Below are positions 1 through 64,000 of a stretch of DNA of 64,000 nt, in pieces (position 1 is the stretch's first letter; every line of letters starts with the position of its first letter). The notes beneath the pieces were generated by a model. The model ran no database searches and was not told the DNA's origin. It saw only the letters and a list, made by a program, of their open reading frames with translations. The stretch comes from Vitreimonas flagellata (GTDB taxonomy: Bacteria > Pseudomonadota > Alphaproteobacteria > Caulobacterales > Aquidulcibacteraceae): positions 496,001 through 560,000 of the forward strand of contig NZ_SBJL01000003.1 of NCBI RefSeq assembly GCF_004634425.1, given 5' to 3'. Made by a program: the position numbers and the translations under genes.

Positions 1-125
1 TGCGTCAATGCGATCGTGGTCGCGATCACGCTCAACACGAAGAACGCCGACACCCAGCGGTGAAATTGGCGAATGAACTTGCCCACGCGGACCTCCCGGG
101 TCGCTGCATAATGGTGTGCGTACAT
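1..125 (-). CDS. Partial small membrane protein (N-terminus only)
   Basis: Reading leftward from an ATG at 125, the frame gives MYAHHYAATREVRVGKFIRQ and continues off the window edge with a hydrophobic run (WVSAFFVLSVIATTIAL), which is a likely first membrane helix. A GTG codon just before GKFIRQ is an alternative start. The pattern of a basic, histidine-containing stretch followed by a helix resembles short PepSY-like or uncharacterised membrane proteins, but too little is present to name a family. It starts 2 nt after the stop of the VOC gene, so the AraC, VOC and this gene are probably co-transcribed. Confidence 0.5.
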   Translation of the reverse strand, partial: MYAHHYAATREVRVGKFIRQFHRWVSAFFVLSVIATTIALT

Positions 126-127
126 CG

Positions 128-529
128 TTAGCCCTCGATCATCTTCCAGGCATTGCCGGAGGGATCGCGGAAATTGGCGTCCACGCCGCCGAAGCGCGCG
201 ATCGGCTCTTGCGTGAACTCAACGCCCTTGGCGCGGAGCTTATCGTAGGCGGCGCGGCAATCCTCGACGATGAGCACAAGCGGCGGCATCGCACCCTTGG
301 CCACCATTTCGCGCATCGTCTGCGCGGTCGCGGCATCTAACACTGGTTCTTGCGGCAGGAAGAGGCCGAGCTCGAACGATGTTTGGTTCGGATGCTTGAT
401 CGTCAGCCAGCGATAATTGCCGTTGCGATGATCGGCGTGGACGTTGAAGCCCAATTTGTTGACGTAGAAATCCAGCGCCTCGTCTTGGTCGTGCACATAG
501 AGGCCGATAACTCCGATGCCCTTACTCAT
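128..529 (-). CDS. VOC-superfamily (glyoxalase/dioxygenase fold) protein
   Basis: This 133-residue protein is one vicinal-oxygen-chelate unit. An N-terminal beta-alpha module (GVIGLYVHDQDEALDFYVNK) precedes a second half ending in the typical DPSGNAWKMIEG strand. VOC proteins bind a divalent metal and act as isomerases, dioxygenases or resistance proteins; the substrate cannot be read here. A C-terminal acidic residue fits the metal-binding pattern, while the N-terminal ligand is less clear. The gene starts 2 nt after the AraC regulator stop, so it is probably the regulator's partner or target. Confidence 0.85.
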   Translation of the reverse strand: MSKGIGVIGLYVHDQDEALDFYVNKLGFNVHADHRNGNYRWLTIKHPNQTSFELGLFLPQEPVLDAATAQTMREMVAKGAMPPLVLIVEDCRAAYDKLRAKGVEFTQEPIARFGGVDANFRDPSGNAWKMIEG

Positions 530-531
530 GA

Positions 532-1020
532 CTATTCCTCCTTGTCGGGGTCATCAGTATCGGCGGTCTCTTGGCGGCGCTTCTCCGAAACTGCGGTTTT
601 GAGGTCTGGGCGATAGGCGGCGCTGACAAAGCAGTGCGGAACCTGTTCGAGGCTATGCACGCCGGCCTGTTCGCGGGCGCGCAATTCCGTGGGGCTATCG
701 CCGGTGACATCCTTAAAGACGCGGCCAAAGGTGCCCAGACTGTTCCAGCCGGTGTCGAGCGCGATGTCGATGATCGGCATGTCCGTGTCGCGCAGCATCG
801 CCTTGGCGCGCTCAATGCGGCGGGTCAGCAGATAGCGATGCGGGGGCACGCCAAAAGCGTCTTTGAAGGAACGCGCAAAGTGCGCCTCCGAGACGCCGCT
901 GACATCGGCGAGCCGCTTGACCGGCCATTCTTCGTGCGAGGCCGCATCCATTCGATCCTTGGCGCGGAGCAGTCGGCGTAGCAGGGCGGGATCTTGGGAA
1001 ACGCGTCCGGTCGAGGCCAT
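532..1020 (-). CDS. AraC-family transcriptional regulator (stand-alone DNA-binding domain)
   Basis: About 162 residues, nearly all of it the double helix-turn-helix domain of AraC/XylS regulators: SEAHFARSFKDAFGVPPHRY for the first HTH and the linker, then RAKAMLRDTDMPIIDIALDTG and SLGTFGRVFKDVTGDSPTEL for the second. There is no separate N-terminal sensing domain, so it resembles short MarA/SoxS-type regulators. The ATG at 1020 is chosen; a TTG four codons upstream (1032) is possible. It lies upstream of the VOC gene in the same orientation. The C-terminal tail after the HTH is charged and probably disordered. Confidence 0.85.
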   Translation of the reverse strand: MASTGRVSQDPALLRRLLRAKDRMDAASHEEWPVKRLADVSGVSEAHFARSFKDAFGVPPHRYLLTRRIERAKAMLRDTDMPIIDIALDTGWNSLGTFGRVFKDVTGDSPTELRAREQAGVHSLEQVPHCFVSAAYRPDLKTAVSEKRRQETADTDDPDKEE

Positions 1021-1088
1021 GCGAGCGATCAAGGTTCGCCGCCGCGCGCCGTCAAGCGTTCACGTTTCTGATGGTTCAAATTAAGGAG

Positions 1089-1135
1089 TGGCGCGCCAGA
1101 AGAGATTCGAACGCCTGCCCCCCAGATTCGTAGCC
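1089..1135 (-). tRNA. 3' half of tRNA-Arg(ACG): integration scar
   Basis: Read leftward, this stretch starts in an anticodon loop (CTACGAATC, anticodon ACG at 1131-1129) and passes a T arm with the GTTCGAATC loop. It ends in an acceptor 3' strand CTGGCGC, discriminator G and CCA at 1091-1089. Nothing upstream (1136-1200) resembles a D arm or 5' acceptor strand, so this is not a functional tRNA. A copy running from the anticodon loop to CCA is the usual att-site duplication left by tyrosine integrases that target tRNA genes. With this orientation an element would lie to the right. One T-stem position is mismatched, suggesting decay. Confidence 0.6.
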
Positions 1136-1270
1136 AATTTCATGCATCCTACACGTGAAAAGCTATTGGGCGATGCAACAACATAACCATAGGAAAAATA
1201 ACGAGTAAATTGGGGATTGATGCTTGCTTTCCGTCCGGCGAGCGCCTGATGCCCGCTGGTGGCGCAGCGC

Positions 1271-1713
1271 CTATGCAGGAGTTGCAGGGCGTAGCCGCGG
1301 CCCACAAATCTCGCTGAGAAGGGTGTTGCGCTCGTTTACGAGACTGTGCGACGGCCAAAAGAGCTCCATTGGCTCGATTTGATCGAGCGCGTTCGCGGCC
1401 AGGCAAAGACTGGTCTCGACATCTTGGAAGGCGATGCGCATCTGATCTCGGTCGAGCGTACGCTTGGCTTGGCCGGCCGCCACTATCGCTGCGTTCGATT
1501 TGTTGCGCTGACGCACCCAAGCCTCGTCGGGGAGTCTTATCCGGCGCTGAGCGCTCTCTCGGTGGCCGCCAACGCTCGCACCAGCGAATTGTTCAGCTCG
1601 TGCGCCACGCCGGCCAAAAGCTCGCCCACGAGATCGCCGATCTGCACTGCACGCTGAACGCCGAGATGAAGGCCGAACAGGGCTGCGGAGACTAAGCGCG
1701 CCCCCATAGACAT
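1271..1713 (-). pseudogene. Possible frameshifted small gene of unknown function
   Basis: A 58-residue frame (ATG at 1713, stop at 1537-1539; MSMGARLVSAALFGLHLGVQ..., then AGVAHELNNSLVRALAATER) has good third-position codon bias. It ends just where another frame with equally good bias takes over (RIRLPDEAWVRQRNKSN...) and runs to a stop at 1271. A single frameshift near 1540 would join them into one protein of about 147 residues. The AHELNN stretch looks like the phosphoacceptor helix of a histidine kinase, but this may be chance. No family is recognised. It could equally be two small ORFs or noncoding sequence. Confidence 0.3.
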
Positions 1714-1985
1714 GCGTGTGGTTGAGCGGGGGCAATCGGCTGGCGTAGAACGGAGGCCGTGGCGCGGACGAATGTCCGAACATCGGGAGTGTCGTGCCGC
1801 GTGGCGCGGACTTCCGGAGTTGGGATCACTCGGATGGCGAACGTCCGGCCGCTCAGGGCGTCAGGGCTCCTCGAACAGTGATGATTAGCGCAGCATGCAC
1901 GAAGCGGACGCGCCATGCAGCGCGCGCATGTGCTAATGCCGCCTGGGCATTTCGTCCAAGGGATCGATTTTGCTAAGCGACGCTC

Positions 1986-3404
1986 ATGGACTCAGGCAGA
2001 GGCACGGGGCGGACGCTATACGACAAGCTCGTCGACGCGCACGTCGTCCGTGATCTGGATGGATTGTGTGAGGAAGTCCTCCTTTACGTCGATAGAAGCG
2101 TTCTCAACGAATACACCAGTCCCCAGGCCTTCACGCGGCTTCGCGCGGCCAATCGCTCTGTCTGGCGTCCTCGCGCAACCCTTGGCGTCGTCGACCATGT
2201 GAACTCGACCGCAGCCGATCGCGGTGCGCTTATGCCCGACGATGCGGGGCAGACGCAGACCGATTATTTCGCGCGCAATAGCGCCGATTTCGGCATCGAG
2301 ATGTTCGACGTACTCCATCCTATGCAAGGGATCGAGCATGTCGTCATGCCCGAGATGGGCTTGGTCCAGCCGGGCATGGTGATCGCCGCGGGCGACAGTC
2401 ACACCACTACCTACGGCGCCTTCGGCGCGCTTGGTTTCGGCATAGGCACATCCGACATCGAACATTATCTGGCGACGCAAACGCTTGTGTATCGCCGTCT
2501 GAAGAACATGCGCGTACGAGTCGACGGCCGATTGGGCTTCGGCGTGGTGTCGAAGGACATCATCATGGCGCTGATCCGCGAGATCGGCGCGTCAGGCGCC
2601 ACCGGCTACGCGATCGAGTTCGCAGGTGAGGCGATTTCTGCGCTGAGTGTCGAAGCGCGGATGACGATCTGCAACATGGCGGTCGAGTGTGGCGCGCGTG
2701 GTGCGCTGATCGCGCCGGACGACAAGGTTTTCGCCGCCATCGAAGGCAAACCGCGCGCGCCGTACGGTGTGCTCTGGGATCAGGCGATCGCGTATTGGCG
2801 CACGCTGCGCAGCGATGAGGGCGCGCACTTTGATCGCGAGGTTGTCCTCGACGCATCCGAGATCGAGCCAATGGTCACCTGGGGCACCAGCCCCGATCAA
2901 GCCGCACCAATCTCTGCAACGATTCCTTCAAGCGCGGGGCAGGCCGATACTGCGCGTGCGCTCGCGTACATGGATCTGAAATCCGGCGCGGCACTCACCG
3001 ACATCGCCATCCAGCGCGCCTTCATTGGCTCGTGCACCAATGCGCGCATCGAAGATTTGCGCCAAGCTGCTGCTGTACTGCGTGGCCGTCGCGTCGCCGT
3101 TGGCGTGCGCGCCATGGTCGCGCCAGGTTCGAGCGCGGTGCGCCGACAAGCTGAAGCGGAAGGCTTAGATCAGGTGTTCATCACTGCTGGCTTCGAGTGG
3201 CGCCAATCCGGCTGCTCGATGTGCTTGGCCATGAATGACGACGTCTTGGCGCCGGGCGAACGCTGCGCCTCGAGCACCAACCGCAATTTCGAAGGGCGCC
3301 AAGGCGCGGGCGGCCGCACGCATCTGATGAGCCCCGCCATGGTCGCCGCGGCCGCTGTGATGGGGCGCCTCACCGACGTACGCAAATTCAGCGAGGGCGT
3401 ATGA
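1986..3404 (+). CDS. leuC: LeuC-type large subunit of a [4Fe-4S] hydro-lyase (isopropylmalate dehydratase family)
   Basis: This 472-residue aconitase-superfamily large subunit has the three cluster cysteines expected for LeuC: one in FIGSCTNARIEDL and two in SGCSMCLAMN. The substrate-handling AGDSHTTTYGAFG and the SSTNRNFEGRQG segments are intact, and the length matches bacterial LeuC. The start is placed at the ATG giving MDSGRGTGRTLYDKLVDAH; TLYDK is where the family begins. It overlaps leuD by the ATGA junction. LeuCD normally isomerise isopropylmalate for leucine synthesis. Here the neighbours (hydroxyacid dehydrogenase, citrate-type carrier, AtuA and aldolase genes) suggest a catabolic paralogue acting on a related hydroxy-dicarboxylate. 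That substrate reassignment is inference. Confidence 0.93.
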   Translation: MDSGRGTGRTLYDKLVDAHVVRDLDGLCEEVLLYVDRSVLNEYTSPQAFTRLRAANRSVWRPRATLGVVDHVNSTAADRGALMPDDAGQTQTDYFARNSADFGIEMFDVLHPMQGIEHVVMPEMGLVQPGMVIAAGDSHTTTYGAFGALGFGIGTSDIEHYLATQTLVYRRLKNMRVRVDGRLGFGVVSKDIIMALIREIGASGATGYAIEFAGEAISALSVEARMTICNMAVECGARGALIAPDDKVFAAIEGKPRAPYGVLWDQAIAYWRTLRSDEGAHFDREVVLDASEIEPMVTWGTSPDQAAPISATIPSSAGQADTARALAYMDLKSGAALTDIAIQRAFIGSCTNARIEDLRQAAAVLRGRRVAVGVRAMVAPGSSAVRRQAEAEGLDQVFITAGFEWRQSGCSMCLAMNDDVLAPGERCASSTNRNFEGRQGAGGRTHLMSPAMVAAAAVMGRLTDVRKFSEGV

Positions 3405-4012
3405 GCTTCGAGCCATTCATCGTGCGCAAGGGGTTGGCGGCGGCTTTGCCTGCGGCGAACGTCGACACCGACGTGATCATGCCGAAGCAATTTCTGAAAG
3501 GCATCGATCGCGTCGGTCTCGATCGCGGCTTGTTTCATGGTTTGCGCTACGATAGCGCCGGCGCGTCGGTCTCTGATTTCGTTTTCAACGACCCGCGCTG
3601 GCGTGCGCCGCGCTTCCTGGTTGTCGGCCCGAATTTCGGCTGCGGCTCCAGTCGCGAACACGCTGTGTGGGGCTTGATGCAAGCGGGCGTCTCAGCACTC
3701 ATCGGCACGAGCTTTGCCGGCATCTTCTTCGATAATTGCGCGCGCAATGGTCTGCTCGCGATCTGTGCAGCGCCCGAGCAAGTTAAGGCGATCTTGGCGT
3801 GCGCGGCGGACGGCCCGATCAGCATGACCATCGATCTGCAGGCGCAGACGATCGTCACGCGCGATGTGCGCGCGCATTTCGACATTGAACCTAGTCGGAA
3901 ACAGGCCCTGATGAGCGGCTTGGATGCTGTCGGCGTAACGCTCGAGCATTGCGACGCTATCGCTGCTTTTGAAGCCCAGCATTTCGCTCAACACCCCTGG
4001 ATCAAGCCCTAA
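3401..4012 (+). CDS. leuD: LeuD-type small subunit of the hydro-lyase
   Basis: 203 residues, normal for LeuD. The swivel-domain signature NFGCGSSREHAVWGLMQAGV is present, as is the N-terminal ANVDTDVIMPKQFLK motif that lines the active site. It forms the heterodimeric dehydratase/isomerase with the gene upstream, with which it shares a 4-bp ATGA overlap, implying translational coupling. The hydroxyacid dehydrogenase gene follows after 18 nt in the same orientation. Both subunits being side by side and complete argues for an active enzyme. Whether it serves leucine synthesis or the local catabolic pathway cannot be decided from sequence. Confidence 0.93.
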   Translation: MSFEPFIVRKGLAAALPAANVDTDVIMPKQFLKGIDRVGLDRGLFHGLRYDSAGASVSDFVFNDPRWRAPRFLVVGPNFGCGSSREHAVWGLMQAGVSALIGTSFAGIFFDNCARNGLLAICAAPEQVKAILACAADGPISMTIDLQAQTIVTRDVRAHFDIEPSRKQALMSGLDAVGVTLEHCDAIAAFEAQHFAQHPWIKP

Positions 4013-4030
4013 TCGGGCGATGGAGTTGTC

Positions 4031-5026
4031 ATGTCCGCCAACAGGCGCGTCGTCATCACGCAGAATTTCTTCGACGAGGTGTCGCTGGACTTTCTACGCG
4101 CCAATGGTTGCGCCGCGGAGATCGTCAAACTATCCGCTGGGCAAACCGAAGCGACGCTCGATGTCGCCGCTATCAAAGATGTCGTCGGCGACGCAGCTGG
4201 CTGGATCGTGGGGCATGCGCGGATCACACGCGAGGTCCTGGAGGCCTTGCCGCAGCTCCAAGTCGTGTCGCGCCGCGGTGTAGGTTATGAGCGGGTGGAT
4301 ATTGAAGCCGCGCGCGATCTTGGACGTGTCGTCACCATCGCCGCCGGCGGCAATGACGCAACGGTTGCGGACCAGGTCATTGGCATGATGATCGCCGTCG
4401 GTCGGCGCTTCCGCGAAGCGCACGCGCAGATGCAGGCCGGACCTTGGAAGATTCTTCTCGGGACTGATCTTTATCGCAGGACCGTCGGCATCATTGGGCT
4501 GGGCCGTATTGGCCGATCACTGGTGCAACGTCTGCGCGGGTTCGAAGCGGACATCCTCGTCGCCACACCCAATCCGGATGGCGACTACGCGGCGCAGACG
4601 GGCGTTCGCTTTGTCGATCTGGAAACGATCTGGCGCGAGAGCGATTATATCAGTGTGCACGCGCCGCTGACGCCGGCGACACGGCACATGATCAACACCG
4701 ACACGATCGCCAAGATGAAGCCAGGCGCGATCATCATCAACACCGCACGCGGCGGCCTCGTGAGCGATGCCGACCTCCTGGCGGCACTAAGCGCGGGGCA
4801 TCTCGGCGGCGCGGGGCTCGATGTGTTCGAGAGCGAGAGCGATCCTTCGATGAAGTCAGTCACGGATGCGCTGCTCGCTCTGCCAAATGTCGTGGCGGCG
4901 CCGCATGCGGGCGCCTCAACTCGCGAAGGACTGGATCGCACCAATATGATTGCGGCTGAGTGCGTGGTCGCGGTTCTGGATGGCAAGAAGCCGGCGGACG
5001 CGTGCGTCGTCGTCGACGGCCGTTAA
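4031..5026 (+). CDS. D-2-hydroxyacid dehydrogenase (SerA-like)
   Basis: 331 residues with the two-domain fold of NAD-dependent D-isomer 2-hydroxyacid dehydrogenases. The nucleotide-binding motif is GIIGLGRIGRSLVQRLRGF. The catalytic set is visible: Arg in INTARGGLVSD, Glu in LDVFESESD and His in AAPHAGAST. The family oxidises or reduces 2-hydroxy and 2-keto acids (phosphoglycerate, lactate, glyoxylate and others); the substrate is not predictable. Placed 18 nt after leuD, it probably acts on the hydroxy acid made by the LeuCD pair or its product. It converges on the LysR gene, and the two stop codons share bases at 5023-5026. Confidence 0.9.
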   Translation: MSANRRVVITQNFFDEVSLDFLRANGCAAEIVKLSAGQTEATLDVAAIKDVVGDAAGWIVGHARITREVLEALPQLQVVSRRGVGYERVDIEAARDLGRVVTIAAGGNDATVADQVIGMMIAVGRRFREAHAQMQAGPWKILLGTDLYRRTVGIIGLGRIGRSLVQRLRGFEADILVATPNPDGDYAAQTGVRFVDLETIWRESDYISVHAPLTPATRHMINTDTIAKMKPGAIIINTARGGLVSDADLLAALSAGHLGGAGLDVFESESDPSMKSVTDALLALPNVVAAPHAGASTREGLDRTNMIAAECVVAVLDGKKPADACVVVDGR

Positions 5027-5919
5027 GCGATATTCGCGGCTTTCATCGCCGCGCGCCAGAAGCGTTCTGCGATAGCGTGCTGTGGCGCCAGCGGCCGCAC
5101 GGCGCGGATCTCGACGGCGACATCCGTCTCCGGACCGGCCGCCCGTACGAGTTCGCCCTGGCGCAGTGAATCGTCGATGAGACTGTGCGGCAACCAGGCC
5201 AGGCCGCGGCCGTCCCGCGCCATTGCGTAGAGCACACTGGCCAGCGGCGAGGCGAACGCAGTCGTTGCGCTGATCGGCCCGAGCGCTGCAGACAAAATGC
5301 GGCCCATGCCGGAGCCTTCGCTGAAGGCGAGCAGCGCGCCGCCATCGGCCAGGCCATGGCGCGGCGTTGGATCATCAGCGCTTCGTGGAGCGCAGACGGC
5401 GATCAATGTATCCACACCCACGGCAATGGAGCGAAAGTGCGCTTCGTCCAGCGCATGTGCGGCGGCAGGGTGGTGATGGCACAACAAAAAGTGCGCATCG
5501 CCGCGCAACATCAAGCGCTCACATGCCGCCATGTTGTCGGCGACGAGGCTGATCGGGGTCTCGAGAACGAAGCTCCGCTCGATGCGCCGCACCCAATCTG
5601 GAAAGAACGTGGTGGAGAGCGAATTGGTCGAGAGGAACCGCAAAGTCGCTTCGCTCGCGCCGCCAACCTCACGCGCTTGCTCGCGCGCGCTGTAAGCGCG
5701 GCGGACGATCTCAGAGATGGTCGGTCGCACCGCTTCACCTGCATGTGTGAGCGCCAAGCGCGGTGCGTCACGATCGAACAATTGGGCGCCGAGCCAATGC
5801 TCAAGCGCGCGGATGCGTCGGCTAAAGGCGGGTTGAGTGATGTGGCGTAGTTCGGCGGCGCGCGAGAAATTCCGCGTCTCGACCAGCGTCAGAAAATCTT
5901 CGAGCCAGTCCAGTTCCAT
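5023..5919 (-). CDS. LysR-family transcriptional regulator
   Basis: 298 residues, the standard LysR length. The N-terminal winged helix-turn-helix (LEDFLTLVETRNFSRAAELR, then ITQPAFSRRIRALEHWLGAQ) is followed by a two-lobed effector-binding domain. It is the last gene of the leftward operon, its ATG sharing a base with the aldolase stop (TAATG), so it is cotranscribed with the pathway it likely controls. LysR proteins usually bind a pathway intermediate as inducer; here that would be the organic acid imported or made by the surrounding enzymes (inference). Its 3' end touches the convergent dehydrogenase gene. Confidence 0.93.
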   Translation of the reverse strand: MELDWLEDFLTLVETRNFSRAAELRHITQPAFSRRIRALEHWLGAQLFDRDAPRLALTHAGEAVRPTISEIVRRAYSAREQAREVGGASEATLRFLSTNSLSTTFFPDWVRRIERSFVLETPISLVADNMAACERLMLRGDAHFLLCHHHPAAAHALDEAHFRSIAVGVDTLIAVCAPRSADDPTPRHGLADGGALLAFSEGSGMGRILSAALGPISATTAFASPLASVLYAMARDGRGLAWLPHSLIDDSLRQGELVRAAGPETDVAVEIRAVRPLAPQHAIAERFWRAAMKAANIA

Positions 5920-6683
5920 TAGTCGGCATAGCCTGGCGAGAGCCGGTCGAGGCGGCGTAGCAGCGCAGGCCAGACCAAAAGATCAGCCGCTTGGCCGAGT
6001 CCCCGCGATTGTTGCTCAACGACCTCCTGGACGTGGTCATGCGGAATGCGCAGCTTGGCGCCGGCTTGCGCCGCGATCTGCATCGCGCAGGCGCGTTCAA
6101 GAAAATACATGAACGTGAAGGCCTCGGCGACACTGCGTCCAGCCGTCAAGGTGCCATGATTGCGCAAGACCATCGCGTTCTTGTCGCCGAGATCGGCGAC
6201 CAAGCGCGGACGTTCGTCGTGATTGAGCGCGACGCCTTCAAAGTCGTGATAGGCGATTTGGCCGTTGAGCAGCATCGCGGTTTGATTGAGCGGCAGCAGC
6301 CCTTCATCCTGGCAGGAAACGCCCGTGCCCGCGATCGTGTGCAAATGCATGACGCATTGCGCATCCTCGCGCGCGCCGTGAACGGCGGAATGGATCGTGA
6401 AACCGGCCGGGTTCACCGGAAAGTCTGATGGCTCGACTTTATTGCCGTCGAGATCGACCTTCACCAGCGAGGAGGCCGTGATCTCATCGAACATCAGGCC
6501 ATACGGGTTGATCAAGAAATGATGCTCCGGCCCTGGCACGCGCGCGGAGATGTGCGTGAACACCAGATCATCCCAACCGAACAGCGCGATTAGTCGATAG
6601 GCGGCGGCGAGATCGACGCGCAAGGCGCGCTCGGCGGCAGCAGCGTCTTCGATGGGTGTGAGACAGGCGGCGGCGTCGGGCAT
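5919..6683 (-). CDS. Class II aldolase/adducin-family protein
   Basis: 254 residues with the zinc-dependent class II aldolase fold. The metal-binding histidines are visible in CVMHLHTIAGTG and in the distal LRNHGTLTAGRSVAEAF motif, and an acidic residue in FTIHSAVHGAREDAQ fits the catalytic site. Members cleave or decarboxylate phospho-sugars, 3-keto acids and related compounds; several act on un-phosphorylated acids. Its position between the DUF4387/AtuA pair and the LysR gene suggests it performs the retro-aldol or decarboxylation step of the local pathway. It starts 9 nt after the DUF4387 stop. Substrate unknown. Confidence 0.9.
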   Translation of the reverse strand: MPDAAACLTPIEDAAAAERALRVDLAAAYRLIALFGWDDLVFTHISARVPGPEHHFLINPYGLMFDEITASSLVKVDLDGNKVEPSDFPVNPAGFTIHSAVHGAREDAQCVMHLHTIAGTGVSCQDEGLLPLNQTAMLLNGQIAYHDFEGVALNHDERPRLVADLGDKNAMVLRNHGTLTAGRSVAEAFTFMYFLERACAMQIAAQAGAKLRIPHDHVQEVVEQQSRGLGQAADLLVWPALLRRLDRLSPGYAD

Positions 6684-6692
6684 GTGCAGCTC

Positions 6693-7001
6693 CTAATCCA
6701 GTTCCACGTCGAGCAGGCGCACATATTGCTGGCCGCAATGCATGTCGCGTTCGACCTCGCCACCCTGCGGGCTTGTGCGCGCGTAGGAAATTTTCACCAT
6801 GTGCAGGTTGGGCACCGGGTAGCTTTTCACGAACGCCGGGTCGGCGCCGTAGAGGCGCGCAAACGTGTCGGGGCCCAGCTTTGGGCTCGTAGCGTATTTC
6901 TCGAAACTCGCTTCGCCATCGAAAAAGAGATCGAACGTGACCCAATAGGGGCCCGCGTTCTTTGAGCGGATGTGATGGACGACGTCTTTCACCTGCGCCA
7001 T
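6693..7001 (-). CDS. DUF4387-family protein, AtuA partner
   Basis: About 102 residues, MAQVKDVVHHIRSKNAGPYW onwards, matching the short DUF4387 family that is regularly encoded next to AtuA-like (DUF1446) proteins. The ATG at 7001 is chosen because it shares a base with the AtuA stop (TAATG) and begins at the conserved residues; a longer frame from 7034 would run inside AtuA. It probably forms a two-subunit enzyme with the AtuA-family protein. The chemistry of the pair is not established, though AtuA itself is named from acyclic terpene degradation. Confidence 0.85.
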   Translation of the reverse strand: MAQVKDVVHHIRSKNAGPYWVTFDLFFDGEASFEKYATSPKLGPDTFARLYGADPAFVKSYPVPNLHMVKISYARTSPQGGEVERDMHCGQQYVRLLDVELD

Positions 7002-8383
7002 TACGCGGCCTCCGAAAGCTTCAGATCGATCCAATCGAGTCGCACCAATTCCATCGGGTCCGATACCTCGACGACGTGGTTGAGCTTGAATTCGTAAACC
7101 GGGCCGCGCTCAATGTCGGCGGGCGAAAACGCAAAGCCGTGGCTCGGGATTTCCTTCTCCAGATTGATCGGGAAGTGGAAGAAATACGGATTGCAGGCCT
7201 TGGCGATCTGTGTGGCCATCGCTTGCGTGGCGGCTGTGGCGACAAAAAGGATGCCGACCTCGCGCGGCGGCGGTGTGCCGGGCGCGGGTTTATCGCCGGA
7301 AACGGCGTTCCAGCCGTAGAGACGCAACGAGATGTGGAAGTCGCCGGCGGCGTCGCCGATGGCCGAACGTACGCGTTGGTTCAACGCCGCGAGCATATTG
7401 TCGTGAAACTCATCGATGCGGCTCAAGATCGCTGGATCTTGAATGCCGACAAGCATGATGGTTTGGAACCGTCCCGCCGCGGCGCCTTCCAGCTTCATCG
7501 TGTAGGGCTTCTTGTCCCACACCGAGCCGGTCACGCGCACAGTGCGGCTGTCGAGCGCAGTATAGACGGAGTTCGTGACATCCAAGACGCCCCCCGGCTC
7601 CGTCAGCAAGAACGGATTGGCGTTCTCATAGAGCATGTGCGCGGACACGCTGTGTGGATCGCAGCGGTTGTCCGGGTTCAAAGGTTCGACATTGAAGCCT
7701 TCGGAATCGATGGAAATCAACACGCCCGAACCGCGCGTCGGATAGACGCTGCATTGCGCGCCGCATTCAGCGACTTTCGCCGCATGCCAGGACGCGGCCG
7801 TATGCGCGCCTTTCATCAGCGCATAACAAGAGAGCACGGCGGTATCGGTGGTGCGGCCGCCGAGCACGATGTCGGCGCCGGCTTGCAGTGCGGCGATGTA
7901 GGGCTCTGGCCCCATCGCGGCGACGATGTGGGCGCATGAGTCGATCGTTGCGTCATCGAGCGCGCCGAGCGGTGGCAGCGGCTTGATCTTGCCTTCAGCG
8001 TTCTTGGCCCTGAGCGTGGCCTTGTCCTGCTCGGAATAGAGCAGTGCGATCTTCGGCGTCAGATTGTGTTCGCGCGCGATCTCCAGCGCGATGTCGCGCG
8101 TCCAGTTCAAGCCGGCATCGCCGCCCGCTTGGCCGCAGGAGCCGATCATGATCGGAATTCTCGCCTTGGCCTGCGCAAGCATAAGGATGGTCAGATCGCG
8201 CTTCACCGCCTCGCGATTGTTCTTGGAGATGCCGAGCGCGAGATAGGCGGCGCCGCTATCGGTGGAGCCGGCGTCGCTGGCGATCGCGTGTGCGCCTTGC
8301 GCGATGCCGTATTCGACTTCCTCCGGCCGCACGCCGGCGCCGAGCGAACCGCACGGCACGATGATCTTGATGGTGTCACCCAT
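7001..8383 (-). CDS. AtuA-family (DUF1446) acyl-substrate catabolism protein
   Basis: About 460 residues beginning MGDTIKIIVPCGSLGAGVRP. AtuA/DUF1446 hallmarks are the glycine-rich N-terminus (IVPCGSLGAG), DAGSTDSGAAYLALG, and ADIVLGGRTTDTAVLSCYAL. The ATG at 8383 is preferred over a longer in-frame start at 8446 because the family begins there and the extra codons overlap the GntR gene. The family name comes from the acyclic terpene utilisation cluster of Pseudomonas, but members occur in many organic-acid loci and the reaction is unproven. It is translationally coupled to the DUF4387 gene and lies 5 nt after the GntR gene, so the leftward genes form one operon. Confidence 0.88.
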   Translation of the reverse strand: MGDTIKIIVPCGSLGAGVRPEEVEYGIAQGAHAIASDAGSTDSGAAYLALGISKNNREAVKRDLTILMLAQAKARIPIMIGSCGQAGGDAGLNWTRDIALEIAREHNLTPKIALLYSEQDKATLRAKNAEGKIKPLPPLGALDDATIDSCAHIVAAMGPEPYIAALQAGADIVLGGRTTDTAVLSCYALMKGAHTAASWHAAKVAECGAQCSVYPTRGSGVLISIDSEGFNVEPLNPDNRCDPHSVSAHMLYENANPFLLTEPGGVLDVTNSVYTALDSRTVRVTGSVWDKKPYTMKLEGAAAGRFQTIMLVGIQDPAILSRIDEFHDNMLAALNQRVRSAIGDAAGDFHISLRLYGWNAVSGDKPAPGTPPPREVGILFVATAATQAMATQIAKACNPYFFHFPINLEKEIPSHGFAFSPADIERGPVYEFKLNHVVEVSDPMELVRLDWIDLKLSEAA

Positions 8384-8388
8384 AGGCG

Positions 8389-9096
8389 TCAGGCTTTCTT
8401 GCTGTGGCGGCGTTGGACGGTCTTGGATTGTTCGAGCACGTCGCACACGGCGATCGCGCCGGCGTGGAGGTGGGCGCGCATGGCGCGTTCGGCGCGGGCG
8501 CCGTCGCCGGCGAGTATCGCGTCGATTATGTCTTCGTGCTCACGCTGTGACGCCTCGATGCGCGGCCGCCCCATCAACTCGGTGAACAGCAAGCGATTGA
8601 CTGGAAAGGTCAGGCGCAGGCCCGCTTCCCTCAGCACCTCATTGCCGGCGATGTCGTAGAGCACATCGTGGAAGACCTGGCGCGCGTCGCTGAGTTTCTT
8701 GACGTCGGCGTGAAGCGTATCCTGCAACAGTTTTCGGCAATCGCGCATGCGCTGCGCATAATCCGCGCGGTGAATGTTCTCGGCCGCGAGGCGCGCCACG
8801 TAGCCTTCGATCGCCTCGCGCGCCTGGAAAATCTCGCGCACGCCCCGTTCGCTGTAGGCGCGCACCGAGGCGCCGCGGTGTGGCGTGAATTCGAGCACGC
8901 CCTCGCCGGTCAAGCGGCGGATCGCTTCACGCACGGGGCCGACACTGACGCCATAGGTCTTCGCCACATCGGCGACGACCAGGCGTTCGCCCTGCGCCAG
9001 ATGGCCCTGACGGATCGCTTCACGTAGCGAATCGATCACGTGCTCGACGAGCGTTTCAGCGGGGGCATTTTTCGATGGCGGGGTGCGCGGCGGCAT
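8389..9096 (-). CDS. GntR-family regulator, FCD (FadR/VanR) subfamily
   Basis: About 235 residues. A winged HTH (VADVAKTYGVSVGPVREAIR and the following GVLEFTPHRGASVRAYSERG) is joined to an all-helical FCD effector domain with the expected metal-ligand histidines (FHDVLYDIAGN, SQREHEDIIDAI, MRAHLHAGA). The ATG at 9096 has a GAGG-type ribosome site and follows the CitMHS stop by 7 nt. FCD repressors bind short AT-rich palindromes. Three such sites lie in front of the TonB receptor gene at 12730-12819, which makes this protein the best local candidate to bind them (inference). Confidence 0.92.
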   Translation of the reverse strand: MPPRTPPSKNAPAETLVEHVIDSLREAIRQGHLAQGERLVVADVAKTYGVSVGPVREAIRRLTGEGVLEFTPHRGASVRAYSERGVREIFQAREAIEGYVARLAAENIHRADYAQRMRDCRKLLQDTLHADVKKLSDARQVFHDVLYDIAGNEVLREAGLRLTFPVNRLLFTELMGRPRIEASQREHEDIIDAILAGDGARAERAMRAHLHAGAIAVCDVLEQSKTVQRRHSKKA

Positions 9097-9103
9097 CTGA
9101 ACC

Positions 9104-10399
9104 TCAATGGACAACGAATGGAACGGCGCCGGTTGCAAGCGAGACGGCAACCATCAGGAGAAAAAACAGGATCGCGAAGGGCAGGCCGAAACGCTGCAAG
9201 TCTCCGACCTCAACCTTGAGCAAAGTCGCGACGAGATAAATCGGCGCCACCAGCGGGCTCAGTGCGTGCACATTGACGCCCAGCAGCGATGCGCGTGCAA
9301 CCTCGACCGGCTCGACGCCAAAGTGCTGAGCGGTTTCCGCTAGCACCGGCACGATGCCGAAATAATAGGCCTCGTTCGAGAGCACGAAGGTGAAGGGCGC
9401 GCTGGCGAGCGCGATGATCGGGCCGAAGTGCGGGCCGTACTCGGCTGGCACAAGCGCGAGCAGCGTCTCGCCCATCGCAGCGATCATGCCGGTGCCTTCC
9501 AATATGCCCGTAAATACGCCGGCCGAGAAGATCAGCAACACGATTGGTACGACGTTGCTTGCGTGTGCGGCGACGCGCTCGCGCTGGTCCGAGAGTTTCG
9601 GGTAGTTGATGATGCACGCGAGCGTGAGGCCAATCATGAACGCGATCGGCAGCGGTAGCACTTGGCCAACCACGCAACCCAGCAGAGCCAGGGTCAGCGC
9701 GAGATTGACCCAGAACAGCTTTGGCCGTTCCACGCCAGGTTCGCGATCGAACAAGGATTGCGAAAGATCGGTCTCAAGCTGCACGATGCCGAGGCGCTTG
9801 CGCTCCCACAAGCCAAACACGAGCGCCAGGACGAAGACGCCAATGATCGCCGCGATCATGGTGGGCAGAAGCGGCAGGAAGACATCCATGATGTCGACAT
9901 TGAGCGCGGAGGCCACGCGCGCCGTTGGCCCGCCCCAGGGCGTTAGATTGATCGTGGAATTCGCTGAACCCAGCAGCACCGCCAGCATCAACGGATTCAT
10001 GCCGAGTCGGCGATAGATCGGCAGGAAGGCGCCGATCGTGATGATCGCCGTGGTGGCGCCGTCGCCATCGAGCGAAACCAGCGTCGCCACCGCAGCCGTG
10101 GCCAAGCTCACACGCAATGGGTCGCCATGTGCGAACTTCACGGCGCTGCGCACGAGCGGGTCAAAAAGCCCCGCATCCATCATGATGCAGAAATAGAGCA
10201 CGGCGAAGACGAGCGCGGCCGCCGTTGGTGCGAGCGCGATGATGCCTTCCAGCGCCATACCCGTCATGTCCGCGCCGTGGCCCGCGAGCAAGCCAAACAC
10301 GATCGGCACGAGAATGAGTGCGGCGATCGCGCTGATCGTGCGCGTCATGATCAGAACCATAAAGGTCGCGATCATGGCGAAGCCGAGTGTCGCCAGCAT
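9104..10399 (-). CDS. CitMHS-family citrate/organic-acid carrier
   Basis: About 431 residues with some 11-12 hydrophobic segments, beginning MLATLGFAMIATFMVLIMTR. It matches CitMHS transporters, which move citrate or related carboxylates as metal complexes with proton symport. Typical stretches are SLDGDGATTAIITIGAFLPI, LTPWGGPTARVASALN, and LSNEAYYFGIVPVLAETAQHF near the C-terminus. The ATG at 10399 has a GGGAG ribosome site; a TTG one codon earlier is less likely. It is the first gene of the leftward operon CitMHS-GntR-AtuA-DUF4387-aldolase-LysR and is the inner-membrane entry step. The receptor upstream would be the outer-membrane step. Confidence 0.93.
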   Translation of the reverse strand: MLATLGFAMIATFMVLIMTRTISAIAALILVPIVFGLLAGHGADMTGMALEGIIALAPTAAALVFAVLYFCIMMDAGLFDPLVRSAVKFAHGDPLRVSLATAAVATLVSLDGDGATTAIITIGAFLPIYRRLGMNPLMLAVLLGSANSTINLTPWGGPTARVASALNVDIMDVFLPLLPTMIAAIIGVFVLALVFGLWERKRLGIVQLETDLSQSLFDREPGVERPKLFWVNLALTLALLGCVVGQVLPLPIAFMIGLTLACIINYPKLSDQRERVAAHASNVVPIVLLIFSAGVFTGILEGTGMIAAMGETLLALVPAEYGPHFGPIIALASAPFTFVLSNEAYYFGIVPVLAETAQHFGVEPVEVARASLLGVNVHALSPLVAPIYLVATLLKVEVGDLQRFGLPFAILFFLLMVAVSLATGAVPFVVH

Positions 10400-10415
10400 C
10401 AAAGCACTCCCGTCG

Positions 10416-10453
10416 AGAAAAGGCGCGCCAGCGATCTCGTCGATCGCTGGCGC
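10416..10453 (-). terminator. Rho-independent terminator after the TonB receptor gene
   Basis: A perfect 12-bp stem, GCGCCAGCGATC (10425-10436) and GATCGCTGGCGC (10442-10453), encloses the loop TCGTC. On the minus strand the stem is followed by GCCTTTTC. It lies 26 nt beyond the receptor stop and just before the CitMHS start, so it separates receptor transcription from the catabolic operon, which probably starts from its own promoter or by read-through. Confidence 0.8.
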
Positions 10454-10478
10454 TTATCTTGGAGGGGGGAGGTCGCCC

Positions 10479-12659
10479 TCAATAGTTCCACCGTAGCGTG
10501 ACGCCATAGGTGGGCGGTGCGTTGAACGAGGCGAACGTGGCGCCGATGAAGGTCGCTTGGTGCGTACGCGTCACTTCGTCGGTCAAATTCTTGCCCCAGA
10601 GCGAGAGCGACCAATCGCTATTGCCGCTGGTGTAAACAGCGCGGGCATCGACGAAATGCGTCGGTTCGCGATTTTCCGCCCCGGCATTGCTGGCGTCATC
10701 CCAAATGTCGCTTTCGTATTGATAGTCGACCGCGAACTCGACATCGCCGCTGGCGCCCAGACCCAACGTATAGGATGGCGAGAGAATGACCTTGTTCTCC
10801 GGCGTCCGTGTTAGGCGATTGCCGGTGTAGTCCGACGACGGCAGCACGTAGCTGTCGAAAGTCGCGTCCGTGTAAGCATAGGCGGCGTTGAGCGCGAGGC
10901 CGGCGCCGATATCCCAACGCAATTGCGTCTCGTAGCCATTGATCGTGGCGTCTGCATTTGCGGTGAAGATGTTGAGCCCGCTGGTTTCGCGCACCTGCAA
11001 GTCTTCGTATTCCATCGTATAGAGCGTATTGTTCCAGACCACGCGGCCGTCGAAGAATTCGCTGCGGACGCCGACTTCGTATTGGGTGGCAAATTCCGGA
11101 TCGAACGCGGTCGACGCGTCCAATTGGTTCTCCGGCGTGTCCTGGAAGCCGCCGCTTTTGAAGCCGCGCGAGACCATCGCGTAGATCATGTTATCGTCGC
11201 TCAGATGATAATCAGCGCCGATGCGCCAGGTCAGCGCGTCCCAGCTGGCGGAATTGGTAGCGTCGATATCTTCTTCGGCCCGGAAGGTGGCGTCGCTGTC
11301 GAGATTGTCGACGTGATAGGTTTTGTCGTCTTCGGTGTAGCGCGCGCCGAGTGTGAGATTGAGGCGTTCGCCCAGCGGGATCGTCGCGTCCGCGTAAATG
11401 GCGCGGCTCTCGACGTCGGCAGATTGATGATAGATTTCCGTGAGCAGCAAGCCTTCGGTGCCGCCGTCGGTGAAATCGAAATTGCCGTCGAAGTCCGGGA
11501 TCGCCAGATTGAGGATGTCGTCGCGACGCGTATCGGAATTGTACGCGTAAAGACCGAGCACCCAGGAGATGCGGCTGTCAGCAAGTGAAAGCAGGCGCAG
11601 CTCGTGGCTGGTCATTTCGCTTTCTTCGACATTGCCGCCGGCGATGCTGATGCGGCTGGCCGCATCGCGCGGGCCGCCGTCGAAATCGTAGTTCACGTCG
11701 TAGGCGACCTCGCGATGGCCGACGAGATAATTGATCGTGCCGAACGGCAGATCCCATGCGGCTTGCGCCCGGACGCCCCAGGTGTCGCGATCCTGGCGAC
11801 CGTCGAATTCCTGGTCCGAGCTATCGCGATCCGTGTCGAGGCTCCAAAAGCCGGAGAGCGGGTCGCCGGAATCGAGCGCCACCACATGCTGGCCGGGACC
11901 GTTGGCGCGATCCGTCGTTGAATCCGCGGCGACGCTGAAGCGCAGCGTACTCGAAGGCTCCAGCAAGAATTGGATGCGGCCGCTACGGGTATTCTGATCG
12001 GCGAGTTCGCCGCCGGTCTCGTCATTGTCGACGTAACCCGCATGCGTGCGCACGCTGGCGCTCGCGCGAACAGCCGCGACGCCTTCGTCCAACGGCGCAT
12101 TGATAAAGCCCGCGACATCGCCGCGTTCGTAATTGCCAGCTGTGCCTTCAAGCGAACCGCTGAAGGCGTTGAGATCGGGCGCATTGGAAATGACGTTGAT
12201 CGCGCCGCCGACGACGTTGCGGCCATAGAGCGTGCCTTGTGGGCCCTTCAGCACTTCGATGCGTTGAACGTCGAACGCATCGAACGCCACCATGGCTGGG
12301 CGGCCGAGATAGATGTCGTCTACGAACACCGCCGAGCTCGGATCGCCGGCGGCGCCGCGGTCGGATGAGCCGATACCGCGCACGTGCAGGCGCGGTTGGC
12401 CGGACGGAAAAGCGTCGAAGTTTAGACCGGGCGTGCGGGTCACGACGTCCTGCACTTCTTGAATGCGCGCTTCTTGGATTTCCTGGGCGGTGAATGTGGT
12501 GACGGTGACCGGCACGTCCTGCAAATTCTGATCGCGGCGCTGCGCCGTGATAATGATCTCATCCTCCGCGTCCGTGACCGGCTGCGCCAACGCCACGCCG
12601 CTCAGCACCCCAAATGACGCGCCCGCGAGCAAGATCCCGCGTCCAAACCCAATCCGCAT
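10479..12659 (-). CDS. TonB-dependent outer-membrane receptor
   Basis: 726 residues. It has a signal peptide (MRIGFGRGILLAGASFGVLS, cleavage near ALAQP), a TonB box-like DEIIITAQRR, a plug domain (PGLNFDAFPSGQPRLHVRGI, FDVQRIEVLKGPQGTLYGRN) and a 22-strand barrel ending VTLRWNY, with an aromatic last residue as needed for barrel assembly. There is no STN domain. The start has a strong GGGAGGAAG ribosome site. Its company (CitMHS carrier and acid-catabolic enzymes) suggests uptake of an organic acid, a terpenoid-like compound or a metal-acid chelate rather than a siderophore, but that is inference. Three palindromes upstream suggest strict repression. Confidence 0.95.
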   Translation of the reverse strand: MRIGFGRGILLAGASFGVLSGVALAQPVTDAEDEIIITAQRRDQNLQDVPVTVTTFTAQEIQEARIQEVQDVVTRTPGLNFDAFPSGQPRLHVRGIGSSDRGAAGDPSSAVFVDDIYLGRPAMVAFDAFDVQRIEVLKGPQGTLYGRNVVGGAINVISNAPDLNAFSGSLEGTAGNYERGDVAGFINAPLDEGVAAVRASASVRTHAGYVDNDETGGELADQNTRSGRIQFLLEPSSTLRFSVAADSTTDRANGPGQHVVALDSGDPLSGFWSLDTDRDSSDQEFDGRQDRDTWGVRAQAAWDLPFGTINYLVGHREVAYDVNYDFDGGPRDAASRISIAGGNVEESEMTSHELRLLSLADSRISWVLGLYAYNSDTRRDDILNLAIPDFDGNFDFTDGGTEGLLLTEIYHQSADVESRAIYADATIPLGERLNLTLGARYTEDDKTYHVDNLDSDATFRAEEDIDATNSASWDALTWRIGADYHLSDDNMIYAMVSRGFKSGGFQDTPENQLDASTAFDPEFATQYEVGVRSEFFDGRVVWNNTLYTMEYEDLQVRETSGLNIFTANADATINGYETQLRWDIGAGLALNAAYAYTDATFDSYVLPSSDYTGNRLTRTPENKVILSPSYTLGLGASGDVEFAVDYQYESDIWDDASNAGAENREPTHFVDARAVYTSGNSDWSLSLWGKNLTDEVTRTHQATFIGATFASFNAPPTYGVTLRWNY

Positions 12660-12729
12660 GACTTCCTCCCGATCCCCGTTTTTCGGGGTTGGCGGGGACC
12701 CTATGGGGCGACGTGGCGTCCGTAAATAG

Positions 12730-12819
12730 ATTATAGCATAATCGGTAATGCCGATTGCGCATAATGCTATACAAACAGCTCATTCGATGCCGCTGCGATC
12801 CGCAAAATTATAGTATAAT
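12730..12819 (-). promoter_or_regulatory. Three operator-like palindromes in the TonB receptor promoter
   Basis: Three copies of a site of form ATTATAGYATAAT are present: ATTATAGCATAAT at 12730-12742, a reverse-oriented relative (ATAATGCTATAC) at 12761-12772, and ATTATAGTATAAT at 12807-12819, a perfect 6-bp inverted repeat around one G. The first two together form an 8-bp inverted repeat TATAGCAT/ATGCTATA (12732-12739, 12764-12771). A second inverted repeat, AATCGG/CCGATT, lies between them (12740-12756). Such AT-rich palindromes suit FCD-GntR repressors, one of which is encoded at 8389-9096. The rest of the 12660-12967 gap shows no gene. Confidence 0.6.
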
Positions 12820-12967
12820 ACAGGTAAGGTGATCCAGCTCGCGGAGGCGCGGCAGCGCCCACTTTGGTTGCGAATCAAATCTGCTGTGGCTGGCTTGGAT
12901 GAAGCAGAAGTTGATCTTGCATGCGCTTGCGCGACGCCGTGCGGCCTCAGGGGAAGGGGCCGCGCGC

Positions 12968-13209
12968 ATGACCGGCCCAGATCCCAATCAGATGCTCACC
13001 ACAGCTGAGGCGGCGACACTCTGGGGCTTAAGCCTGCAACGCTCGCCAATTGGCGCGAGGACGGCTCTGTTGATCTCGTATTCTCGAAGTTCGGCAGCTG
13101 TGTTCGCCATCGCTACGCGGATGTTGTGGCCTTCGCTGAGCAAGCGCGCTGCACGAGCACGCTGGCCGCGCGAGAGGTCGTGGATCGGCAATCCACGCGT
13201 GGGTGCTGA
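12968..13209 (+). pseudogene. Frameshifted helix-turn-helix (excisionase/MerR-like) gene
   Basis: An ATG frame gives MTGPDPNQMLTTAEAATLWG, the classic start of a short HTH_17/excisionase-type DNA-binding domain. Its continuation lies in a different frame: LGLKPATLANWREDGSVDLV, then FSKFGSCVRHRYADVVAFAE, to a stop at 13207-13209. One lost base near 13015 explains the split. The reconstructed protein is about 80 residues with the usual recognition helix (PATLANWR) and wing (VRHRYADV). Such proteins regulate plasmid, phage or island excision and replication. As read, the gene is broken unless the frameshift is programmed or a sequencing error. Confidence 0.65.
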
Positions 13210-13304
13210 GCTGGGGGCCGCAACTTTGCCCCGGCAAAGCGGGGCGCCGCTGGGGCGCGGACTATTTTGTGGATTTAGGAAGACGCCCGAAGGCCTTGGA
13301 AAAT

Positions 13305-13433
13305 ATGGCGCACCTGGATGACGCGACTTCAAAACGACTCCTCCGGATCTTCTACGAGTGGGGCTTCAGCCTTGAACGCATTGGAGTAAAGCCGATTGAA
13401 CTCCCGGTGACCCGCGGTGAGGACGACGCCTGA
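13305..13433 (+). CDS. Small unknown ORF (42 residues)
   Basis: An ATG at 13305 opens a 42-residue frame (MAHLDDATSKRLLRIFYEWG to VTRGEDDA) with normal codon choice. The frame is also open upstream to 13203, but with an unnatural composition. No family is recognised. It lies between the broken HTH gene and another unknown gene in the same orientation, a usual place for tiny accessory genes of mobile or regulatory modules. It may be a short helical protein or chance. Confidence 0.35.
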   Translation: MAHLDDATSKRLLRIFYEWGFSLERIGVKPIELPVTRGEDDA

Positions 13434-13581
13434 ATACTTGGACTTGGTTCGAGGCGATGGTTTGTGTCGTCCCGGGGTTCCCGGCGTGTTCCTGGGTTTC
13501 CTGCTGTCGCATACGCATTTCGCCGGGGTCAGCGAGGCGCCCGTTTACATCTCCGCAATGGTAGGGGCGAACCCTGGTCAT

Positions 13582-13836
13582 ATGGCTGCGAAAATGATTC
13601 CGGATGACGAGCTTTTAGGCGACGCGGACCGCGTCACGATCTGGGTGGCGAGCAGGCCTGCGCCCAAGGATGTTTGGTCATTGCGCGAGGCGGCGATTTG
13701 GGCCTCAGCTCGGCCCGGGGTGACGCTGCATAGACCCGCACGCGATGGCAGACCGCCAATTTGGTTGGACGCAGAGCAGGTGCTCCGGGTTTCTCAGGCA
13801 TTGGCAGGCGATACCCCGATCGCGGCCGCAAGCTGA
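13582..13836 (+). CDS. Unknown small protein (84 residues)
   Basis: The frame from ATG 13582 (MAAKMIPDDELLGDADRVTI) reads through WSLREAAIWASARPGVTLHR and ends SQALAGDTPIAAAS. The middle part resembles a reading of a helix-turn-helix or excisionase-like recognition unit (SLREAAIWAS, then a DGRPPIWLDAEQV wing), but no family can be named. A longer in-frame start at 13417 is possible but has poorer codon usage. A strong terminator follows 105 nt downstream, marking the end of this small rightward cluster. Confidence 0.5.
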   Translation: MAAKMIPDDELLGDADRVTIWVASRPAPKDVWSLREAAIWASARPGVTLHRPARDGRPPIWLDAEQVLRVSQALAGDTPIAAAS

Positions 13837-13941
13837 ATTTTGCCTGCCCGAAAAGCGTGGTGACGCCTCATTAACGATGACGCTGGCATGTCCCCCGCGC
13901 GGCGCTGATGAAGCGCTGACCAACCACCAAACCCTGCCTTC

Positions 13942-13966
13942 GAGCGGACCCCACAAGGGTCCGCTC
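13942..13966 (+). terminator. Strong rho-independent terminator
   Basis: A perfect 10-bp stem GAGCGGACCC (13942-13951) and GGGTCCGCTC (13957-13966) encloses the loop CACAA, followed by TTGTTCGT. It closes the small-gene cluster at 12.9-13.8 kb before the next gene starts at 14039. Confidence 0.8.
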
Positions 13967-14038
13967 TTGTTCGTATGGCCTCTGGCAACTTGACCGCATC
14001 GTGAGCCGGCAATTTAGCCGCTGCAACGAGGATGGAAA

Positions 14039-14434
14039 ATGCAAGCGCCCGACGCTCTTACCGCGGAACTGGACGCTTGGTCCGCTGAGCAGGGGCTTCC
14101 CAATTTCGGAGAATACGATCTGCTTGATCTCGACGATCTCACGTCAGATCAGCGCGATTGGTTGAAGGCGTTTGTAGCACGCAGGGAAGCCGCCGAGGCG
14201 TTGGCGGACCAAGAGGCTGGCCCTTTGGCCATTGGACTTTCGAATGTGCTTTCGGGAGCCAGTGTTCGCCGGGTCGAGCGTGCGGGCCAATATGGGGTGT
14301 CGCTGGTGCTGGAGGGCGACGTCATCCAATCGGTCACCTTGCGTGCTGAAGGCGATCGGTTGGTGGTCGAATTAGATGGGCAGCCGCTCGAGCTTTCGGA
14401 CCGCGCGTACAATCCGGTTCGCAAGGTAGGCTAG
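14039..14434 (+). CDS. Unknown acidic protein (131 residues)
   Basis: The ATG at 14039 is preceded by an AACGAGGATGG ribosome site. The protein has an acidic helical N-terminal half (ELDAWSAEQGLPNFGEYDLL, LTSDQRDWLKAFVARREAAE) and a predicted beta-rich C-terminal half (YGVSLVLEGDVIQSVTLRAE, DRLVVELDGQPLELSDR). There is no signal peptide, membrane segment or recognised family. It stands alone between a terminator and the RHS gene in the same orientation, so it may be accessory to the RHS locus, although 216 nt separate them. Function unknown. Confidence 0.6.
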   Translation: MQAPDALTAELDAWSAEQGLPNFGEYDLLDLDDLTSDQRDWLKAFVARREAAEALADQEAGPLAIGLSNVLSGASVRRVERAGQYGVSLVLEGDVIQSVTLRAEGDRLVVELDGQPLELSDRAYNPVRKVG

Positions 14435-14548
14435 GCTGCATTCGGCATTGCGCGGAGCTATTTGCGCGGCGTGATCACTCGCTGAATCCTGCCCGACCGG
14501 CCCAAGAGGGCATTCTTCACAAGCGTCACCGCGCGGGGCGCCGGATCA

Positions 14549-14596
14549 AAAATAATTCTGCCTCTTCGCTAAACTCTGTCGAAAATCGCCTGACTC
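14549..14596 (+). promoter_or_regulatory. Upstream block of the first RHS gene, shared with the second
   Basis: This 48-nt block begins AAAATAATT and contains TAAACTCTGTCGAAAATC. It lies about 55-100 nt before the RHS start and recurs before the second RHS gene (46601-46648) at almost the same distance, with 44 of 48 bases identical by eye. It probably holds a shared promoter or regulator site. No clear sigma-70 or sigma-28 pair can be assigned. The rest of 14435-14650 shows no gene. Confidence 0.6.
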
Positions 14597-14650
14597 CCCT
14601 TGAGACGGGGTGCTTACCAGCGGTCGACCCCGTGTTGTGCGGGGTAGGTC

Positions 14651-17600
14651 ATGGTTTCGATCTTCACAGGGTTGGGCGCAGGTTTTGAGCGTGGCTCGGG
14701 TGCAGCACTTGGCGCAGGCGGCTTGCTGGGCGGGGCAGGGCTTGGGCGCGGCGGCGAAGGCGTTTTCCTCAACGCGGCGACCGGCAATCTCATCCTGCAG
14801 CGCCAAGACGAGTTTCTCGTCGGCCGCGGCCCCGACATTGGCGTTGCCCGCACCTACAATTCTTTGGGCGCGCTCGACGACAATGGCGATTATTGGCGCC
14901 AATCGACCGACCGGCGCATCTTTGGCCTGACTGGGACGGTCAATACGACGGGCTCGACGGTGAAGCACGTCTCGGCCGACGGCTCAGAGATCACCTATGC
15001 CTGGAACGGCTCCGCCTACACCACGACCGACGGCGCGGGCGCGCACGATAAGCTCACGCATAGCGCCGGCGTGTGGACCTGGACCGACGGCTCCACACAA
15101 ACCAAGGAGACATACGCGTCCGCTGAAACCGATGTCTGGCGCATCGCCAGCGTCGTCGATAGCGACGGCAATGCGCTGAGCTTCACTTATGTGTCCGGCT
15201 CGCCAACCAAATTGAGCCGGGTCACCACCCAGGACGGCTCCTATCTCGAATATACCTGGAGCGGGTCTAACATCACGAGCATCGTGACGGGCTACACCGA
15301 TCTCGCGACCTCAACCGCCAAGACGATCACGCGCACCACCTATGGCTATGACGGCTCAAACCGTTTGACCTCGGTCACGGTCGATCTCACCCCCGACAAT
15401 CTGGCCGATGCTGCGACCTACACGACGGCCTATACGTATGACGGATCGACCAATCGCATCGCCTCGATCACGCAGACCGACGGCTCCTCGCTTGCGATCA
15501 CGTATGACGGCTCTGGACGTGTGGCGACGCTGACGCAAACCGTGGCGAGCGGCGACACGCGGGTCACCACGCTCGCTTACTACAGCGACCGCACCGAAGT
15601 GACCGACCCGCGCGGCTCGGTGACGAAGCTCTATTACGATGCCAACAAGCAGCTGACCAAGGTCGTGGCGCCGGCCGCACAGAGCGGGGCGACACCCCAA
15701 GAAGTGCTCTACGAATACGACACGTCCGGCAACGTCACCAAGGTGACCGACGCGGGCGGGGGCATCACCGAATATACGTACGACAGCGCCGGCAATGTAA
15801 GCACGATCGAGGATCCGCTCGGCAATGTGACTGAGCGCTTCTACGATTCAAACAACAATCTCATCCGCGAGAGCCGCAATGGCTCGACAGGATCATCAGC
15901 GTCGACGGCGCTGCACACGCGCTATGTCTATGACAGCGAAAACCATCTGCGCTATGCGATCAGCGCTGAAGGGCGCGTAACGGAGTATCGCTACACCAGC
16001 CAAGGCGAGCTGCAATACACGATCACCTATCCCGCGCACGCCTACACGCCGGGCTCGACCGCGGTCAGCGAAGCGACGATGAACACCTGGCGCGATGGGC
16101 TCGCCGATCGCTCCACGACGCAAATCGTCAAGAACGTCTACGACGCGCGCGGCAATCTCAGCCAGACCCTGAGCTATGGCGCAGCGACCACGGCAGGCGT
16201 GGAAGCGACAAGCGAAGGCTATGCGCACCTCTACCTCACCTATGATGAAGCCGGCCGCCTCCTTAAGCGACATCTGCCGCCGCAGGTGGCGGAGCAGTTC
16301 GTCTATGATGGAATGGGGCGCCTCATTGCGTCTTTCGATCTCAGTGTTGGCTGGACGAACCTTGTCTTCAATGACGGCGCCACCACAACGACGATCACTG
16401 ACGCCGCCGGATTGAGCGTTGTTTCAACCTTTAACAAGGCGGGCGAGTTGATCTCGCGCGTTGAATCTGGCGCCAACGTGAATGGCGGCACGCGTTCCTA
16501 TCTTTACGATAAAAATGGACAGGTCCGCCGTGTCGTCGATGCGACAGGCTACAAGGCTTATGTGCTCTACGATCGCGCCGGTCGAAAAATCGCCGACGTC
16601 GGACACGGCGGTCAGATCTTAGAGTACAAATACGGAGCCGGCGGTGAGCTTATCGCCACCGTTAAGTACAATACACTCATCACAAGTGCTCAGCTCGCCC
16701 AATTGGATGATCCCAACAGCGAGATTGAGATTGCATCGCTGCGTCCCGCTGCGACCGTGCGGGATCTGCTCAGCTGGACTATTTACGACGCGAATGGTCG
16801 GGTCGCGCAGACAATTCAAGGTGACGGCTCGATCACCAATTATGCCTACGACGCCGCAGGGCGACTGGTAGCGACCAGAGGCTATTACAACAAGCTGGCG
16901 TCAGGCGTTGTCAGCGGCTACCTGACCAGCCCGCCGGCAACGCCGGCAAGCGTCGCAACCCACGCCAAAGACGTCATCGTTCGCAGCTTCTATGACGGCG
17001 ATGGCCGACTGATCGGTGCGCTCGATGGCACAGGTGTGTTGTCCGAGATCACCTATGATGGCGCCGGTCGCAAGGTGGCGGAAACCACCTTTGCAAACGC
17101 CACCGCGCTCTCCGACGCCAACAACGCTGATCTGCGCGCTACAGGGACATTCGCGCAGTTGCGTGCGTCCATAGCTGCAGATGCTACGCGCGACGCGACC
17201 TCGCGTTATGTTTATGATGGGCAGGGTCTTCTGCGCTTTACGATCGATGCGATTGGGCGTGTCACTGAATACATTTATTGGGGCGGCGTGACTTGGCACG
17301 CGATCGGACCAGCGCGCAAAACAATCGCATATGCAACACCGCTCGGGACCCTCGGGCAGTACACGTACGCGACGGTCAAAGCCGCGATCACCACGAACAC
17401 TGCCGACCGCCACGCCCACGCCGTCTATAATTCCAAGGGACAGCTGGTTTATGCCGTGGACGCGCAAGGGGCGGTGACGCAGCTCACCTACGATGCGCTG
17501 GGGCGAGTCATAAAGAGCGCGCAGTTTGCCGTGTCGGCGGACATGAGCGCTATGGGCGCTGGCGATCAATGGGAAGCCAATCTCAATGCATGGGCTGCGA

Positions 17601-20600
17601 GCAATGGGACTGGCGCGCGGATCACGCGAAACTATTACGCCGCACGTGGCGGCGACGTCATCTTCAGCATTGATGCTGAGGGTTATGTCACCAAATTCGA
17701 TTATGACAAAGAAGGGCGCGTTTATACGCGCTATCGTTTTGTCAACAAGGTCGCGCCAGTCGACAGCTGGGCAATCGCCGATGTCGTGAGCGCCGACAAG
17801 GGCGCCTATTTCACTTATGGCTATCGCTATGACGGCTTGGGACGGCTGACGCACTACATCGACGCCAATGGCGTGACCACGTATACCAGCTATCACGCTA
17901 ATGGGTTGAAGGGCTGGGAAATTTCATCCTACGGCCAAGGCGTGGACGAACGCCGCACGATCTACACTTATGATCAGGCGGGCCGCGTCATTATCGCCGA
18001 CCATTATCAGACTGAGGCGTGGAACACGAGTTCGGCGGGCTCCACGGTCACCCAGCTTAATCTGGGCTATAGAATTCAGTCACCCAACGGTCAGTACAAC
18101 GCTATCCTGACGCGCGAAGGCGAGCTTCGCGTCTACCATAAGGGCGAGGTTCTCTGGTCGAGTGGCAGTCGCGAAATCGTTAGCGGCGCGACCTATCGCT
18201 TGGTCGCGCAAACAGATGGCAACCTTGTCATTTATCGCGATGTGACCGGGCAAAGCTCCGTTGCAATTTGGAACTCAGGCACGGCAGGCGCGCATTCCGG
18301 CGCAACGTTCTTGCAGATGCAAGACGACGGCAATCTGGTCTTCAACAAAGGTACCGCGCCAACAAGCGGCGGTGTGATCTGGGCGACCAATACGCAGGGT
18401 GCGACGGCCGGCCCGTACGCCAATGATTATATTCGCCAAACTTATGCCTATGACGGTCTAGGCAATCTTGTCTCGACGACAGATTTCAACGGGGTAACGA
18501 CGGCGTTCACCTACGACCGCGCCGGTCGTGTGCTGACGCGGGTCGATGCCAGTGGGACAGCGCTCGCGCGCACGACGACGTTTGAGTACGACACGTTCGG
18601 CCGCGGCGTGAAGACGACCGATGCGGCGAACAATGCGGCTTATGCCTATTTCGATCGCCTGGGCCGGGTCACGCTCGCAATCGACGCGATGGGCTATGCG
18701 ACTGAGACCACCTACACAGCTTTTGGTGAAGTCGGCAGCGTCATCCGGCGCATGAACGCCACGAGTGGTGCGGCTGTCGGCGCGCCGCCCACGATCACCG
18801 CTAATGCGGCCGATGCGACGACGAGCTTCGAGTACGACAACCTTGGTCGCGTCACCAAGACGACGGACGCTTTGGGCGCCTATGAGCAGTACAATCTCAA
18901 CGCCTTCGGTCAGCGCACAGCCGTACGCAACAAGATCGGCGGCTGGACCGATTACGTCTACGACAAGCTTGGACGGGTCACGTCCGAGACGATCTGGTTT
19001 GAGACCTATAATGGTCCGACGTCCAAGCGCGTCACCAACGCTTTTGCTTATGATAGTCGCGGCAATCTCGTCACCAAGACTGAGGCGCTAGGGCTCAGCG
19101 AAGAGCGGGTCACCACTTACGCCTACGATGCGGGCGATCGCCTGATTAGCAAGAGCGGCGAGGCGGTGAGTGTGGCGACCTCGGCGACGGGCGCCCTTAG
19201 CAGCGTTACGCCGACGGAATATTTCTACTACGATCGCCGCGGCAATCTGATCGAGAAGAGGGATGCGGCGGGCGCACGTACGCTCTTTTGGTACGACAAG
19301 CTTGACCGGGTCACACATAGCTTGAGCGCGAGCGGGGCGCTCACGCGTCATTGGTACGACAAGAACGGCAATCTGGTCGAAACCCGTACCTATGAAACGC
19401 TGCAGAGCTTGCCGACCGACGCCAAGGGCCTGCCGCCGAGCGGCGGCGCCAGCGCCTATCGCGTCACGCAATACCAGTATGATGCGCTCAATCGTCTGAC
19501 CAAGACGATCGTGCCCAACATCACAACGGCGGCTTATACCAGCGCGCTTGCGGTGACCTCCGGCAATCTGGAGACCACCTACACGTACGACGCGATGAAC
19601 AATGTCGTGCTGGTGACAGACCCACGCGGCTCCAGCACCTGGTCCTATTACGACAAGCTCGGGCGCAAGACGGTCCAAGTGGATGCTGCGCTCTATCGCA
19701 CCGATTGGAGCTATGATGCGAACGGCAATGTAACCAGCGAACGTCGTTACGCCACGGCCCAAGCGAGCGCGCCGTCGAGCACGACAAGCGCGCCCACAGC
19801 GCCTGCCACCAATGCAGCCGATCGCGTGACCGACTTCACGTACGACAAGATGGGCCGGCGTCTCACGGAAGCGCGCGCCAACGTCGCCGTGCACAACGGC
19901 ACGGGCGGAACCAGCAGCGTCACGTCCACCATCACCTACACCTACAACGCGCTGAGTCAGGTCCTGAGTAAGACCGAGGCGACTGGCGACGCGATCAACT
20001 ACACCTACGACCTCGGCGGGCGCATGACGCGCGAGCAGCGCTCGGCCTTCACCGACGTCAATGGCGCAAGCGTCACGCCGACGGTCGAGTACGAATACAA
20101 CGGCCTCAACAATCTGACGCTCACGCGCGCTTTAGGCGCGGGTGGCGCAATCGCCGCGGCTGAGCGCACCAGCACATACGCTTATGATGGCGCCGGCCGC
20201 CTCGCTAGCGTGACCGACGCCGAGGGCTTCAAGCGCGCTTACGTCTATGATGTGACTGGGCGCATCATCCGTGAAGAATACAATCGCCTCAACTTCACCG
20301 CCGCCGCTAACGAAGCCGTTGGGTATGATTATGATCTAGAGGGGCGTGTCGTTCAGCAGGGCGTCATGCTCTATCAGAGCGGCGCCTGGACCCGCACTGG
20401 CGCGAACATCGACACGGTCGTGACGCAGTACAACGCTTATGGCGAAGTCTCTGCACGCGGCATGAACGGCCTCTATGCCGAGGCATTCCATTATGATGGC
20501 GCCGGTCGCCTCTGGCGTTCGAACACCGGCGACGGCGTCTGGAGATATTTCCTCTATGACGGCGCCGGCAATCAGACTCTCGTTATCGCAAGCGAGGGGA

Positions 20601-23600
20601 CGGCCATTGGCGAGGGGAGTCTCACCTCGCTCAGCGCAGTGCTCGACCTCTGGGGCGCCAATCGCGCTAACATTGGCACAACTTATGTGGATGGCGTTGT
20701 CGCCACGATCACCAAGTATGACGCGCGCAATCAAGCCATCGAAGTGCGTGAGCCACAGCGCGAACTGAGCACGGTCGCAGGCGTGACCAGCAAATCGGAT
20801 CTCATCACCACGCGGGCTTACAACGCATTTGGCGAAGTGGCTTATGAGATCAATGCAGCGGGTGCACGCTTCGATTATAGCTACAACACGATGGGTAGGC
20901 TCACCAAGGTGCAGAGCCCGTCCGTGCAGGGCGTCGGTGAGAATGGCCAATATATCACCGGCTATAACGCAACCACCTATGCGCCGATCGCCAATTCAGC
21001 GACGGCGACCACATTCCGACCCGAGGAGCACCGTTATTACGACGCTTCAGGGCGCTTGGTCGCAAGTCGTGATGGCAATGGAAATCTCACGCGCATGGTT
21101 CTGCTCGCCGGCACTGGCTATGGCGGGTCGGGTGCACTTGCCAGTGAGACAATCTACGCCGACGGCGGGGTCATTCGCGTCAAATATGACATTCACGGCG
21201 ATGCAAGACGGATCGAGGATCAGCTCTACAACGCCTCGACCTCGACAGTCCTCAATGCGACCAAGCAGGATTACGACAAACTTGGCCGGCTCATTAAACT
21301 GGATCAGTCCGGAATCCTCATCGAACATTATCGCTATGATGGTCTGGGCCAGCGCACCAAGCGCTGGAATACGCTGCTCAATCCGACCAACAATGAAAAT
21401 GCCGCCGGTCTTGTTGAAACCTTTGCCTATGATCACCAAGGCAGGCTGACCCAGCATGTCGCGATGGGTGGCGACACGACAAGTTACGCCTATGCCTGGA
21501 ACGGCGCGCATGTGACTGCGGGCATGGGAAGTTTCGGTGGTTGGACCGAGACCACCACTTACGCGAACTCCAAAACCATTATCGAGAAGACGGATGTTTT
21601 CGGCCGAACGATCCAGAAGACGGACATGGGCGCCCGCGTGTCGGATTCGTCTTACGATAAAGCCGGCCGATTGGTGCAGCGCACCGGCGGCGAGGCCCTC
21701 AATCTGACCTATTACAATACGGGTCGCTTACAGAGCCAATTCACGATGACGGGCACTGTCGTGAGTATGAATTGGACGAGGCGTGAGACGCTCTTCGGAT
21801 ATGACGCAGTCGGCAACCAGACCTCCGAGAAATACACTGAGAGCGGCGAACTCTATGAGGAAGGTCAGTTCTGGAACGCCTATGATCAGGCTTGGGAATG
21901 GTACACGAACCATAATACTTGGTCGGATGTTCTGAAAAACGCCACCGCCAGTTATGATGCGCTTGGGCGGATTACGAATTGGAGCGAAGCAGGAACGACC
22001 TATGCGCCGGCAGCCAGTCGCGCAATTTTCTATGACGCGAACAGCAACATTCGCCGCACGACGAGTGTCTTCAAGCAACTCAACGCCCAAGGTGTCGCGC
22101 TCTCGACGAACACTACACAGGATTATTGGTATCGCTTCGATTCCATGAACCGCGTGGTGACGCAGATGGGCCAGCTCACGGGCGGCGCTATTGTGCGCGG
22201 CGGCCAGGGCACGGACATCTTCTACGATCTTGCCGGCAATCGCGCTTATACTCTGCGTTCGTTTGCCGACCAGTATACGGAATACGAGGAAGCCTGGGAA
22301 AATGGCGAGCTTGTCTTCGTTCCGATTGATTATCCGTTCACAAACACACAGCGCGAGGATTACACCTACGACGCGCTGAGCCGCCTCACACAGGTGCGGA
22401 GTGTCAACGGTACGTATTGGGATCCAAATCCCACTACGGCTGGCGTATTGCGGGCGGCTTACGCGTATGACGCAATGGGACGTTTGACGTCGCAAACGGA
22501 CTACGACCAGAACGGCACGACCGTGCTCTATAGCCGGGTCGCGACGTACAATGCCAAAAGCCAGATCACGACCGACACCACCAACACCAAGCGCGGCAAC
22601 GTCGTCTATAAGGGCGTTTCCACCTACGATTACGGGACGGGTCTTAACTACGCGCTCGGCGCAGCGCTCTCCATCACGACGGCCAATTACGAAAACAATT
22701 CATTCAAAAATAACTCCCTTACCACCAACACCTATCAATGGTGGGACGGCGCTGTTCAGAACACGATCCAGTTCAAGCCGAACACAAGCCAATCCACCAC
22801 CAACACCTCCACCTACTATTACGATTACCTCGGCGGCGCGGCGCAAGTGCGCCAAGTAAGCGTGGCCGACGGACGTGCGCGCTCGATCACGTATAAGTCC
22901 GATCTAAGCGGACAAGTTATGCGACGCGACGAGGCGGACAACAACGCCAGCAACGGCGACCCGCATGAAATATGGTACCGCTTCGGCGGTCGCGAGATGG
23001 GCTATGTCGGCAATAACGGCACGCTCAACACCGATTATGTGAGTTCGGTTGCCAATCGCACCGCAGCGCAAGGGACGGGCGCCTTTAGAAACGGATCTTC
23101 CGCGTACTCCTCCTACGCGGATTTTGATCAATCGCTCAATCGCATCAATTCCTACGAGCAGGGTTCAGCCGGCTCTGGCTACACAGTGCGCGCGGGTGAA
23201 ACGCTTTCCTCAATCGCTTCCAATCTCTGGGGCGACAGTTCGCTTTGGTGGAAACTCGCCGAGGCGAATGGTCTTTCGGGCGACGCCTCGCTCGCAGAAG
23301 GCCAGGTCCTCAACGTGCCTGCAGGCGTGCTGAAGAACACGCACAATGCATCGACTTTCCAGCCCTATGATCCGAATGAGGCGATTGGCGAGACCGCGCC
23401 GACAACGCCAAAGGCTCCGAAGCCGAAGAAGAACAAGTGTGGCGGGTTCGGCGCCGTAATTGTTGCAATAGTTGCGGTCGTCGTGGCGGCGATAGTCGCG
23501 CCATATGCGATTGCCGCGATCGCAAACCTCGCACCAGGGGTTCAAGGCATCACAGCCGCCATGGTGTCGAAGACGATGGCTGCGGGTCTTGCGATCAGCA

Positions 23601-25273
23601 AGTTCGGTGCGGCGACCGTGATGGCAGGTGGGGCGATCGCTGGCGCCGCGGGTTCTGTCGTCAGCCAAGGCGTTGGCGTCGTGACAGGCATTCAGGAGAA
23701 ATTCTCTTGGAACGCCGTGGCGCTTGCGGCCGTCGGCGGAGGGGTTGGTGCGAGCGGCGGTTGGGGGATCGGGAGCGCGGCGCTGCGACAGGCCGCGGGG
23801 AGTGTGGTCACTCAGGGGATAGGTGTCGCCACGGGCCTACAGGACAGTTTTTCCTGGGCTGGAGTAGCGGCAGCAGGGTTAAGTACCTTCATTCCAGGCA
23901 ACATCGGGCCGATTGGGACGGTCGCAGCTCGGACGATTGTCAATGGAGCTACCCGCACACTGTTTGAGGGGGGCGATTTTGGCGACAACGTGTTGGCGGC
24001 GTTGCCGGATGTAGTCGGTCAAACTATCGGGGAAGCGATTGCGGGGGAAATTGCGAGAGCGAACGAACCCGAACCGGTCGTAGCGGAGGGTGATGGCGAA
24101 TACTTCGATGGGTTCGCTCTGCGCTTCGGCGACGCCGACCCGGCTCAGGTGCAGGCCAACGCAGCTGCGGAGATCGAACTTCTCAAGGATGCGCTGTCGC
24201 AAGCAACAGGCGAGGACGCTCTTCTTCTCCATTCGGCGCTCATTGGCGCCATGTCTCACTACGAACTCGCCGGGGGTGCCGGGTCGCTGCGAGCCAGCGG
24301 TCTGGTTCCGGACGGCAATGAGCTTGTCATAGCTGAAGCCTACCGGAGGGGCGCGGACGACCTCGCGGCCGACATGCTGGCTGACGATTTCTTCGCGGGC
24401 GCGGACATTGGCCAGGTGTTGGCAGGTTTCCGGGACGGTGCCGCTGGCGAAGCCTTCGGACGCTACCTAGACAACACCATCACGCTTGCCTCGCTGGACG
24501 AAATTCCGGGAAGCGTCATCGATGCGCGCTCTCGCTCGAATATCGTGCGCAGCCTCGGCGCTGGACGAGGAGCGTTCAAGCGGGAAATCGAGGGCATCCT
24601 CTATGGCGCCGCAGCGCCTGCGATGCTGGCGCGCTCGCCGTTCGCGGGATTGGAGGCCGGTTTCCTCCGTTCCGCCGACAATGGGCTTGATCGCGCCGAT
24701 CTTACTTCTTTCCAGGCGGGTCTTCACGAGGCAGCGGGCCGAGCGACCTACACCGGCCTGTTATCGATGGCCGCTGGCGGCGCAGTGTTCGGTGCTCTGA
24801 GCCGCAATGTTCGCAGCGGCCTGCGACTGACATTGGATATGCTCGACAACCGCGGGCGCTTCCTCGGCGTACATAATGCGGGACCGCACACGCCGACGTT
24901 TAAGAATTGGCTTTCCTACAGCGACCGTGGCATCGAGATTCTGCCCGGCGGTGCCATCCGCTACGGTCGGATAATTGATGGCAGAGGTGTTTCCGTGACC
25001 TATCGGGACGGCTTCCCGGATTTCTCTCCCTTCATGAGGCATCCTAGCGGTGTCAGGTCAGTGACGATTGAGAACATGACGGGCACGCCGGCCGATTTCC
25101 GAGCCGCCAATGCTGCGGCTGGCAGGCCCGAGTGGGGACGAGCGGCGCCAGAAGATTGGACCTGGCATCACCATCAGGATGGTCGGACAATGCAATTGAT
25201 CCCCACCAACATAAATGACAAGTTTCCGCACATTGGCGGCGCTGCGATTGTGAGGAGGCGTGCTGGGCAATGA
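14651..25273 (+). CDS. Giant RHS polymorphic toxin with LysM domain and WHH-type HNH nuclease tip
   Basis: 3540 residues. In order: an N-terminal conserved segment (MVSIFTGLGAGFERGS, NAATGNLILQRQDEFLVGRG); dozens of YD/RHS repeats to about residue 2800, which build the hollow toxin shell; a bulb-type lectin insert near 1140-1250; a LysM domain at about 2844-2892 (YTVRAGETLSSIASNLWGDS); a KPKKNK linker and hydrophobic, glycine-rich segments at about 2930-3060; and a variable C-terminus. The tip holds W3505-H-H-H, then QLIPTNINDKFPHIGG, the signature of the WHH group of HNH/endonuclease VII toxins, so it probably cuts DNA. There is no Sec signal peptide. The SUKH immunity gene overlaps its stop. 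Paralogous to the RHS gene at 46702. The export route is unknown. Confidence 0.93.
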   Translation: MVSIFTGLGAGFERGSGAALGAGGLLGGAGLGRGGEGVFLNAATGNLILQRQDEFLVGRGPDIGVARTYNSLGALDDNGDYWRQSTDRRIFGLTGTVNTTGSTVKHVSADGSEITYAWNGSAYTTTDGAGAHDKLTHSAGVWTWTDGSTQTKETYASAETDVWRIASVVDSDGNALSFTYVSGSPTKLSRVTTQDGSYLEYTWSGSNITSIVTGYTDLATSTAKTITRTTYGYDGSNRLTSVTVDLTPDNLADAATYTTAYTYDGSTNRIASITQTDGSSLAITYDGSGRVATLTQTVASGDTRVTTLAYYSDRTEVTDPRGSVTKLYYDANKQLTKVVAPAAQSGATPQEVLYEYDTSGNVTKVTDAGGGITEYTYDSAGNVSTIEDPLGNVTERFYDSNNNLIRESRNGSTGSSASTALHTRYVYDSENHLRYAISAEGRVTEYRYTSQGELQYTITYPAHAYTPGSTAVSEATMNTWRDGLADRSTTQIVKNVYDARGNLSQTLSYGAATTAGVEATSEGYAHLYLTYDEAGRLLKRHLPPQVAEQFVYDGMGRLIASFDLSVGWTNLVFNDGATTTTITDAAGLSVVSTFNKAGELISRVESGANVNGGTRSYLYDKNGQVRRVVDATGYKAYVLYDRAGRKIADVGHGGQILEYKYGAGGELIATVKYNTLITSAQLAQLDDPNSEIEIASLRPAATVRDLLSWTIYDANGRVAQTIQGDGSITNYAYDAAGRLVATRGYYNKLASGVVSGYLTSPPATPASVATHAKDVIVRSFYDGDGRLIGALDGTGVLSEITYDGAGRKVAETTFANATALSDANNADLRATGTFAQLRASIAADATRDATSRYVYDGQGLLRFTIDAIGRVTEYIYWGGVTWHAIGPARKTIAYATPLGTLGQYTYATVKAAITTNTADRHAHAVYNSKGQLVYAVDAQGAVTQLTYDALGRVIKSAQFAVSADMSAMGAGDQWEANLNAWAASNGTGARITRNYYAARGGDVIFSIDAEGYVTKFDYDKEGRVYTRYRFVNKVAPVDSWAIADVVSADKGAYFTYGYRYDGLGRLTHYIDANGVTTYTSYHANGLKGWEISSYGQGVDERRTIYTYDQAGRVIIADHYQTEAWNTSSAGSTVTQLNLGYRIQSPNGQYNAILTREGELRVYHKGEVLWSSGSREIVSGATYRLVAQTDGNLVIYRDVTGQSSVAIWNSGTAGAHSGATFLQMQDDGNLVFNKGTAPTSGGVIWATNTQGATAGPYANDYIRQTYAYDGLGNLVSTTDFNGVTTAFTYDRAGRVLTRVDASGTALARTTTFEYDTFGRGVKTTDAANNAAYAYFDRLGRVTLAIDAMGYATETTYTAFGEVGSVIRRMNATSGAAVGAPPTITANAADATTSFEYDNLGRVTKTTDALGAYEQYNLNAFGQRTAVRNKIGGWTDYVYDKLGRVTSETIWFETYNGPTSKRVTNAFAYDSRGNLVTKTEALGLSEERVTTYAYDAGDRLISKSGEAVSVATSATGALSSVTPTEYFYYDRRGNLIEKRDAAGARTLFWYDKLDRVTHSLSASGALTRHWYDKNGNLVETRTYETLQSLPTDAKGLPPSGGASAYRVTQYQYDALNRLTKTIVPNITTAAYTSALAVTSGNLETTYTYDAMNNVVLVTDPRGSSTWSYYDKLGRKTVQVDAALYRTDWSYDANGNVTSERRYATAQASAPSSTTSAPTAPATNAADRVTDFTYDKMGRRLTEARANVAVHNGTGGTSSVTSTITYTYNALSQVLSKTEATGDAINYTYDLGGRMTREQRSAFTDVNGASVTPTVEYEYNGLNNLTLTRALGAGGAIAAAERTSTYAYDGAGRLASVTDAEGFKRAYVYDVTGRIIREEYNRLNFTAAANEAVGYDYDLEGRVVQQGVMLYQSGAWTRTGANIDTVVTQYNAYGEVSARGMNGLYAEAFHYDGAGRLWRSNTGDGVWRYFLYDGAGNQTLVIASEGTAIGEGSLTSLSAVLDLWGANRANIGTTYVDGVVATITKYDARNQAIEVREPQRELSTVAGVTSKSDLITTRAYNAFGEVAYEINAAGARFDYSYNTMGRLTKVQSPSVQGVGENGQYITGYNATTYAPIANSATATTFRPEEHRYYDASGRLVASRDGNGNLTRMVLLAGTGYGGSGALASETIYADGGVIRVKYDIHGDARRIEDQLYNASTSTVLNATKQDYDKLGRLIKLDQSGILIEHYRYDGLGQRTKRWNTLLNPTNNENAAGLVETFAYDHQGRLTQHVAMGGDTTSYAYAWNGAHVTAGMGSFGGWTETTTYANSKTIIEKTDVFGRTIQKTDMGARVSDSSYDKAGRLVQRTGGEALNLTYYNTGRLQSQFTMTGTVVSMNWTRRETLFGYDAVGNQTSEKYTESGELYEEGQFWNAYDQAWEWYTNHNTWSDVLKNATASYDALGRITNWSEAGTTYAPAASRAIFYDANSNIRRTTSVFKQLNAQGVALSTNTTQDYWYRFDSMNRVVTQMGQLTGGAIVRGGQGTDIFYDLAGNRAYTLRSFADQYTEYEEAWENGELVFVPIDYPFTNTQREDYTYDALSRLTQVRSVNGTYWDPNPTTAGVLRAAYAYDAMGRLTSQTDYDQNGTTVLYSRVATYNAKSQITTDTTNTKRGNVVYKGVSTYDYGTGLNYALGAALSITTANYENNSFKNNSLTTNTYQWWDGAVQNTIQFKPNTSQSTTNTSTYYYDYLGGAAQVRQVSVADGRARSITYKSDLSGQVMRRDEADNNASNGDPHEIWYRFGGREMGYVGNNGTLNTDYVSSVANRTAAQGTGAFRNGSSAYSSYADFDQSLNRINSYEQGSAGSGYTVRAGETLSSIASNLWGDSSLWWKLAEANGLSGDASLAEGQVLNVPAGVLKNTHNASTFQPYDPNEAIGETAPTTPKAPKPKKNKCGGFGAVIVAIVAVVVAAIVAPYAIAAIANLAPGVQGITAAMVSKTMAAGLAISKFGAATVMAGGAIAGAAGSVVSQGVGVVTGIQEKFSWNAVALAAVGGGVGASGGWGIGSAALRQAAGSVVTQGIGVATGLQDSFSWAGVAAAGLSTFIPGNIGPIGTVAARTIVNGATRTLFEGGDFGDNVLAALPDVVGQTIGEAIAGEIARANEPEPVVAEGDGEYFDGFALRFGDADPAQVQANAAAEIELLKDALSQATGEDALLLHSALIGAMSHYELAGGAGSLRASGLVPDGNELVIAEAYRRGADDLAADMLADDFFAGADIGQVLAGFRDGAAGEAFGRYLDNTITLASLDEIPGSVIDARSRSNIVRSLGAGRGAFKREIEGILYGAAAPAMLARSPFAGLEAGFLRSADNGLDRADLTSFQAGLHEAAGRATYTGLLSMAAGGAVFGALSRNVRSGLRLTLDMLDNRGRFLGVHNAGPHTPTFKNWLSYSDRGIEILPGGAIRYGRIIDGRGVSVTYRDGFPDFSPFMRHPSGVRSVTIENMTGTPADFRAANAAAGRPEWGRAAPEDWTWHHHQDGRTMQLIPTNINDKFPHIGGAAIVRRRAGQ
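18071..18410 (+). other. Bulb-type (mannose-binding) lectin domain inside the RHS repeats
   Basis: Residues about 1141-1253 of the first RHS protein interrupt the YD repeats with a beta-prism lectin unit. It carries the QxDxNxVxY sugar-binding motif (QTDGNLVIY) and a degenerate second copy (QDDGNLVFN), flanked by NGQYNAILTREGELRVY and VIWATNTQG. The second RHS protein has no such insert at the matching place. It probably binds glycans on target or producer cells. Confidence 0.8.
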
Positions 25274-25758
25274 AGGAACTGTTTGCTGACGCTGAGCGCG
25301 GCCTCGCGGATGCAAGAATCGACGAGTCCGAACGTGAGCAAGGAAGCTCGTTTCCGGAGGACTTCAAGCAGTACCTCAGGGAGATCAATGGCGGATGGCT
25401 GAGGGATTCGGCCGACTTTCAATTCGGGGAGGGCCACGTAACGGCGGCTCGGTGCCTTCTTGGCTTCAACCCCTCGTCCAAGCGAGACATCGGGAAAAAG
25501 CAGGCGAACATGGACTATGTCCCGCCGCAGCTGCTGCCTATCGGCGAGGACTTGGGAGGAGCCGACGTCTTCGTCTTAGACCTTCGACCGGAAACGCTTG
25601 GCCGGGTCTACATCCGTGCTATCAATGTGCCACCAAATCCGAAGCCATTCTTGCCGGCGTCACTCTTCGTGGAGCCGGATGAAGAAGCGCTCTACCATCA
25701 CGTGGCCGACAGCTTCTCCGAATTCATCGACATGATCGCCGGTCGCGCCCGTAGCTGA
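25270..25758 (+). CDS. SUKH (SMI1/KNR4) family immunity protein
   Basis: 162 residues. The SUKH pattern is visible: an N-terminal helix ending SSFPEDFKQYLREINGGW, then strands with LLGFNP, a central PQLLPIGEDLGGADVFVLDL, and a helical C-terminus (ALYHHVADSFSEFIDMIAG). SUKH proteins are common immunity partners of nuclease toxins, including WHH/HNH tips. The start codon overlaps the RHS stop (ATGA), giving coupled translation as expected for toxin/immunity pairs. It most likely binds the WHH nuclease tip of the adjacent protein and protects the producer from self-killing. Confidence 0.88.
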   Translation: MKELFADAERGLADARIDESEREQGSSFPEDFKQYLREINGGWLRDSADFQFGEGHVTAARCLLGFNPSSKRDIGKKQANMDYVPPQLLPIGEDLGGADVFVLDLRPETLGRVYIRAINVPPNPKPFLPASLFVEPDEEALYHHVADSFSEFIDMIAGRARS

Positions 25759-26190
25759 TCAGCTCGCCTCACCGTCAAAAAATTCGCACGCAGTCTCTCT
25801 GACGAAGGACACACCTCGTACAGCTAGATAAAGGCGCACCTTGCAGGTGCGCGAAACCGTTACTGCGCAACGGGCAAATCCACGGTGCGAGCAGGTGCAC
25901 GCACCAAGGTGCGAATTCGCTCAGTCGGCGAGATGCGTTTGAAGCGAGCGTGAGTGTTGGTCAGCCGAACGTCTTTGGTCGCTTAGGTTCACGGGCTCTT
26001 GTCGCAAAGCGGGCGACCCAACCCAATACGATGCCAAAAGCGAGAGACCCATCCGGTTAGATGTGCTCGGTCGATCGCGGCCGAGTCTAGTCGGGCGCCC
26101 AAGACTCGAAGGCGCCACTCCAAGCCCAAGTGTCTCGATTGTTCCGTGACCGTGCTGAGAAGCGTGGGCGGGCGGCCCTGCGCGGAGAAC
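25759..26190 (+). other. Gene-free stretch between convergent RHS-immunity and flagellar transcripts
   Basis: No believable coding frame is present. A hairpin GCGCACC (25834-25840), TTGCA, GGTGCGC (25846-25852) sits 76 nt after the SUKH stop and could act as a transcription stop, though no T-run follows. More GGTGC/GCACC repeats occur to about 25912 and could form larger foldbacks. Both flanking transcripts end here, so bidirectional termination is expected. Confidence 0.4.
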
Positions 26191-26538
26191 CTAGCCGCTC
26201 GACTTCATGGAGTTGAAGGCATTCTCCAACACTATATTGGCCTCTTGGTCGCGCTGGATCGTACTCATTACCCGGTCAACGAGGTTTTGAAACTGCGGGT
26301 CGTTCAACGTGGTCTCGCCAAATTCCTCAACGAGCAGCGCCGACACAAGGGCGCGTCGCAATTCTTGAGGTGGAGCCTCTCCTGTGGCGAGTGTGTCGCG
26401 AATGCGCTCCAGGAAAGCGCGCTTGGATCTGCTCGACGTTCGCGGCGCTTGTGGGCTTGCGCGTTTGGTTTTTGCCGCGTGCTCCAATTGAGCGCGCAGC
26501 ATGATGAGGATCTGATCGGCGGGATTGATCCGCGTCAT
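26191..26538 (-). CDS. Unknown 115-residue protein, last gene of the flagellar operon
   Basis: Predicted soluble and mostly helical: MTRINPADQILIMLRAQLEH, a basic serine-rich linker (SPQAPRTSSRSKR), then FLERIRDTLATGEAPPQELR and a C-terminal helix rich in Asn, Glu and Gln (DRVMSTIQRDQEANIVLENA). No family is recognised. It starts 3 nt after the TPR gene stop, so it is part of the leftward flagellar operon. Small helical proteins at such positions are often export chaperones, rod or hook accessory factors, or anti-sigma factors of the FlgM kind. Since a FliA-like sigma factor is two genes upstream, an anti-sigma role is worth testing. None of these is shown. Confidence 0.7.
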   Translation of the reverse strand: MTRINPADQILIMLRAQLEHAAKTKRASPQAPRTSSRSKRAFLERIRDTLATGEAPPQELRRALVSALLVEEFGETTLNDPQFQNLVDRVMSTIQRDQEANIVLENAFNSMKSSG

Positions 26539-26541
26539 GTC

Positions 26542-27096
26542 TTAGTGCTCGCGCGGCGGGAATTGCCGCAGCATGAGTGCGGTGGCGGAGATTGCCTCGT
26601 CGTCCCCGTCGCCCGATTGGATGAGGAGTTCGCGGCACTTCTCGATGATGAGATGCATGTCGCGACTGAGCGGCGGGTTCTCTTGATTGAGTGCGATGCC
26701 TGCCCCGAGTGTGGTGATGGCGCCTGCGAAATCATCGCGGATGAGACAACGCAAGCCATCGACGAATTTACGTAGATAGTGTTCGTCCGGCAATCGGTCG
26801 AGGCGGCCCCAGGTTTCAAGTGCCGCGTCCGCCTCGCCTGAGGTGAGCTGAAAGAAACCCAGCTGAAAACGTGCGATGGAGAAATCAGGTTCGAGCACCA
26901 CCGCGCGGGAGAGCGATTCATGCGCTTCGATGAGCCGCTTCTCGCCGATCAGGATTGAGCCGCGCAGAAAGTGCAGGCGGCCATCGTCGGGATAGGCAAG
27001 CAGAAGCGCATCGATGCGTGCGATCTGGTCGGCGGGCATGGTCGCCACGCCTGCGCTCAGTTCAGCCATCGTTGCGTCGTCGGCGTATCGTGACAT
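26542..27096 (-). CDS. TPR-repeat protein of the flagellar operon
   Basis: 184 residues with about three tetratricopeptide-like helical pairs: GRLHFLRGSILIGEKRLIEA, AVVLEPDFSIARFQLGFFQL, and TFGAI-like FAGAITTLGAGIALN. The layout resembles the SycD/LcrH class of type III secretion chaperones, which bind translocators or late substrates, but TPR repeats alone do not prove it. It is encoded 9 nt after the FliA-like sigma factor. A second TPR protein (41097-42224) lies after flhA. TPR genes are not part of the standard flagellar core, so this pair is a distinctive feature of the cluster. Confidence 0.8.
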   Translation of the reverse strand: MSRYADDATMAELSAGVATMPADQIARIDALLLAYPDDGRLHFLRGSILIGEKRLIEAHESLSRAVVLEPDFSIARFQLGFFQLTSGEADAALETWGRLDRLPDEHYLRKFVDGLRCLIRDDFAGAITTLGAGIALNQENPPLSRDMHLIIEKCRELLIQSGDGDDEAISATALMLRQFPPREH

Positions 27097-27105
27097 ATTC
27101 GCCCC

Positions 27106-27843
27106 CTAATCCTTGTATCTTAAGCGTGCGCGCACGGCCAGGAGCGCTGTGCGATGCAATTGGGAAACACGGCCGCGGCTCAATTGCAGGAGTTCAGCCA
27201 CGCGCGCGAAATCGACCCCGTTGATGTAATGCTGTTGCAAGATGATGCGTTGGGTTTCGGGAAGGGCCGCCACAGCATCCAACATATCGCGCTGCAATTC
27301 GCGCCACGCCATGCTCTCATAGGCGTTGGGCTCCTCAGAGGGCTGCTCCTCAAGCAGGCGCGCGGCATCCTCCACGACGAGGCCGAGTGCGAGACCATTC
27401 GCAAGCTCCGCGAGTGCAGCGATCGGATCGGTTTCGCTGAGGCCGCTCGTAAGCGAGCGCAGCCGCTCGGCCTCCACCCGACGTCGATGCGAGTATTGTG
27501 AGGCGGCCTCGCTCGATTGCGAAAGGCCGTCGCTGATGGCGCCGCGAATACGCGGCCGTGCATAAGCCTCGAACGGCGCGCCGCGTAAGGGATCGTAGCG
27601 GTCAATCGCTTCCAAGAGCGCCTGGAAAGCAAGCTGCTCAAGATCGCCGCGATCCAAACCATAGGCGGGCCGTCGCCCGGCCTCGCCGCGCGCGACGCGT
27701 TTGGCGAAACCCAGATAATGATCGAACAATTGCGGCCGACAGGCGCGCTGTCGCTCGATACGCCAACGTCGCCAAAGTGACGCCTCGACAGCCGCTGGCC
27801 GTGTCACCAGGCGCAAACCCGGACGCATAGCGCGCGCGCTCAT
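27106..27843 (-). CDS. fliA: FliA-like (sigma-28 group) RNA polymerase sigma factor
   Basis: 245 residues with region 2 (LDRGDLEQLAFQALLEAIDR, YDPLRGAPFEAYARPRIRGA), region 3, and region 4 ending VDFARVAELLQLSRGRVSQL. The order and the RIRGAISDGL motif are typical of flagellar sigma-28. In standard flagella FliA drives late genes once the anti-sigma factor FlgM is exported through the hook. No FlgM, flagellin or chemotaxis gene is present here, so its targets may be different. A sigma-28-like site is seen upstream of flgF. Its start overlaps the fliP stop by 4 bp. Confidence 0.88.
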   Translation of the reverse strand: MSARAMRPGLRLVTRPAAVEASLWRRWRIERQRACRPQLFDHYLGFAKRVARGEAGRRPAYGLDRGDLEQLAFQALLEAIDRYDPLRGAPFEAYARPRIRGAISDGLSQSSEAASQYSHRRRVEAERLRSLTSGLSETDPIAALAELANGLALGLVVEDAARLLEEQPSEEPNAYESMAWRELQRDMLDAVAALPETQRIILQQHYINGVDFARVAELLQLSRGRVSQLHRTALLAVRARLRYKD

Positions 27844-28547
27844 CTGAAACTGCCGACGACGCCCTCGATGACCAGCGCCCAGCCATCGATGACGACGAAC
27901 ATGAGGAGCTTAATGGGAAGCGAGATGGTGGCGGGCGGCACCATCATCATGCCGAGCGAAAGCAAAATGCTCGCGACCACGAGTTCGATCAACAGAAACG
28001 GCAGTAGGATCACAAAGCCAATCGTGAACGAGACTCTCAATTCGTTGAGAATGAACGCGGGCGCCAGCTTGAAGAGATCGACCTCGGCCGGCGTTGCAGG
28101 CGGTTCGGCGCCCGACATCGCGTAGATCGAGGCCAAATCCTCGTCGCGGGTCTGCGCGAGCATAAAATCGCGCAAGGGAGCAGCGCCCGCCTCCATGGCG
28201 GCGTCGACGCTGATCTCGCCAGCGAGAAAGGGTTTGAGTGCGCCTTCGTTCACGCTGGCGAACGTGGGCGCCATGACGAAACTGGTGAGCAGGAGGGCGA
28301 GGCTGACCAGCACCATGTTGGGCGGTGTTTCCGGCATGCCAAAGGCGTGACGCACCATAGCGAGCACAATGGCGATGCGGATGAAGCTCGTCATCGAGAC
28401 GATGATCGCCGGCACAAAGGCCAGCAGCGTAAGCATGAGCCCTGTGCGCACGACTTCCGGGCTTGCAGCTTCGGGTGCGGCGGCAAAGGCGGGTGCGGCC
28501 AGCGACGATGAGATGACCAATGTCGCGAAAAGCAAGAGCCGCTTCAT
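27840..28547 (-). CDS. fliP: FliP, flagellar type III export gate subunit
   Basis: About 235 residues: a cleavable signal peptide (MKRLLLFATLVISSSLAAPA) and hydrophobic segments LMLTLLAFVPAIIVSMTSFI, LVSLALLLTSFVMAP, VSFTIGFVILLPFLLIELVV and SLPIKLLMFVVIDGW, all diagnostic of FliP. FliP, FliQ and FliR form the helical core of the export gate inside the basal body. The ATG at 28547 is chosen; the longer frame from 28718 runs inside fliO and is arginine-rich noise. It overlaps fliO and fliA by 4 bp each. The sequence looks fully functional. Confidence 0.95.
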   Translation of the reverse strand: MKRLLLFATLVISSSLAAPAFAAAPEAASPEVVRTGLMLTLLAFVPAIIVSMTSFIRIAIVLAMVRHAFGMPETPPNMVLVSLALLLTSFVMAPTFASVNEGALKPFLAGEISVDAAMEAGAAPLRDFMLAQTRDEDLASIYAMSGAEPPATPAEVDLFKLAPAFILNELRVSFTIGFVILLPFLLIELVVASILLSLGMMMVPPATISLPIKLLMFVVIDGWALVIEGVVGSFR

Positions 28548-28927
28548 GGCGAGGGCTCCGATGCGCTCTCGCGCGTCTCGAGCACCGTGACCGCGCCGCT
28601 TGGGCCGACGACGAAGAGATAGTCGCGGCCGCGCCAAGTGATGGCGCAGACCTCCGCGTGCGTGCTGACGCGGCGCGCTTCGCGCACCTGGATCTCGCGC
28701 GGACGAGGGCCGAACCATGCTAATGTCTTCACGTTGGCGGGCAGATTGATCATGCCGCGCTTCAGCGCGATTGCTGCAAGCACGGCCACCATCACACAGA
28801 AGAGAAAACCGAGCACAAGACGAAGCAGCGGCAGCTCAAAGCCGCCGCCGGTCGCCAGCGGTGCAGCGATCGCCTGTGTCGGCGCCACGAGGAGGGCCCC
28901 CCCGAATATGGCGACGCTTGGTCTCAT
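28544..28927 (-). CDS. fliO: FliO-like export gate assembly factor
   Basis: 127 residues: an N-terminal hydrophobic leader, one membrane helix (LPLLRLVLGFLFCVMVAVLA) and a small cytoplasmic domain (EIQVREARRVSTHAEVCAIT, DYLFVVGPSGAVTVLE). This is the FliO layout, and the position between fliN and fliP is where fliO belongs. FliO stabilises FliP during gate assembly and is poorly conserved, so the call rests on topology and synteny more than on motifs. Confidence 0.75.
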   Translation of the reverse strand: MRPSVAIFGGALLVAPTQAIAAPLATGGGFELPLLRLVLGFLFCVMVAVLAAIALKRGMINLPANVKTLAWFGPRPREIQVREARRVSTHAEVCAITWRGRDYLFVVGPSGAVTVLETRESASEPSP

Positions 28928-29202
28928 GGCGCGAGGGCGGTGATCCGCACGCCAAAGCGATCGCCGACGGCGACAAGTTCGCCGTGCGCCACCGTGAGGC
29001 CATTCAGACGCAATTCGACAAGCGCATTGAGATTGGCGTCGAGCGTGACAACGCCGCCAGTTTCGAGCGCCTTTAATTCAGCGACGCGCATGACTGCGCC
29101 GCCGAGATAAGTCTCCAACGCCACGTCAACATTGTCGACGACGCTTTCGGGGAGGCGTAGAGCGCCGCGCGAGGGCGCCTTCAATTCAATGTCGGTTCTC
29201 AT
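28924..29202 (-). CDS. fliN: FliN-like SpoA-domain C-ring protein
   Basis: 92 residues, essentially one SpoA domain: VDVALETYLGGAVMRVAELK, VVTLDANLNALVELRLNGLT, and VAHGELVAVGDRFGVRITAL. FliN with FliM forms the lower C-ring, the sorting platform for export and, in motile flagella, part of the switch. It overlaps fliM and fliO through ATGA junctions. The size is near that of compact FliN/SctQ-C proteins, which lack a long N-terminal extension. Confidence 0.88.
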   Translation of the reverse strand: MRTDIELKAPSRGALRLPESVVDNVDVALETYLGGAVMRVAELKALETGGVVTLDANLNALVELRLNGLTVAHGELVAVGDRFGVRITALAP

Positions 29203-29981
29203 GAATGAACATCCTCCGATGTCTGAAGAGGTAGGCGCAGGCGCAGTACGGTCTGATCGCCCTCGGCGGCCAAGTCGCAGCTGGCGGCGACAATGGCGCC
29301 GTTGATGGTGAGATCGAGATCATCGGCGTCGCCGCGATCGAGCACGACGACGTCGCCGAGGCCAAGAGAGCGGACGTCAGAGATGGCAAGATGCGCGCAC
29401 CCCAACATCGCGCCCACGCGAATATCCTGACGCATCAGCGCTTGAGTGATGGGATGCGTTCCGCGCGCCGGCGGTGTCGCTGGACCGGCGAGGCGTTTGC
29501 GCGCCGCCAACGCGCGTTGGCGTGAGAGGCAAAGATAGAGAAGATTGGTTGCGGTCCCTAGCCCTACACTGAAGACGAGCGCGTCGTCGTCGGGACGTTT
29601 GAATTGATTCGTGCGCGGCGCGCCTTCAAGGCCGAACGCTGCGTGAAGACGCGCGAAAAGGTCGAGCGCCGCCGAGGTTGAGAGCGCCGCCATCAATTTG
29701 GAATCGGCTTCGTTGGGGCGTTGCGGCGAGGTGTTGAAGCCAAGCAGCCAAACCCCGATCGGCGCGCGCGGATCGAGAATGAGCGCCATTTCATCGGCTT
29801 CCCATGAATGGGCCTGCGAGCTCATACCTGGAAAGTGTTCACCGCGATATTGGCGAAGCTCGACGCGGCGGGGGGAGGGCATCCAGTCTTCCACCCAAGC
29901 CTCCACGATCGCACGCAGATGGGCATTGAGCGCACCATCGACGAGCGCATTAGCCGGCAACCAGGTGCGGGCGAGACTCAT
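29199..29981 (-). CDS. fliM: Divergent, shortened FliM-like C-ring protein
   Basis: 260 residues; a C-terminal SpoA domain (MRQDIRVGAMLGCAHLAISD, SLGLGDVVVLDRGDADDLDL) follows a variable middle. Canonical FliM is about 330 residues and starts with a CheY-binding EIDALL-type motif; here the N-terminus (MSLARTWLPANALVDG) has none. The protein therefore looks like a SctQ-type platform subunit rather than a chemotactic switch. It lies between flgE and fliN as in flagellar operons. Identification is by position, the SpoA domain and fold pattern; the middle domain is too diverged to judge whether it can contact a FliG. Confidence 0.75.
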   Translation of the reverse strand: MSLARTWLPANALVDGALNAHLRAIVEAWVEDWMPSPRRVELRQYRGEHFPGMSSQAHSWEADEMALILDPRAPIGVWLLGFNTSPQRPNEADSKLMAALSTSAALDLFARLHAAFGLEGAPRTNQFKRPDDDALVFSVGLGTATNLLYLCLSRQRALAARKRLAGPATPPARGTHPITQALMRQDIRVGAMLGCAHLAISDVRSLGLGDVVVLDRGDADDLDLTINGAIVAASCDLAAEGDQTVLRLRLPLQTSEDVHS

Positions 29982-31108
29982 CCCTGACCTCGAATGCCGA
30001 ACAATTGCTGGATCATGTCGTTGGAGGCGGAGATGACTTGTGACGACGCTTGATAACCGCGCTGCACCAGGATCAGCTCGCCGAACTCGCGCGAGAGGTC
30101 GACGTTCGACGCCTCCAATCGGCCCGACACAACTTTGCCCACGCTCGCGCTGACCGTCGTCAAGAATTGGCGCCCGTTCGCGCCGTCGTATTCGAAGAGA
30201 CCGTTGCTTTGCGGGTCAAGGCTCTGGGGATCGGCGAACTTCGCCAATGTGACAGCGCCCAGGGTCTTCTTCTGCTCATTGGAATAAGAGATTTCGAAGA
30301 TTCCATCGTCATTGACGCGCATGGTCGTGATTTCGCCTGCGCCATAGCCGTCCGATTTGGAGACGCGCATCGTGGAAACCTCGCCCGACGAGAACGAACT
30401 CGCCCCAGAGAAATCCAATTCGACCTGGGCGCCGGCGGCGCCGAAGAGCAGTTTGGAATTTGCGGGATCTGGCACGCTGCCCAGAAATTTGAGCGTTTGC
30501 TTGCCGATTTCCCCGGTCCCATCCGTCACCGTCACTTGCCATTCGCCCGCGGGGTCGGTCGCGGCGCGATCGAATTTGACGAGCCAGGTCTTTGCTTCCC
30601 CGGAGGCGTCATAGACTTTTATGTTGGAGAGCGAGAACGTGGTCGCGGTTGTCGAAAGATTGTCGGCAAAGCTAATCTTAGTTGTGGCTTCTGGGTGTGA
30701 GAGGCGATGCGCTGCGACCGAAAGCGCGGTCGGGGCGCCGCCGTCGATGACGGTCAGCTTGTAATCAGTGCCAGCCAAAACAATGTCGCCGTCTTCATTA
30801 ACTTCGAAGGCGCCCGTGCGCGCGAAAGCGTGCTGACCGTCCTTCAAGAGGACAAGAAAGCCGTCGCCATCGATGGCGAGATCAAGATCGCGATCGGTTT
30901 GGCGTAGCTCGCCTTGCGTGAAATCGATCCGGCCCTCGCGCAGGCTGACGCCTTGGCCATTGCCGCCCTGACCGAAGAGATTGGCGAAACTCAGATCACT
31001 TGCCTTGAAGCCAGTGGAATTGATGTTGGTGATGTTGTTGCTGATCTGACGCAGGCCCTTCGAGAAGGCCGCCATGCCGCTCAAGCCGACAAAGATGGAT
31101 CCCAGCAT
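29978..31108 (-). CDS. flgE: FlgE, flagellar hook protein
   Basis: 376 residues. The conserved N-terminus (MLGSIFVGLSGMAAFSKGLR, QISNNITNINSTGFKASD) and C-terminus (LEASNVDLSREFGELILVQR, SSQVISASNDMIQQLFGI) form the coiled core of rod/hook proteins. The middle domain is about as short as in compact hooks. FlgE polymerises on the rod to form the hook, so the structure is expected to reach beyond the outer membrane. No hook-associated protein (FlgK, FlgL) or filament gene accompanies it here. It lies 1 nt after flgD. Confidence 0.95.
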   Translation of the reverse strand: MLGSIFVGLSGMAAFSKGLRQISNNITNINSTGFKASDLSFANLFGQGGNGQGVSLREGRIDFTQGELRQTDRDLDLAIDGDGFLVLLKDGQHAFARTGAFEVNEDGDIVLAGTDYKLTVIDGGAPTALSVAAHRLSHPEATTKISFADNLSTTATTFSLSNIKVYDASGEAKTWLVKFDRAATDPAGEWQVTVTDGTGEIGKQTLKFLGSVPDPANSKLLFGAAGAQVELDFSGASSFSSGEVSTMRVSKSDGYGAGEITTMRVNDDGIFEISYSNEQKKTLGAVTLAKFADPQSLDPQSNGLFEYDGANGRQFLTTVSASVGKVVSGRLEASNVDLSREFGELILVQRGYQASSQVISASNDMIQQLFGIRGQG

Positions 31109-31109
31109 G

Positions 31110-31547
31110 TTAGTCCTCCAGTGCGATGCGCGAGACGCTCGAAAGCGCGATGTTGCTGATGGTGCGTCCGTCGGACGTCTTGATCGTCAGGCGCGGTTCG
31201 CCGGTCTGAAACGAGATCGATTCAACAAGACCTGAAATTGTCGCTTGGCCGGCGGGCACATCCACGGTGCGTCCGAGCACGCTGGTCGCCTGATTGGCGC
31301 CTTGGGCTTGCAGGATGCCCAAGATGCGTTCGCTCATGGTCTGGGTTTGCTGGATCTGTGAGAATTGCGCGAGCTGCGAGACAAACTCGAAATTCTCCAT
31401 GGGCTTCAAAGGATCTTGATACGTGAGCTGCGTCAGCACGATCCGCAGCAGATCTTCAAAGCCCATGCCGAAGGCGTCGGTGGCGGTCTGCCCCGTGCTT
31501 GCGCTCGTGGCGCCGCTTGCAGCCCCAATCGCATCCACTTCAGCCAT
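31110..31547 (-). CDS. flgD: FlgD, hook cap / scaffolding protein
   Basis: About 145 residues beginning MAEVDAIGAASGATSASTGQ. The FlgD signature FEDLLRIVLTQLTYQDPLKP, followed by ENFEFVSQLAQFSQIQQTQT, is clear. A short C-terminal half (TVDVPAGQATISGLVESISF) is smaller than in enteric FlgD (about 230), lacking most of the Tudor/FnIII part. The ATG at 31547 is chosen from homology; the 5' end overlaps the preceding gene's stop by 8 nt. FlgD caps the growing hook and carries the gate-recognition motif for early export substrates. Confidence 0.92.
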   Translation of the reverse strand: MAEVDAIGAASGATSASTGQTATDAFGMGFEDLLRIVLTQLTYQDPLKPMENFEFVSQLAQFSQIQQTQTMSERILGILQAQGANQATSVLGRTVDVPAGQATISGLVESISFQTGEPRLTIKTSDGRTISNIALSSVSRIALED

Positions 31548-32208
31548 GTCGTTCCTCCAGGCCATCCACGCGGGCGCCATTGATGTGCAGATGAACGCGA
31601 AGCCCGCGCTCGGCGAAAAAACTCTCGATTTGGCGGCGCATGGTTTGGACTTCGTTTGGATCCACGGGCGCGGCGACATGGACATGGACGCCGTCGGCGC
31701 CCGTGGACATATGGACCGAGAATGGAGAGGCCGCGCCCGCGCCGCGTCGCGTGATCGGCGCGGGCGACGCGACAGACGATTTCGGCGCGGCGACCGTGTT
31801 GGCGCGCGCTTGGGGCAGCGGTTCGATCGGCGTTAAGCCAGCCTGTGTTGCTCTGGGTGAATTGGAGTCGGGCCTTTGAACGCCTGCCAGATTGTCGGTC
31901 GCGTCGGCTAGGGCTTCTGGGTTACGAGGCGAGATTGCGGCGTCGTTGTCGCGCGTTGCGCAAGCGTCTGACGAGAACTCTATCGAACTTGCCACATCCC
32001 GATCAAACCGTTGCGCGCGCCCATGGGTGGTCTCCATCTTCACGCTATGGCTAAGGCCCGCAGGGCCCGTCGCCGAAAAGCCCAAGGTCTGGTCGCCTGC
32101 GATGGCGGCGAGCACGTCCTCAAACCGCGTGGCGATTGCGGGGGCAGGGGGAGTTGGCATCGGCGGCGCGGGTCTGGCCGCGCGCGGATCATGGACGATC
32201 GCGCTCAT
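31540..32208 (-). CDS. FliK-like hook-length/specificity candidate
   Basis: 222 residues. The long, low-complexity, Pro/Ala/Asp-rich N-terminal part (MSAIVHDPRAARPAPPMPTP) is predicted disordered. The small folded C-terminus (DGVHVHVAAPVDPNEVQTMR, then RQIESFFAERGLRVHLHING) is near the size of a truncated FliK_C domain. It lies between fliJ and flgD, the normal place of fliK, and is the only ruler-like protein in the cluster. The canonical FliK_C motif (LxLxPxxLG) is not evident, so this is assigned from position and overall design. Confidence 0.55.
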   Translation of the reverse strand: MSAIVHDPRAARPAPPMPTPPAPAIATRFEDVLAAIAGDQTLGFSATGPAGLSHSVKMETTHGRAQRFDRDVASSIEFSSDACATRDNDAAISPRNPEALADATDNLAGVQRPDSNSPRATQAGLTPIEPLPQARANTVAAPKSSVASPAPITRRGAGAASPFSVHMSTGADGVHVHVAAPVDPNEVQTMRRQIESFFAERGLRVHLHINGARVDGLEERHG

Positions 32209-32654
32209 GGTCGGCTCCAGCGCAAGAGCGTCATTGCCTCAAGTGCTGTGAGCGCGCGCTCCTCGTCGCGTCTGGCGATGCGGCGCGTCAAGCGACGCGC
32301 GCGGGTCTCGCTGATGCGCCGGCGGGCGTCGGCGATTTTTAGGAGCGCGGCGCGCTCGCTCTCCGCGTCGCGCGCCTCGTCGTGCGCGATTCCAGCATGC
32401 GAGACGCTGGTCTGTGCTTCATCGAGATGGCGCGCGTGGGCGGCGACGACGCCCAGATCCAATCTTGGGCTCTCCATAGCGCGGAGCCAGTCGGCGGCGC
32501 GCGCATCTCGCGCGGCCTCAGCCTCGTTCAACTGGCGTTTCTGTCGCTGCGTCGCTTCTTGGGCGTCGGCGAGGTCGGCGCGTGCAGCGGTCTCGCGCGC
32601 GGCCTGGAGAGCTGCGGCGCGGCGCGCATGGGCGAGTTTTAAGCGCTCATGCAT
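32205..32654 (-). CDS. fliJ: FliJ-like coiled-coil export stalk protein
   Basis: About 149 residues (MHERLKLAHARRAAALQAAR onward), almost entirely alpha-helical coiled coil with many Arg, Ala and Glu. It directly follows the fliI ATPase, overlapping its 3' end by 8 nt. FliJ is the central stalk that links the ATPase to the FlhA ring and helps open the gate. FliJ proteins are weakly conserved in sequence, so position, length and helical pattern are the evidence. The ATG at 32654 is chosen; a longer frame to 32777 runs inside fliI. Confidence 0.7.
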   Translation of the reverse strand: MHERLKLAHARRAAALQAARETAARADLADAQEATQRQKRQLNEAEAARDARAADWLRAMESPRLDLGVVAAHARHLDEAQTSVSHAGIAHDEARDAESERAALLKIADARRRISETRARRLTRRIARRDEERALTALEAMTLLRWSRP

Positions 32655-33966
32655 GGGCGCGCTCCGCGGGCGCCGCTCTGGAGAGTGCGGCGATGGTTTC
32701 AGCGAGGCGCATGCGCTCGCCGCTTGCTTGGCGCAGGAAGCGGGTGAGGCCGTCGCGCGCGGCGATGGCGCGATCAATGCGCGGATTGGCCCCCGGCTTA
32801 TGCAGGCCGCTCTCGATCATCACACGCGCGTCTTCATGTATGGCCAGAAGCTCGGTGGCGCGCGCGGCGGCGTCCGCGTGGTCGCGGGCCACGACGTCAC
32901 GGGCGACGCGCGAAACAGATCGCAGAACATCAATGGCCGGATAATGCGCCTGCTCAGCCAATTGGCGCGAGAGCAGGATATGGCCATCAAGCAGCGATTT
33001 CATGGTCTCCGCGATCGGATCGTCGACATCGTCGGTTTCAGCGAGCACGGTCATCACCGCCGTGATGGCGCCACCGTCGCGCGCGGCGCCGCAGCGTTCG
33101 ACGATGCGGGGCAGGGCCGAAAAGACGTTGGGCGTATAGGCGCGCAAGGTGGGCGGCGCGCCCGCGGCCAGACCGATCTCGCGCTGGGCCATGGCAAAGC
33201 GCGTGACGGAATCGACGATGAGCAACACGTGTTCGCCCTGACCGCGCCAATGTTCGGCGAGCGCCAGCGCCTGAAAAACAGCGCGCGCGCGCATCGGTGC
33301 GCTCTGATCGGAGGTGGCGGCGACGCACGTGAAGCGCCTCAGATCGGGCCGCGCCGCGATCGCACGCCAAAGCGCCTCAACTTCACGCCCGCGCTCGCCG
33401 ACCAAGCACATGACGCATCGGTCGGCGGCGACCCCTTGGGCGAGTTCGGACACAAGCGTCGTCTTGCCGACGCCAGCCGCCGCGAAAAGACCAATGCGCT
33501 GGCCTTCGCCCAAGGTCAGCAAACCGTCGATGGCGCGAATGCCGGTCTCGACCACGCGCGCGGCGCCGCGGCGCTCAAGCGGCGCCAACACACGGCCCTG
33601 CAGCGGCAGATAGGCGTTGGCGAGGATGGCGCCGCCATCATCAATGGGCTCGCCCAATGCGTTGACCGCGCGACCAGCGAAGCCATCGCCCACTGCGGCG
33701 CGCGCGCGCGCGCCTCGGGCGATCACGCGTGCGTGCGGGGCGATGATGGCGTTCTGATCGAGAGGCACGAGGACGACGCGCGCTTCGCCCACTGCCGCCA
33801 CTTCGGCGAGCACCGCCCCGTTGGCGGTTTCGATCTCGCACATGTCGCCGACACTCACCATCGGACCACGCGATTCGACATGACTTGAGGCGACCGCCCG
33901 CACTTGCCCGACCCGGCGCGCGGGCGACACCTGCGCGAGCGTGGCCACAAAGGCGTGATCGCTCAT
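32647..33966 (-). CDS. fliI: FliI, flagellar export ATPase
   Basis: About 439 residues. Walker A is AAAGVGKTT, Walker B is EHVLLIVDSVTRFAMAQREI, and the F1-beta-like GAPPTLRAYTPNVFSALPRI loop is present. The C-terminal chaperone/hexamer domain (LAEQAHYPAIDVLRSVSRVA) is intact. It forms the hexameric ATPase that unloads export substrates, with FliH and FliJ. The ATG at 33966 (MSDHAFVATLAQVSPARR) overlaps the fliH stop. The Walker A differs from the usual GSGVGKS form in having Ala for Gly and Thr for Ser; both still fit the P-loop. The enzyme looks active. Confidence 0.95.
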   Translation of the reverse strand: MSDHAFVATLAQVSPARRVGQVRAVASSHVESRGPMVSVGDMCEIETANGAVLAEVAAVGEARVVLVPLDQNAIIAPHARVIARGARARAAVGDGFAGRAVNALGEPIDDGGAILANAYLPLQGRVLAPLERRGAARVVETGIRAIDGLLTLGEGQRIGLFAAAGVGKTTLVSELAQGVAADRCVMCLVGERGREVEALWRAIAARPDLRRFTCVAATSDQSAPMRARAVFQALALAEHWRGQGEHVLLIVDSVTRFAMAQREIGLAAGAPPTLRAYTPNVFSALPRIVERCGAARDGGAITAVMTVLAETDDVDDPIAETMKSLLDGHILLSRQLAEQAHYPAIDVLRSVSRVARDVVARDHADAAARATELLAIHEDARVMIESGLHKPGANPRIDRAIAARDGLTRFLRQASGERMRLAETIAALSRAAPAERAHA

Positions 33967-34610
33967 GGCGCGTCCGCCATGGCGTGAAGGGTTTCTTTCA
34001 AGGCTGCCCAATGCGCGGGGATGTCCAGTTCGACGCCGCCCATATTCAGCGTGATGTGACAGACGCCTGAGCCAAGTGCTGGGTCAGCGCCGATCGCGAC
34101 CTGAGGATGGCGATCGGCGAGCGCCTTTAAATGCGCTTCGTCGCTGAAGTCGACGGCGCTGACAGTAACCTTCACCACGCTCTCGCGCGTCAGCCGCTTG
34201 AATTGCAACTCGAGCGCGGCCTCAACGAGGGCGCGATATTGGTCGGGAGCCTCGAACACAGACGCCAGTGCGGTTTCACACAAGAGCGGCGCCAGACGCT
34301 CCAGATCGGCCAGGGACTTGGAAAAAAGTGCATTCGCCGCTTTCGCATTGGCCTCAAGCAAAGCCAGGGCTTGGGCTTCGTCGCGCGCGGCCTCCTTTAA
34401 TGCTGCGTCTCGCGCTTCGGTACGCGCGCGCTTTATCGCCTCGGCATGCGCGCGCTCCATGTCGCTTATGCGCCGCTCAAGCGTCTTAATTGCGTGATCG
34501 CGCGCAGCGATCTCTGGATCGATGGGCTGGGGTGCAGGGACGGATGCGGGGCTGGGGCTCCATCGTGCGAAGTTTGTCGAGCCCAATTCGTTCCGGATGA
34601 GCGAACTCAT
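33963..34610 (-). CDS. fliH: FliH-like ATPase regulator
   Basis: 215 residues: a long N-terminal alpha helix rich in Ala, Glu and Arg (RRISDMERAHAEAIKRARTE, ARDAALKEAARDEAQALALL) and a compact C-terminal domain (VAIGADPALGSGVCHITLNM) as in FliH/SctL/V-ATPase E subunits. It tethers the FliI hexamer to the FliN ring. It overlaps the 88-residue gene and fliI by 4 bp each. The family is weakly conserved; the helix-plus-domain layout, size and position immediately upstream of fliI support the call. Confidence 0.8.
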   Translation of the reverse strand: MSSLIRNELGSTNFARWSPSPASVPAPQPIDPEIAARDHAIKTLERRISDMERAHAEAIKRARTEARDAALKEAARDEAQALALLEANAKAANALFSKSLADLERLAPLLCETALASVFEAPDQYRALVEAALELQFKRLTRESVVKVTVSAVDFSDEAHLKALADRHPQVAIGADPALGSGVCHITLNMGGVELDIPAHWAALKETLHAMADAP

Positions 34611-34873
34611 GGGGCGCGCTCCAGCAAGCTTTTGAGCGCGTCACGCGTGGTCGCCGTGACGTGCTTGCCGCCGAGCGCTTCGGCGAGACGTGTGCGCAGC
34701 CATGGCGAATAGGGTGTGAGATCTGGCGGCGTGGCTTTGGCGGGCCGCGCCACGATCTGGCGTTCGCGCAGAGCCTCGCGCAGCGCTTGCCGCGCGGCCG
34801 GGGCCAAGCGTTTTTCGATGGCGCGCTGGTCGGCTGGCGCAAGCGTCAGATATTCAGCGATCGGATCAGGCAT
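34607..34873 (-). CDS. 88-residue protein in the fliG slot, unknown
   Basis: The gene (MPDPIAEYLTLAPADQRAIE onward) sits between fliF and fliH, where fliG is normally found. FliG is about 340 residues; this protein has only two helical segments (DQRAIEKRLAPAARQALREA and SPWLRTRLAEALGGKHVTAT) and ends DALKSLLERAP. No FliG motor or FliM-binding motif is visible. It could be a minimal adaptor linking a short FliF to the FliM/FliN ring, or unrelated. It overlaps fliF by 8 nt and fliH by 4 nt, so it is translated in step with them. Confidence 0.65.
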   Translation of the reverse strand: MPDPIAEYLTLAPADQRAIEKRLAPAARQALREALRERQIVARPAKATPPDLTPYSPWLRTRLAEALGGKHVTATTRDALKSLLERAP

Positions 34874-36083
34874 CACCCGCTCCGACGTGCGCGCCCAGGC
34901 GCTGGTCGAGACGCTCGGCCAAGAGACGTTGCTCCTCGAACGAGAGGTTTGGCGTGCGCCATTTACGCCACGCGAAAAAGCCTCCCAGCGCCAGCGCCAA
35001 AGCTGCGAGAAGCGCAAGGATCGTTTGGAGGAGATCGGACGTGTTCGTTTCGCGGTCGCTCGCGATATCGGGTGCCGGATCTTCCAGGCGAGATGCGCCC
35101 GTGTCCGGCGCGAAAGCGCCAGGCGTCAAGGGTTCGACGCGGAATGATAGCAATTGGAGCGATGAGCCGTTGAGCAATTCGGCCGCCTCCAAGCGCTCGC
35201 GCACGCGCGCGCGCTCATCTGGCGTAAGCGACGTCTCGGTCGAAACGACGATGAGACGGCGCGTCGGCGTCTCGCCATCTTCAACGTCTGCGCCGGCGAG
35301 AGGCGCCGGGCTGTCTTCGACCCGCACGTCAAAGCGCCGATTGGGAATGGCAAGGCGCATGATCTCGGCGATGAAATCGAGCGAGGGGCCCGCAGACGCC
35401 GCAGCATAATTGTCGCCACTCGTCATCGTGTGCGCGACGCGCGAGGAGATGACTTCACCGCGTGCGTTCAAGACGACGACATCGCTTGCGGCGAGGTCTT
35501 GGACAGACGCTGCGACCAGGCGCTGAATGCCTTCGATCCGTTCAGGCGTGGCGTCCTCGCCCGGGCGCATCAAGAGACTGACGGCGGCCTCGGCCGAGCG
35601 GCGTTCGCCGCGAAAGAGGGTGCGTTCGGGGATAGAGACGTGCACGCGCGCCTCGGCCACGCCCTGCATCATCATGATGGTGCGCGCAAGTTCACCCTGA
35701 ATCGCGCGCTGATAGCGGATCTTTTGGGCAAAATCGGTGAGCCCCATGTCCGATTCATTGAAGAGTTCAAACCCGTCGACCCCGGCCATGGGCGCACCAG
35801 CGCCCGCCAATTCGACGCGCAATTGATCGATGCTTTCAGCGGGCGCTAGAATCTCGCTGCCGCCGCCGGCGACGCGATAGTCCACCCCCTCGGCCTCGAG
35901 TGCGGCCACGATTGAGGCGGCCTGCGTGGGACGCAGATCGCTATAGAGCGGCGCGTAATCCTGGCGCAGCACGAACCAATACCAAGCGATCAGCGCGCCC
36001 ACGATCAAGACGAAGACGCCGATCATGATCTGCGCGCGGCGCGCAGATGGAGCTTGGTTCGAGGCGGTGGTTTCGTGGTCCAT
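34866..36083 (-). CDS. fliF: FliF, MS-ring protein, shortened
   Basis: 405 residues against about 550 in typical FliF. It has an N-terminal helix (IMIGVFVLIVGALIAWYWFV), RBM1/RBM2 ring domains (YAPLYSDLRPTQAASIVAAL, MAGVDGFELFNESDMGLTDF, RVHVSIPERTLFRGERRSAE), and a second helix (LLQTILALLAALALALGGFF). The insertion in the beta-collar domain (RBM3) is reduced and the C-terminal cytoplasmic tail is brief (FEEQRLLAERLDQRLGAHVG) with no obvious FliG-binding stretch. This agrees with the lack of FliG nearby. It probably still forms the membrane ring that houses the export gate. Confidence 0.93.
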   Translation of the reverse strand: MDHETTASNQAPSARRAQIMIGVFVLIVGALIAWYWFVLRQDYAPLYSDLRPTQAASIVAALEAEGVDYRVAGGGSEILAPAESIDQLRVELAGAGAPMAGVDGFELFNESDMGLTDFAQKIRYQRAIQGELARTIMMMQGVAEARVHVSIPERTLFRGERRSAEAAVSLLMRPGEDATPERIEGIQRLVAASVQDLAASDVVVLNARGEVISSRVAHTMTSGDNYAAASAGPSLDFIAEIMRLAIPNRRFDVRVEDSPAPLAGADVEDGETPTRRLIVVSTETSLTPDERARVRERLEAAELLNGSSLQLLSFRVEPLTPGAFAPDTGASRLEDPAPDIASDRETNTSDLLQTILALLAALALALGGFFAWRKWRTPNLSFEEQRLLAERLDQRLGAHVGAGDA

Positions 36084-36086
36084 GGA

Positions 36087-36419
36087 TCAAAGCTGCATGT
36101 TGGCGATGTCGCGATAGGTCTCGACCACGCGCGTGCGCACCTGGAGCGCCAATTCGACCGCGATTCGCGCTTCCTCGATGGCTATGGTGACTTCGTGGAG
36201 AGGCGTTGTGTCGTCGACCACGAAGCGGCGCACCATGGCGTCGGCGTGTTCAACACGCGCCTCGAGTGCTTGGGTCGCGTCCGACAAGATGCGCGAGAAG
36301 TCGATTTGCGTGGCTGAAGCTGCGGCATGCGAAGCCGCTGGCGGCGCGGCGATGTCTGGGGCCGCCGCGCCTGAGGCGGCGGAGGCGCCGATCGCTGCGA
36401 TGGGATCAAGATCGTTCAT
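36087..36419 (-). CDS. fliE: FliE, MS-ring to rod junction protein
   Basis: 110 residues. The C-terminal half (ATQIDFSRILSDATQALEAR, DDTTPLHEVTIAIEEARIAV, and LQVRTRVVETYRDIANMQL) is diagnostic of FliE, including the terminal coiled region. The N-terminus is an Ala-rich flexible segment. FliE is the first export substrate and connects the ring to the proximal rod. It lies between flgC and fliF with an ATGA overlap at the flgC stop, the normal flgBC-fliE order. Confidence 0.95.
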   Translation of the reverse strand: MNDLDPIAAIGASAASGAAAPDIAAPPAASHAAASATQIDFSRILSDATQALEARVEHADAMVRRFVVDDTTPLHEVTIAIEEARIAVELALQVRTRVVETYRDIANMQL

Positions 36420-36844
36420 GATTGACGTCCGATGTCGAGCGCGCGGGCGTACATGTCCTGCGCCATGGAGAGAGCGGCGAGATTGGCTTCGTAAGCGCGC
36501 GAGGCGCGGATCATGAGCGTCATCTCGGCTGCATGATCGACATTGGGGTAGGTCACGAAGCCGTCCGCGTCAGCGTGAGGATGAGTGGGCTCGTAGGCGC
36601 GCCGCGCCGCGTCCGCGATCGGCTCGACGCCCAGCACGGTCACGCCTTGCGGGGTGATGCCGAATTCGCGCGTTCCAAGCATGGCGTCAAAGCTGACGCC
36701 AGGGCCGGTCAAGAGCCGCATCGGCCGATAAGTCCCGCCATCGGCGGTGCGAGTCGTGTTGATGTTGGCGAGGTTCTGAGCGCTCACTTCCAAACGCCGC
36801 CATTCGACGTCGAGCGCACTGCGGCTGATTTCAACGGCGTTCAT
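36416..36844 (-). CDS. flgC: FlgC, proximal rod protein
   Basis: 142 residues with the rod N-terminal motif (LEVSAQNLANINTTRTADGG) and the C-terminal (YVTYPNVDHAAEMTLMIRAS-like) segment DGFVTYPNVDHAAEMTLMIR, then ASRAYEANLAALSMAQDMYA. Length matches FlgC. FlgB, FlgC, FlgF and FlgG build the axial rod through the periplasm. It overlaps flgB and fliE by ATGA junctions. Confidence 0.95.
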   Translation of the reverse strand: MNAVEISRSALDVEWRRLEVSAQNLANINTTRTADGGTYRPMRLLTGPGVSFDAMLGTREFGITPQGVTVLGVEPIADAARRAYEPTHPHADADGFVTYPNVDHAAEMTLMIRASRAYEANLAALSMAQDMYARALDIGRQS

Positions 36845-37182
36845 GAGCGGCCTCCACTGACAACGGAGCGATGAAGCGCCATCTGACGGCCCATCAAATC
36901 AACAAGCGTTCGATAGCGTGACGCGGTCTGGGCGGCGGCCGCGAGCTCGAGATCCAGACGCATGGGGCCCGCATCCTCGGCTTCGGCGACGACACGCGGT
37001 TCAACCGCATCGATGGCGTCGACGCCGCGCGCCGCCGCGGCCCGCAGCGCGCCTTCGAATTCGACGCGTACCGGGCGATAATCTGGCGTGTTCGCGTTGG
37101 CGATGTTCTGAGCGATGAAGAGATAACGCTGATTGAGCCCCTCAAGCGCCTTGTCGATCAATGCGGCCGATATCGGATCCAT
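36841..37182 (-). CDS. flgB: FlgB, proximal rod protein
   Basis: About 113 residues, MDPISAALIDKALEGLNQRY, with the conserved rod motif FIAQNIANANTPDYRPVRVE and a C-terminal helix SRYRTLVDLMGRQMALHRSV. The ATG at 37182 is chosen from homology; the longer frame to 37413 lies inside flgI. It is slightly short for FlgB (about 130), with the loss in the middle. It lies 10 nt after the flgI stop. Confidence 0.93.
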   Translation of the reverse strand: MDPISAALIDKALEGLNQRYLFIAQNIANANTPDYRPVRVEFEGALRAAAARGVDAIDAVEPRVVAEAEDAGPMRLDLELAAAAQTASRYRTLVDLMGRQMALHRSVVSGGRS

Positions 37183-37192
37183 ACGCGCGCTC

Positions 37193-38311
37193 CTATTGGA
37201 CGATAATTTCGGCATGGAGCGCGCCAGCGGCGCGCACAGCCTGGAGGATGGAAATGATACGTCGTGTGTCGACACGCGCCCGCGATAGGCCTTGCACAAG
37301 ATCGGCGACGCTGGTGTTGGGAAAACGCGCAACCACGTCATTGCCGCCGCGTTCAACATCAAGATCGGTGTTGGTGATGACGAGAGAGCGGATGCCGCCG
37401 GCAAAGCCGTCAATGAAGGAGGGCTGAGAGGCCTGGGTTTCGGCCGTTACCGTCACGCGAATGTCGCCTTGGGAGACGACCACGCTTGAGATCATCACAT
37501 CGCCGCCCGCGACGATCGTGCCGGTGCGCTCATTGATGACCACGCGCGGCGTGCGATCAGGCGCGATGGCGAGGTTTTCAAGCGAAGAGACAAAATACGC
37601 GAGGTCTTGATCGCCGGGTTGGAAAGCAATGCGGATCTCGTCGGCGCCGATCACTTCGGCGATCCGACCATGACGATCATTGATGGCCGCAGCGATACGC
37701 GATGCGGTGGTGAAATTGGGGTCGTTGAGTAAAAAGCCTAAGCGCCCATCTGCGCCGATGAGGTTGGCGTTGACTTCGCGTTCAACCGTCGCGCCCCCAT
37801 CGACGCGGCCCGTCGTTGGATAATTGCGCTGAGACAGATTGAGCTGGCTTTCGAAACTGTCGCCGCCGGTGATGATGGCGCCCTGCGCCAACGCATAGGG
37901 GCGCCCATCAGGGCCGACGAGCGGGGTCATCAACAGCGTCCCGCCAGCAAGACTGCGCGCATCCGCTGTCGAACTCACCGTCACCGAAATGCGGTCGCCG
38001 ACATTGGCGGAGGCGGGCAGCGAGGCGATAACAACGACGACGGCGACGTTGCGGCTGGCGACATCGGCTTCGCTGATCACCGCGCCCAAGCGCGCATAGA
38101 CGTTGGAAAGCGCCTGACGTGTGACGACGCTGCGCGGAGAATCGCCAGAGCCCGCGAGACCAACGACAATGCCGTAGCCAATGAGCGCGTTCTCACGCCA
38201 ACCCTCGAAGCGGCCAAGGCCTTTGATCTGAGTTTCCTGAGCGTGCGCGGGTGTGATCGCAGCGATTGCCAGCGCCCAGCAGAAGATGAAACGAAAAAGC
38301 GCGTGCATCAT
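37193..38311 (-). CDS. flgI: FlgI, P-ring protein
   Basis: 372 residues, normal for FlgI. It begins with a signal peptide (FRFIFCWALAIAAITPAHAQ). The ring motifs RFEGWRENALIGYGIVVGLA, GDSPRSVVTRQALSNVYARL and SFIDGFAGGIRSLVITNTDL are all present, and the C-terminus (DLVQGLSRARVDTRRIISIL) is complete. The P-ring anchors the rod at the peptidoglycan. Two start codons are possible (38311 and 38308). It overlaps flgH. Confidence 0.95.
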   Translation of the reverse strand: MMHALFRFIFCWALAIAAITPAHAQETQIKGLGRFEGWRENALIGYGIVVGLAGSGDSPRSVVTRQALSNVYARLGAVISEADVASRNVAVVVVIASLPASANVGDRISVTVSSTADARSLAGGTLLMTPLVGPDGRPYALAQGAIITGGDSFESQLNLSQRNYPTTGRVDGGATVEREVNANLIGADGRLGFLLNDPNFTTASRIAAAINDRHGRIAEVIGADEIRIAFQPGDQDLAYFVSSLENLAIAPDRTPRVVINERTGTIVAGGDVMISSVVVSQGDIRVTVTAETQASQPSFIDGFAGGIRSLVITNTDLDVERGGNDVVARFPNTSVADLVQGLSRARVDTRRIISILQAVRAAGALHAEIIVQ

Positions 38312-38883
38312 CCGCCGAGCCCCAGAAGAGAGAAGATGCGGTGGACGATGTTGGGGCGCGCATTGCGCGAGACAAAACCTCGGCCATCATAGGAGATGCG
38401 CGCGTCAGCCAGACGCGGCGATAAGACCTGGTTGCCATGCATGATGTCGCTTGGACGCACGCGGCCTTGGATCTGGACCAAGGTGGTCTCACCATTGATG
38501 CGCATGCTCTGCTCGCCCGCGACAAGCAGATCGCCATTGTCCAGAACCTCTCGCACACTGACGCTGATCTGGGTGACGAAGCTCTCCGAGCGTCTGACTT
38601 CGCCTTGGCCGGTATAACCGCCATTGAGCGAAAGCGACCCGCTCTCGTCGATATTGCCGCTTCTGATCGATCCCTCGAAATCGCGCCGCGTGCGCGATGC
38701 ATTCTGGGCGGCGTTGCGTGCTTCTGCGCTCTGATAGACGACGATGGTCAAAACATCGCCCACCGCGCGCGCGCGTTGATCGCCCGCGATCGCAGCGAAG
38801 GCTTGTTCGTCGTAGAGATCGTCGGCGCCGGCCGGTGTGGCCAGACAGAGCGCGACCAACGAGATGAGCGCCGGGCGCATCAT
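38308..38883 (-). CDS. flgH: FlgH, L-ring protein lacking a lipobox
   Basis: About 191 residues. It has a signal peptide (MMRPALISLVALCLATPAGA), then DDLYDEQAFAAIAGDQRARA and typical FlgH segments (VLTIVVYQSAEARNAAQNAS, SFVTQISVSVREVLDNGDLL, MRINGETTLVQIQGRVRPSD, IVHRIFSLLGLGG). The usual FlgH is a lipoprotein with an LxGC box; here the leader ends ATPAGADD with no Cys at that point, so the ring would be unlipidated. The protein is also about 40 residues shorter. It overlaps flgA and flgI by 4 bp. This suggests a modified outer-membrane anchorage. Confidence 0.93.
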   Translation of the reverse strand: MMRPALISLVALCLATPAGADDLYDEQAFAAIAGDQRARAVGDVLTIVVYQSAEARNAAQNASRTRRDFEGSIRSGNIDESGSLSLNGGYTGQGEVRRSESFVTQISVSVREVLDNGDLLVAGEQSMRINGETTLVQIQGRVRPSDIMHGNQVLSPRLADARISYDGRGFVSRNARPNIVHRIFSLLGLGG

Positions 38884-39560
38884 GGCGCGCTCTCCCCAAG
38901 CGGCATGGAAAAGATCTCGCCATCGGCGTCGCGCACAAAAAGGCTCTCGCCTGGACTCGCGTCCTGCAACGCTTCGACCGGGCGGGTGATGGTCACGGGG
39001 CCGGCGCCGATCACGAGCGTCAGGCGATCGCCCTTGCGCGTCCGTGCCGTTGGCGCGACCAAAGTGTGAGGGATGATGGCGCCGCTTTGGAGTGCTTCTC
39101 TCGTACGCGCGAACCCGCTTGCCGCATCGCGTACGATTGGCGCCTCCGCCATGACATCGTCGCACGCAGCGGGCGCCACCATGTGGGAGGCAAGGATGGT
39201 GTCGGCGTCGAGGGGGCTGAGCACGCGTAGGCATGAAGCCGGCGCGGCATCTGCCAGCCGTTGATCGTTAAAGCGCAGGCGCACATCGCCTTGCTGATGT
39301 TGGTCAAAGCGCAGCAGAGGCACGCGCCGGCGTGCTAGAGCGGCGATCGCGCCGCGCGACAGACGGATCTCGGATCGCTCGGAAAGGTCGAGCAAGGCGT
39401 GGGCGCCCATATCATCACGCGCGCTTTCTTCGACGCATTCGAGAGCGACCACATCGGAAAGCCGCACCGCAGGAGTATCCAAGGCGATGTCGTCATGCGG
39501 CGTCACCGTGCACATCGGGACCGCCCCGAGCAGGGCCGCGAGGATGGGCGAGGGCGTCAC
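38880..39560 (-). CDS. flgA: FlgA, P-ring assembly chaperone
   Basis: 226 residues. The C-terminal SAF/ChapFlgA domain is visible as SGFARTREALQSGAIIPHTL, RKGDRLTLVIGAGPVTITRP and SLFVRDADGEIFSMPLGE. The start is GTG at 39560, overlapping the flgG stop. A leader (MTPSPILAALLGAVPMCTVT) could be a signal peptide. FlgA acts in the periplasm to help FlgI assemble, and it lies upstream of flgH and flgI. Confidence 0.88.
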   Translation of the reverse strand: MTPSPILAALLGAVPMCTVTPHDDIALDTPAVRLSDVVALECVEESARDDMGAHALLDLSERSEIRLSRGAIAALARRRVPLLRFDQHQQGDVRLRFNDQRLADAAPASCLRVLSPLDADTILASHMVAPAACDDVMAEAPIVRDAASGFARTREALQSGAIIPHTLVAPTARTRKGDRLTLVIGAGPVTITRPVEALQDASPGESLFVRDADGEIFSMPLGESAP

Positions 39561-40327
39561 CGGCGCAATCCGTTGGCAATCGCCATCAATTGATCAGCGG
39601 CTTGCACAATCTGCGCGTTGGCGGAATAAGCCCGCTGCACGATCATGAGCCGCACCATCTCGGCGTTCAGATCGACATTGGAGCGCTCGATCGCGCCATG
39701 CACAAAGGCGCCTGCGCCGTCCTGATCGGGCGTCAAGTCTTGAACCCGCGCGTCCTCGCGCACGCGATAAAGCCCACCGTCCAGACGCTCCACATCATCG
39801 GCCGAGCCAATGGCGACGAGCCCGATGCGCCCAAGATCGACAGGCGCATCGGCGTCCGCGCGGATGGCGCGCACACTGCCGTCGGCGCCGACGGCGATTT
39901 CGCGCGCGTCGGTCGGCACATTGATCATTGCGCGCAACGCCATGCCGTCGGCGCTGGCCAGCGTGCCGTCCTCTTGGATGGAGAGCCGCCCACCGCGCCA
40001 GAGCAGGATCTCACCGCGCGGCCCCAGCAATTCGATGAAGCCGCGTCCCTCAATGGCGAGGTCCAATTGATGACCGGTGGATTCAATGATGCCCTGGTCG
40101 TCGAGCGCGATCGAAACATGCGCGTTGACACTCGAGAAGAGCGGCGCGCGCGCCAGATCCGTGCGCGGGTTCATGGGATCGGCTTGGCGCGCCATCACAT
40201 CTGAAAAGCTCACTTCGGCGCGCTTGAAGCCCGGCGTGTTGATGTTGGCGATGTTGCCGGCGATGGCGTCAAGCGCCTGCTGCTGGGTGACGAGGCCGAC
40301 ACCGGAGATTTCGAGGGCGCCGTTCAT
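39557..40327 (-). CDS. flgG: FlgG, distal rod protein
   Basis: 256 residues (about 260 expected). N-terminal motif: VTQQQALDAIAGNIANINTP, then GFKRAEVSFSDVMARQ. C-terminal: AIERSNVDLNAEMVRLMIVQ, RAYSANAQIVQAADQLMAIA. The distal rod passes through the P and L rings, so the machine is expected to cross the outer membrane. It overlaps flgF and flgA. Confidence 0.93.
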   Translation of the reverse strand: MNGALEISGVGLVTQQQALDAIAGNIANINTPGFKRAEVSFSDVMARQADPMNPRTDLARAPLFSSVNAHVSIALDDQGIIESTGHQLDLAIEGRGFIELLGPRGEILLWRGGRLSIQEDGTLASADGMALRAMINVPTDAREIAVGADGSVRAIRADADAPVDLGRIGLVAIGSADDVERLDGGLYRVREDARVQDLTPDQDGAGAFVHGAIERSNVDLNAEMVRLMIVQRAYSANAQIVQAADQLMAIANGLRR

Positions 40328-41007
40328 CCTTGTCTCCGCGTGAAGGTCGAAATCGTCTGTCCGATCAAAGTGTCGTAGGTTTGCACCACGCGCGCGCCGA
40401 TCTCGGCGCCGCGGATCGCGGTCATCATGTCCAGCATCTCGCTGGCGAGCGCCACATTGGCGCCTTCCAACATGCCTGGGCGGATTTGCGCGTTCTCCAC
40501 GGGTAGTGCGGCGTCGGTTTGGAAATAGATTCCGCTGACGCGCGCGAGCGTTGCATCCTCGTGCGGCGTGAAGACGCCAATACGGGCGATTGGGACCCCG
40601 CGTTCGCTCACCACGCCGTCTGCGGAGACCTCCGCGTCGGCGGCCACGAAGAGATCGCCGCCATCAATGGCTTGGAGAAGGGCGCCGGCGGCGTCGGCAA
40701 GACGGCCCTCTGTGTCGCGATGAAAAGCGCCGGCGCGCGTGTAGAGCAATTGTTCGCCCGCACGCACTTGAAAGAAGCCGTCGCCGGCGATGGCGAAGTC
40801 AAAACGCCCATCTGTCTGGCGCAAGGGGCCGATGTCGAGATTGCTGCGCGCGTCTGTTGACGCTTCGGCGCTCTGCAATTGTTCAAAATCGATTTCGGAT
40901 TTGTATCCGGTCGTTGTCGCGTTCGCGACATTGCGCGAGACGGTTTCCAATCGTCGTCGTGATGACGCCAGAAGAACTTCACCGAGCTCCAACAAACCTT
41001 GCGTCAT
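40324..41007 (-). CDS. flgF: FlgF, proximal rod protein
   Basis: About 227 residues from MTQGLLELGEVLLASSRRRL, with rod motif VSRNVANATTTGYKSEIDFE and C-terminal LEGANVALASEMLDMMTAIR. It is the first gene after the only sizeable gap (about 90 nt) inside the flagellar block, so it likely starts a second transcription unit (flgF to the 115-residue gene). A sigma-28-like site is in that gap. The ATG at 41007 is chosen; a longer frame to 41052 adds non-homologous residues. Confidence 0.9.
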   Translation of the reverse strand: MTQGLLELGEVLLASSRRRLETVSRNVANATTTGYKSEIDFEQLQSAEASTDARSNLDIGPLRQTDGRFDFAIAGDGFFQVRAGEQLLYTRAGAFHRDTEGRLADAAGALLQAIDGGDLFVAADAEVSADGVVSERGVPIARIGVFTPHEDATLARVSGIYFQTDAALPVENAQIRPGMLEGANVALASEMLDMMTAIRGAEIGARVVQTYDTLIGQTISTFTRRQG

Positions 41008-41067
41008 CGTTTGTCCCCTTGTTGTTAACACTAAAAGGGAACTTAATTGCACACGCTAAGGTTTTCT

Positions 41068-41094
41068 CTTTCGGCGTGAAGCGTAAGTTTCTTT
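41068..41094 (-). promoter_or_regulatory. Sigma-28-like promoter upstream of flgF
   Basis: Read leftward, AAAG (41094-41091) is followed by 15 nt and GCCGAAAG (41075-41068). The flagellar sigma-28 consensus is TAAA, 15 nt, GCCGATAA, so three of four and six of eight positions fit. The predicted start is near 41060, about 50 nt before flgF. A FliA-like sigma factor is encoded at 27106-27843. This is a motif match only. Confidence 0.35.
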
Positions 41095-41096
41095 TC

Positions 41097-42224
41097 TCAT
41101 GCGAAGAGTCCGTACCGCGCAAGCGAGTGTGCGATGGTTTTTCCGCCTGGTTCGATAGGCGTGTGGAGCGCACGATCAATTATCGATTGTGCTCGTTGGC
41201 TGTCGCCTTCACTCGCGATGATGAGCGCGTTAGCGAACGCGCCGGAGAATGAGTTTCGGTCCAGTCGAAGTGCGATCGCGCCAAGCTTTCGCGCCTCTAA
41301 TACATTGCCTTCCATTGCAGCGATCACCGCAAGCGACCCTTGGCTTTCCGAGAAGCTTGGATCGATGGCGAGCGCGTGTTCGAAATGCTGGCGCGCCGCT
41401 TGGGGCTCGCCCGCAATGAGACGCGCCCAACCCGCCGCGATCCAACTGCCGATGTGATCCTTAAAGAGTTCTGCGCCGCGCTCGATGTCGCGTGAGGCGC
41501 CTTTATGATCTCCGGTGAGCAGGGCAGTGAGACCCCGGCCGACCAGCGCGCGCGGGGAATTCGGGGCGCGCGCGAGCGCTGCTTCGAAATGGGCGCGCGC
41601 GGCATCTGGTGAATCGTCGGCGAGCGCCAGCGTCCCCAAGCTCGTCTCTGCATCAGGGTGACCCGCTGCGCCCGACGCGCACGCGCGCGCGAAATTCATA
41701 TCCTCGGCGTCGATGGCGATGGTGGAGGCCGCGGCCAGCAATCCAGGATGCTCGGGGTATCGCTCCACATTGGCTTTGGCGGCTTTGAGCGCGTCCTCAT
41801 ATCGCCCACTCGCGTGCAACAATTGGACTTCGAGCATCGCCGCTGGCGCGGATGCAGCGATCGTGGCCTCGTCCAAGAGCGCCAGCGCTTCATCGAAGCG
41901 CTCTTCCATGCCGAACGCCCAAGCTAGATTGAAGCGCAGCGATGGATCTTGCCCGTGCGTCTCCATGAGCGGTGAGAGAATAGAGATGGCCTTGCCCGAA
42001 TTCCCCTGGGCGATGGCAAGGCGCGCAGCGAGATCCTGATCGGAAGGGGCAAGGCTCCCCAATTCGCAGAGGCGCGCAAGCAGCGCCTCGGCCTGATCGA
42101 GAGCGCGCGCGCTCATAGCGGCTTGCGCCGCGTCACGCAGCAGGCTCGCATTCTTTGGATCGTGATCGAGGTAGGTCAGAAGGCGCGCGAGGCGCGCCTC
42201 GGCCTCATTGGAGCTGGACGCCAT
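41097..42224 (-). CDS. Large TPR-repeat protein of the flagellar operon
   Basis: About 375 residues with at least eight helix pairs, for example AAMSARALDQAEALLARLCE, SLRFNLAWAFGMEERFDEAL, RALVGRGLTALLTGDHKGAS and AARQHFEHALAIDPSFSESQ. It has no signal peptide or membrane helix, so is probably cytoplasmic. It follows flhA with a 20-bp overlap, so is expressed with the export gate. TPR scaffolds bind substrates or chaperones; a substrate-sorting role is attractive but unproven. ATG 42224 is chosen; a GTG one codon upstream also works. Not part of the standard flagellar set. Confidence 0.85.
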   Translation of the reverse strand: MASSSNEAEARLARLLTYLDHDPKNASLLRDAAQAAMSARALDQAEALLARLCELGSLAPSDQDLAARLAIAQGNSGKAISILSPLMETHGQDPSLRFNLAWAFGMEERFDEALALLDEATIAASAPAAMLEVQLLHASGRYEDALKAAKANVERYPEHPGLLAAASTIAIDAEDMNFARACASGAAGHPDAETSLGTLALADDSPDAARAHFEAALARAPNSPRALVGRGLTALLTGDHKGASRDIERGAELFKDHIGSWIAAGWARLIAGEPQAARQHFEHALAIDPSFSESQGSLAVIAAMEGNVLEARKLGAIALRLDRNSFSGAFANALIIASEGDSQRAQSIIDRALHTPIEPGGKTIAHSLARYGLFA

Positions 42225-44316
42225 CACTCATCCTTGTCTCAACCATGGGCCGGCGCGCGGGTGCGGGCTCGCGCTTGGCCTCATCTTCATCCAGGCGCAC
42301 GATCAGATGCGATCTTAGATCGATGCTCGCCGGAATCTCATTAACGGATATCACCGAAAGCTTGGGCAGCGACCTTTTGGTCAGCGCGCGCAGCTGACGG
42401 CGAATGTCGCCGCCGCAAAGGAGTACGGGTGCTCGCCCCTGGCGCATCATGTCATTGACGCCGGCGCCCAGTTTACGGAGCACTTTTTCCGCCAAACGCG
42501 GATCGATGGCCAACGCGTCGCGGCGCGCGCTCGTGTTGATGGCGCCGCTGATCTGGTTTTCGAGGCGCGGATCAAAGCTCATCACGGCAAGATCTCGGTG
42601 GCGATCACGCAAACGACTGCAAATGGCGTGCCCCAATCTTTGGCGTAAAGCTTCGGTCAGGGCGCCCGGGTCACGTTCGCTGCGGGCCAGATCGACCAGA
42701 TGTTCGATGATAAGATCAGTTGCGCCGATCGAGATCGATTCCGAGAGCAGGTTCTGCAAAATCTTCTGTAGATCAGACAAAGACAGTAATTGCGGAATGA
42801 GTTCTTCCACGAGACCCGGTTCGCGGGCGCGGACATCTTCGATAAGCTTGACGACAGCGGAGCGATTGAGAAGCGTCGGCGCCTCAGCGCCAAGCACCTC
42901 GCCCAAATGGGTAATGAACACTGTCAACGGATCGACGATCGTGTAGTTTTCCGCGCGCGCCTCTTCGCTGCGCGCGGTCTCGATCCAGATCGCCGGCAGC
43001 CCGAACGCTGGATCGACGGTTTCTACACCTGAAAGCCGGGCGCGCTCGCCTTCGCCGCGAATGGCCAGCACGCAATCGCGGCGGATCTCACCCTGCGCAT
43101 GCCGTGAGCCGAAAAGACGGATCTCGTATTCGTCGGGCGCCAGTCTTGCGTCATCTACGAACGAGAGAGGCGGAAAGCCAAAACCCAGCGCGCGCATTTG
43201 GCTGTCACGAAGAGCGGCGATGCGATCCAGAACGAGCGGCTCGATGGGCCGCCAGCTCTCGGCGAGCGCTTTGCCGATCGCGATGGAAAGCGCGGGCGTT
43301 TGGGCCGTATCGTTGGTGCTTGTCGCTGTCTCGTCTTTCACATCCGTGTCGGGCTTCTCGCGTGCGTCGCGCGCGATGCGTCGCCAAGCGAAATAGAGTC
43401 CTGCGAGCACCAGAAGGATTGGCCATTTCGGCATGCCGGGCAGTAGCATGAGCAAGATGAGAAGGCCGCCGACAATGAGCGGCACGCGCGGCGCCGAGGA
43501 CAATTGCTGGAAGACTTCGGTGCTCAAGCGCCGGTCCGCCGAGGAACGGGTAACGATGATGCCCGTCGCTGTGGATATGATGAGCGCGGGCAATTGGGTG
43601 GCGATGCCGTCGCCGATGGTCAGCAGTGTAAAGTGGGCGAGCGCGTCGTCCCAGCTCATGCCCATTTGGGCCACGCCAATGATCCAACCGGCGATGATAT
43701 CGATGAGCAAGATGATGACGCCCGCGATCGCGTCGCCCTTGACGAATTTGCTGGCGCCGTCCATCGCCCCATAAAAAGAGGCCTCTTTCTCAAGCGCTGC
43801 GCGGCGTCGGATGGCTTCCTTCTGATCGATGAGTCCCATATTGAGGTCAGCGTCGATGCTCATCTGCTGACCGGGCATGCTGTCTAGCGTAAAGCGCGCC
43901 GCGACCTCCGAGACGCGCTGGGCGCCCGCGGTCACGACCACATATTGAACGACGACGAGAATGAAGAAGACGACGAGACCAACGACGAAATTGCCCCCGA
44001 CGGCGTAAGCGCCGATGGAGCCGATGACCTCGCCCGCCTCGGCGTTGCTGAGGATAAGACGCGTTGCGGCGATATTGAGCGCCAGACGAAAGAGTGTGGA
44101 GATCAGCAAGAGGGACGGGAAGGTCGAGAACTCGACGGGCTTTTGCACATGCAGCGTCAAGAGAAGGATAGTGAGCGACAGTGCAAAATTGATCAGCAGG
44201 GCCAGATCCAGCGCCACCGGCGGGATCGGCGAGAAGAGCACGAAAAGAATAAGCACGACGCCTGCGATGAGGCTCAATTCACGGCCGTCGCGCAGCATGG
44301 ATTTAAGCGCGTCCAT
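42205..44316 (-). CDS. flhA: FlhA, export gate and substrate-docking protein
   Basis: 703 residues with an N-terminal membrane half (VVLILFVLFSPIPPVALDLA, FPSLLLISTLFRLALNIAAT), the conserved FHIPEP-type loop, and a cytoplasmic ring domain (LHELGEVLG-like HLGEVLGAEAPTLLNRSAVV, LLSESISIGATDLIIEHLVD). FlhA forms the nonameric ring where chaperone-substrate complexes dock. Length matches the family. It overlaps flhB by 14 bp and the downstream TPR gene by 20 bp. Confidence 0.95.
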   Translation of the reverse strand: MDALKSMLRDGRELSLIAGVVLILFVLFSPIPPVALDLALLINFALSLTILLLTLHVQKPVEFSTFPSLLLISTLFRLALNIAATRLILSNAEAGEVIGSIGAYAVGGNFVVGLVVFFILVVVQYVVVTAGAQRVSEVAARFTLDSMPGQQMSIDADLNMGLIDQKEAIRRRAALEKEASFYGAMDGASKFVKGDAIAGVIILLIDIIAGWIIGVAQMGMSWDDALAHFTLLTIGDGIATQLPALIISTATGIIVTRSSADRRLSTEVFQQLSSAPRVPLIVGGLLILLMLLPGMPKWPILLVLAGLYFAWRRIARDAREKPDTDVKDETATSTNDTAQTPALSIAIGKALAESWRPIEPLVLDRIAALRDSQMRALGFGFPPLSFVDDARLAPDEYEIRLFGSRHAQGEIRRDCVLAIRGEGERARLSGVETVDPAFGLPAIWIETARSEEARAENYTIVDPLTVFITHLGEVLGAEAPTLLNRSAVVKLIEDVRAREPGLVEELIPQLLSLSDLQKILQNLLSESISIGATDLIIEHLVDLARSERDPGALTEALRQRLGHAICSRLRDRHRDLAVMSFDPRLENQISGAINTSARRDALAIDPRLAEKVLRKLGAGVNDMMRQGRAPVLLCGGDIRRQLRALTKRSLPKLSVISVNEIPASIDLRSHLIVRLDEDEAKREPAPARRPMVETRMSDGVQLQ

Positions 44317-45388
44317 GCGCGGCCTCCGGCGTCTTGGCGCGCGCGAGCGCCAGATAGAGGTGGGCGATCTCGCGGTAGAGTGCGCTAGGCGCCTCTTCGC
44401 CCGGGGCGCACGCCTTGAAGAGCGCGCGCGCCAGAGGCGGCGCTGAGATGATGGGCACAGCCAACAGATTAGCGCGCCGCTTCAGCTCCAGGGCAAAATG
44501 ATTGCGGCCCTTGGCCAGCACGATGGGCGCTGACATCGTCTTTGCGTCATAGGCGAGCGCCACGGCGTAATGCTCTGGGTTGACGATCACCATGTCGGCC
44601 CCGCCTAAGGCGCCAAAGCCTTTGGTCTGTTTGGCGAACTCGGCGTGCAATTGACGCCGCTTTTGTTTCAGACGCGGTTCGCCTTCGCGCTCCTTATGTT
44701 CGCGGGTAAGCTCGGAGCGGCTCATGCGCATCTGCTTGGAGAACTCGCCGCGCGACACCACTTGGTCGAGTGCGGCGAAGATGAGCGCGATCATGAGGAA
44801 GGCAAAGCCAAGCTGTCCTGCGCGTTCATGAAGCGCATCGATCAGACTGGCCGTGTCGACGATGGAAGCTGCGCGCAACGCCAACGCCTCGCGGATGATG
44901 AGGAAGGCCGCCGCGCCATAGAAGACAAGCTTTAGGACATTCTTGCCGGTCTCCTTCAGCATGCGCATCGAGAAGATGCGTTTGAGCCCCTTGGCTGGAT
45001 TGAGGCGGTTGAAATCTGGCTTCAGCGGCTGGGTCGAGACGACGATGCCGCCCACCTGCACGATCTCAAAGGTGGCCACCACCGCCATGATGACGGCGCC
45101 CATCAGCGCCACATTCTGGAACGCATTCCAGAAGGGAGAGGCGGCCATCGCCAGAGCCTGGGGCGCTGTCGCGATGTCGGCGATGTCGCCATAGAGACGG
45201 TGCGCATCGAGTGTGGTTTGGCGTAGAAAAGAGACCCCGCAGAAGGCGGCGAAGGCGATGAAGGCGCCAAGACTTGAGAAGAAGCCAAGATCAATGCCGC
45301 GCGCCACCGCACCCTTCTGGCGCGCGCGCTTCAATTTGAAGGGCGTCGCTTCTTCGGTCTTGTTTTGCTCAGAACCGCCGTCCTGCAT
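44303..45388 (-). CDS. flhB: FlhB, export specificity switch
   Basis: 361 residues, four membrane segments (GFFSSLGAFIAFAAFCGVSF, VFYGAAAFLIIREALALRAA and others) and a cytoplasmic domain with the auto-cleavage site. The site reads NPEH (ADMVIVNPEHYAVALAYDAK) rather than the usual NPTH; the Asn-Pro pair needed for self-cleavage is kept, and NPEH occurs in some homologues. FlhB switches export from rod/hook to late substrates when the hook is complete. Its stop overlaps flhA and its start overlaps fliR. Confidence 0.95.
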   Translation of the reverse strand: MQDGGSEQNKTEEATPFKLKRARQKGAVARGIDLGFFSSLGAFIAFAAFCGVSFLRQTTLDAHRLYGDIADIATAPQALAMAASPFWNAFQNVALMGAVIMAVVATFEIVQVGGIVVSTQPLKPDFNRLNPAKGLKRIFSMRMLKETGKNVLKLVFYGAAAFLIIREALALRAASIVDTASLIDALHERAGQLGFAFLMIALIFAALDQVVSRGEFSKQMRMSRSELTREHKEREGEPRLKQKRRQLHAEFAKQTKGFGALGGADMVIVNPEHYAVALAYDAKTMSAPIVLAKGRNHFALELKRRANLLAVPIISAPPLARALFKACAPGEEAPSALYREIAHLYLALARAKTPEAAHGRA

Positions 45389-46143
45389 CAGGCAAATCCC
45401 AAGGATGCGTCGAGCGCCATGCGCACAATGCGCAGGAAGAGCGCGCCTGAGAGCGAAAAGACCATGGGCAGGGTCATAAGAAGCGCCAAGGTCTTGACCT
45501 GGAAGCCCAGCACCAAAACGTTCATTTGCGGCAGGGTGCGCGACATGAGCGCGATCGCCACATCGAGCATGAAGAGCGTCATGAACACCGCCCCGCCAAT
45601 CCCCATCGCCAAGAGGAAGACCGCGCGAAGATAAGTGAGCAGGGGATCGAGGCTTGCTCCCAGCACGAACCCGCCAATGGGCACAGAATCGATCGAACGG
45701 GCCCAGATCGCCAAGAGATCGGTCGGCCCCCCAGTGGTGAAGAAGATCGCCGCCGCCGCGTAGGAAAAGAGCGCCCCCACGAGCGGCATCTGCGCGCGAA
45801 GCGTGGGGTCAGCGATTTGCGCCAAGCCAAAGCCCACTTGCACGTCAATGGCGCGCCCAGCCGTCTGCAGCGCCGCAAACCCAAGCTGGAGCGGCAGCGC
45901 GATGGTGATGCCCAGCAACACTTCCGCGGCCGCGGCCCCCGCGAGTGTCGACATGTCGAAGGATGGGATCGGCGATGCTGTGGCGACGAGAAGCCAGCCA
46001 AGGCTGACCGCCAAAAGCACGCGAATGGTGGCCGGCGTGCGCAACAAGGTGAAGGGCGGGGCGAACGCCAGCACCGGGATGATGCGCAGGCTGACGAGCA
46101 GTGCGGCGATCAGCTGGTTTGGAAGCGCCTCGAGCATCGTCAT
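45388..46143 (-). CDS. fliR: FliR, export gate subunit
   Basis: 251 residues with about six hydrophobic segments: LIAALLVSLRIIPVLAFAPP, IRVLLAVSLGWLLVATASPI, AEVLLGITIALPLQLGFAAL, MPLVGALFSYAAAAIFFTTG, VFLLAMGIGGAVFMTLFMLD, and FQVKTLALLMTLPMVFSLSG. These match FliR. It closes the FliP/FliQ core of the gate. It overlaps fliQ and flhB. Confidence 0.95.
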   Translation of the reverse strand: MTMLEALPNQLIAALLVSLRIIPVLAFAPPFTLLRTPATIRVLLAVSLGWLLVATASPIPSFDMSTLAGAAAAEVLLGITIALPLQLGFAALQTAGRAIDVQVGFGLAQIADPTLRAQMPLVGALFSYAAAAIFFTTGGPTDLLAIWARSIDSVPIGGFVLGASLDPLLTYLRAVFLLAMGIGGAVFMTLFMLDVAIALMSRTLPQMNVLVLGFQVKTLALLMTLPMVFSLSGALFLRIVRMALDASLGFA

Positions 46144-46409
46144 CCGCCGAGCGAGGGGATGGTGTTGTAAAGCGAGATGGCGAATTGGTTGAGCTTGCCC
46201 AGCATCCAGCCGCCCAACACCAGGAGAATGAGGGCGGCCGCCAGCAGTTTCGGCACGTAGCTTAACGTGATTTCCTGAATCTGCGTCGCCACCTGCACGA
46301 CGCTAATCAAGAGCCCAACGATCATAGTCGCGCCCAAGAGCGGCGCGCCCACAATGAGCGCCGTCCACACCATTTCATGCAGGAAAAAGAGAGCCTGATC
46401 GGCGCTCAT
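46140..46409 (-). CDS. fliQ: FliQ, export gate subunit
   Basis: About 89 residues, MSADQALFFLHEMVWTALIV, with two membrane hairpins (GAPLLGATMIVGLLISVVQV, VPKLLAAALILLVLGGWMLG) and the FliQ loop ATQIQEITLSYVPK. It is the first gene of the leftward flagellar operon. ATG 46409 is preferred over an upstream in-frame TTG at 46427. The promoter should lie in 46410-46600, but no convincing sigma-54 or sigma-28 site is seen. Confidence 0.93.
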   Translation of the reverse strand: MSADQALFFLHEMVWTALIVGAPLLGATMIVGLLISVVQVATQIQEITLSYVPKLLAAALILLVLGGWMLGKLNQFAISLYNTIPSLGG

Positions 46410-46600
46410 CCTCGCATCCCCCGACAACCGTGGCGCGAAGTGGATCGCTGGAGAAAAGCTGGGTCAATTTGCTTCGTGTCTGGGGTTGTTGGGTATATCG
46501 ACACGCCCCTTTGGAGATTGAAGCGTTCTTTAATTACGCGAAGTCTGCACCCGAGGCGTGCATTGCTTCGGTCTTGGTGAAGAGCACGAGACGAACCTCG

Positions 46601-46648
46601 AAAATAATTTCGCCACTTCGCTAAACTCTGTCGAAAATCTCCTGACTC
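46601..46648 (+). promoter_or_regulatory. Upstream block of the second RHS gene
   Basis: This 48-nt block matches 14549-14596 at 44 positions and includes TAAACTCTGTCGAAAATC. It lies about 54-101 nt before the RHS ATG at 46702. The rest of the 46410-46701 gap shows no gene; it separates divergent fliQ and RHS transcripts, so both promoters should be in it. Confidence 0.6.
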
Positions 46649-46701
46649 AGCTTCAGACGGGGTGCGTGTGAGCGCTGCTCCGTCGTGAGGCGGGGTGAGC
46701 T

Positions 46702-49700
46702 ATGGTTTCGATCTTCACGGGGTTAGGCGCAGGGTTTGAGCGCGGCTCAGCGGCGACGCTTGGCGCGGGCGGCCTTTTGGGCGGCGCGGCGCTAGGGCGG
46801 GGCGGCGAGACCGCTTTCCTCAATGCCGCGACCGGCAATCTTGTGCTCCAACGTCAGGACGAATTCCTGGCCGGCCGCGGTCCCGACATTGGCGTCACGC
46901 GCACCTATAATAGCCTTGGCGCTACCGCCCATGACGACAATGGCGATCAATGGCGACAGAGTTCTGATCGTCGCGTCATCGCGACGGGCGCATTCAATGT
47001 CGGCGGCCACCAAGTCACGCGCATCTCGGCTGATGGCTCTGCCATCCTCTACACCTACGGCGCGTGGAGCGACGGCTCCTATTATCGCGCCACTGACGGC
47101 TCAGGCGCTTATGACAAGCTCCACTATGCTTCCAACGTCTGGACCTGGACCGATGGCGCAACCCAGATCAAGGAAACCTATGAAGACGCGGTCGCCGCCG
47201 ACACTTGGCGCATCGCCAGTCAGTCAGATCCCGATCTCAACAGCGTTACGTTCACCTATGTTTCGGGCTCTGACAAAACCAAAAGCATCGTCACCTCTAC
47301 GAATGGCGTTTCTGAAAGCATCGAATATCAATGGGGGGTGAGCGATGCGGATGATCGCATCTCGGCCATCGTCACCAAATACGACCACGATCTCGATACC
47401 GGCACAGCCCAGCTTGTTCGCACGCTGACGACGTACGCCTATGACGCCTATGATCGTCTGACCAGCGTCACCGTCGATATGACGCCGGACAACACGGGCG
47501 ATTCATCGACCTACACGACCACCTACACCTATGTTGGCGCCACAAATCGCGTCGCCACGATTGGTCAGACCGACGGGTCGTTGCTTGAGATCCGCTATGA
47601 TGCGAGCAATCGGGTCGAATGGCTTTTGCTCAAGGTCGACGGCACGACCGACGTTCGCACGACGAAGATCGAGTATCAGAGCGGCTACACTAATATCATT
47701 GTCTATCAGGGCCAGTACGATCCTTCATCGCCGCCCACGCCCACGCCGCGGACGGTGACGACCAGTCTCTATCACGATGCCAATGGCCAACTCACCAAAG
47801 TGGTGATGCCAGCGACCGAAACGTCTTCGGCCTCCGAGATCCTCTATTCCTATGACGGTCTTGGTAATCTCACCAAGGTCACCGATGCGTTGGGGGCGGA
47901 GACTGACTATACTTATGATGCGCGCGGCAATGTCGCGACCATCGAAGATGCGTTGGGCAACGTCACCACGCGCACCTACAATAGCGAAAATGCGCTCACT
48001 CTTGAGGCCTATACGGCGTCCACCGGAAGCTCGTCTGCGACGACGCTTTATACCCGTTACATCTATACCAGTGAAAATCATCTGCGCTATGTGATCAGTA
48101 GCGAAGGTCGCGTCACCGAATATCGCTATACGGCGCCTGGCGAGATCGAGGAAATCGTCACCTACCCTGAGCATAAATACACGGCCACGTCCGCTCCGAC
48201 CATGCCGAGCGACACGGACATGGATACTTGGCGCAATGGGTTGAGTGGGCGCGAAAGCGCATCGATCACACGCTTCACCTATGATGCGCGCGGCAATGTG
48301 ACCGCCAAGCTGCAATATAGCGTGGCCACATCAAGCGCCACGAGTGCGACGACGGACGGCTATTCGCAGCAATATCTCAGCTATGATCGCTCGGGGCGAT
48401 TGCTCTCGTCGCGCTTGGCGCCCGATGCCTATGCCCAGACCTTTGTCTATGACGGGCTAGGTCGGGTCATTTTCTCGACCGATCTTGCGGGCGGCACGAC
48501 CAGCATCGTCTTCAATGACGCCTCCACGACGACCGTGGTCACCACACGCGCCAGCTACAATGCCGGCACATCGAGTTGGCAGGCAAGCAGCGACAGTCTG
48601 GTCACGACCTCAATCTACAACAAGGCTGGCGAGTTGATCTCGCAAGCTGAAGCGGGGACCTTCACAACTGGCGCCGCCGCCTATCATTATTATGACAAGA
48701 ACGGGCTCCTGCGCCGCACCGTCGACGCAACGGGACGCAAGACCTTCTATATTTACAATGATCGCGGGCAGCGCGTCGCCGACATCGCTCAGGACGGCCA
48801 GGTCGTCGCTTACAAATATGATGCGATGGGGCGTCTCATTGAGACGGCGCGTTACAATGTGGCGCTGAGCTCGCTGGTCGATCTTGATCTCACCAATGCC
48901 AAGGATGTGTCGTTTGGAAGGGGGCTCACGCGTCCAAGCCAAGACAGCACGCTTGTCGGCGGCGCCGATATGTGGAGCTGGACCACGTACAATGCGTTGG
49001 GGCAAGTGACGGCCACCATCCAAGGCGATGGCTCGGTTACTAAGTATGAGTATGACGCGGCCGGGCGTCTCATCAAGACACTGGGCTATTACAACAAGAT
49101 CTCGGTCAGCGCCTATATGACGACGCCGCCAAGCACTGCGCCGTCAGTGACTGCGGACACCAATGGCCGTGATGTTGTGATCCGCAATTTCTATGATGGC
49201 GATGGTCGTTTGATCGGCGTGCTCAACGCCGAGGGTGGCTTAAGCCGCATCATCTACGATCATGCCGGCCGCAAGATCGCCGAGACAGCGTACGCCACTT
49301 TGACCAACGGCGCCGATCGCGCCAGCGGCACTTTCGCAACCCTGCTGAACGGCGTCGACGATTATCCCGCGACCGACGTGACGACGCGCTTTGTCTATGA
49401 CGGTCAGGGCCTGTTGCGCTTTGCTGTCGATCCGCTGGGGCGCGTCACGGAATATATCTATCGCTCTGGCAGCGATCATTACGCCAACGGCGTCGTGCGC
49501 AAGGTCATTGTGTTTGACGACACGCCGTCGCTCTCGAGCTTCACCTATGCCGCGCTTGACGCGGCGGTGACGTCGCTGCGCTCGGACGCCGACAATCGCG
49601 TCAGCTTCAATGTCTATAATGAGCGTGGCCAGCTCGCCTATTCGATCAACGCCTTGGGCGCGGTCACCGGCTTTACCTATGACGCGGGTGGGCGGGTCAT

Positions 49701-52700
49701 CCGCACCAATGCCTATGCTGTCGCCTATAATACAGCCTCGATCGGCAATGATTCCGCTTGGCTCGGCAATCTCAATAGCTGGGCTGCAATCACAGGCAAC
49801 CAAGCGGGGATGCGGGTCACCCATTCCTATTACAATGAGCGCAACGAGCTGCGGTACACGATCGATGCGCTGAACTTCATCAACGGCTTCACCTATGATG
49901 CCGAAGGCCGGTTGCTGACGCAGACGCGTTACACCAACACGCTCTCGCCCTCGGGCGCCACCTTGTCGAGTATCGATGCGTACGCGAAGGGAACGGCTTT
50001 CACCACGAGCTTTGCCTATGACAATCTGGGCCGCATCTCTGAAGTGACGGACGCGACTTCGACAACGCGCACCAATTATTTCAACAACGGCGCCAAATCC
50101 CATGAGATCCGCGCTTATGGCCATGGCGATGAGGCCCAAACCTATTTTGAGTACGATCAAGCCGGCAAGTTGATCAAACGTGTCGACGCCTATGGCCAGG
50201 CGGAGGCGGCGACCACGCTCTATGCCTATGATGGGATCGGCAATCTGGCCACCGTCACCGATCCGCGCGGCAACGTGACGACCTACGCCTATGACAAGGC
50301 CGGTCGGGTCATCAAGATTACCGATCCATCATCGGCCGAAACCGATTATGTTTATGACGCGCTCGGACGCACGGTGAAGACGATCGATGCGCGCGATAAG
50401 GAGAGCTTCAGCTATTTCGATAAATTGGGGCGGATCGTCTTGGCCGTCGATGCGGCGGGCTACGCGGTCGAGACCCAATACAATGGCTTTGGCGAAGTAT
50501 GGAAAATCATCGCGCGCGCCAATGTGACAAGTGGCGCTTCGACCACGACGCCGCCCACCATCACCGCCAATGCGTCCGAGGATGCGACCACCATCTTCAC
50601 CTACGACAAACTTGGTCGCGCGCAGACGGCGACCGACGCCTTGGCGGGCGTGAAGACGTTTACTTTGAACGCGTTCGGCCAGCTGGTGAAGACGACTGAT
50701 CCGCTGACTTATGCGTCTTACGTCTATTATGATGCGTTGGGACGGGTGCGGCTCTCGGTCGACGCGGAAGGCTATGTCACCGAGACGACCTATAACGCCC
50801 AAGGCCTTGTCTACACTGTGACGCGCCGGGCGCTCAAAGCGAGCAATGCCTATAGCGAAAGTGTCGAACCGATCGTCACCGCCGACCCGCTCGATGCAAC
50901 AACGACCTATGCCTATGACGGCGCAGGCCGCGTGACGAGCGAGACCAATGCCTTGGGCGTTGTCACCTCGTACACTTACGACAAGCGTGGCAATATCACC
51001 CAGAAGGTCGAAAATGCGGGCAGCGCGGTCGCGGCCGAAAAGCGCACGACCCTCTACACCTACGACGACGCTGATCGGGTGAAGACCATCACCCACGATG
51101 CGCTCGCCGCCGCGCAATCCTCGACCGGATCGACGCTGACGCGGGTGGAAAGCTTTGTCTATGATCTTGCCGGCAATCTGATCGAGAAGGGCGACACCTC
51201 AGGCGCGCGCACGCTTTATTGGCACGATGCGCGGGGGCAGGTGAAATATGAACTCACCGCCACTGAGATCGACGGCGCCAACAAGAAGGGCGCGCTCACA
51301 CGATACTATTACGACGCCAATGGCAATGTAACCGAGACACGCCGCTTTGGCGCTCTTGTGACGCTGCCTGCCAGTCCGGGGGGGACCGAGCCCACTGAAC
51401 CCGGCGCCTATCGCGCCACCACCTACACTTATGACAATATGAATCGCGTTAAGACCAGCGTCGTCGTCGGCGTGCGCAATGCGGTCTATGTGGGTGGGGC
51501 GCTGAGCGTCGATGCGTCCAATGTCAATCTGACCACGACCTATGATTACGACGCCAACGGCAATGTCATTTTGGTGACGGCGCCAGATTTGACGAAAACC
51601 TATTCGTTCTACGACAAGCTTGGCCGCAAGACAGATCAGATCGATGCTGGCCTCTATCGGACGAAGTGGAGCTACGACGCCAATGGCAACGTGCTCTCCG
51701 AGCACCGCTACGCCAATGCCCAATCTTCAGCGCCCAGCACGCCCGGGGGCGCGCCCCCATTAGCGCCGACCGCGGACACCGCCAACGACCGGGTGACGAG
51801 CTTCACCTATGACAAATTGGGCCAACGTCTGTCAGAAACGCGCGCGGCCGTGCTCGTGCACAATGGCACGGGCGGTCAGACCTCGAGTTCTTCGGTTGTC
51901 ACTTACACTTATAATGGACTGGGCGCGGTCACCTCTAAGACTGAGGCGATCGGCGAAAAGATCATTTATGAATATGATCGTATCGGCCGTCTGGTGCGCG
52001 AGAAGCGCACGCTCAGCGGTCAAACCCATCTCTACGCCGACGCGTTTGGCGTGAACGTCACGCCCACTGTAGATTATGCCTATAACGCGCTGAATGATCT
52101 CGCCACAGTCACGGTCGCGGGCTCGACCAAAGTGATCAGCGGCACGCCGACCACAACGGCGCAGAGCCGGGTGACAAGCTATGCGTACGCCGCGGGCGGC
52201 GTCCTTGTATCAAAGACCGACGCTGAAGGTTTCGTGCGTTCGTACGTGTATGACGCGGCAAGCCGGGTGGTGCGTGAGCAATACACACGCGTAAAGCCCA
52301 GCGGCAGCGCAGACGAAGCCATCGGCTACGATTACGACCTGGCCGGGCGCATCATTGCTCAAGGCGCTATGGTCAAGGTGAGCGGCGTCTACACGCGCAG
52401 CATCACGGTATCGGGCCTTGAGACCATCGATACTTCGGTCTCGCGTTACAACGCCTATGGCGAAGTCTCAGAGCGCGGCATCAACGGCGTTTACGCCGAG
52501 AAATTTGAGTATGACGCCGCCGGCAGATTGCTGCGCACCAATGCCGGCGATGGCGTCTGGAAATACTTCATGTACGACGCGGCCGGCAATCAGACTTTGA
52601 TGATTGCCAGCGAAGGAACAGCGATCGGCGAGGGAGCGCTGGTGACGCTCGACGCAGTGCTCGATCTTTGGGGCGCCAATCGCGCCAACATCGCCACCAA

Positions 52701-55700
52701 TTACGTGGACGGTGTTGTCGCAACGATTACAAAGTACGATGCCCGCAATCACGCGATTGAAGTGCGTGAGCCACAGCGCGAACTCAGCACCACGACAAAG
52801 GCGGATCTCGTCACGCAACGTGCGTTCAATGCGTTCGGCGAAACCGCCTATGAGATCAACGCCGCGGGCGCGCGGGTTGACTACACTTACAATACGATGG
52901 GCCGCGTCATCAAAATTCAGAGCCCGCTTGTCGCCGGTGTCGGCGAAAACGGACAATGGATCACGGGGTATGATCCCAGCACCTATGCGCCGCTTGCAAC
53001 TTCAGCAACGGCCACGACTTTCCGTCCCGAGGAGCACCGCTATTACGATCTCTCAGGGCGCTTGGTCGCATCGCGCGACGGCAACGGCAAACTCACGCGT
53101 CTGACCTTGCTTGCAGGTACGGGCCATAGCGGCGCCCAAGCATTGGTGCGCGTCACCACGACGGCTGACGGCGCAACCGTCACGACCGAGTACGACATCC
53201 ATGGCGATGCGCGGATAATCACCGATCAGATCAGTCGCGTGACGACGCAGACTTTCGATCGTGCGGGACGCGTCCTGCAGATCGCGCGGCCCGAGGGGCT
53301 GACAGAATCCTTCGCTTATGACGGCCTGGGTCAGCGGATCAAGCGCTGGAATAACCAATTGGGCGTCGGCAATGCGGAGGCATTTGTTTTCGACCAACAA
53401 GGGCGCGTCATTCAAACGACAGACGCTGGCGGCTATGTCACCAGCATCGTCCATGGTTGGAATAGCGCTGCGGTCACGCAAGGTATGGGCGCGTTCGGCG
53501 GTTGGACACGCACGACAACCTACGCCAACAGCAAGACCGTGACGGAGACGTCCGATATGTTCGGGCGCGATGTCCAGAAGTTCGACATGTCGTTGCGCCA
53601 GACTGATTTCATTTACGACAAGGCGGGGCGCGTGACGAAACGGGATGCGACGCATCCCTCGGGCGTCACGGGCATCTATCAGGACATCGAAACGCTCTAT
53701 TACAACACTGGGCGGATGCGTTCGCTGTTCTGGTTCAATGGCAATGCCCAGCAATCGACGCGTCGTGCGCAGGACTATACCTACGACGTCTCCGGCAATG
53801 TGACGACCGAGAAGCACTATGACCATGTGCTGGAAGATTATTGGACAGAGGCCTGGGTCGATTACAGCGATCCTTGGGAGCCGATCTGGCATGATCCCGA
53901 GCACATCGTCACGGATGTCACCATCGATTGGATGAACGCGTCGGCGAGCTATGATTTGATGGGTCGCATGACGAGCTGGACGGAGGCGGGCACACCGTAC
54001 AAGCCTTACGCCACCATCTCTTATCTCTATGACGCCAATAGCAATATCCGCAATTCCAACGCGACCTTCAAAACCGTCGACCAGAATGGCGTGGCCTCGA
54101 GCGGCACGACCAATCAGAATTATTGGTATCGCTATGACGCGCTCAATCGCGTCGTACTTCAGAAGGGGACATTGTCCGGGGGCGCTATCGTGCGCGGGAC
54201 CGGAGGCGTCGATCTCTCTTACGACTATGCCGGTCAGCGCGTGCAGGTGATCAACAGCGCCGGTACCGAGACTTATACCTATGATCTCGGCGGGCGTTTG
54301 GAGCAGACCAATGTCGGGGGCGTGCGACGCGGCGTCTTCAGCTACGACTTGATGGGACGTGTGACCGGCCAGATCGATTATGAGGCCAACGGTACGACGG
54401 TCGCCTATAGTCGCAGCGTCACCTACAACGCCAGCAACCAGGTCACCACTGACACGACAAACACAAAGCGCGGCTCAACGGTTTATGGCGCCGTCACGAC
54501 CTACACCTATGGCGTGGGAACGGCCTACGCTTTGGGCTCGCCGCTGACTGTGTCGACGGCGAATTATCAAAATAGTTCTTATCAAAACACGTCCACGACG
54601 ACGAACACCTATGAATATTGGGACGGGGCTGTGCTCAAGCTGTCGAGCTACAAGCCCATCTCGACAGGGTCGACGACAAATACGGCGAGCCACACCTATA
54701 CCAATTATGGCGGCCAAGCCGCGCGGTTGGAATCCGTCTCCATCGCAGATGGACGGCCGCGTACCGTGGCGTTCCGCAACGATTTGCATGGTCAAGTAAA
54801 CTGGCGTCGCGAGAGCGACCAGCTCTCCAATCAAGGCGATCCCCATGAGCATTGGCATCGCTTTGCCGGCAAGCTCATGGGCTACACCGGTAATAACGGC
54901 ACCAACGACAAGGATTATGCGGCCTCGATCGCTGATCGCACGGCGACGCAAGGGTCGGGCGCGTTCCGCAATGGCGCGACCACGCACACAGTGCATTCAG
55001 ACTTCGACCAGTCGCTCGCGCCCATCAACTCGTTCTATGCGGGCGGCGCCAGTGTCTACACCGTGCGCCAAGGCGACACGCTCGAAAGCATCGCCGCCAG
55101 TGTCTGGGGCGATTCTTCGCTCTGGTATCATTTGGCCGAGGCCAATGGGCTGGCGGGTTCAACGGCGCTGACGGACGGGCAGACGCTTGTCATTCCAGCT
55201 GGGGTGATGAAGTCGACGCATAACGCAAAGACCTTCACGCCATACGATCCCGCCGACATTCGCGGCAACACTTCGCCGACCACGCCGCATCCCGCCAAAA
55301 AGGGAAAATGCGGGGGCGTTGGGCAAATCATTCTTGTTGCGATCGCGGTGGTCGTGGCGATTTGGACTGCCGGAGCGGCGGCGGGAGCCATGGGCGCGGC
55401 GGCTAACGGCACGTCAATATTAGCGGGCGCCATGAATGGCGGTGCAGCCGCGTTTACAGGCGGACTCGGTACCGCGGTTATAGCCGGCGGCGGGGCGGGG
55501 ACCACACTCACCGCAACCGGAACTTTTATCGCCGGCGCCATTGGTGGAGCGGGCGGTTCTATCGTTACGCAGGGCATTGGTGTGGCCACGGGCATTCAGG
55601 AAAAGTTTTCTTGGAATGCAGTGGCGCTTGCAGCTCTATCTGGCGGCTTTGGAGCTGGCGGCGCTCAGTCTCAAAATTGGGTGCAAGCCGCGGCAAAGGC

Positions 55701-57096
55701 GGTCTCCACGAACGTCAGCACCCAACTCATCGGAACGGCGCTCGGTCTGCAGAAGGAGTTCTCGTGGGCCGGGGTCGCCGCCGCCGGCGTGGCGGCTGGC
55801 GTCGGGCACGCGGTGGGACGTTCGCTGCCAGGCGCGGCGGTCGGCGGAAATCGCGCGACTTGGTACAACAACGCAGCATCTGGAACGGCGTCGGCGATAG
55901 CTTCAGGCGCGGTGCGGTCACTGATCGAGGGGTCTAATTTCGGCGACAACGTCATGGCCGCGTTGCCGGATGTGATCGGTCAAACCATCGGCGAGGCGAT
56001 AGCTGGCAGTATGACGGGACGAGGCGCCAGTAGGACTGGCGCACCCAACACAAACAAAACACCTCAGACAGCTGAGCAGGTGAAAGCCGTCGCGACATAC
56101 GGCCTTGCTAAGGCGTCGAAGACCGTCGCTCCAATTCCAGATGACTATCCGATCAAGGAGGAGCCCGAGATCGTTGTAACCGCGCCGATTAAGCGAGGGT
56201 CTGAGTTCTATACTTACCAAGCGCCGCGATCTGCGATTTGGACCTACTTGGAGACCGCTAGACCGGATCGTTTGCCTACCTACGAAGAGTTAGCGAACGC
56301 TTCCAGTGGTGGTTACTGCCCTCCAACTCAACGACCCAATTACGAGCAGGAGATGCGCCGCCAACAAATGGCGCAAGAGGCAATCGATCTGCAACTCGGG
56401 CCGATGGATCCAACCGGCCCCAGTCAGATTGAAGCGGCGGGGCAGGGGCTTTTGGAGATGACTGGCCTTCCCAGTATCCGGCGTAGCGCTAGGGCCTTTG
56501 CGTCAGGAGATCCCGGACTTGGTGTTGTCGAGGGCGCCTTTGGTCTTGCGGGCGTCTTCGGCATGAAGGGAATGGTCACTGGCCGTGGAGGAGTGCCGGT
56601 TCGGCAGGAACTTGTAGATATCACCACACCAAATGCGGGCCCTGCGCTAGCAATTGCAGAAGCAAATGCGTTGGGAGGAATCAATCCTCGCCTGACGCAG
56701 AGGCTAGAGGCGTGGCGAGCTTATCAAGCTCGAGGAGGTTCACTGGACCTTCGAGGGTGGGTAAAGCAGACTCAGGGTGTGTCTTGGGGAACAGGCGCCA
56801 GAAGTGGATACGCCGACTGGATTACAAGTCTTGAGTCGACACATGGAAACTCCGCGCTGTCCAATCGGCCCGCGTATCTTTATCAACTATACAGCGACGA
56901 GGGAGGGTTTCTAAAGTGGGGTATTAGTCAGAATCCCGGCAGTCGATACAGTTCAGGTTTCATGGCTGATAAGCAAATCTTCGAATACGCGTCTGGGAGT
57001 CGTGCCGACATGTTACGTCTGGAGCGAAGCTTGGTCGAAACGCAACCTGGTCCATTGAACTTTGAGCCTTGGGCCGGCGCTAGAGGGCGGCAATGA
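46702..57096 (+). CDS. Second giant RHS polymorphic toxin, LysM domain and GIY-YIG-like nuclease tip
   Basis: 3464 residues, paralogous to the first RHS protein over most of its length. N-terminal MVSIFTGLGAGFERGSAATL, then YD repeats, then LysM at about 2786-2835 (YTVRQGDTLESIAASVWGDS), then a glycine/alanine-rich hydrophobic stretch and the shared LPDVIGQTIGEAIAG hinge, after which the proteins diverge. The last 75 residues look like a GIY-YIG nuclease: YLYQLY at 3392, KWGIS at 3405, R3415, E3441 in LERSLVE, and N3453 before FEPWAG. No bulb-lectin insert and no Sec signal peptide. The tip and its neighbour are richer in A/T than the shell, as expected for swapped tips. The immunity gene overlaps the stop. 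Confidence 0.9.
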   Translation: MVSIFTGLGAGFERGSAATLGAGGLLGGAALGRGGETAFLNAATGNLVLQRQDEFLAGRGPDIGVTRTYNSLGATAHDDNGDQWRQSSDRRVIATGAFNVGGHQVTRISADGSAILYTYGAWSDGSYYRATDGSGAYDKLHYASNVWTWTDGATQIKETYEDAVAADTWRIASQSDPDLNSVTFTYVSGSDKTKSIVTSTNGVSESIEYQWGVSDADDRISAIVTKYDHDLDTGTAQLVRTLTTYAYDAYDRLTSVTVDMTPDNTGDSSTYTTTYTYVGATNRVATIGQTDGSLLEIRYDASNRVEWLLLKVDGTTDVRTTKIEYQSGYTNIIVYQGQYDPSSPPTPTPRTVTTSLYHDANGQLTKVVMPATETSSASEILYSYDGLGNLTKVTDALGAETDYTYDARGNVATIEDALGNVTTRTYNSENALTLEAYTASTGSSSATTLYTRYIYTSENHLRYVISSEGRVTEYRYTAPGEIEEIVTYPEHKYTATSAPTMPSDTDMDTWRNGLSGRESASITRFTYDARGNVTAKLQYSVATSSATSATTDGYSQQYLSYDRSGRLLSSRLAPDAYAQTFVYDGLGRVIFSTDLAGGTTSIVFNDASTTTVVTTRASYNAGTSSWQASSDSLVTTSIYNKAGELISQAEAGTFTTGAAAYHYYDKNGLLRRTVDATGRKTFYIYNDRGQRVADIAQDGQVVAYKYDAMGRLIETARYNVALSSLVDLDLTNAKDVSFGRGLTRPSQDSTLVGGADMWSWTTYNALGQVTATIQGDGSVTKYEYDAAGRLIKTLGYYNKISVSAYMTTPPSTAPSVTADTNGRDVVIRNFYDGDGRLIGVLNAEGGLSRIIYDHAGRKIAETAYATLTNGADRASGTFATLLNGVDDYPATDVTTRFVYDGQGLLRFAVDPLGRVTEYIYRSGSDHYANGVVRKVIVFDDTPSLSSFTYAALDAAVTSLRSDADNRVSFNVYNERGQLAYSINALGAVTGFTYDAGGRVIRTNAYAVAYNTASIGNDSAWLGNLNSWAAITGNQAGMRVTHSYYNERNELRYTIDALNFINGFTYDAEGRLLTQTRYTNTLSPSGATLSSIDAYAKGTAFTTSFAYDNLGRISEVTDATSTTRTNYFNNGAKSHEIRAYGHGDEAQTYFEYDQAGKLIKRVDAYGQAEAATTLYAYDGIGNLATVTDPRGNVTTYAYDKAGRVIKITDPSSAETDYVYDALGRTVKTIDARDKESFSYFDKLGRIVLAVDAAGYAVETQYNGFGEVWKIIARANVTSGASTTTPPTITANASEDATTIFTYDKLGRAQTATDALAGVKTFTLNAFGQLVKTTDPLTYASYVYYDALGRVRLSVDAEGYVTETTYNAQGLVYTVTRRALKASNAYSESVEPIVTADPLDATTTYAYDGAGRVTSETNALGVVTSYTYDKRGNITQKVENAGSAVAAEKRTTLYTYDDADRVKTITHDALAAAQSSTGSTLTRVESFVYDLAGNLIEKGDTSGARTLYWHDARGQVKYELTATEIDGANKKGALTRYYYDANGNVTETRRFGALVTLPASPGGTEPTEPGAYRATTYTYDNMNRVKTSVVVGVRNAVYVGGALSVDASNVNLTTTYDYDANGNVILVTAPDLTKTYSFYDKLGRKTDQIDAGLYRTKWSYDANGNVLSEHRYANAQSSAPSTPGGAPPLAPTADTANDRVTSFTYDKLGQRLSETRAAVLVHNGTGGQTSSSSVVTYTYNGLGAVTSKTEAIGEKIIYEYDRIGRLVREKRTLSGQTHLYADAFGVNVTPTVDYAYNALNDLATVTVAGSTKVISGTPTTTAQSRVTSYAYAAGGVLVSKTDAEGFVRSYVYDAASRVVREQYTRVKPSGSADEAIGYDYDLAGRIIAQGAMVKVSGVYTRSITVSGLETIDTSVSRYNAYGEVSERGINGVYAEKFEYDAAGRLLRTNAGDGVWKYFMYDAAGNQTLMIASEGTAIGEGALVTLDAVLDLWGANRANIATNYVDGVVATITKYDARNHAIEVREPQRELSTTTKADLVTQRAFNAFGETAYEINAAGARVDYTYNTMGRVIKIQSPLVAGVGENGQWITGYDPSTYAPLATSATATTFRPEEHRYYDLSGRLVASRDGNGKLTRLTLLAGTGHSGAQALVRVTTTADGATVTTEYDIHGDARIITDQISRVTTQTFDRAGRVLQIARPEGLTESFAYDGLGQRIKRWNNQLGVGNAEAFVFDQQGRVIQTTDAGGYVTSIVHGWNSAAVTQGMGAFGGWTRTTTYANSKTVTETSDMFGRDVQKFDMSLRQTDFIYDKAGRVTKRDATHPSGVTGIYQDIETLYYNTGRMRSLFWFNGNAQQSTRRAQDYTYDVSGNVTTEKHYDHVLEDYWTEAWVDYSDPWEPIWHDPEHIVTDVTIDWMNASASYDLMGRMTSWTEAGTPYKPYATISYLYDANSNIRNSNATFKTVDQNGVASSGTTNQNYWYRYDALNRVVLQKGTLSGGAIVRGTGGVDLSYDYAGQRVQVINSAGTETYTYDLGGRLEQTNVGGVRRGVFSYDLMGRVTGQIDYEANGTTVAYSRSVTYNASNQVTTDTTNTKRGSTVYGAVTTYTYGVGTAYALGSPLTVSTANYQNSSYQNTSTTTNTYEYWDGAVLKLSSYKPISTGSTTNTASHTYTNYGGQAARLESVSIADGRPRTVAFRNDLHGQVNWRRESDQLSNQGDPHEHWHRFAGKLMGYTGNNGTNDKDYAASIADRTATQGSGAFRNGATTHTVHSDFDQSLAPINSFYAGGASVYTVRQGDTLESIAASVWGDSSLWYHLAEANGLAGSTALTDGQTLVIPAGVMKSTHNAKTFTPYDPADIRGNTSPTTPHPAKKGKCGGVGQIILVAIAVVVAIWTAGAAAGAMGAAANGTSILAGAMNGGAAAFTGGLGTAVIAGGGAGTTLTATGTFIAGAIGGAGGSIVTQGIGVATGIQEKFSWNAVALAALSGGFGAGGAQSQNWVQAAAKAVSTNVSTQLIGTALGLQKEFSWAGVAAAGVAAGVGHAVGRSLPGAAVGGNRATWYNNAASGTASAIASGAVRSLIEGSNFGDNVMAALPDVIGQTIGEAIAGSMTGRGASRTGAPNTNKTPQTAEQVKAVATYGLAKASKTVAPIPDDYPIKEEPEIVVTAPIKRGSEFYTYQAPRSAIWTYLETARPDRLPTYEELANASSGGYCPPTQRPNYEQEMRRQQMAQEAIDLQLGPMDPTGPSQIEAAGQGLLEMTGLPSIRRSARAFASGDPGLGVVEGAFGLAGVFGMKGMVTGRGGVPVRQELVDITTPNAGPALAIAEANALGGINPRLTQRLEAWRAYQARGGSLDLRGWVKQTQGVSWGTGARSGYADWITSLESTHGNSALSNRPAYLYQLYSDEGGFLKWGISQNPGSRYSSGFMADKQIFEYASGSRADMLRLERSLVETQPGPLNFEPWAGARGRQ

Positions 57097-57512
57097 TCTC
57101 TATTGGAGCAGTCTACCGTGGCCCCGAGCTAAAGGGAGCACCGATCAACAGGGTGCTTATGGATGTCAGTGCAGCGATCAAGGGCCTTCGCGGTCCTCTG
57201 CAGGAAGCTGAGGCTCCGTGGTTGAACGCGGTATTTGTTGTTCCAGGCTCGCTTGGAGCAACCGGATTTCGAGGACTGGAGTTCGGAGAATTTAGCCCAA
57301 CGAGCAAAGGGCTTGTCGTGCGAATTGCTGTTCCGTCCGAAGTGGCGGGAAGCAACGATCCGCGGCAGTATGTTGTTGATACGCTGCATGGCGCAAACGC
57401 GATGGCGTTCGAGTTCTTTCGACAAGCGGGGGAAGATTTTGACTTGCCGGAAGCTGAGAGGTTGGTGCGTGCTGTCGCCGATAGGTTGAGAATATTCCGC
57501 GTCGTCGATTGA
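57093..57512 (+). CDS. Candidate immunity protein for the second RHS toxin
   Basis: 139 residues, no recognised family: MISIGAVYRGPELKGAPINR, EAPWLNAVFVVPGSLGATGF, and a C-terminal helix EAERLVRAVADRLRIFRVVD. It overlaps the RHS stop by ATGA, the same layout as the SUKH pair of the first toxin, and has the same A/T-richer composition as the toxin tip. These facts make it the cognate immunity protein by position. It shows no SUKH features, so it protects by a different fold. Confidence 0.7.
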   Translation: MISIGAVYRGPELKGAPINRVLMDVSAAIKGLRGPLQEAEAPWLNAVFVVPGSLGATGFRGLEFGEFSPTSKGLVVRIAVPSEVAGSNDPRQYVVDTLHGANAMAFEFFRQAGEDFDLPEAERLVRAVADRLRIFRVVD

Positions 57513-57513
57513 T

Positions 57514-57534
57514 CGCGGAATGATTCATTTCGCG
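57514..57534. repeat. 21-bp near-perfect palindrome between immunity gene and orphan tip
   Basis: CGCGGAATGA (57514-57523), one T, TCATTTCGCG (57525-57534): ten paired positions with one G-T mismatch. It lies directly after the immunity stop and 2 nt before RHS homology resumes. It could be a terminator stem or a recombination junction; it has no following T-run. Confidence 0.6.
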
Positions 57535-57536
57535 CT

Positions 57537-58008
57537 GATGTAATCGGGCAAACCATCGGGGAAGCTGTTGCGGGTCAGATCGCGGGGAACGGCGGCGGAA
57601 GATCGATCTTCGGCAAGATCGGCGATGGGCTGCGAGCGGCTGGTGGTTGGCTCGGCTTCGACGGCGACTTCGGTTACGACGGCGTCGGCGGCCCGGACGG
57701 AAACGGACGGAACCTCTCGCTCGCGGGATTGGGCGACGCCTTTGAGGATGTGCTCGGCGTCCGCCAACAAGCGCCGGTGCCCGGGCCTATAGCTGACACG
57801 ATAACCGCGCTCTACGGCGAAGGCTGGATATATGGCGAGAGCGCGCCGGGCGATGCATCGCTCTTGCTGATCCAGGGCGGGGGAAATCGTCCCGGCGGCC
57901 GACCTGGGATTGGCCATAACGGCGGTCCCCCGATGGGCCCGACCTCTTTGCAGCAAGTTTTCCCTGGGCTTCAAAGCGCGCCCGCAGGTGCAATACTAGC
58001 ACCTGTCC
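57537..58008 (+). pseudogene. Orphan RHS C-terminal tip fragment, truncated by an IS
   Basis: From 57537 a start-less frame reads DVIGQTIGEAVAGQIAGNGG, continuing the hinge found in both complete RHS proteins (LPDVIGQTIGEAIAG), then a different pre-toxin region (SIFGKIGDGLRAAGGWLGFD, PTSLQQVFPGLQSAPAGAIL). It is a displaced older toxin tip, a pattern well known at rhs and CDI loci where new tips recombine in front of old ones. The toxin domain itself is lost: the frame enters the IS near 58009. An inverted repeat CAGGTGC/GCACCTG (57985-58005) is at the edge. Confidence 0.75.
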
Positions 58009-58920
58009 CTTCCGAAAACCTCATTTCGGCGGGCCGCGGCTGTAGCGCCGATGCAAACCGCCCAGGACGCGGCGTGAAACGATGCCTCCGCGGGGCTCGA
58101 CGGGCCGCGTCAGCGGCGAATCCTTGCCTAAAGTAAGGTGGGTGCGGTCGAAATTGTAATAATCGGCATAGTCGCGCAGCACGCGGCGCAGATGCGCCGC
58201 ATTGAGGATGATGTGGTGATCGAGGCACTCGCGCCGGATCGAGCCGATTAGCCGCTCGACATGGCCGTTCTGCCAGGGGGAACGCGGTTGGGTTGGGTGA
58301 TCGCGTACGCCGATGGCGCGGAGCTGACGGCGGAAGACAGCGCCATAGAGGCGGTCATTGTCACGCACCAGGATCGGGGCTTCAATCGAGGCATTGCCTA
58401 GCGCGCACGCGATCTCACAAGCCAGCCAGTACGCGTTCGCCCGGGGCGTCACTTCGACGTGCAAGATGCGTCGGCGCTCGTGTCCAAGCACGACGAAGGC
58501 GTAGAGCGTATCGAAACCGAGGGTGCGCACAGTCAGCATATCGATGCCGACAATGTGCTTGGCGTGGGTTGTGAGAAACGTGCGCCAGCTTTGCGACGGG
58601 TGCCTAGCCCGGGGCGGCATATATTTGGACACGGTGGATTGGGCGAGCGTGAAGCCAAGCTTCAGCAATTCGCCATGGATGCGCGGGGAGCCCCAGAGCG
58701 GGTTCTCCCGCGCCATACGGCGGATGAGGGCGATCAGTTCAGGACTGATCCGCGGGCGTCCGCCGCGGCGCTCTGATATCATGCGCCACCAGGCGCGATA
58801 GAGCGCGTCGTGCCAGGCGATCAGCCGTCGCGGTGAGCACCAGCAGGCGACCCAACCCAACACAAAACCCAAGGCCAGCGACCAATCCACATGAGCTTAA
58901 TCGGCCGGATTGTTCGAAAG
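58009..58920 (-). mobile_element. Insertion sequence with integrase-core transposase
   Basis: The element holds one leftward transposase gene (58021-58890). Weak terminal repeats can be aligned: CTTCCGAAAACC at 58009-58020 and, inverted, CTTTCGAACAATCC at 58920-58907. No target-site duplication is obvious, so exact ends are uncertain. It separates the orphan RHS tip on the left from a Fic-family fragment on the right. Confidence 0.6.
58021..58890 (-). CDS. Integrase-core (DDE) transposase, shortened N-terminus
   Basis: 289 residues: MDWSLALGFVLGWVACWCSP, an HTH region (RGGRPRISPELIALIRRMAR, then ENPLWGSPRIHGELLKLGF), and an rve-type catalytic core with D in HIVGIDMLTVRT, D in VRDNDRLYGAVFRRQLRAIG and E in SPWQNGHVERLIGSIRRECL. 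Relatives of this family are about 330-350 residues and have some 60 extra residues near the N-terminus, so an internal deletion is likely. The catalytic set is complete, but activity is doubtful given the loss and weak ends. Confidence 0.85.
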   Translation of the reverse strand: MDWSLALGFVLGWVACWCSPRRLIAWHDALYRAWWRMISERRGGRPRISPELIALIRRMARENPLWGSPRIHGELLKLGFTLAQSTVSKYMPPRARHPSQSWRTFLTTHAKHIVGIDMLTVRTLGFDTLYAFVVLGHERRRILHVEVTPRANAYWLACEIACALGNASIEAPILVRDNDRLYGAVFRRQLRAIGVRDHPTQPRSPWQNGHVERLIGSIRRECLDHHIILNAAHLRRVLRDYADYYNFDRTHLTLGKDSPLTRPVEPRGGIVSRRVLGGLHRRYSRGPPK

Positions 58921-58925
58921 TTTAG

Positions 58926-59291
58926 CCATGGCAGAGCCTAGCTCGGCCCACCGTCGCCAAGTATGTCCAAGAATCCCTGAAACCTGATCTCGGCCTTGGC
59001 GGTGGCGTCTGGATCGCTGTCATCGAGCGGTCCGGCATATTCAAACCAGACCCTCTGGTTTGCGGCCGCTGTTATGACGCGCGTCGCGCTGCGTTCAATT
59101 CACGACAGGAACGTGCGCTCCTTCGCATGCTCGGTGCCGGACCTGAAGGCTTTGTGGGCGGCCTAAGCGCGAAGAATTATATGACCATCACCGACGCGGC
59201 GACGGCCACGGCGACGCGCGATCTTGCGGCGCTCGCTGAGATGGGCGCGCTCACACGCACCGGTGCGCTGAATTCGACACGCTATCCTTAG
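58926..59291 (+). pseudogene. 3' fragment of a Fic-family gene
   Basis: A start-less frame open from 58926 ends in FNSRQERALLRML, then GPEGFVGGLSAKNYMTITDA and TRDLAALAEMGALTRTGALN before a stop at 59291. This is the winged-helix C-terminal tail of Fic/DUF4172-type proteins. The catalytic Fic motif HPFxxGNGR is absent, so the core has been lost, probably through the IS event whose edge is at the left. The part before FNSRQ matches nothing I know. Confidence 0.6.
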
Positions 59292-59372
59292 CGGTGGAGC
59301 TGCGACCCGTAGAGCGCGTGACGATCGACATGATCTAAGCGACCCCACCTGGGCTTTGTGTCTGTTGCGCGG

Positions 59373-59711
59373 TTACGATGATTGGCGCCTTCGCTCATCA
59401 ATCCACTTGTCGAGGTCAATCGGATCATAGCGCACAGAACGGTCGGTAGATTTCACGAATGGCGGCCCCTTGCCCTTCATGCGCATCTTGTCGAGCGTCG
59501 ATTTTGATAATCCAAGGCGCGCTGCAGCGCGCCGTACATCCAGAAGTGCGTTCGGCGGTGGCGCAATGGGCGCCGAAAGAGCGGGAATTGCTGGGGTCTC
59601 TTTGGCGACCGTCTTGGACGATCGCGCTTTCCTTTTCGCCTTTCGGCCTGAGTTTGGATTCGAACCAAACAGCTCCAATTGAGGCAAGGAACGGTCGGGC
59701 TTGGAATTCAC
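59373..59711 (-). CDS. HTH (excisionase/AlpA-like) DNA-binding protein
   Basis: 112 residues: a basic, disordered N-terminus (PNSGRKAKRKARSSK) and a C-terminal HTH_17 domain (LLDVRRAAARLGLSKSTLDK, then FVKSTDRSVRYDPIDLDKWI). It overlaps the trbI stop by ATGA, so belongs to the conjugation operon. Such proteins regulate transfer or excision of integrative elements. The unrelated broken HTH gene at 12968-13209 has a similar domain. Confidence 0.8.
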   Translation of the reverse strand: MNSKPDRSLPQLELFGSNPNSGRKAKRKARSSKTVAKETPAIPALSAPIAPPPNALLDVRRAAARLGLSKSTLDKMRMKGKGPPFVKSTDRSVRYDPIDLDKWIDERRRQSS

Positions 59712-60829
59712 GGCCGATAAGGACCCAAGATGATGTCTTGGCTCACGAGCACACGAACGCGTGCGCCAGCGCGAATGCGCAGAGTGGGGCGCACATCAAG
59801 TTCGCGATCAACTAGACGCCCGCCCACGCGTGCAGCTTCTTGTGCGGACGCGTCGCCGACGCTTGCGCTGACGCGATCCTCGTCATCGCTTTCGGCCTCA
59901 TTGGCGGCGACGCTCAAGACGCCAGATAAGATCGAGGCAAAGGCGATGCGACCAAGATGTGCGTCGGCCTGGCCGCTTAAGCCTGCGGTCCCGGCGGCAT
60001 CCGTGCCGGGCATGTCTTCAAGCGAGATGCTCCAGCCGTTGGGCATGATGAGCCTGCGCCACGTGACGCGAAGACGTTGGTCGCCATAGCGCGTGTCGGC
60101 ATCATAGGCGCCGATCAGACGTGCGCCCTGCGGAATGAGCAAATGATTGCCGGTGACGCTGTCGAAAACGTTCTCGCTCACTTGCGCGATGACGCGGCCG
60201 GGTTGATCTGAATTCAAAGCCGTGAGCAGGGCCGCCGAGATAGTGGAGCCAGCTTGAAGTGTGAACCTCGATTGCGGCGGCCTGTACCCGCTTTGCAGCA
60301 CGGCGCTATCTTCGGTCGAAACTGAGCGTGTGTTTGACCGTGTGCGCGAAAAGAGAAGTCCGGAGATGCGCGCGCTTTCTGCGTCGGCAAGGTCTGGCGA
60401 CTGCGATTGGGCCGGCGCAGATGCGGCGTTCCCAGCGCCTGGGGCCGGCGCATTTTCATTTGCTTCTGAAGCGCCGCCCGGCGGTCCTTGATCGCCCCAG
60501 AAATAATCGCGCTCTGGATCAATCGGCGGCGCCAAAGTGTTGGCGTCATAGGTGTCAGGCGCCTCGCGTATGGCTTCAGGCGGCGAGATGTTGGCTTGGC
60601 TTTGCTGGCTTTCAGTCTCGGCGCGCCGTTCGCGTTCGGGGCGCGAGAGGCCTTGGAGCAGCGCCAACGCTATGGCGCTTCCAAGTAGAAGCGCGCCACC
60701 CATCAGCAATTTGCGCGAGAGACGGCGCGGCTTAGGCGCCGAAGCGCGGATTGAGATCGTCGGCGGAATGTGGGGCTTCGGACGGATCGGGACTTCGTCG
60801 TCCGACGCGCCCGTTGTTGAATTGGTCAT
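59708..60829 (-). CDS. trbI: TrbI/VirB10-family conjugation protein
   Basis: 373 residues: a cytoplasmic N-terminus with proline-rich stretch, one membrane helix (KLLMGGALLLGSAIALALLQ), a Pro/Ala-rich periplasmic linker, and the C-terminal outer-membrane channel domain (FTLQAGSTISAALLTALNSD, HLLIPQGARLIGAYDADTRY, LRIRAGARVRVLVSQDIILG). It spans both membranes in conjugative type IV secretion. Complete, but the rest of the trb operon is missing, so it is probably a relic of an integrated element. Confidence 0.93.
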   Translation of the reverse strand: MTNSTTGASDDEVPIRPKPHIPPTISIRASAPKPRRLSRKLLMGGALLLGSAIALALLQGLSRPERERRAETESQQSQANISPPEAIREAPDTYDANTLAPPIDPERDYFWGDQGPPGGASEANENAPAPGAGNAASAPAQSQSPDLADAESARISGLLFSRTRSNTRSVSTEDSAVLQSGYRPPQSRFTLQAGSTISAALLTALNSDQPGRVIAQVSENVFDSVTGNHLLIPQGARLIGAYDADTRYGDQRLRVTWRRLIMPNGWSISLEDMPGTDAAGTAGLSGQADAHLGRIAFASILSGVLSVAANEAESDDEDRVSASVGDASAQEAARVGGRLVDRELDVRPTLRIRAGARVRVLVSQDIILGPYRP

Positions 60830-61668
60830 CGACGTCTCCGGGGCGTGGTCGGCGGATGTGTTGACGCGCCGTTGCGGGTGATGCGCACGATGGTGGGGCG
60901 CTCGCCGCCAAGCCGAAGTTCAGCAGCATCGAACAAGCGATCAATCACGTAGCGATTGGAGATCGTCCGGTAATTGACCAAAGCAGGCTCGCCGCCATCG
61001 AGCACGAAGAGAGGCGGTGCTTCAGTTGTTGCCAGTTCGGGCGGAAACTCGATGTAGGTGCGCTGTCCGTCGTCATAGACGCTGCGCGGCAGCCAGCGCG
61101 GGCTTGGTCCACGCGCCACGCGAATGCGATAGCCTGTGTTGATCGCAGTGGGATCAGCATATCCCTCGGCAAGGCTCGCTGGATCAGCGGCAGCGTAGCG
61201 CCAAGCGGTGCGCGCCGAATAGGTTTGGCCAGCGACCGCGATCGCTTCCAGCGAATAGACTCGTCTGTCTGTCACAACGAGAATGTTGGTGCGCACGCCC
61301 CCGCGAAGCGGCTTCACCAGGATGAGCGGACGGGTCTCGCCCTCATGGCCGCTAGAGGCTTCTTCGACCATCCAGCGCGTCGTATCGCCTGCGGCGATCG
61401 AAGTGATGGTTTCACCGGGCTCTAGCAGCACAGCCGAGATGAAGCCGGGTGCGGCATAAATCTCATAGAGCGCGCCGTCGGCGAAGTCGTAGATTTGCGT
61501 GGCGTCGATGAAGTTGGCGGGATCTGGACGGCGTCGCGCTTCTGCATTGGCTTCGGCGAGTGAGTTTAGCGGCGACGTCGCCCGATTGGTCTGCGCACGT
61601 GTTCCGGGCGCGAACACAAACGCGAGGACAAAGGCAATAGCTGAGGTCGTGAGCGCGCAGCGTCTCAT
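60826..61668 (-). CDS. trbG: TrbG/VirB9-family conjugation protein
   Basis: 280 residues: a signal peptide (FVLAFVFAPGTRAQ), an N-terminal VirB9 domain (IYDFADGALYEIYAAPGFIS, LEPGETITSIAAGDTTRWMV), and a C-terminal domain (PPLFVLDGGEPALVNYRTIS, NRYVIDRLFDAAELRLGGER). TrbG joins TrbI in the outer-membrane core complex. It overlaps trbI and the trbF remnant by 4 bp each. Confidence 0.93.
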   Translation of the reverse strand: MRRCALTTSAIAFVLAFVFAPGTRAQTNRATSPLNSLAEANAEARRRPDPANFIDATQIYDFADGALYEIYAAPGFISAVLLEPGETITSIAAGDTTRWMVEEASSGHEGETRPLILVKPLRGGVRTNILVVTDRRVYSLEAIAVAGQTYSARTAWRYAAADPASLAEGYADPTAINTGYRIRVARGPSPRWLPRSVYDDGQRTYIEFPPELATTEAPPLFVLDGGEPALVNYRTISNRYVIDRLFDAAELRLGGERPTIVRITRNGASTHPPTTPRRRR

Positions 61669-61857
61669 GGCGTGCCCCGCGGATAAGTCGCCGCCGGCGT
61701 CTCCGGTGAGATCGAGAATTCCGTGATGAAGAGACCCAGCGGATTGTGCATGAGCGCATCGGCATTACGTGGCTGGTCAAAGCGGATGGTGAAAAGCCCG
61801 GTGAAACTCTGATTGGTGCGCGCATCTGCGCCATGTGTGGCTTCGATCCAGCTCGCT
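61665..61857 (-). pseudogene. trbF: 3' fragment of trbF
   Basis: The frame SWIEATHGADARTNQSFTGL, then FTIRFDQPRNADALMHNPLG and LFITEFSISPE, is the C-terminus of TrbF (VirB8-like inner-membrane conjugation protein). About 190 residues upstream, including its membrane anchor, are replaced by a TonB receptor gene at about 61857. Its stop overlaps the trbG start, the normal trbF-trbG junction. Confidence 0.85.
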
Positions 61858-62673
61858 GCCATAAATGGCCGAGGCGCTGTCCGGCAGCACTTCAATGCGC
61901 TCAATCGCACTCGCGGGAATGGAGCTGATGTCGGTGAAATTGCCGCGTAAACCCATCACGGGCTGGCGCCGGCCGTTGACGAGCGTGAGCGTGGCGTCAG
62001 CGCCCAAGCCGCGCAGATTGACGCCAGAGCCGCCGCCGATATTGCCATTCTGAAACGAGACGTGTTGGGCAAAGCCGCCGCCGAAATTCTGCGGCAGCGT
62101 GCGCATCAACTCTTCGCTGGTCGCAAGCCCGCTCTCTTCGATGGCGACGTGGTCCAGCGTCACCACATGGGAGCCAATGGGGCCGGCGCCGCGGATGCGA
62201 GTGCCAGTGACGACAAGGTCATCGCCGTCGATTGGATCCAATGCGGCGGGCGCGGGACGGTTCGGCGCCGTCGTCGACGCCGGCGCGTCGGTTGGGATCA
62301 GCCGGGCCTCGCCCTGGGGGCGGGAAGGATATTCCAGGCGCACGACGCCGTCGGCGCCCACGTTGGCGCTGATATCGGCGCCAGAGAGGAGAATGCGCAG
62401 CGCATCCGCGCGCGTGTGCGCGCCGACAAGCGCCGGCGCGCGTACGCCTGAAACTTCATCATAGGCAAACAAGACTTCGACGCCGGATTGTTGCGCGAAG
62501 GCCAGAAGGGCGGCCGGCAGCGGTTGGGCGGGAATGTTATAGCTGACAGGCCGCTCGGATGTATTCGACGTTTGGGCGTCAGCATGCGCCGCCATGGGAA
62601 GCGCGCTCGTTGAGGTCAAAAGTGCAGCGATGAGGCGTGCGCGAAACGAAGAGCGTAATGGCGCAGATGGCAT
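61777..62673 (-). pseudogene. Decapitated TonB-dependent receptor, fused out of frame into trbF
   Basis: The frame has a signal peptide (LIAALLTSTSALPMAAHADA), an STN domain (YNIPAQPLPAALLAFAQQSG, DALRILLSGADISANVGADG), a TonB box-like DDLVVTGTRIRG and a plug domain ending IERIEVLPDSASAIYGS. There homology stops (about 61857) and the frame runs 27 codons in the wrong frame through trbF. The whole barrel is missing. A deletion joining the plug codons to trbF explains it. Unlikely to encode a working receptor. Confidence 0.88.
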
Positions 62674-62761
62674 AGATTCCCCTCCAGCGATCTTCGTTGA
62701 GTGGGATCGCTAGAGGTAAGACGAACCAAATGTGCAAAGTACGGTGCGCGAGAGATGTCTT

Positions 62762-63904
62762 TTATGGCGCAGCGCCAATATCGAACGTCGAAGGCAAACG
62801 CGTTTCCTTCAATCGCGCAGCGTAGCGCTGGCCGATGAGGTGCAGATTGCCAAGATTTGGCTTCTTGCAATTGTCCATACGCTCAAGATCTTCAAGCTCC
62901 GCCTCGTTGAGGAAGAGGCCAAGGTCTTTTTGTTGCGTTTCGCCGTCGAGCGGCGCGTCCACGCGCTCGAAATGCAAGAGCGGCTTCCCAGCAATATTGG
63001 TGTCGGCCAAACCGGACACTTCGCCGTTGAGGATGAAGGGCTCGGTTGAATAAGACAGCGCCTGCATCGTCATCAAAGCTTGGAAGGACGATTGGTGGAT
63101 CAAACCCGTTAGCGCATCGCTCGCCTGAAACCCAACGATCTTGCCCGCGAAGTCCGCTTGATCCCTCAAATAGCGTTTGTAGCCGGTGCCGACGCTTAAC
63201 ATGAAAAGCTCATCAACGCCGGCTTTCCAACCGAGCTTATATTCTGCGCCAAGTACGTAGATGAGCGTGGCTAAGGACGGATTGTTGAGCCCGCTCATTG
63301 CGCCGTCGAGAAAGAGCCCGGTCTGAGCGTTGCCAATCGGTAGAATGATCGGATCAAAATAGGTGGGGGCGGCCGCACTCGCCCGCACCAAATGCCTGAT
63401 GGGGCGGGTGGAATCGTGCCTCCAATATTTGCCCTCCTTATTGTTGCACAAGATCCACGCCGAGCCATTGTCCATGCGATGGCACGTGATCAACAAGCCC
63501 GTGCGCAGGCCGTGACCGCCGAGCGTCGTCTCGTGTAGGGCGTCCTTCAATTCCGCGTCGAATGGGCCCGCTTCATATTTGGCCTGGAGCACAGGGGCGC
63601 CCGCCCGCGGCTTGGAGAAGATGAGGGGGCCCAGCTCCTCATAGGCTGCGCGCACCTCTTTCATGGTTTTCCCAAGCGCCAGCAGCGCGGCGATTATTGA
63701 ACCTGTCGATGTCCCCGCGATGAGGTCGAAATAGTCGGAGAGCACGAAGGTTGGCTGTTTCTCGGCAGGTTGACGCGCGCGCAGGATCGCTTCGACCCGC
63801 TCAAGCACGGCCACGCTCAAGAGCCCGCGTATGCCCCCGCCGTCGAGGCACAGCACGCGCTTGCGTCCTTCCGAGAAAAGATGCCGGTCGACTTCCTTGC
63901 CCAT
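62762..63904 (-). CDS. Patatin-like phospholipase
   Basis: About 380 residues. The oxyanion DGGGIRGLL, the nucleophile elbow GTSTGS and the catalytic DGA (LFLDGAMSG) are all present, giving the Ser-Asp dyad of patatin lipases. It probably cleaves membrane phospholipids. The ATG at 63904 has a GGAGG ribosome site; a GTG four codons upstream is possible. Proteins of this layout serve in lipid turnover or, when near a CD-NTase, as CBASS effectors; no cyclase or sensor gene is visible within the window. Upstream (63905-64000) shows no gene. Confidence 0.9.
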   Translation of the reverse strand: MGKEVDRHLFSEGRKRVLCLDGGGIRGLLSVAVLERVEAILRARQPAEKQPTFVLSDYFDLIAGTSTGSIIAALLALGKTMKEVRAAYEELGPLIFSKPRAGAPVLQAKYEAGPFDAELKDALHETTLGGHGLRTGLLITCHRMDNGSAWILCNNKEGKYWRHDSTRPIRHLVRASAAAPTYFDPIILPIGNAQTGLFLDGAMSGLNNPSLATLIYVLGAEYKLGWKAGVDELFMLSVGTGYKRYLRDQADFAGKIVGFQASDALTGLIHQSSFQALMTMQALSYSTEPFILNGEVSGLADTNIAGKPLLHFERVDAPLDGETQQKDLGLFLNEAELEDLERMDNCKKPNLGNLHLIGQRYAARLKETRLPSTFDIGAAP

Positions 63905-64000
63905 TCCCGCCTCCACTACCGCAGGTTATAATGGCTGCGTGAGCGGGTCATCCTTAAATCCATCTCCAGGACGCGCCCCCTCAGGGGAGCGCGGCGCGAC

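What the first reader, a model, noticed from the sequence alone, without database searches (positions are those of the whole stretch)
26191..46409. Flagellar basal body/hook operon without filament, stator or FliG
The 20-kb block encodes the gate (FliOPQR, FlhA, FlhB), ATPase complex, MS ring, rod, L/P rings, hook, FliM/FliN and a FliA-like sigma. It lacks flagellin, FlgK/L, FliD/S, MotA/B, FliL, FlgJ, CheY-binding FliM and recognisable FliG. FliF (405 residues) has lost part of the collar and its FliG-binding tail. Established: Buchnera-like hook-basal bodies can exist without filaments. Inference: this may be a flagellum-derived protein-delivery machine that does not rotate.
Basis: partly seen in the sequence, partly recalled or inferred. 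Interest (0 to 1): 0.9.

Follow-up and report, generated by a model that had tools for sequence, protein, structure and literature searches.

The report
Motorless flagellum paired with giant toxins
A bacterial gene cluster encodes the base and hook of a flagellum but no motor or tail, and across many bacteria it travels with a giant toxin gene, which suggests that cells have turned a swimming organ into a toxin exporter.

Summary
The 20-kb cluster is real: export gate, ATPase complex, reduced MS ring, rod, L/P rings and hook, without FliG, stator or filament genes. It is not half of a split flagellum: the same genome has another flagellar locus with its own FliF, FliG, FlhA, FliI, FliN, FlgD and FlgE (FlgK/L by eye), and a flagellin elsewhere. 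The window's FlhA belongs to a separate clade. Orthologous clusters occur in Hyphomonadaceae, Sphingomonas, Novosphingobium and Collimonas, and on a conjugative Burkholderia plasmid. A conserved Rhs N-terminal region occurs in 10 of 15 marker-bearing genomes and 0 of 383 others sampled in the order, in 37 of 43 named marker-bearing genomes, and in 1 of 385 sampled in the class (this one). FliF has lost the FliG-binding tail and FliM has diverged beyond its Pfam model. Best explanation: a non-rotary, flagellum-derived type III secretion system dedicated to Rhs toxin export. The genetic link is shown; export is inferred. Ten literature searches found no description of it.

The parts
14651..25273 (+). 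RHS1: 3540-aa Rhs toxin; conserved N-terminus (MVSIFTGLGAGFERGS...), Rhs repeats, LysM, hydrophobic segment, C-terminal WHH/colicin-type nuclease; candidate cargo
   Evidence: Pfam RHS_repeat, DUF6531, LysM, WHH, Colicin-DNase
25270..25758 (+). SUKH (SMI1/KNR4) immunity protein candidate for RHS1
   Evidence: Pfam SMI1_KNR4 E 2e-15
26191..26538 (-). x26191: conserved 115-aa protein, no family; chaperone or regulator candidate
   Evidence: found in relatives next to TPR26542; no Pfam hit
26542..27096 (-). TPR26542: 184-aa TPR protein, marker of the system, chaperone candidate
   Evidence: TPR hits; alignments A1, A6
27106..27843 (-). sigma-70 factor, FliA/WhiG-like but below cut-off
27840..28718 (-). 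FliP
   Evidence: Pfam E 1.6e-68
28544..28927 (-). FliO candidate (by position)
   Evidence: no Pfam hit; position conserved
28924..29202 (-). FliN
   Evidence: Pfam FliMN_C E 2.7e-15
29199..29981 (-). FliM-like, 260 aa, no CheY-type N-terminal motif and no PF02154 match
29978..31108 (-). FlgE hook protein, 376 aa
31110..31685 (-). FlgD hook cap
   Evidence: Pfam E 1.2e-17
31540..32208 (-). FliK candidate (by position)
   Evidence: no hit
32205..32777 (-). FliJ candidate (by position)
   Evidence: no hit; similar ORF in some relatives
32647..34011 (-). FliI ATPase
   Evidence: Pfam ATP-synt_ab, T3SS_ATPase_C
33963..34610 (-). FliH/SctL-like
   Evidence: Pfam T3SS_SCTL E 1e-4, just below cut-off
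34607..34876 (-). x34607: small helical protein in the position of fliG; adaptor candidate
   Evidence: similar ORFs in relatives; no match to FliG or PDB
34866..36083 (-). FliF, 405 aa, no FliG-binding-like tail
36087..36419 (-). FliE
36416..36844 (-). FlgC
36841..37413 (-). FlgB
37193..38311 (-). FlgI P ring
   Evidence: Pfam E 9e-103
38308..39234 (-). FlgH L ring
   Evidence: Pfam E 8e-42
38880..39560 (-). FlgA
39557..40327 (-). FlgG
40324..41052 (-). FlgF
41097..42227 (-). TPR41097: 376-aa TPR protein conserved with the system
42205..44316 (-). FlhA
   Evidence: Pfam E 4.5e-225; tree
44303..45388 (-). FlhB, NPEH cleavage-type motif
   Evidence: NPxH in 26 of 26 named homologues
45388..46143 (-). 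FliR
46140..46427 (-). FliQ
46702..57096 (+). RHS2: 3464-aa Rhs protein, divergent from fliQ, same N-terminus as RHS1, C-terminal domain without Pfam family
57093..57512 (+). immunity candidate for RHS2 (overlaps its stop, 139 aa)
   Evidence: position only; no significant Pfam hit

Best explanation
The cluster encodes a non-rotary secretion machine derived from a flagellum. The FlhAB/FliPQR gate and the FliHIJ ATPase, housed in a shortened FliF ring, export rod and hook proteins through the L/P rings to build a hook-ended channel without a filament. FlhB self-cleavage (NPxH kept) would then switch the machine from hook proteins to its late cargo: giant Rhs toxins, kept unfolded and guided by the TPR26542/x26191 pair and recognised through their conserved first ~36 residues. 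Outside, the Rhs shell refolds and carries a variable C-terminal nuclease to competing cells; the adjacent immunity gene protects the producer. Torque parts (FliG, stator, the FliG-binding tail of FliF, the CheY-binding end of FliM) are gone; a small helical protein in the fliG position may join ring to sorting platform. SHOWN: gene content, conservation, separate FlhA clade, absence of motor genes at the locus, tight co-occurrence and frequent adjacency with this Rhs family. INFERRED: hook assembly, switch, chaperone role, Rhs as exported cargo, antibacterial use.
For: The 33 RHS_repeat hits of the genome all lie in the two genes flanking the cluster. Rhs N-terminus: 4 of 60 family genomes, all among the 5 with the second FlhA; 10 of 398 order genomes, all among the 15 with the marker TPR26542, 0 of 383 others (Fisher p 1.2e-16 without phylogenetic correction); 37 of 43 named marker-bearing genomes (9 of the 43 are records already in the order sample, and 32 of the other 34 are positive); 1 of 385 class genomes, this one. 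Rhs sequence on the same fetched piece in 25 of 43 named loci; 41 of 43 carry at least 4 flagellar gene families. TPR26542, x26191 and Rhs are consecutive and co-oriented in G140, L138 and L143. A conjugative plasmid carries 24 of the window's gene families plus a 4897-aa Rhs/LysM protein. FliF tails: 0 of 33 match a FliG-binding-tail pattern that the primary FliF matches. FliM-like: PF02154 in 0 of 26, CheY-type motif in 0 of 26. dN/dS about 0.1-0.6 in the 8 genes tested, with dS near saturation. Different C-terminal toxins (WHH in RHS1; HHH nuclease in G140) and a SUKH immunity gene.
Against: No experiment shows export. Rhs frames of about 3000 to 5590 aa would be far larger than flagellar substrates (recalled). 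The Rhs N-terminus is absent in 5 of 15 marker-bearing order genomes (G047, G059, G035, G324, G242) and 6 of 43 named genomes; most are fragmented MAGs and some show Rhs pieces beside the cluster, but divergent G242 has none on the 20 kb read, and its FliF ends in ...RIRGWLEESGA, which by eye resembles a FliG-binding tail. The G244 locus has no FliH, FliI, x34607 or FliJ/K match between FlgD and FliF, so the ATPase is not universal at the locus. The test of whether the Rhs N-terminus resembles hook-protein N-termini failed (FlgE at the 6% rank of 3261 ORFs; FlgG 3%, FliE 5%). TPR26542 as chaperone rests on position and TPR fold alone.
Confidence: 0.7

Rival explanations
1. A second, lateral or alternative flagellum that borrows FliG, stator and filament from the primary locus and still moves cells.
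For: The genome has FliG and a flagellin; rod, rings and hook are complete; in all 5 family genomes with the second FlhA a primary FlhA is present too.
Against: No FliG-binding-tail pattern in 33 of 33 named FliF; no PF02154 in 26 of 26 FliM-like proteins; the genome's FliG gave no blast hit at E <= 1 in the cluster pieces read, including 42 kb of the Burkholderia plasmid (no positive control with a distant FliG was run); the Rhs linkage stays unexplained.
Confidence: 0.08
2. The machine exports only its own rod/hook proteins and forms a short surface spike for adhesion or contact; Rhs genes are linked because the spike helps them act or because both ride one mobile element.
For: A relative lies on a conjugative plasmid; linkage does not prove export.
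Against: The Rhs N-terminus was found only with the marker in the order sample and in no other genome of the class sample; in G047 the second FlhA and the Rhs N-terminus are both missing while Rhs C-terminal pieces remain.
Confidence: 0.15
3. A relic of a flagellum in decay.
For: Missing motor and filament genes; fliHIJ missing at the G244 locus.
Against: Largely the same gene set and order in dozens of species of two classes; dN below dS; monophyletic FlhA clade.
Confidence: 0.02
4. Rhs proteins leave by another route (T6SS or Sec) and the cluster has another cargo, for example the unassigned small proteins.
For: Rhs toxins elsewhere use T6SS (recalled; PMC11461821, start of abstract seen in a search listing). 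T6SS genes were not searched for in this genome.
Against: No PAAR domain found by Pfam in RHS1 or RHS2; the N-terminus is absent from sampled genomes without the marker although 27 of 60 family genomes have Rhs repeats.
Confidence: 0.05

Closest known systems
Flagellar type III export apparatus / hook-basal body
   Same: Gate, ATPase, MS ring, rod, L/P rings, hook, FlgD, FlhB NPxH motif
   Different: No FliG, stator or filament genes at the locus; FliF tail and FliM reduced; separate FlhA clade
Retained FT3SS of non-flagellated Lysobacter enzymogenes OH11 (PMC9927559, PMC7277350; passages read)
   Same: Flagellar export genes kept without fliG, motAB, flgKL, fliD, fliC; reported to export FlgD and heterologous flagellin
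   Different: Lysobacter also lacks fliM, flgB and fliE; the word Rhs does not occur in either main text; described as retained genes of one genus, not a mobile dedicated system
Carocin export by the flagellar T3SS of Pectobacterium (PMC8672553; abstract and outline read)
   Same: Antibacterial proteins reported to leave through a flagellar T3SS
   Different: Ordinary flagellum genes including fliC needed; low-molecular-weight bacteriocins, not Rhs
Non-flagellar T3SS, including the Myxococcales form (PMC3459982; passages read)
   Same: Flagellum turned into protein export by loss of motility parts
   Different: Here rod, P/L rings and hook are kept, no secretin among the 28 ORFs, FlhA not in the SctV group
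Rhs polymorphic toxins (PMC3482391; passages read)
   Same: Rhs core, variable nuclease C-terminus, adjacent SUKH immunity
   Different: Distinct N-terminal region, no PAAR, tied to a flagellar-type machine

Membership tests
Motile flagellum | FliG rotor protein | tested here: not met
   no hit among the 28 ORFs or by blast in cluster pieces of relatives; the genome's only FliG_C match is in the C2 locus
Motile flagellum | Stator, flagellin, FlgK/L, FliD at the locus | tested here: not met
   no Pfam hits; flagellin on C5
Motile flagellum | FliM with CheY-binding N-terminus and FliM domain | tested here: not met
   0 of 26; FliM fold retained by Foldseek
Motile flagellum | Rod, L/P rings, hook, export gate | tested here: met
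Motile flagellum | Required for swimming | not testable with these tools
   needs a deletion
Non-flagellar T3SS (injectisome) | Secretin and needle proteins, no FlgB/FlgC/FliE | tested here: not met
   no secretin or needle hit among the 28 ORFs; FlgB, FlgC and FliE present
Non-flagellar T3SS (injectisome) | FlhA groups with SctV | tested here: not met
   20 type-II rows outside the SctV side, support 100/99
Polymorphic toxin system | Conserved long N-terminal part with variable C-terminal toxin and adjacent immunity gene | tested here: met
   immunity gene of RHS2 by position only
T6SS Rhs effector | PAAR or other T6SS docking domain | tested here: not met
   no PAAR hit in RHS1 or RHS2; T6SS genes in the genome not searched
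Flagellar-type T3SS used for toxin export | Cargo secretion depends on the gate | not testable with these tools
   needs secretome of a gate mutant

The most novel reading that the evidence does not exclude
A third evolutionary use of the flagellar export machine besides the flagellum and the injectisome: a mobile, motorless, hook-ended secretion system dedicated to delivering giant Rhs toxins between bacteria, with its own N-terminal signal, TPR chaperone and late-substrate switch.
Probability: 0.6. Interest if true: 0.95.

Novelty: new variant of a known kind. Interest (0 to 1): 0.87.

Why it matters
It would be another living example of a flagellum turned into a protein-delivery machine, separate from the injectisome and still keeping rod, rings and hook, so it makes the old question of how a flagellum can become a secretion device directly testable. 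It would also give a possible exit route for Rhs toxins that lack T6SS docking domains. [quoted passage not shown]) this cluster would count as a flagellum.

Tried and rejected
Hook-signal mimicry: the Rhs N-terminus looks like FlgE's start by eye, but FlgE ranked only at 6% of 3261 ORFs, with FlgG at 3%, FliE at 5% and the FlgF ORF at 2%; not claimed. Hidden FliG: the small protein in the fliG position showed no FliG similarity (hhalign against one FliG sequence, E 0.48), no PDB fold match (best E 8) and weak MgtE_N hits in 3 of 19 members (best E 0.029); not claimed as FliG. Candidate ORFs for that slot were found in 37 of 42 pieces, but only 19 sequences were aligned; the rest were not checked for homology. 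Split flagellum and decay: see rivals. Generic Rhs repeats as a marker: too common (27 of 60 genomes), so the N-terminal region was used. The A6 search of the class gave 25 further hits of 42-54 bits, read as generic TPR proteins and not counted as the system; none of those loci was inspected. GIY-YIG nature of the RHS2 C-terminus: by eye only, no Pfam support; not claimed. The Sinorhizobium row fetched did not enter the FlhA tree because its match was broken into pieces. PMC9380563 (hat-like structure; outline and passages) is unrelated.
Full report
What is there. The minus-strand block 26191-46427 is a compact operon-like run: fliQ, fliR, flhB, flhA, TPR41097, flgF, flgG, flgA, flgH, flgI, flgB, flgC, fliE, fliF, x34607, fliH, fliI, fliJ?, fliK?, flgD, flgE, fliM-like, fliN, fliO?, fliP, sigma, TPR26542, x26191 (names with '?' rest on position). 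None of the 28 ORFs matched FliG, stator, flagellin, FlgK/L or FliD. ORF limits overlap, so true starts may lie inside the listed ORFs.

Not a split flagellum. The genome (3.9 Mb, 16 contigs) has one FliG_C match, at C2:487600, in a locus whose FliF (559-aa ORF), FlhA, FliI and FliN are only 34-38% identical to the window's, and whose FlgE and FlgD are 29% and 37% identical; two ORFs there I read by eye as FlgK and FlgL. One flagellin lies on C5. MotA/B and FliM of the primary system were not searched for.

Neighbours. Two giant Rhs genes flank the cluster: RHS1 (14651-25273, WHH/colicin-type nuclease C-terminus, followed by a SUKH immunity gene) and RHS2 (46702-57096, divergent from fliQ with 274 bp between). 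All 33 RHS_repeat hits of the genome lie in these two genes. RHS1 and RHS2 are 49% identical over ~3100 residues and differ more towards the C-terminal ends, as polymorphic toxins do.

The same system elsewhere. With the FliM-like protein as query, 7 of 60 family genomes matched (G024 only through a FliN-like stretch). With FlhA, 57 of 60 have some FlhA, and 5 of 60 (own, G038, G059, G028, G009) have a copy at 60-100% identity beside a copy near 40%; the remaining full-length matches lie near 37-41%, and four genomes gave only partial matches of up to 56%. Gene maps show much the same content and order, with the fliQR-flhBA block inverted or moved in several. Exceptions: G035 and G324 are cut by contig ends; G047 keeps only sigma, TPR26542 and x26191 beside Rhs pieces; the G244 locus has nothing recognisable as fliH, fliI, fliJ, fliK or x34607 between flgD and fliF. 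A scan of 84,980 species genomes with TPR26542 found 43 named loci: Sphingomonas, Novosphingobium, Hyphomonadaceae, Ponticaulis koreensis, Candidatus Phycosocius spiralis, Collimonas sp. OK412, a betaproteobacterial MAG and others; 41 of 43 show at least 4 flagellar gene families on the piece (L126 has none, L143 is cut at a contig start). A conjugative plasmid of Burkholderia ubonensis carries matches to 24 of the window's gene families (FliM and FliN there read as one 363-aa ORF, FliF 472 aa) plus a 4897-aa Rhs/LysM protein; its FlhA is 54.5% identical to the window's.

Co-occurrence with Rhs. The Rhs proteins share a first ~110 residues conserved from Alphaproteobacteria to Collimonas and Burkholderia (A5, 18 rows; invariant M1, G7, G11, S16, G21, G24, G32 and others). 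It occurs in 4 of 60 family genomes, 10 of 398 order genomes, 37 of 43 named marker-bearing genomes (misses L123, L124, L126, L144, L156, L161; the weakest hits are L164 at E 5e-15 and L125 at 5e-22, both in short frames) and 1 of 385 class genomes. In the order sample all 10 are among the 15 marker-bearing genomes and none among the 383 others (Fisher p 1.2e-16; species are related, so this is not a count of independent events, but the 10 span 4 families and 7 genera). The class sample held no cluster-bearing genome that I recognised besides this one, so it serves as a negative control only. On the same fetched piece, Rhs sequence was seen in 25 of 43 named loci (L123's is a short match at a contig end). 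In G009 an Rhs runs off the end of one contig and Rhs pieces start the contig that carries flhB-flhA.

What changed from a flagellum. The primary FliF ends in a typical FliG-binding tail; 0 of 33 named type-II FliF match the same pattern (pattern written by me from recalled knowledge). The Burkholderia FliF does not match either; the divergent G242 FliF does not match the pattern but ends in RIRGWLEESGA, which by eye resembles such a tail, so the loss may have come after G242 branched off. The FliM-like protein folds like FliM (AlphaFold pLDDT 82.6; best PDB match Salmonella FliM, E 2e-9, 14% identity), but PF02154 matches 0 of 26 members, the CheY-type motif 0 of 26 and a GGxG motif 1 of 26, while a conserved N-terminal W-x-P is in 26 of 26 (motifs recalled). 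It is the fastest-evolving of the eight genes compared: 38% identical to G038 where FlhA and FlgE are 76%; dN/dS lies between about 0.1 and 0.6 with dS near saturation. A small helical protein fills the fliG position (pLDDT 85) with no detectable relation to FliG. FlhB keeps an NPxH motif in 26 of 26 named homologues, NPEH in 17 of them.

Phylogeny. In a 40-row FlhA tree the 20 type-II rows form one group (100/99), apart from the alphaproteobacterial primary flagella and from the SctV side (100/99). One Arthrobacter flagellar FlhA on a very long branch joins the type-II side; the program warns that the place of such long rows is unsure. Flagellar sampling outside the Alphaproteobacteria was thin.

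Mechanism and limits. The reading given under best explanation fits the anatomy: a hook-building exporter without torque parts, a substrate switch, a TPR protein beside the cargo gene, and a cargo family found only with the machine in the samples searched. The TPR26542-x26191-Rhs run in G140, L138 and L143 is the best hint of chaperone and cargo. Export, hook assembly, chaperone function and antibacterial use are inference.

Literature. Ten full-text searches gave no description of this system in the held open library; most subscription papers and the bioRxiv collection are not covered. Closest: Lysobacter OH11, Pectobacterium carocins, non-flagellar T3SS evolution, and polymorphic toxins, where an RNase found with Firmicutes flagellar operons is noted as possibly delivered by the flagellar system.

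Noticed in passing
59708-60829 and 60826-62673: TrbI/VirB10-type conjugation gene (PF03743), with neighbouring minus-strand ORFs that may belong to the same set, just right of RHS2.
   Followed up: no
62762-63916: Patatin-like phospholipase (PF01734).
   Followed up: no
L107 (G047 C12) 1-9691: The machine is missing but sigma, TPR26542 and x26191 remain beside a tandem row of Rhs C-terminal pieces that each begin near the LysM domain: perhaps orphan toxin cassettes left after the exporter was lost.
   Followed up: partly
L106 (G217 C1:2402117-2403266); L119-L120 (G244 C11:20857-26167): Further Rhs pieces at the far end of the cluster, like spare toxin cassettes.
   Followed up: no
window Rhs genes; L174: A KCGxxG-type motif plus long hydrophobic segment follows the LysM domain in the 5 Rhs proteins that the pattern picked out, possibly a membrane-crossing part.
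   Followed up: partly
L121 (G242 C32): A divergent relative of the cluster (FlhA 48%, FliF 483 aa with an IRGWL end) with no Rhs seen on 20 kb; it may be less reduced or use another cargo.
   Followed up: partly
L119 (G244 C11:13004-13575): The relative in G244 has no recognisable fliH, fliI, fliJ, fliK or x34607 at the locus although gate, rod, rings, hook and Rhs are there.
   Followed up: partly
L165:33742-34833: In the Burkholderia plasmid the FliM-like part and FliN read as one 363-aa ORF, an arrangement like injectisome SctQ (SctQ comparison recalled).
   Followed up: no
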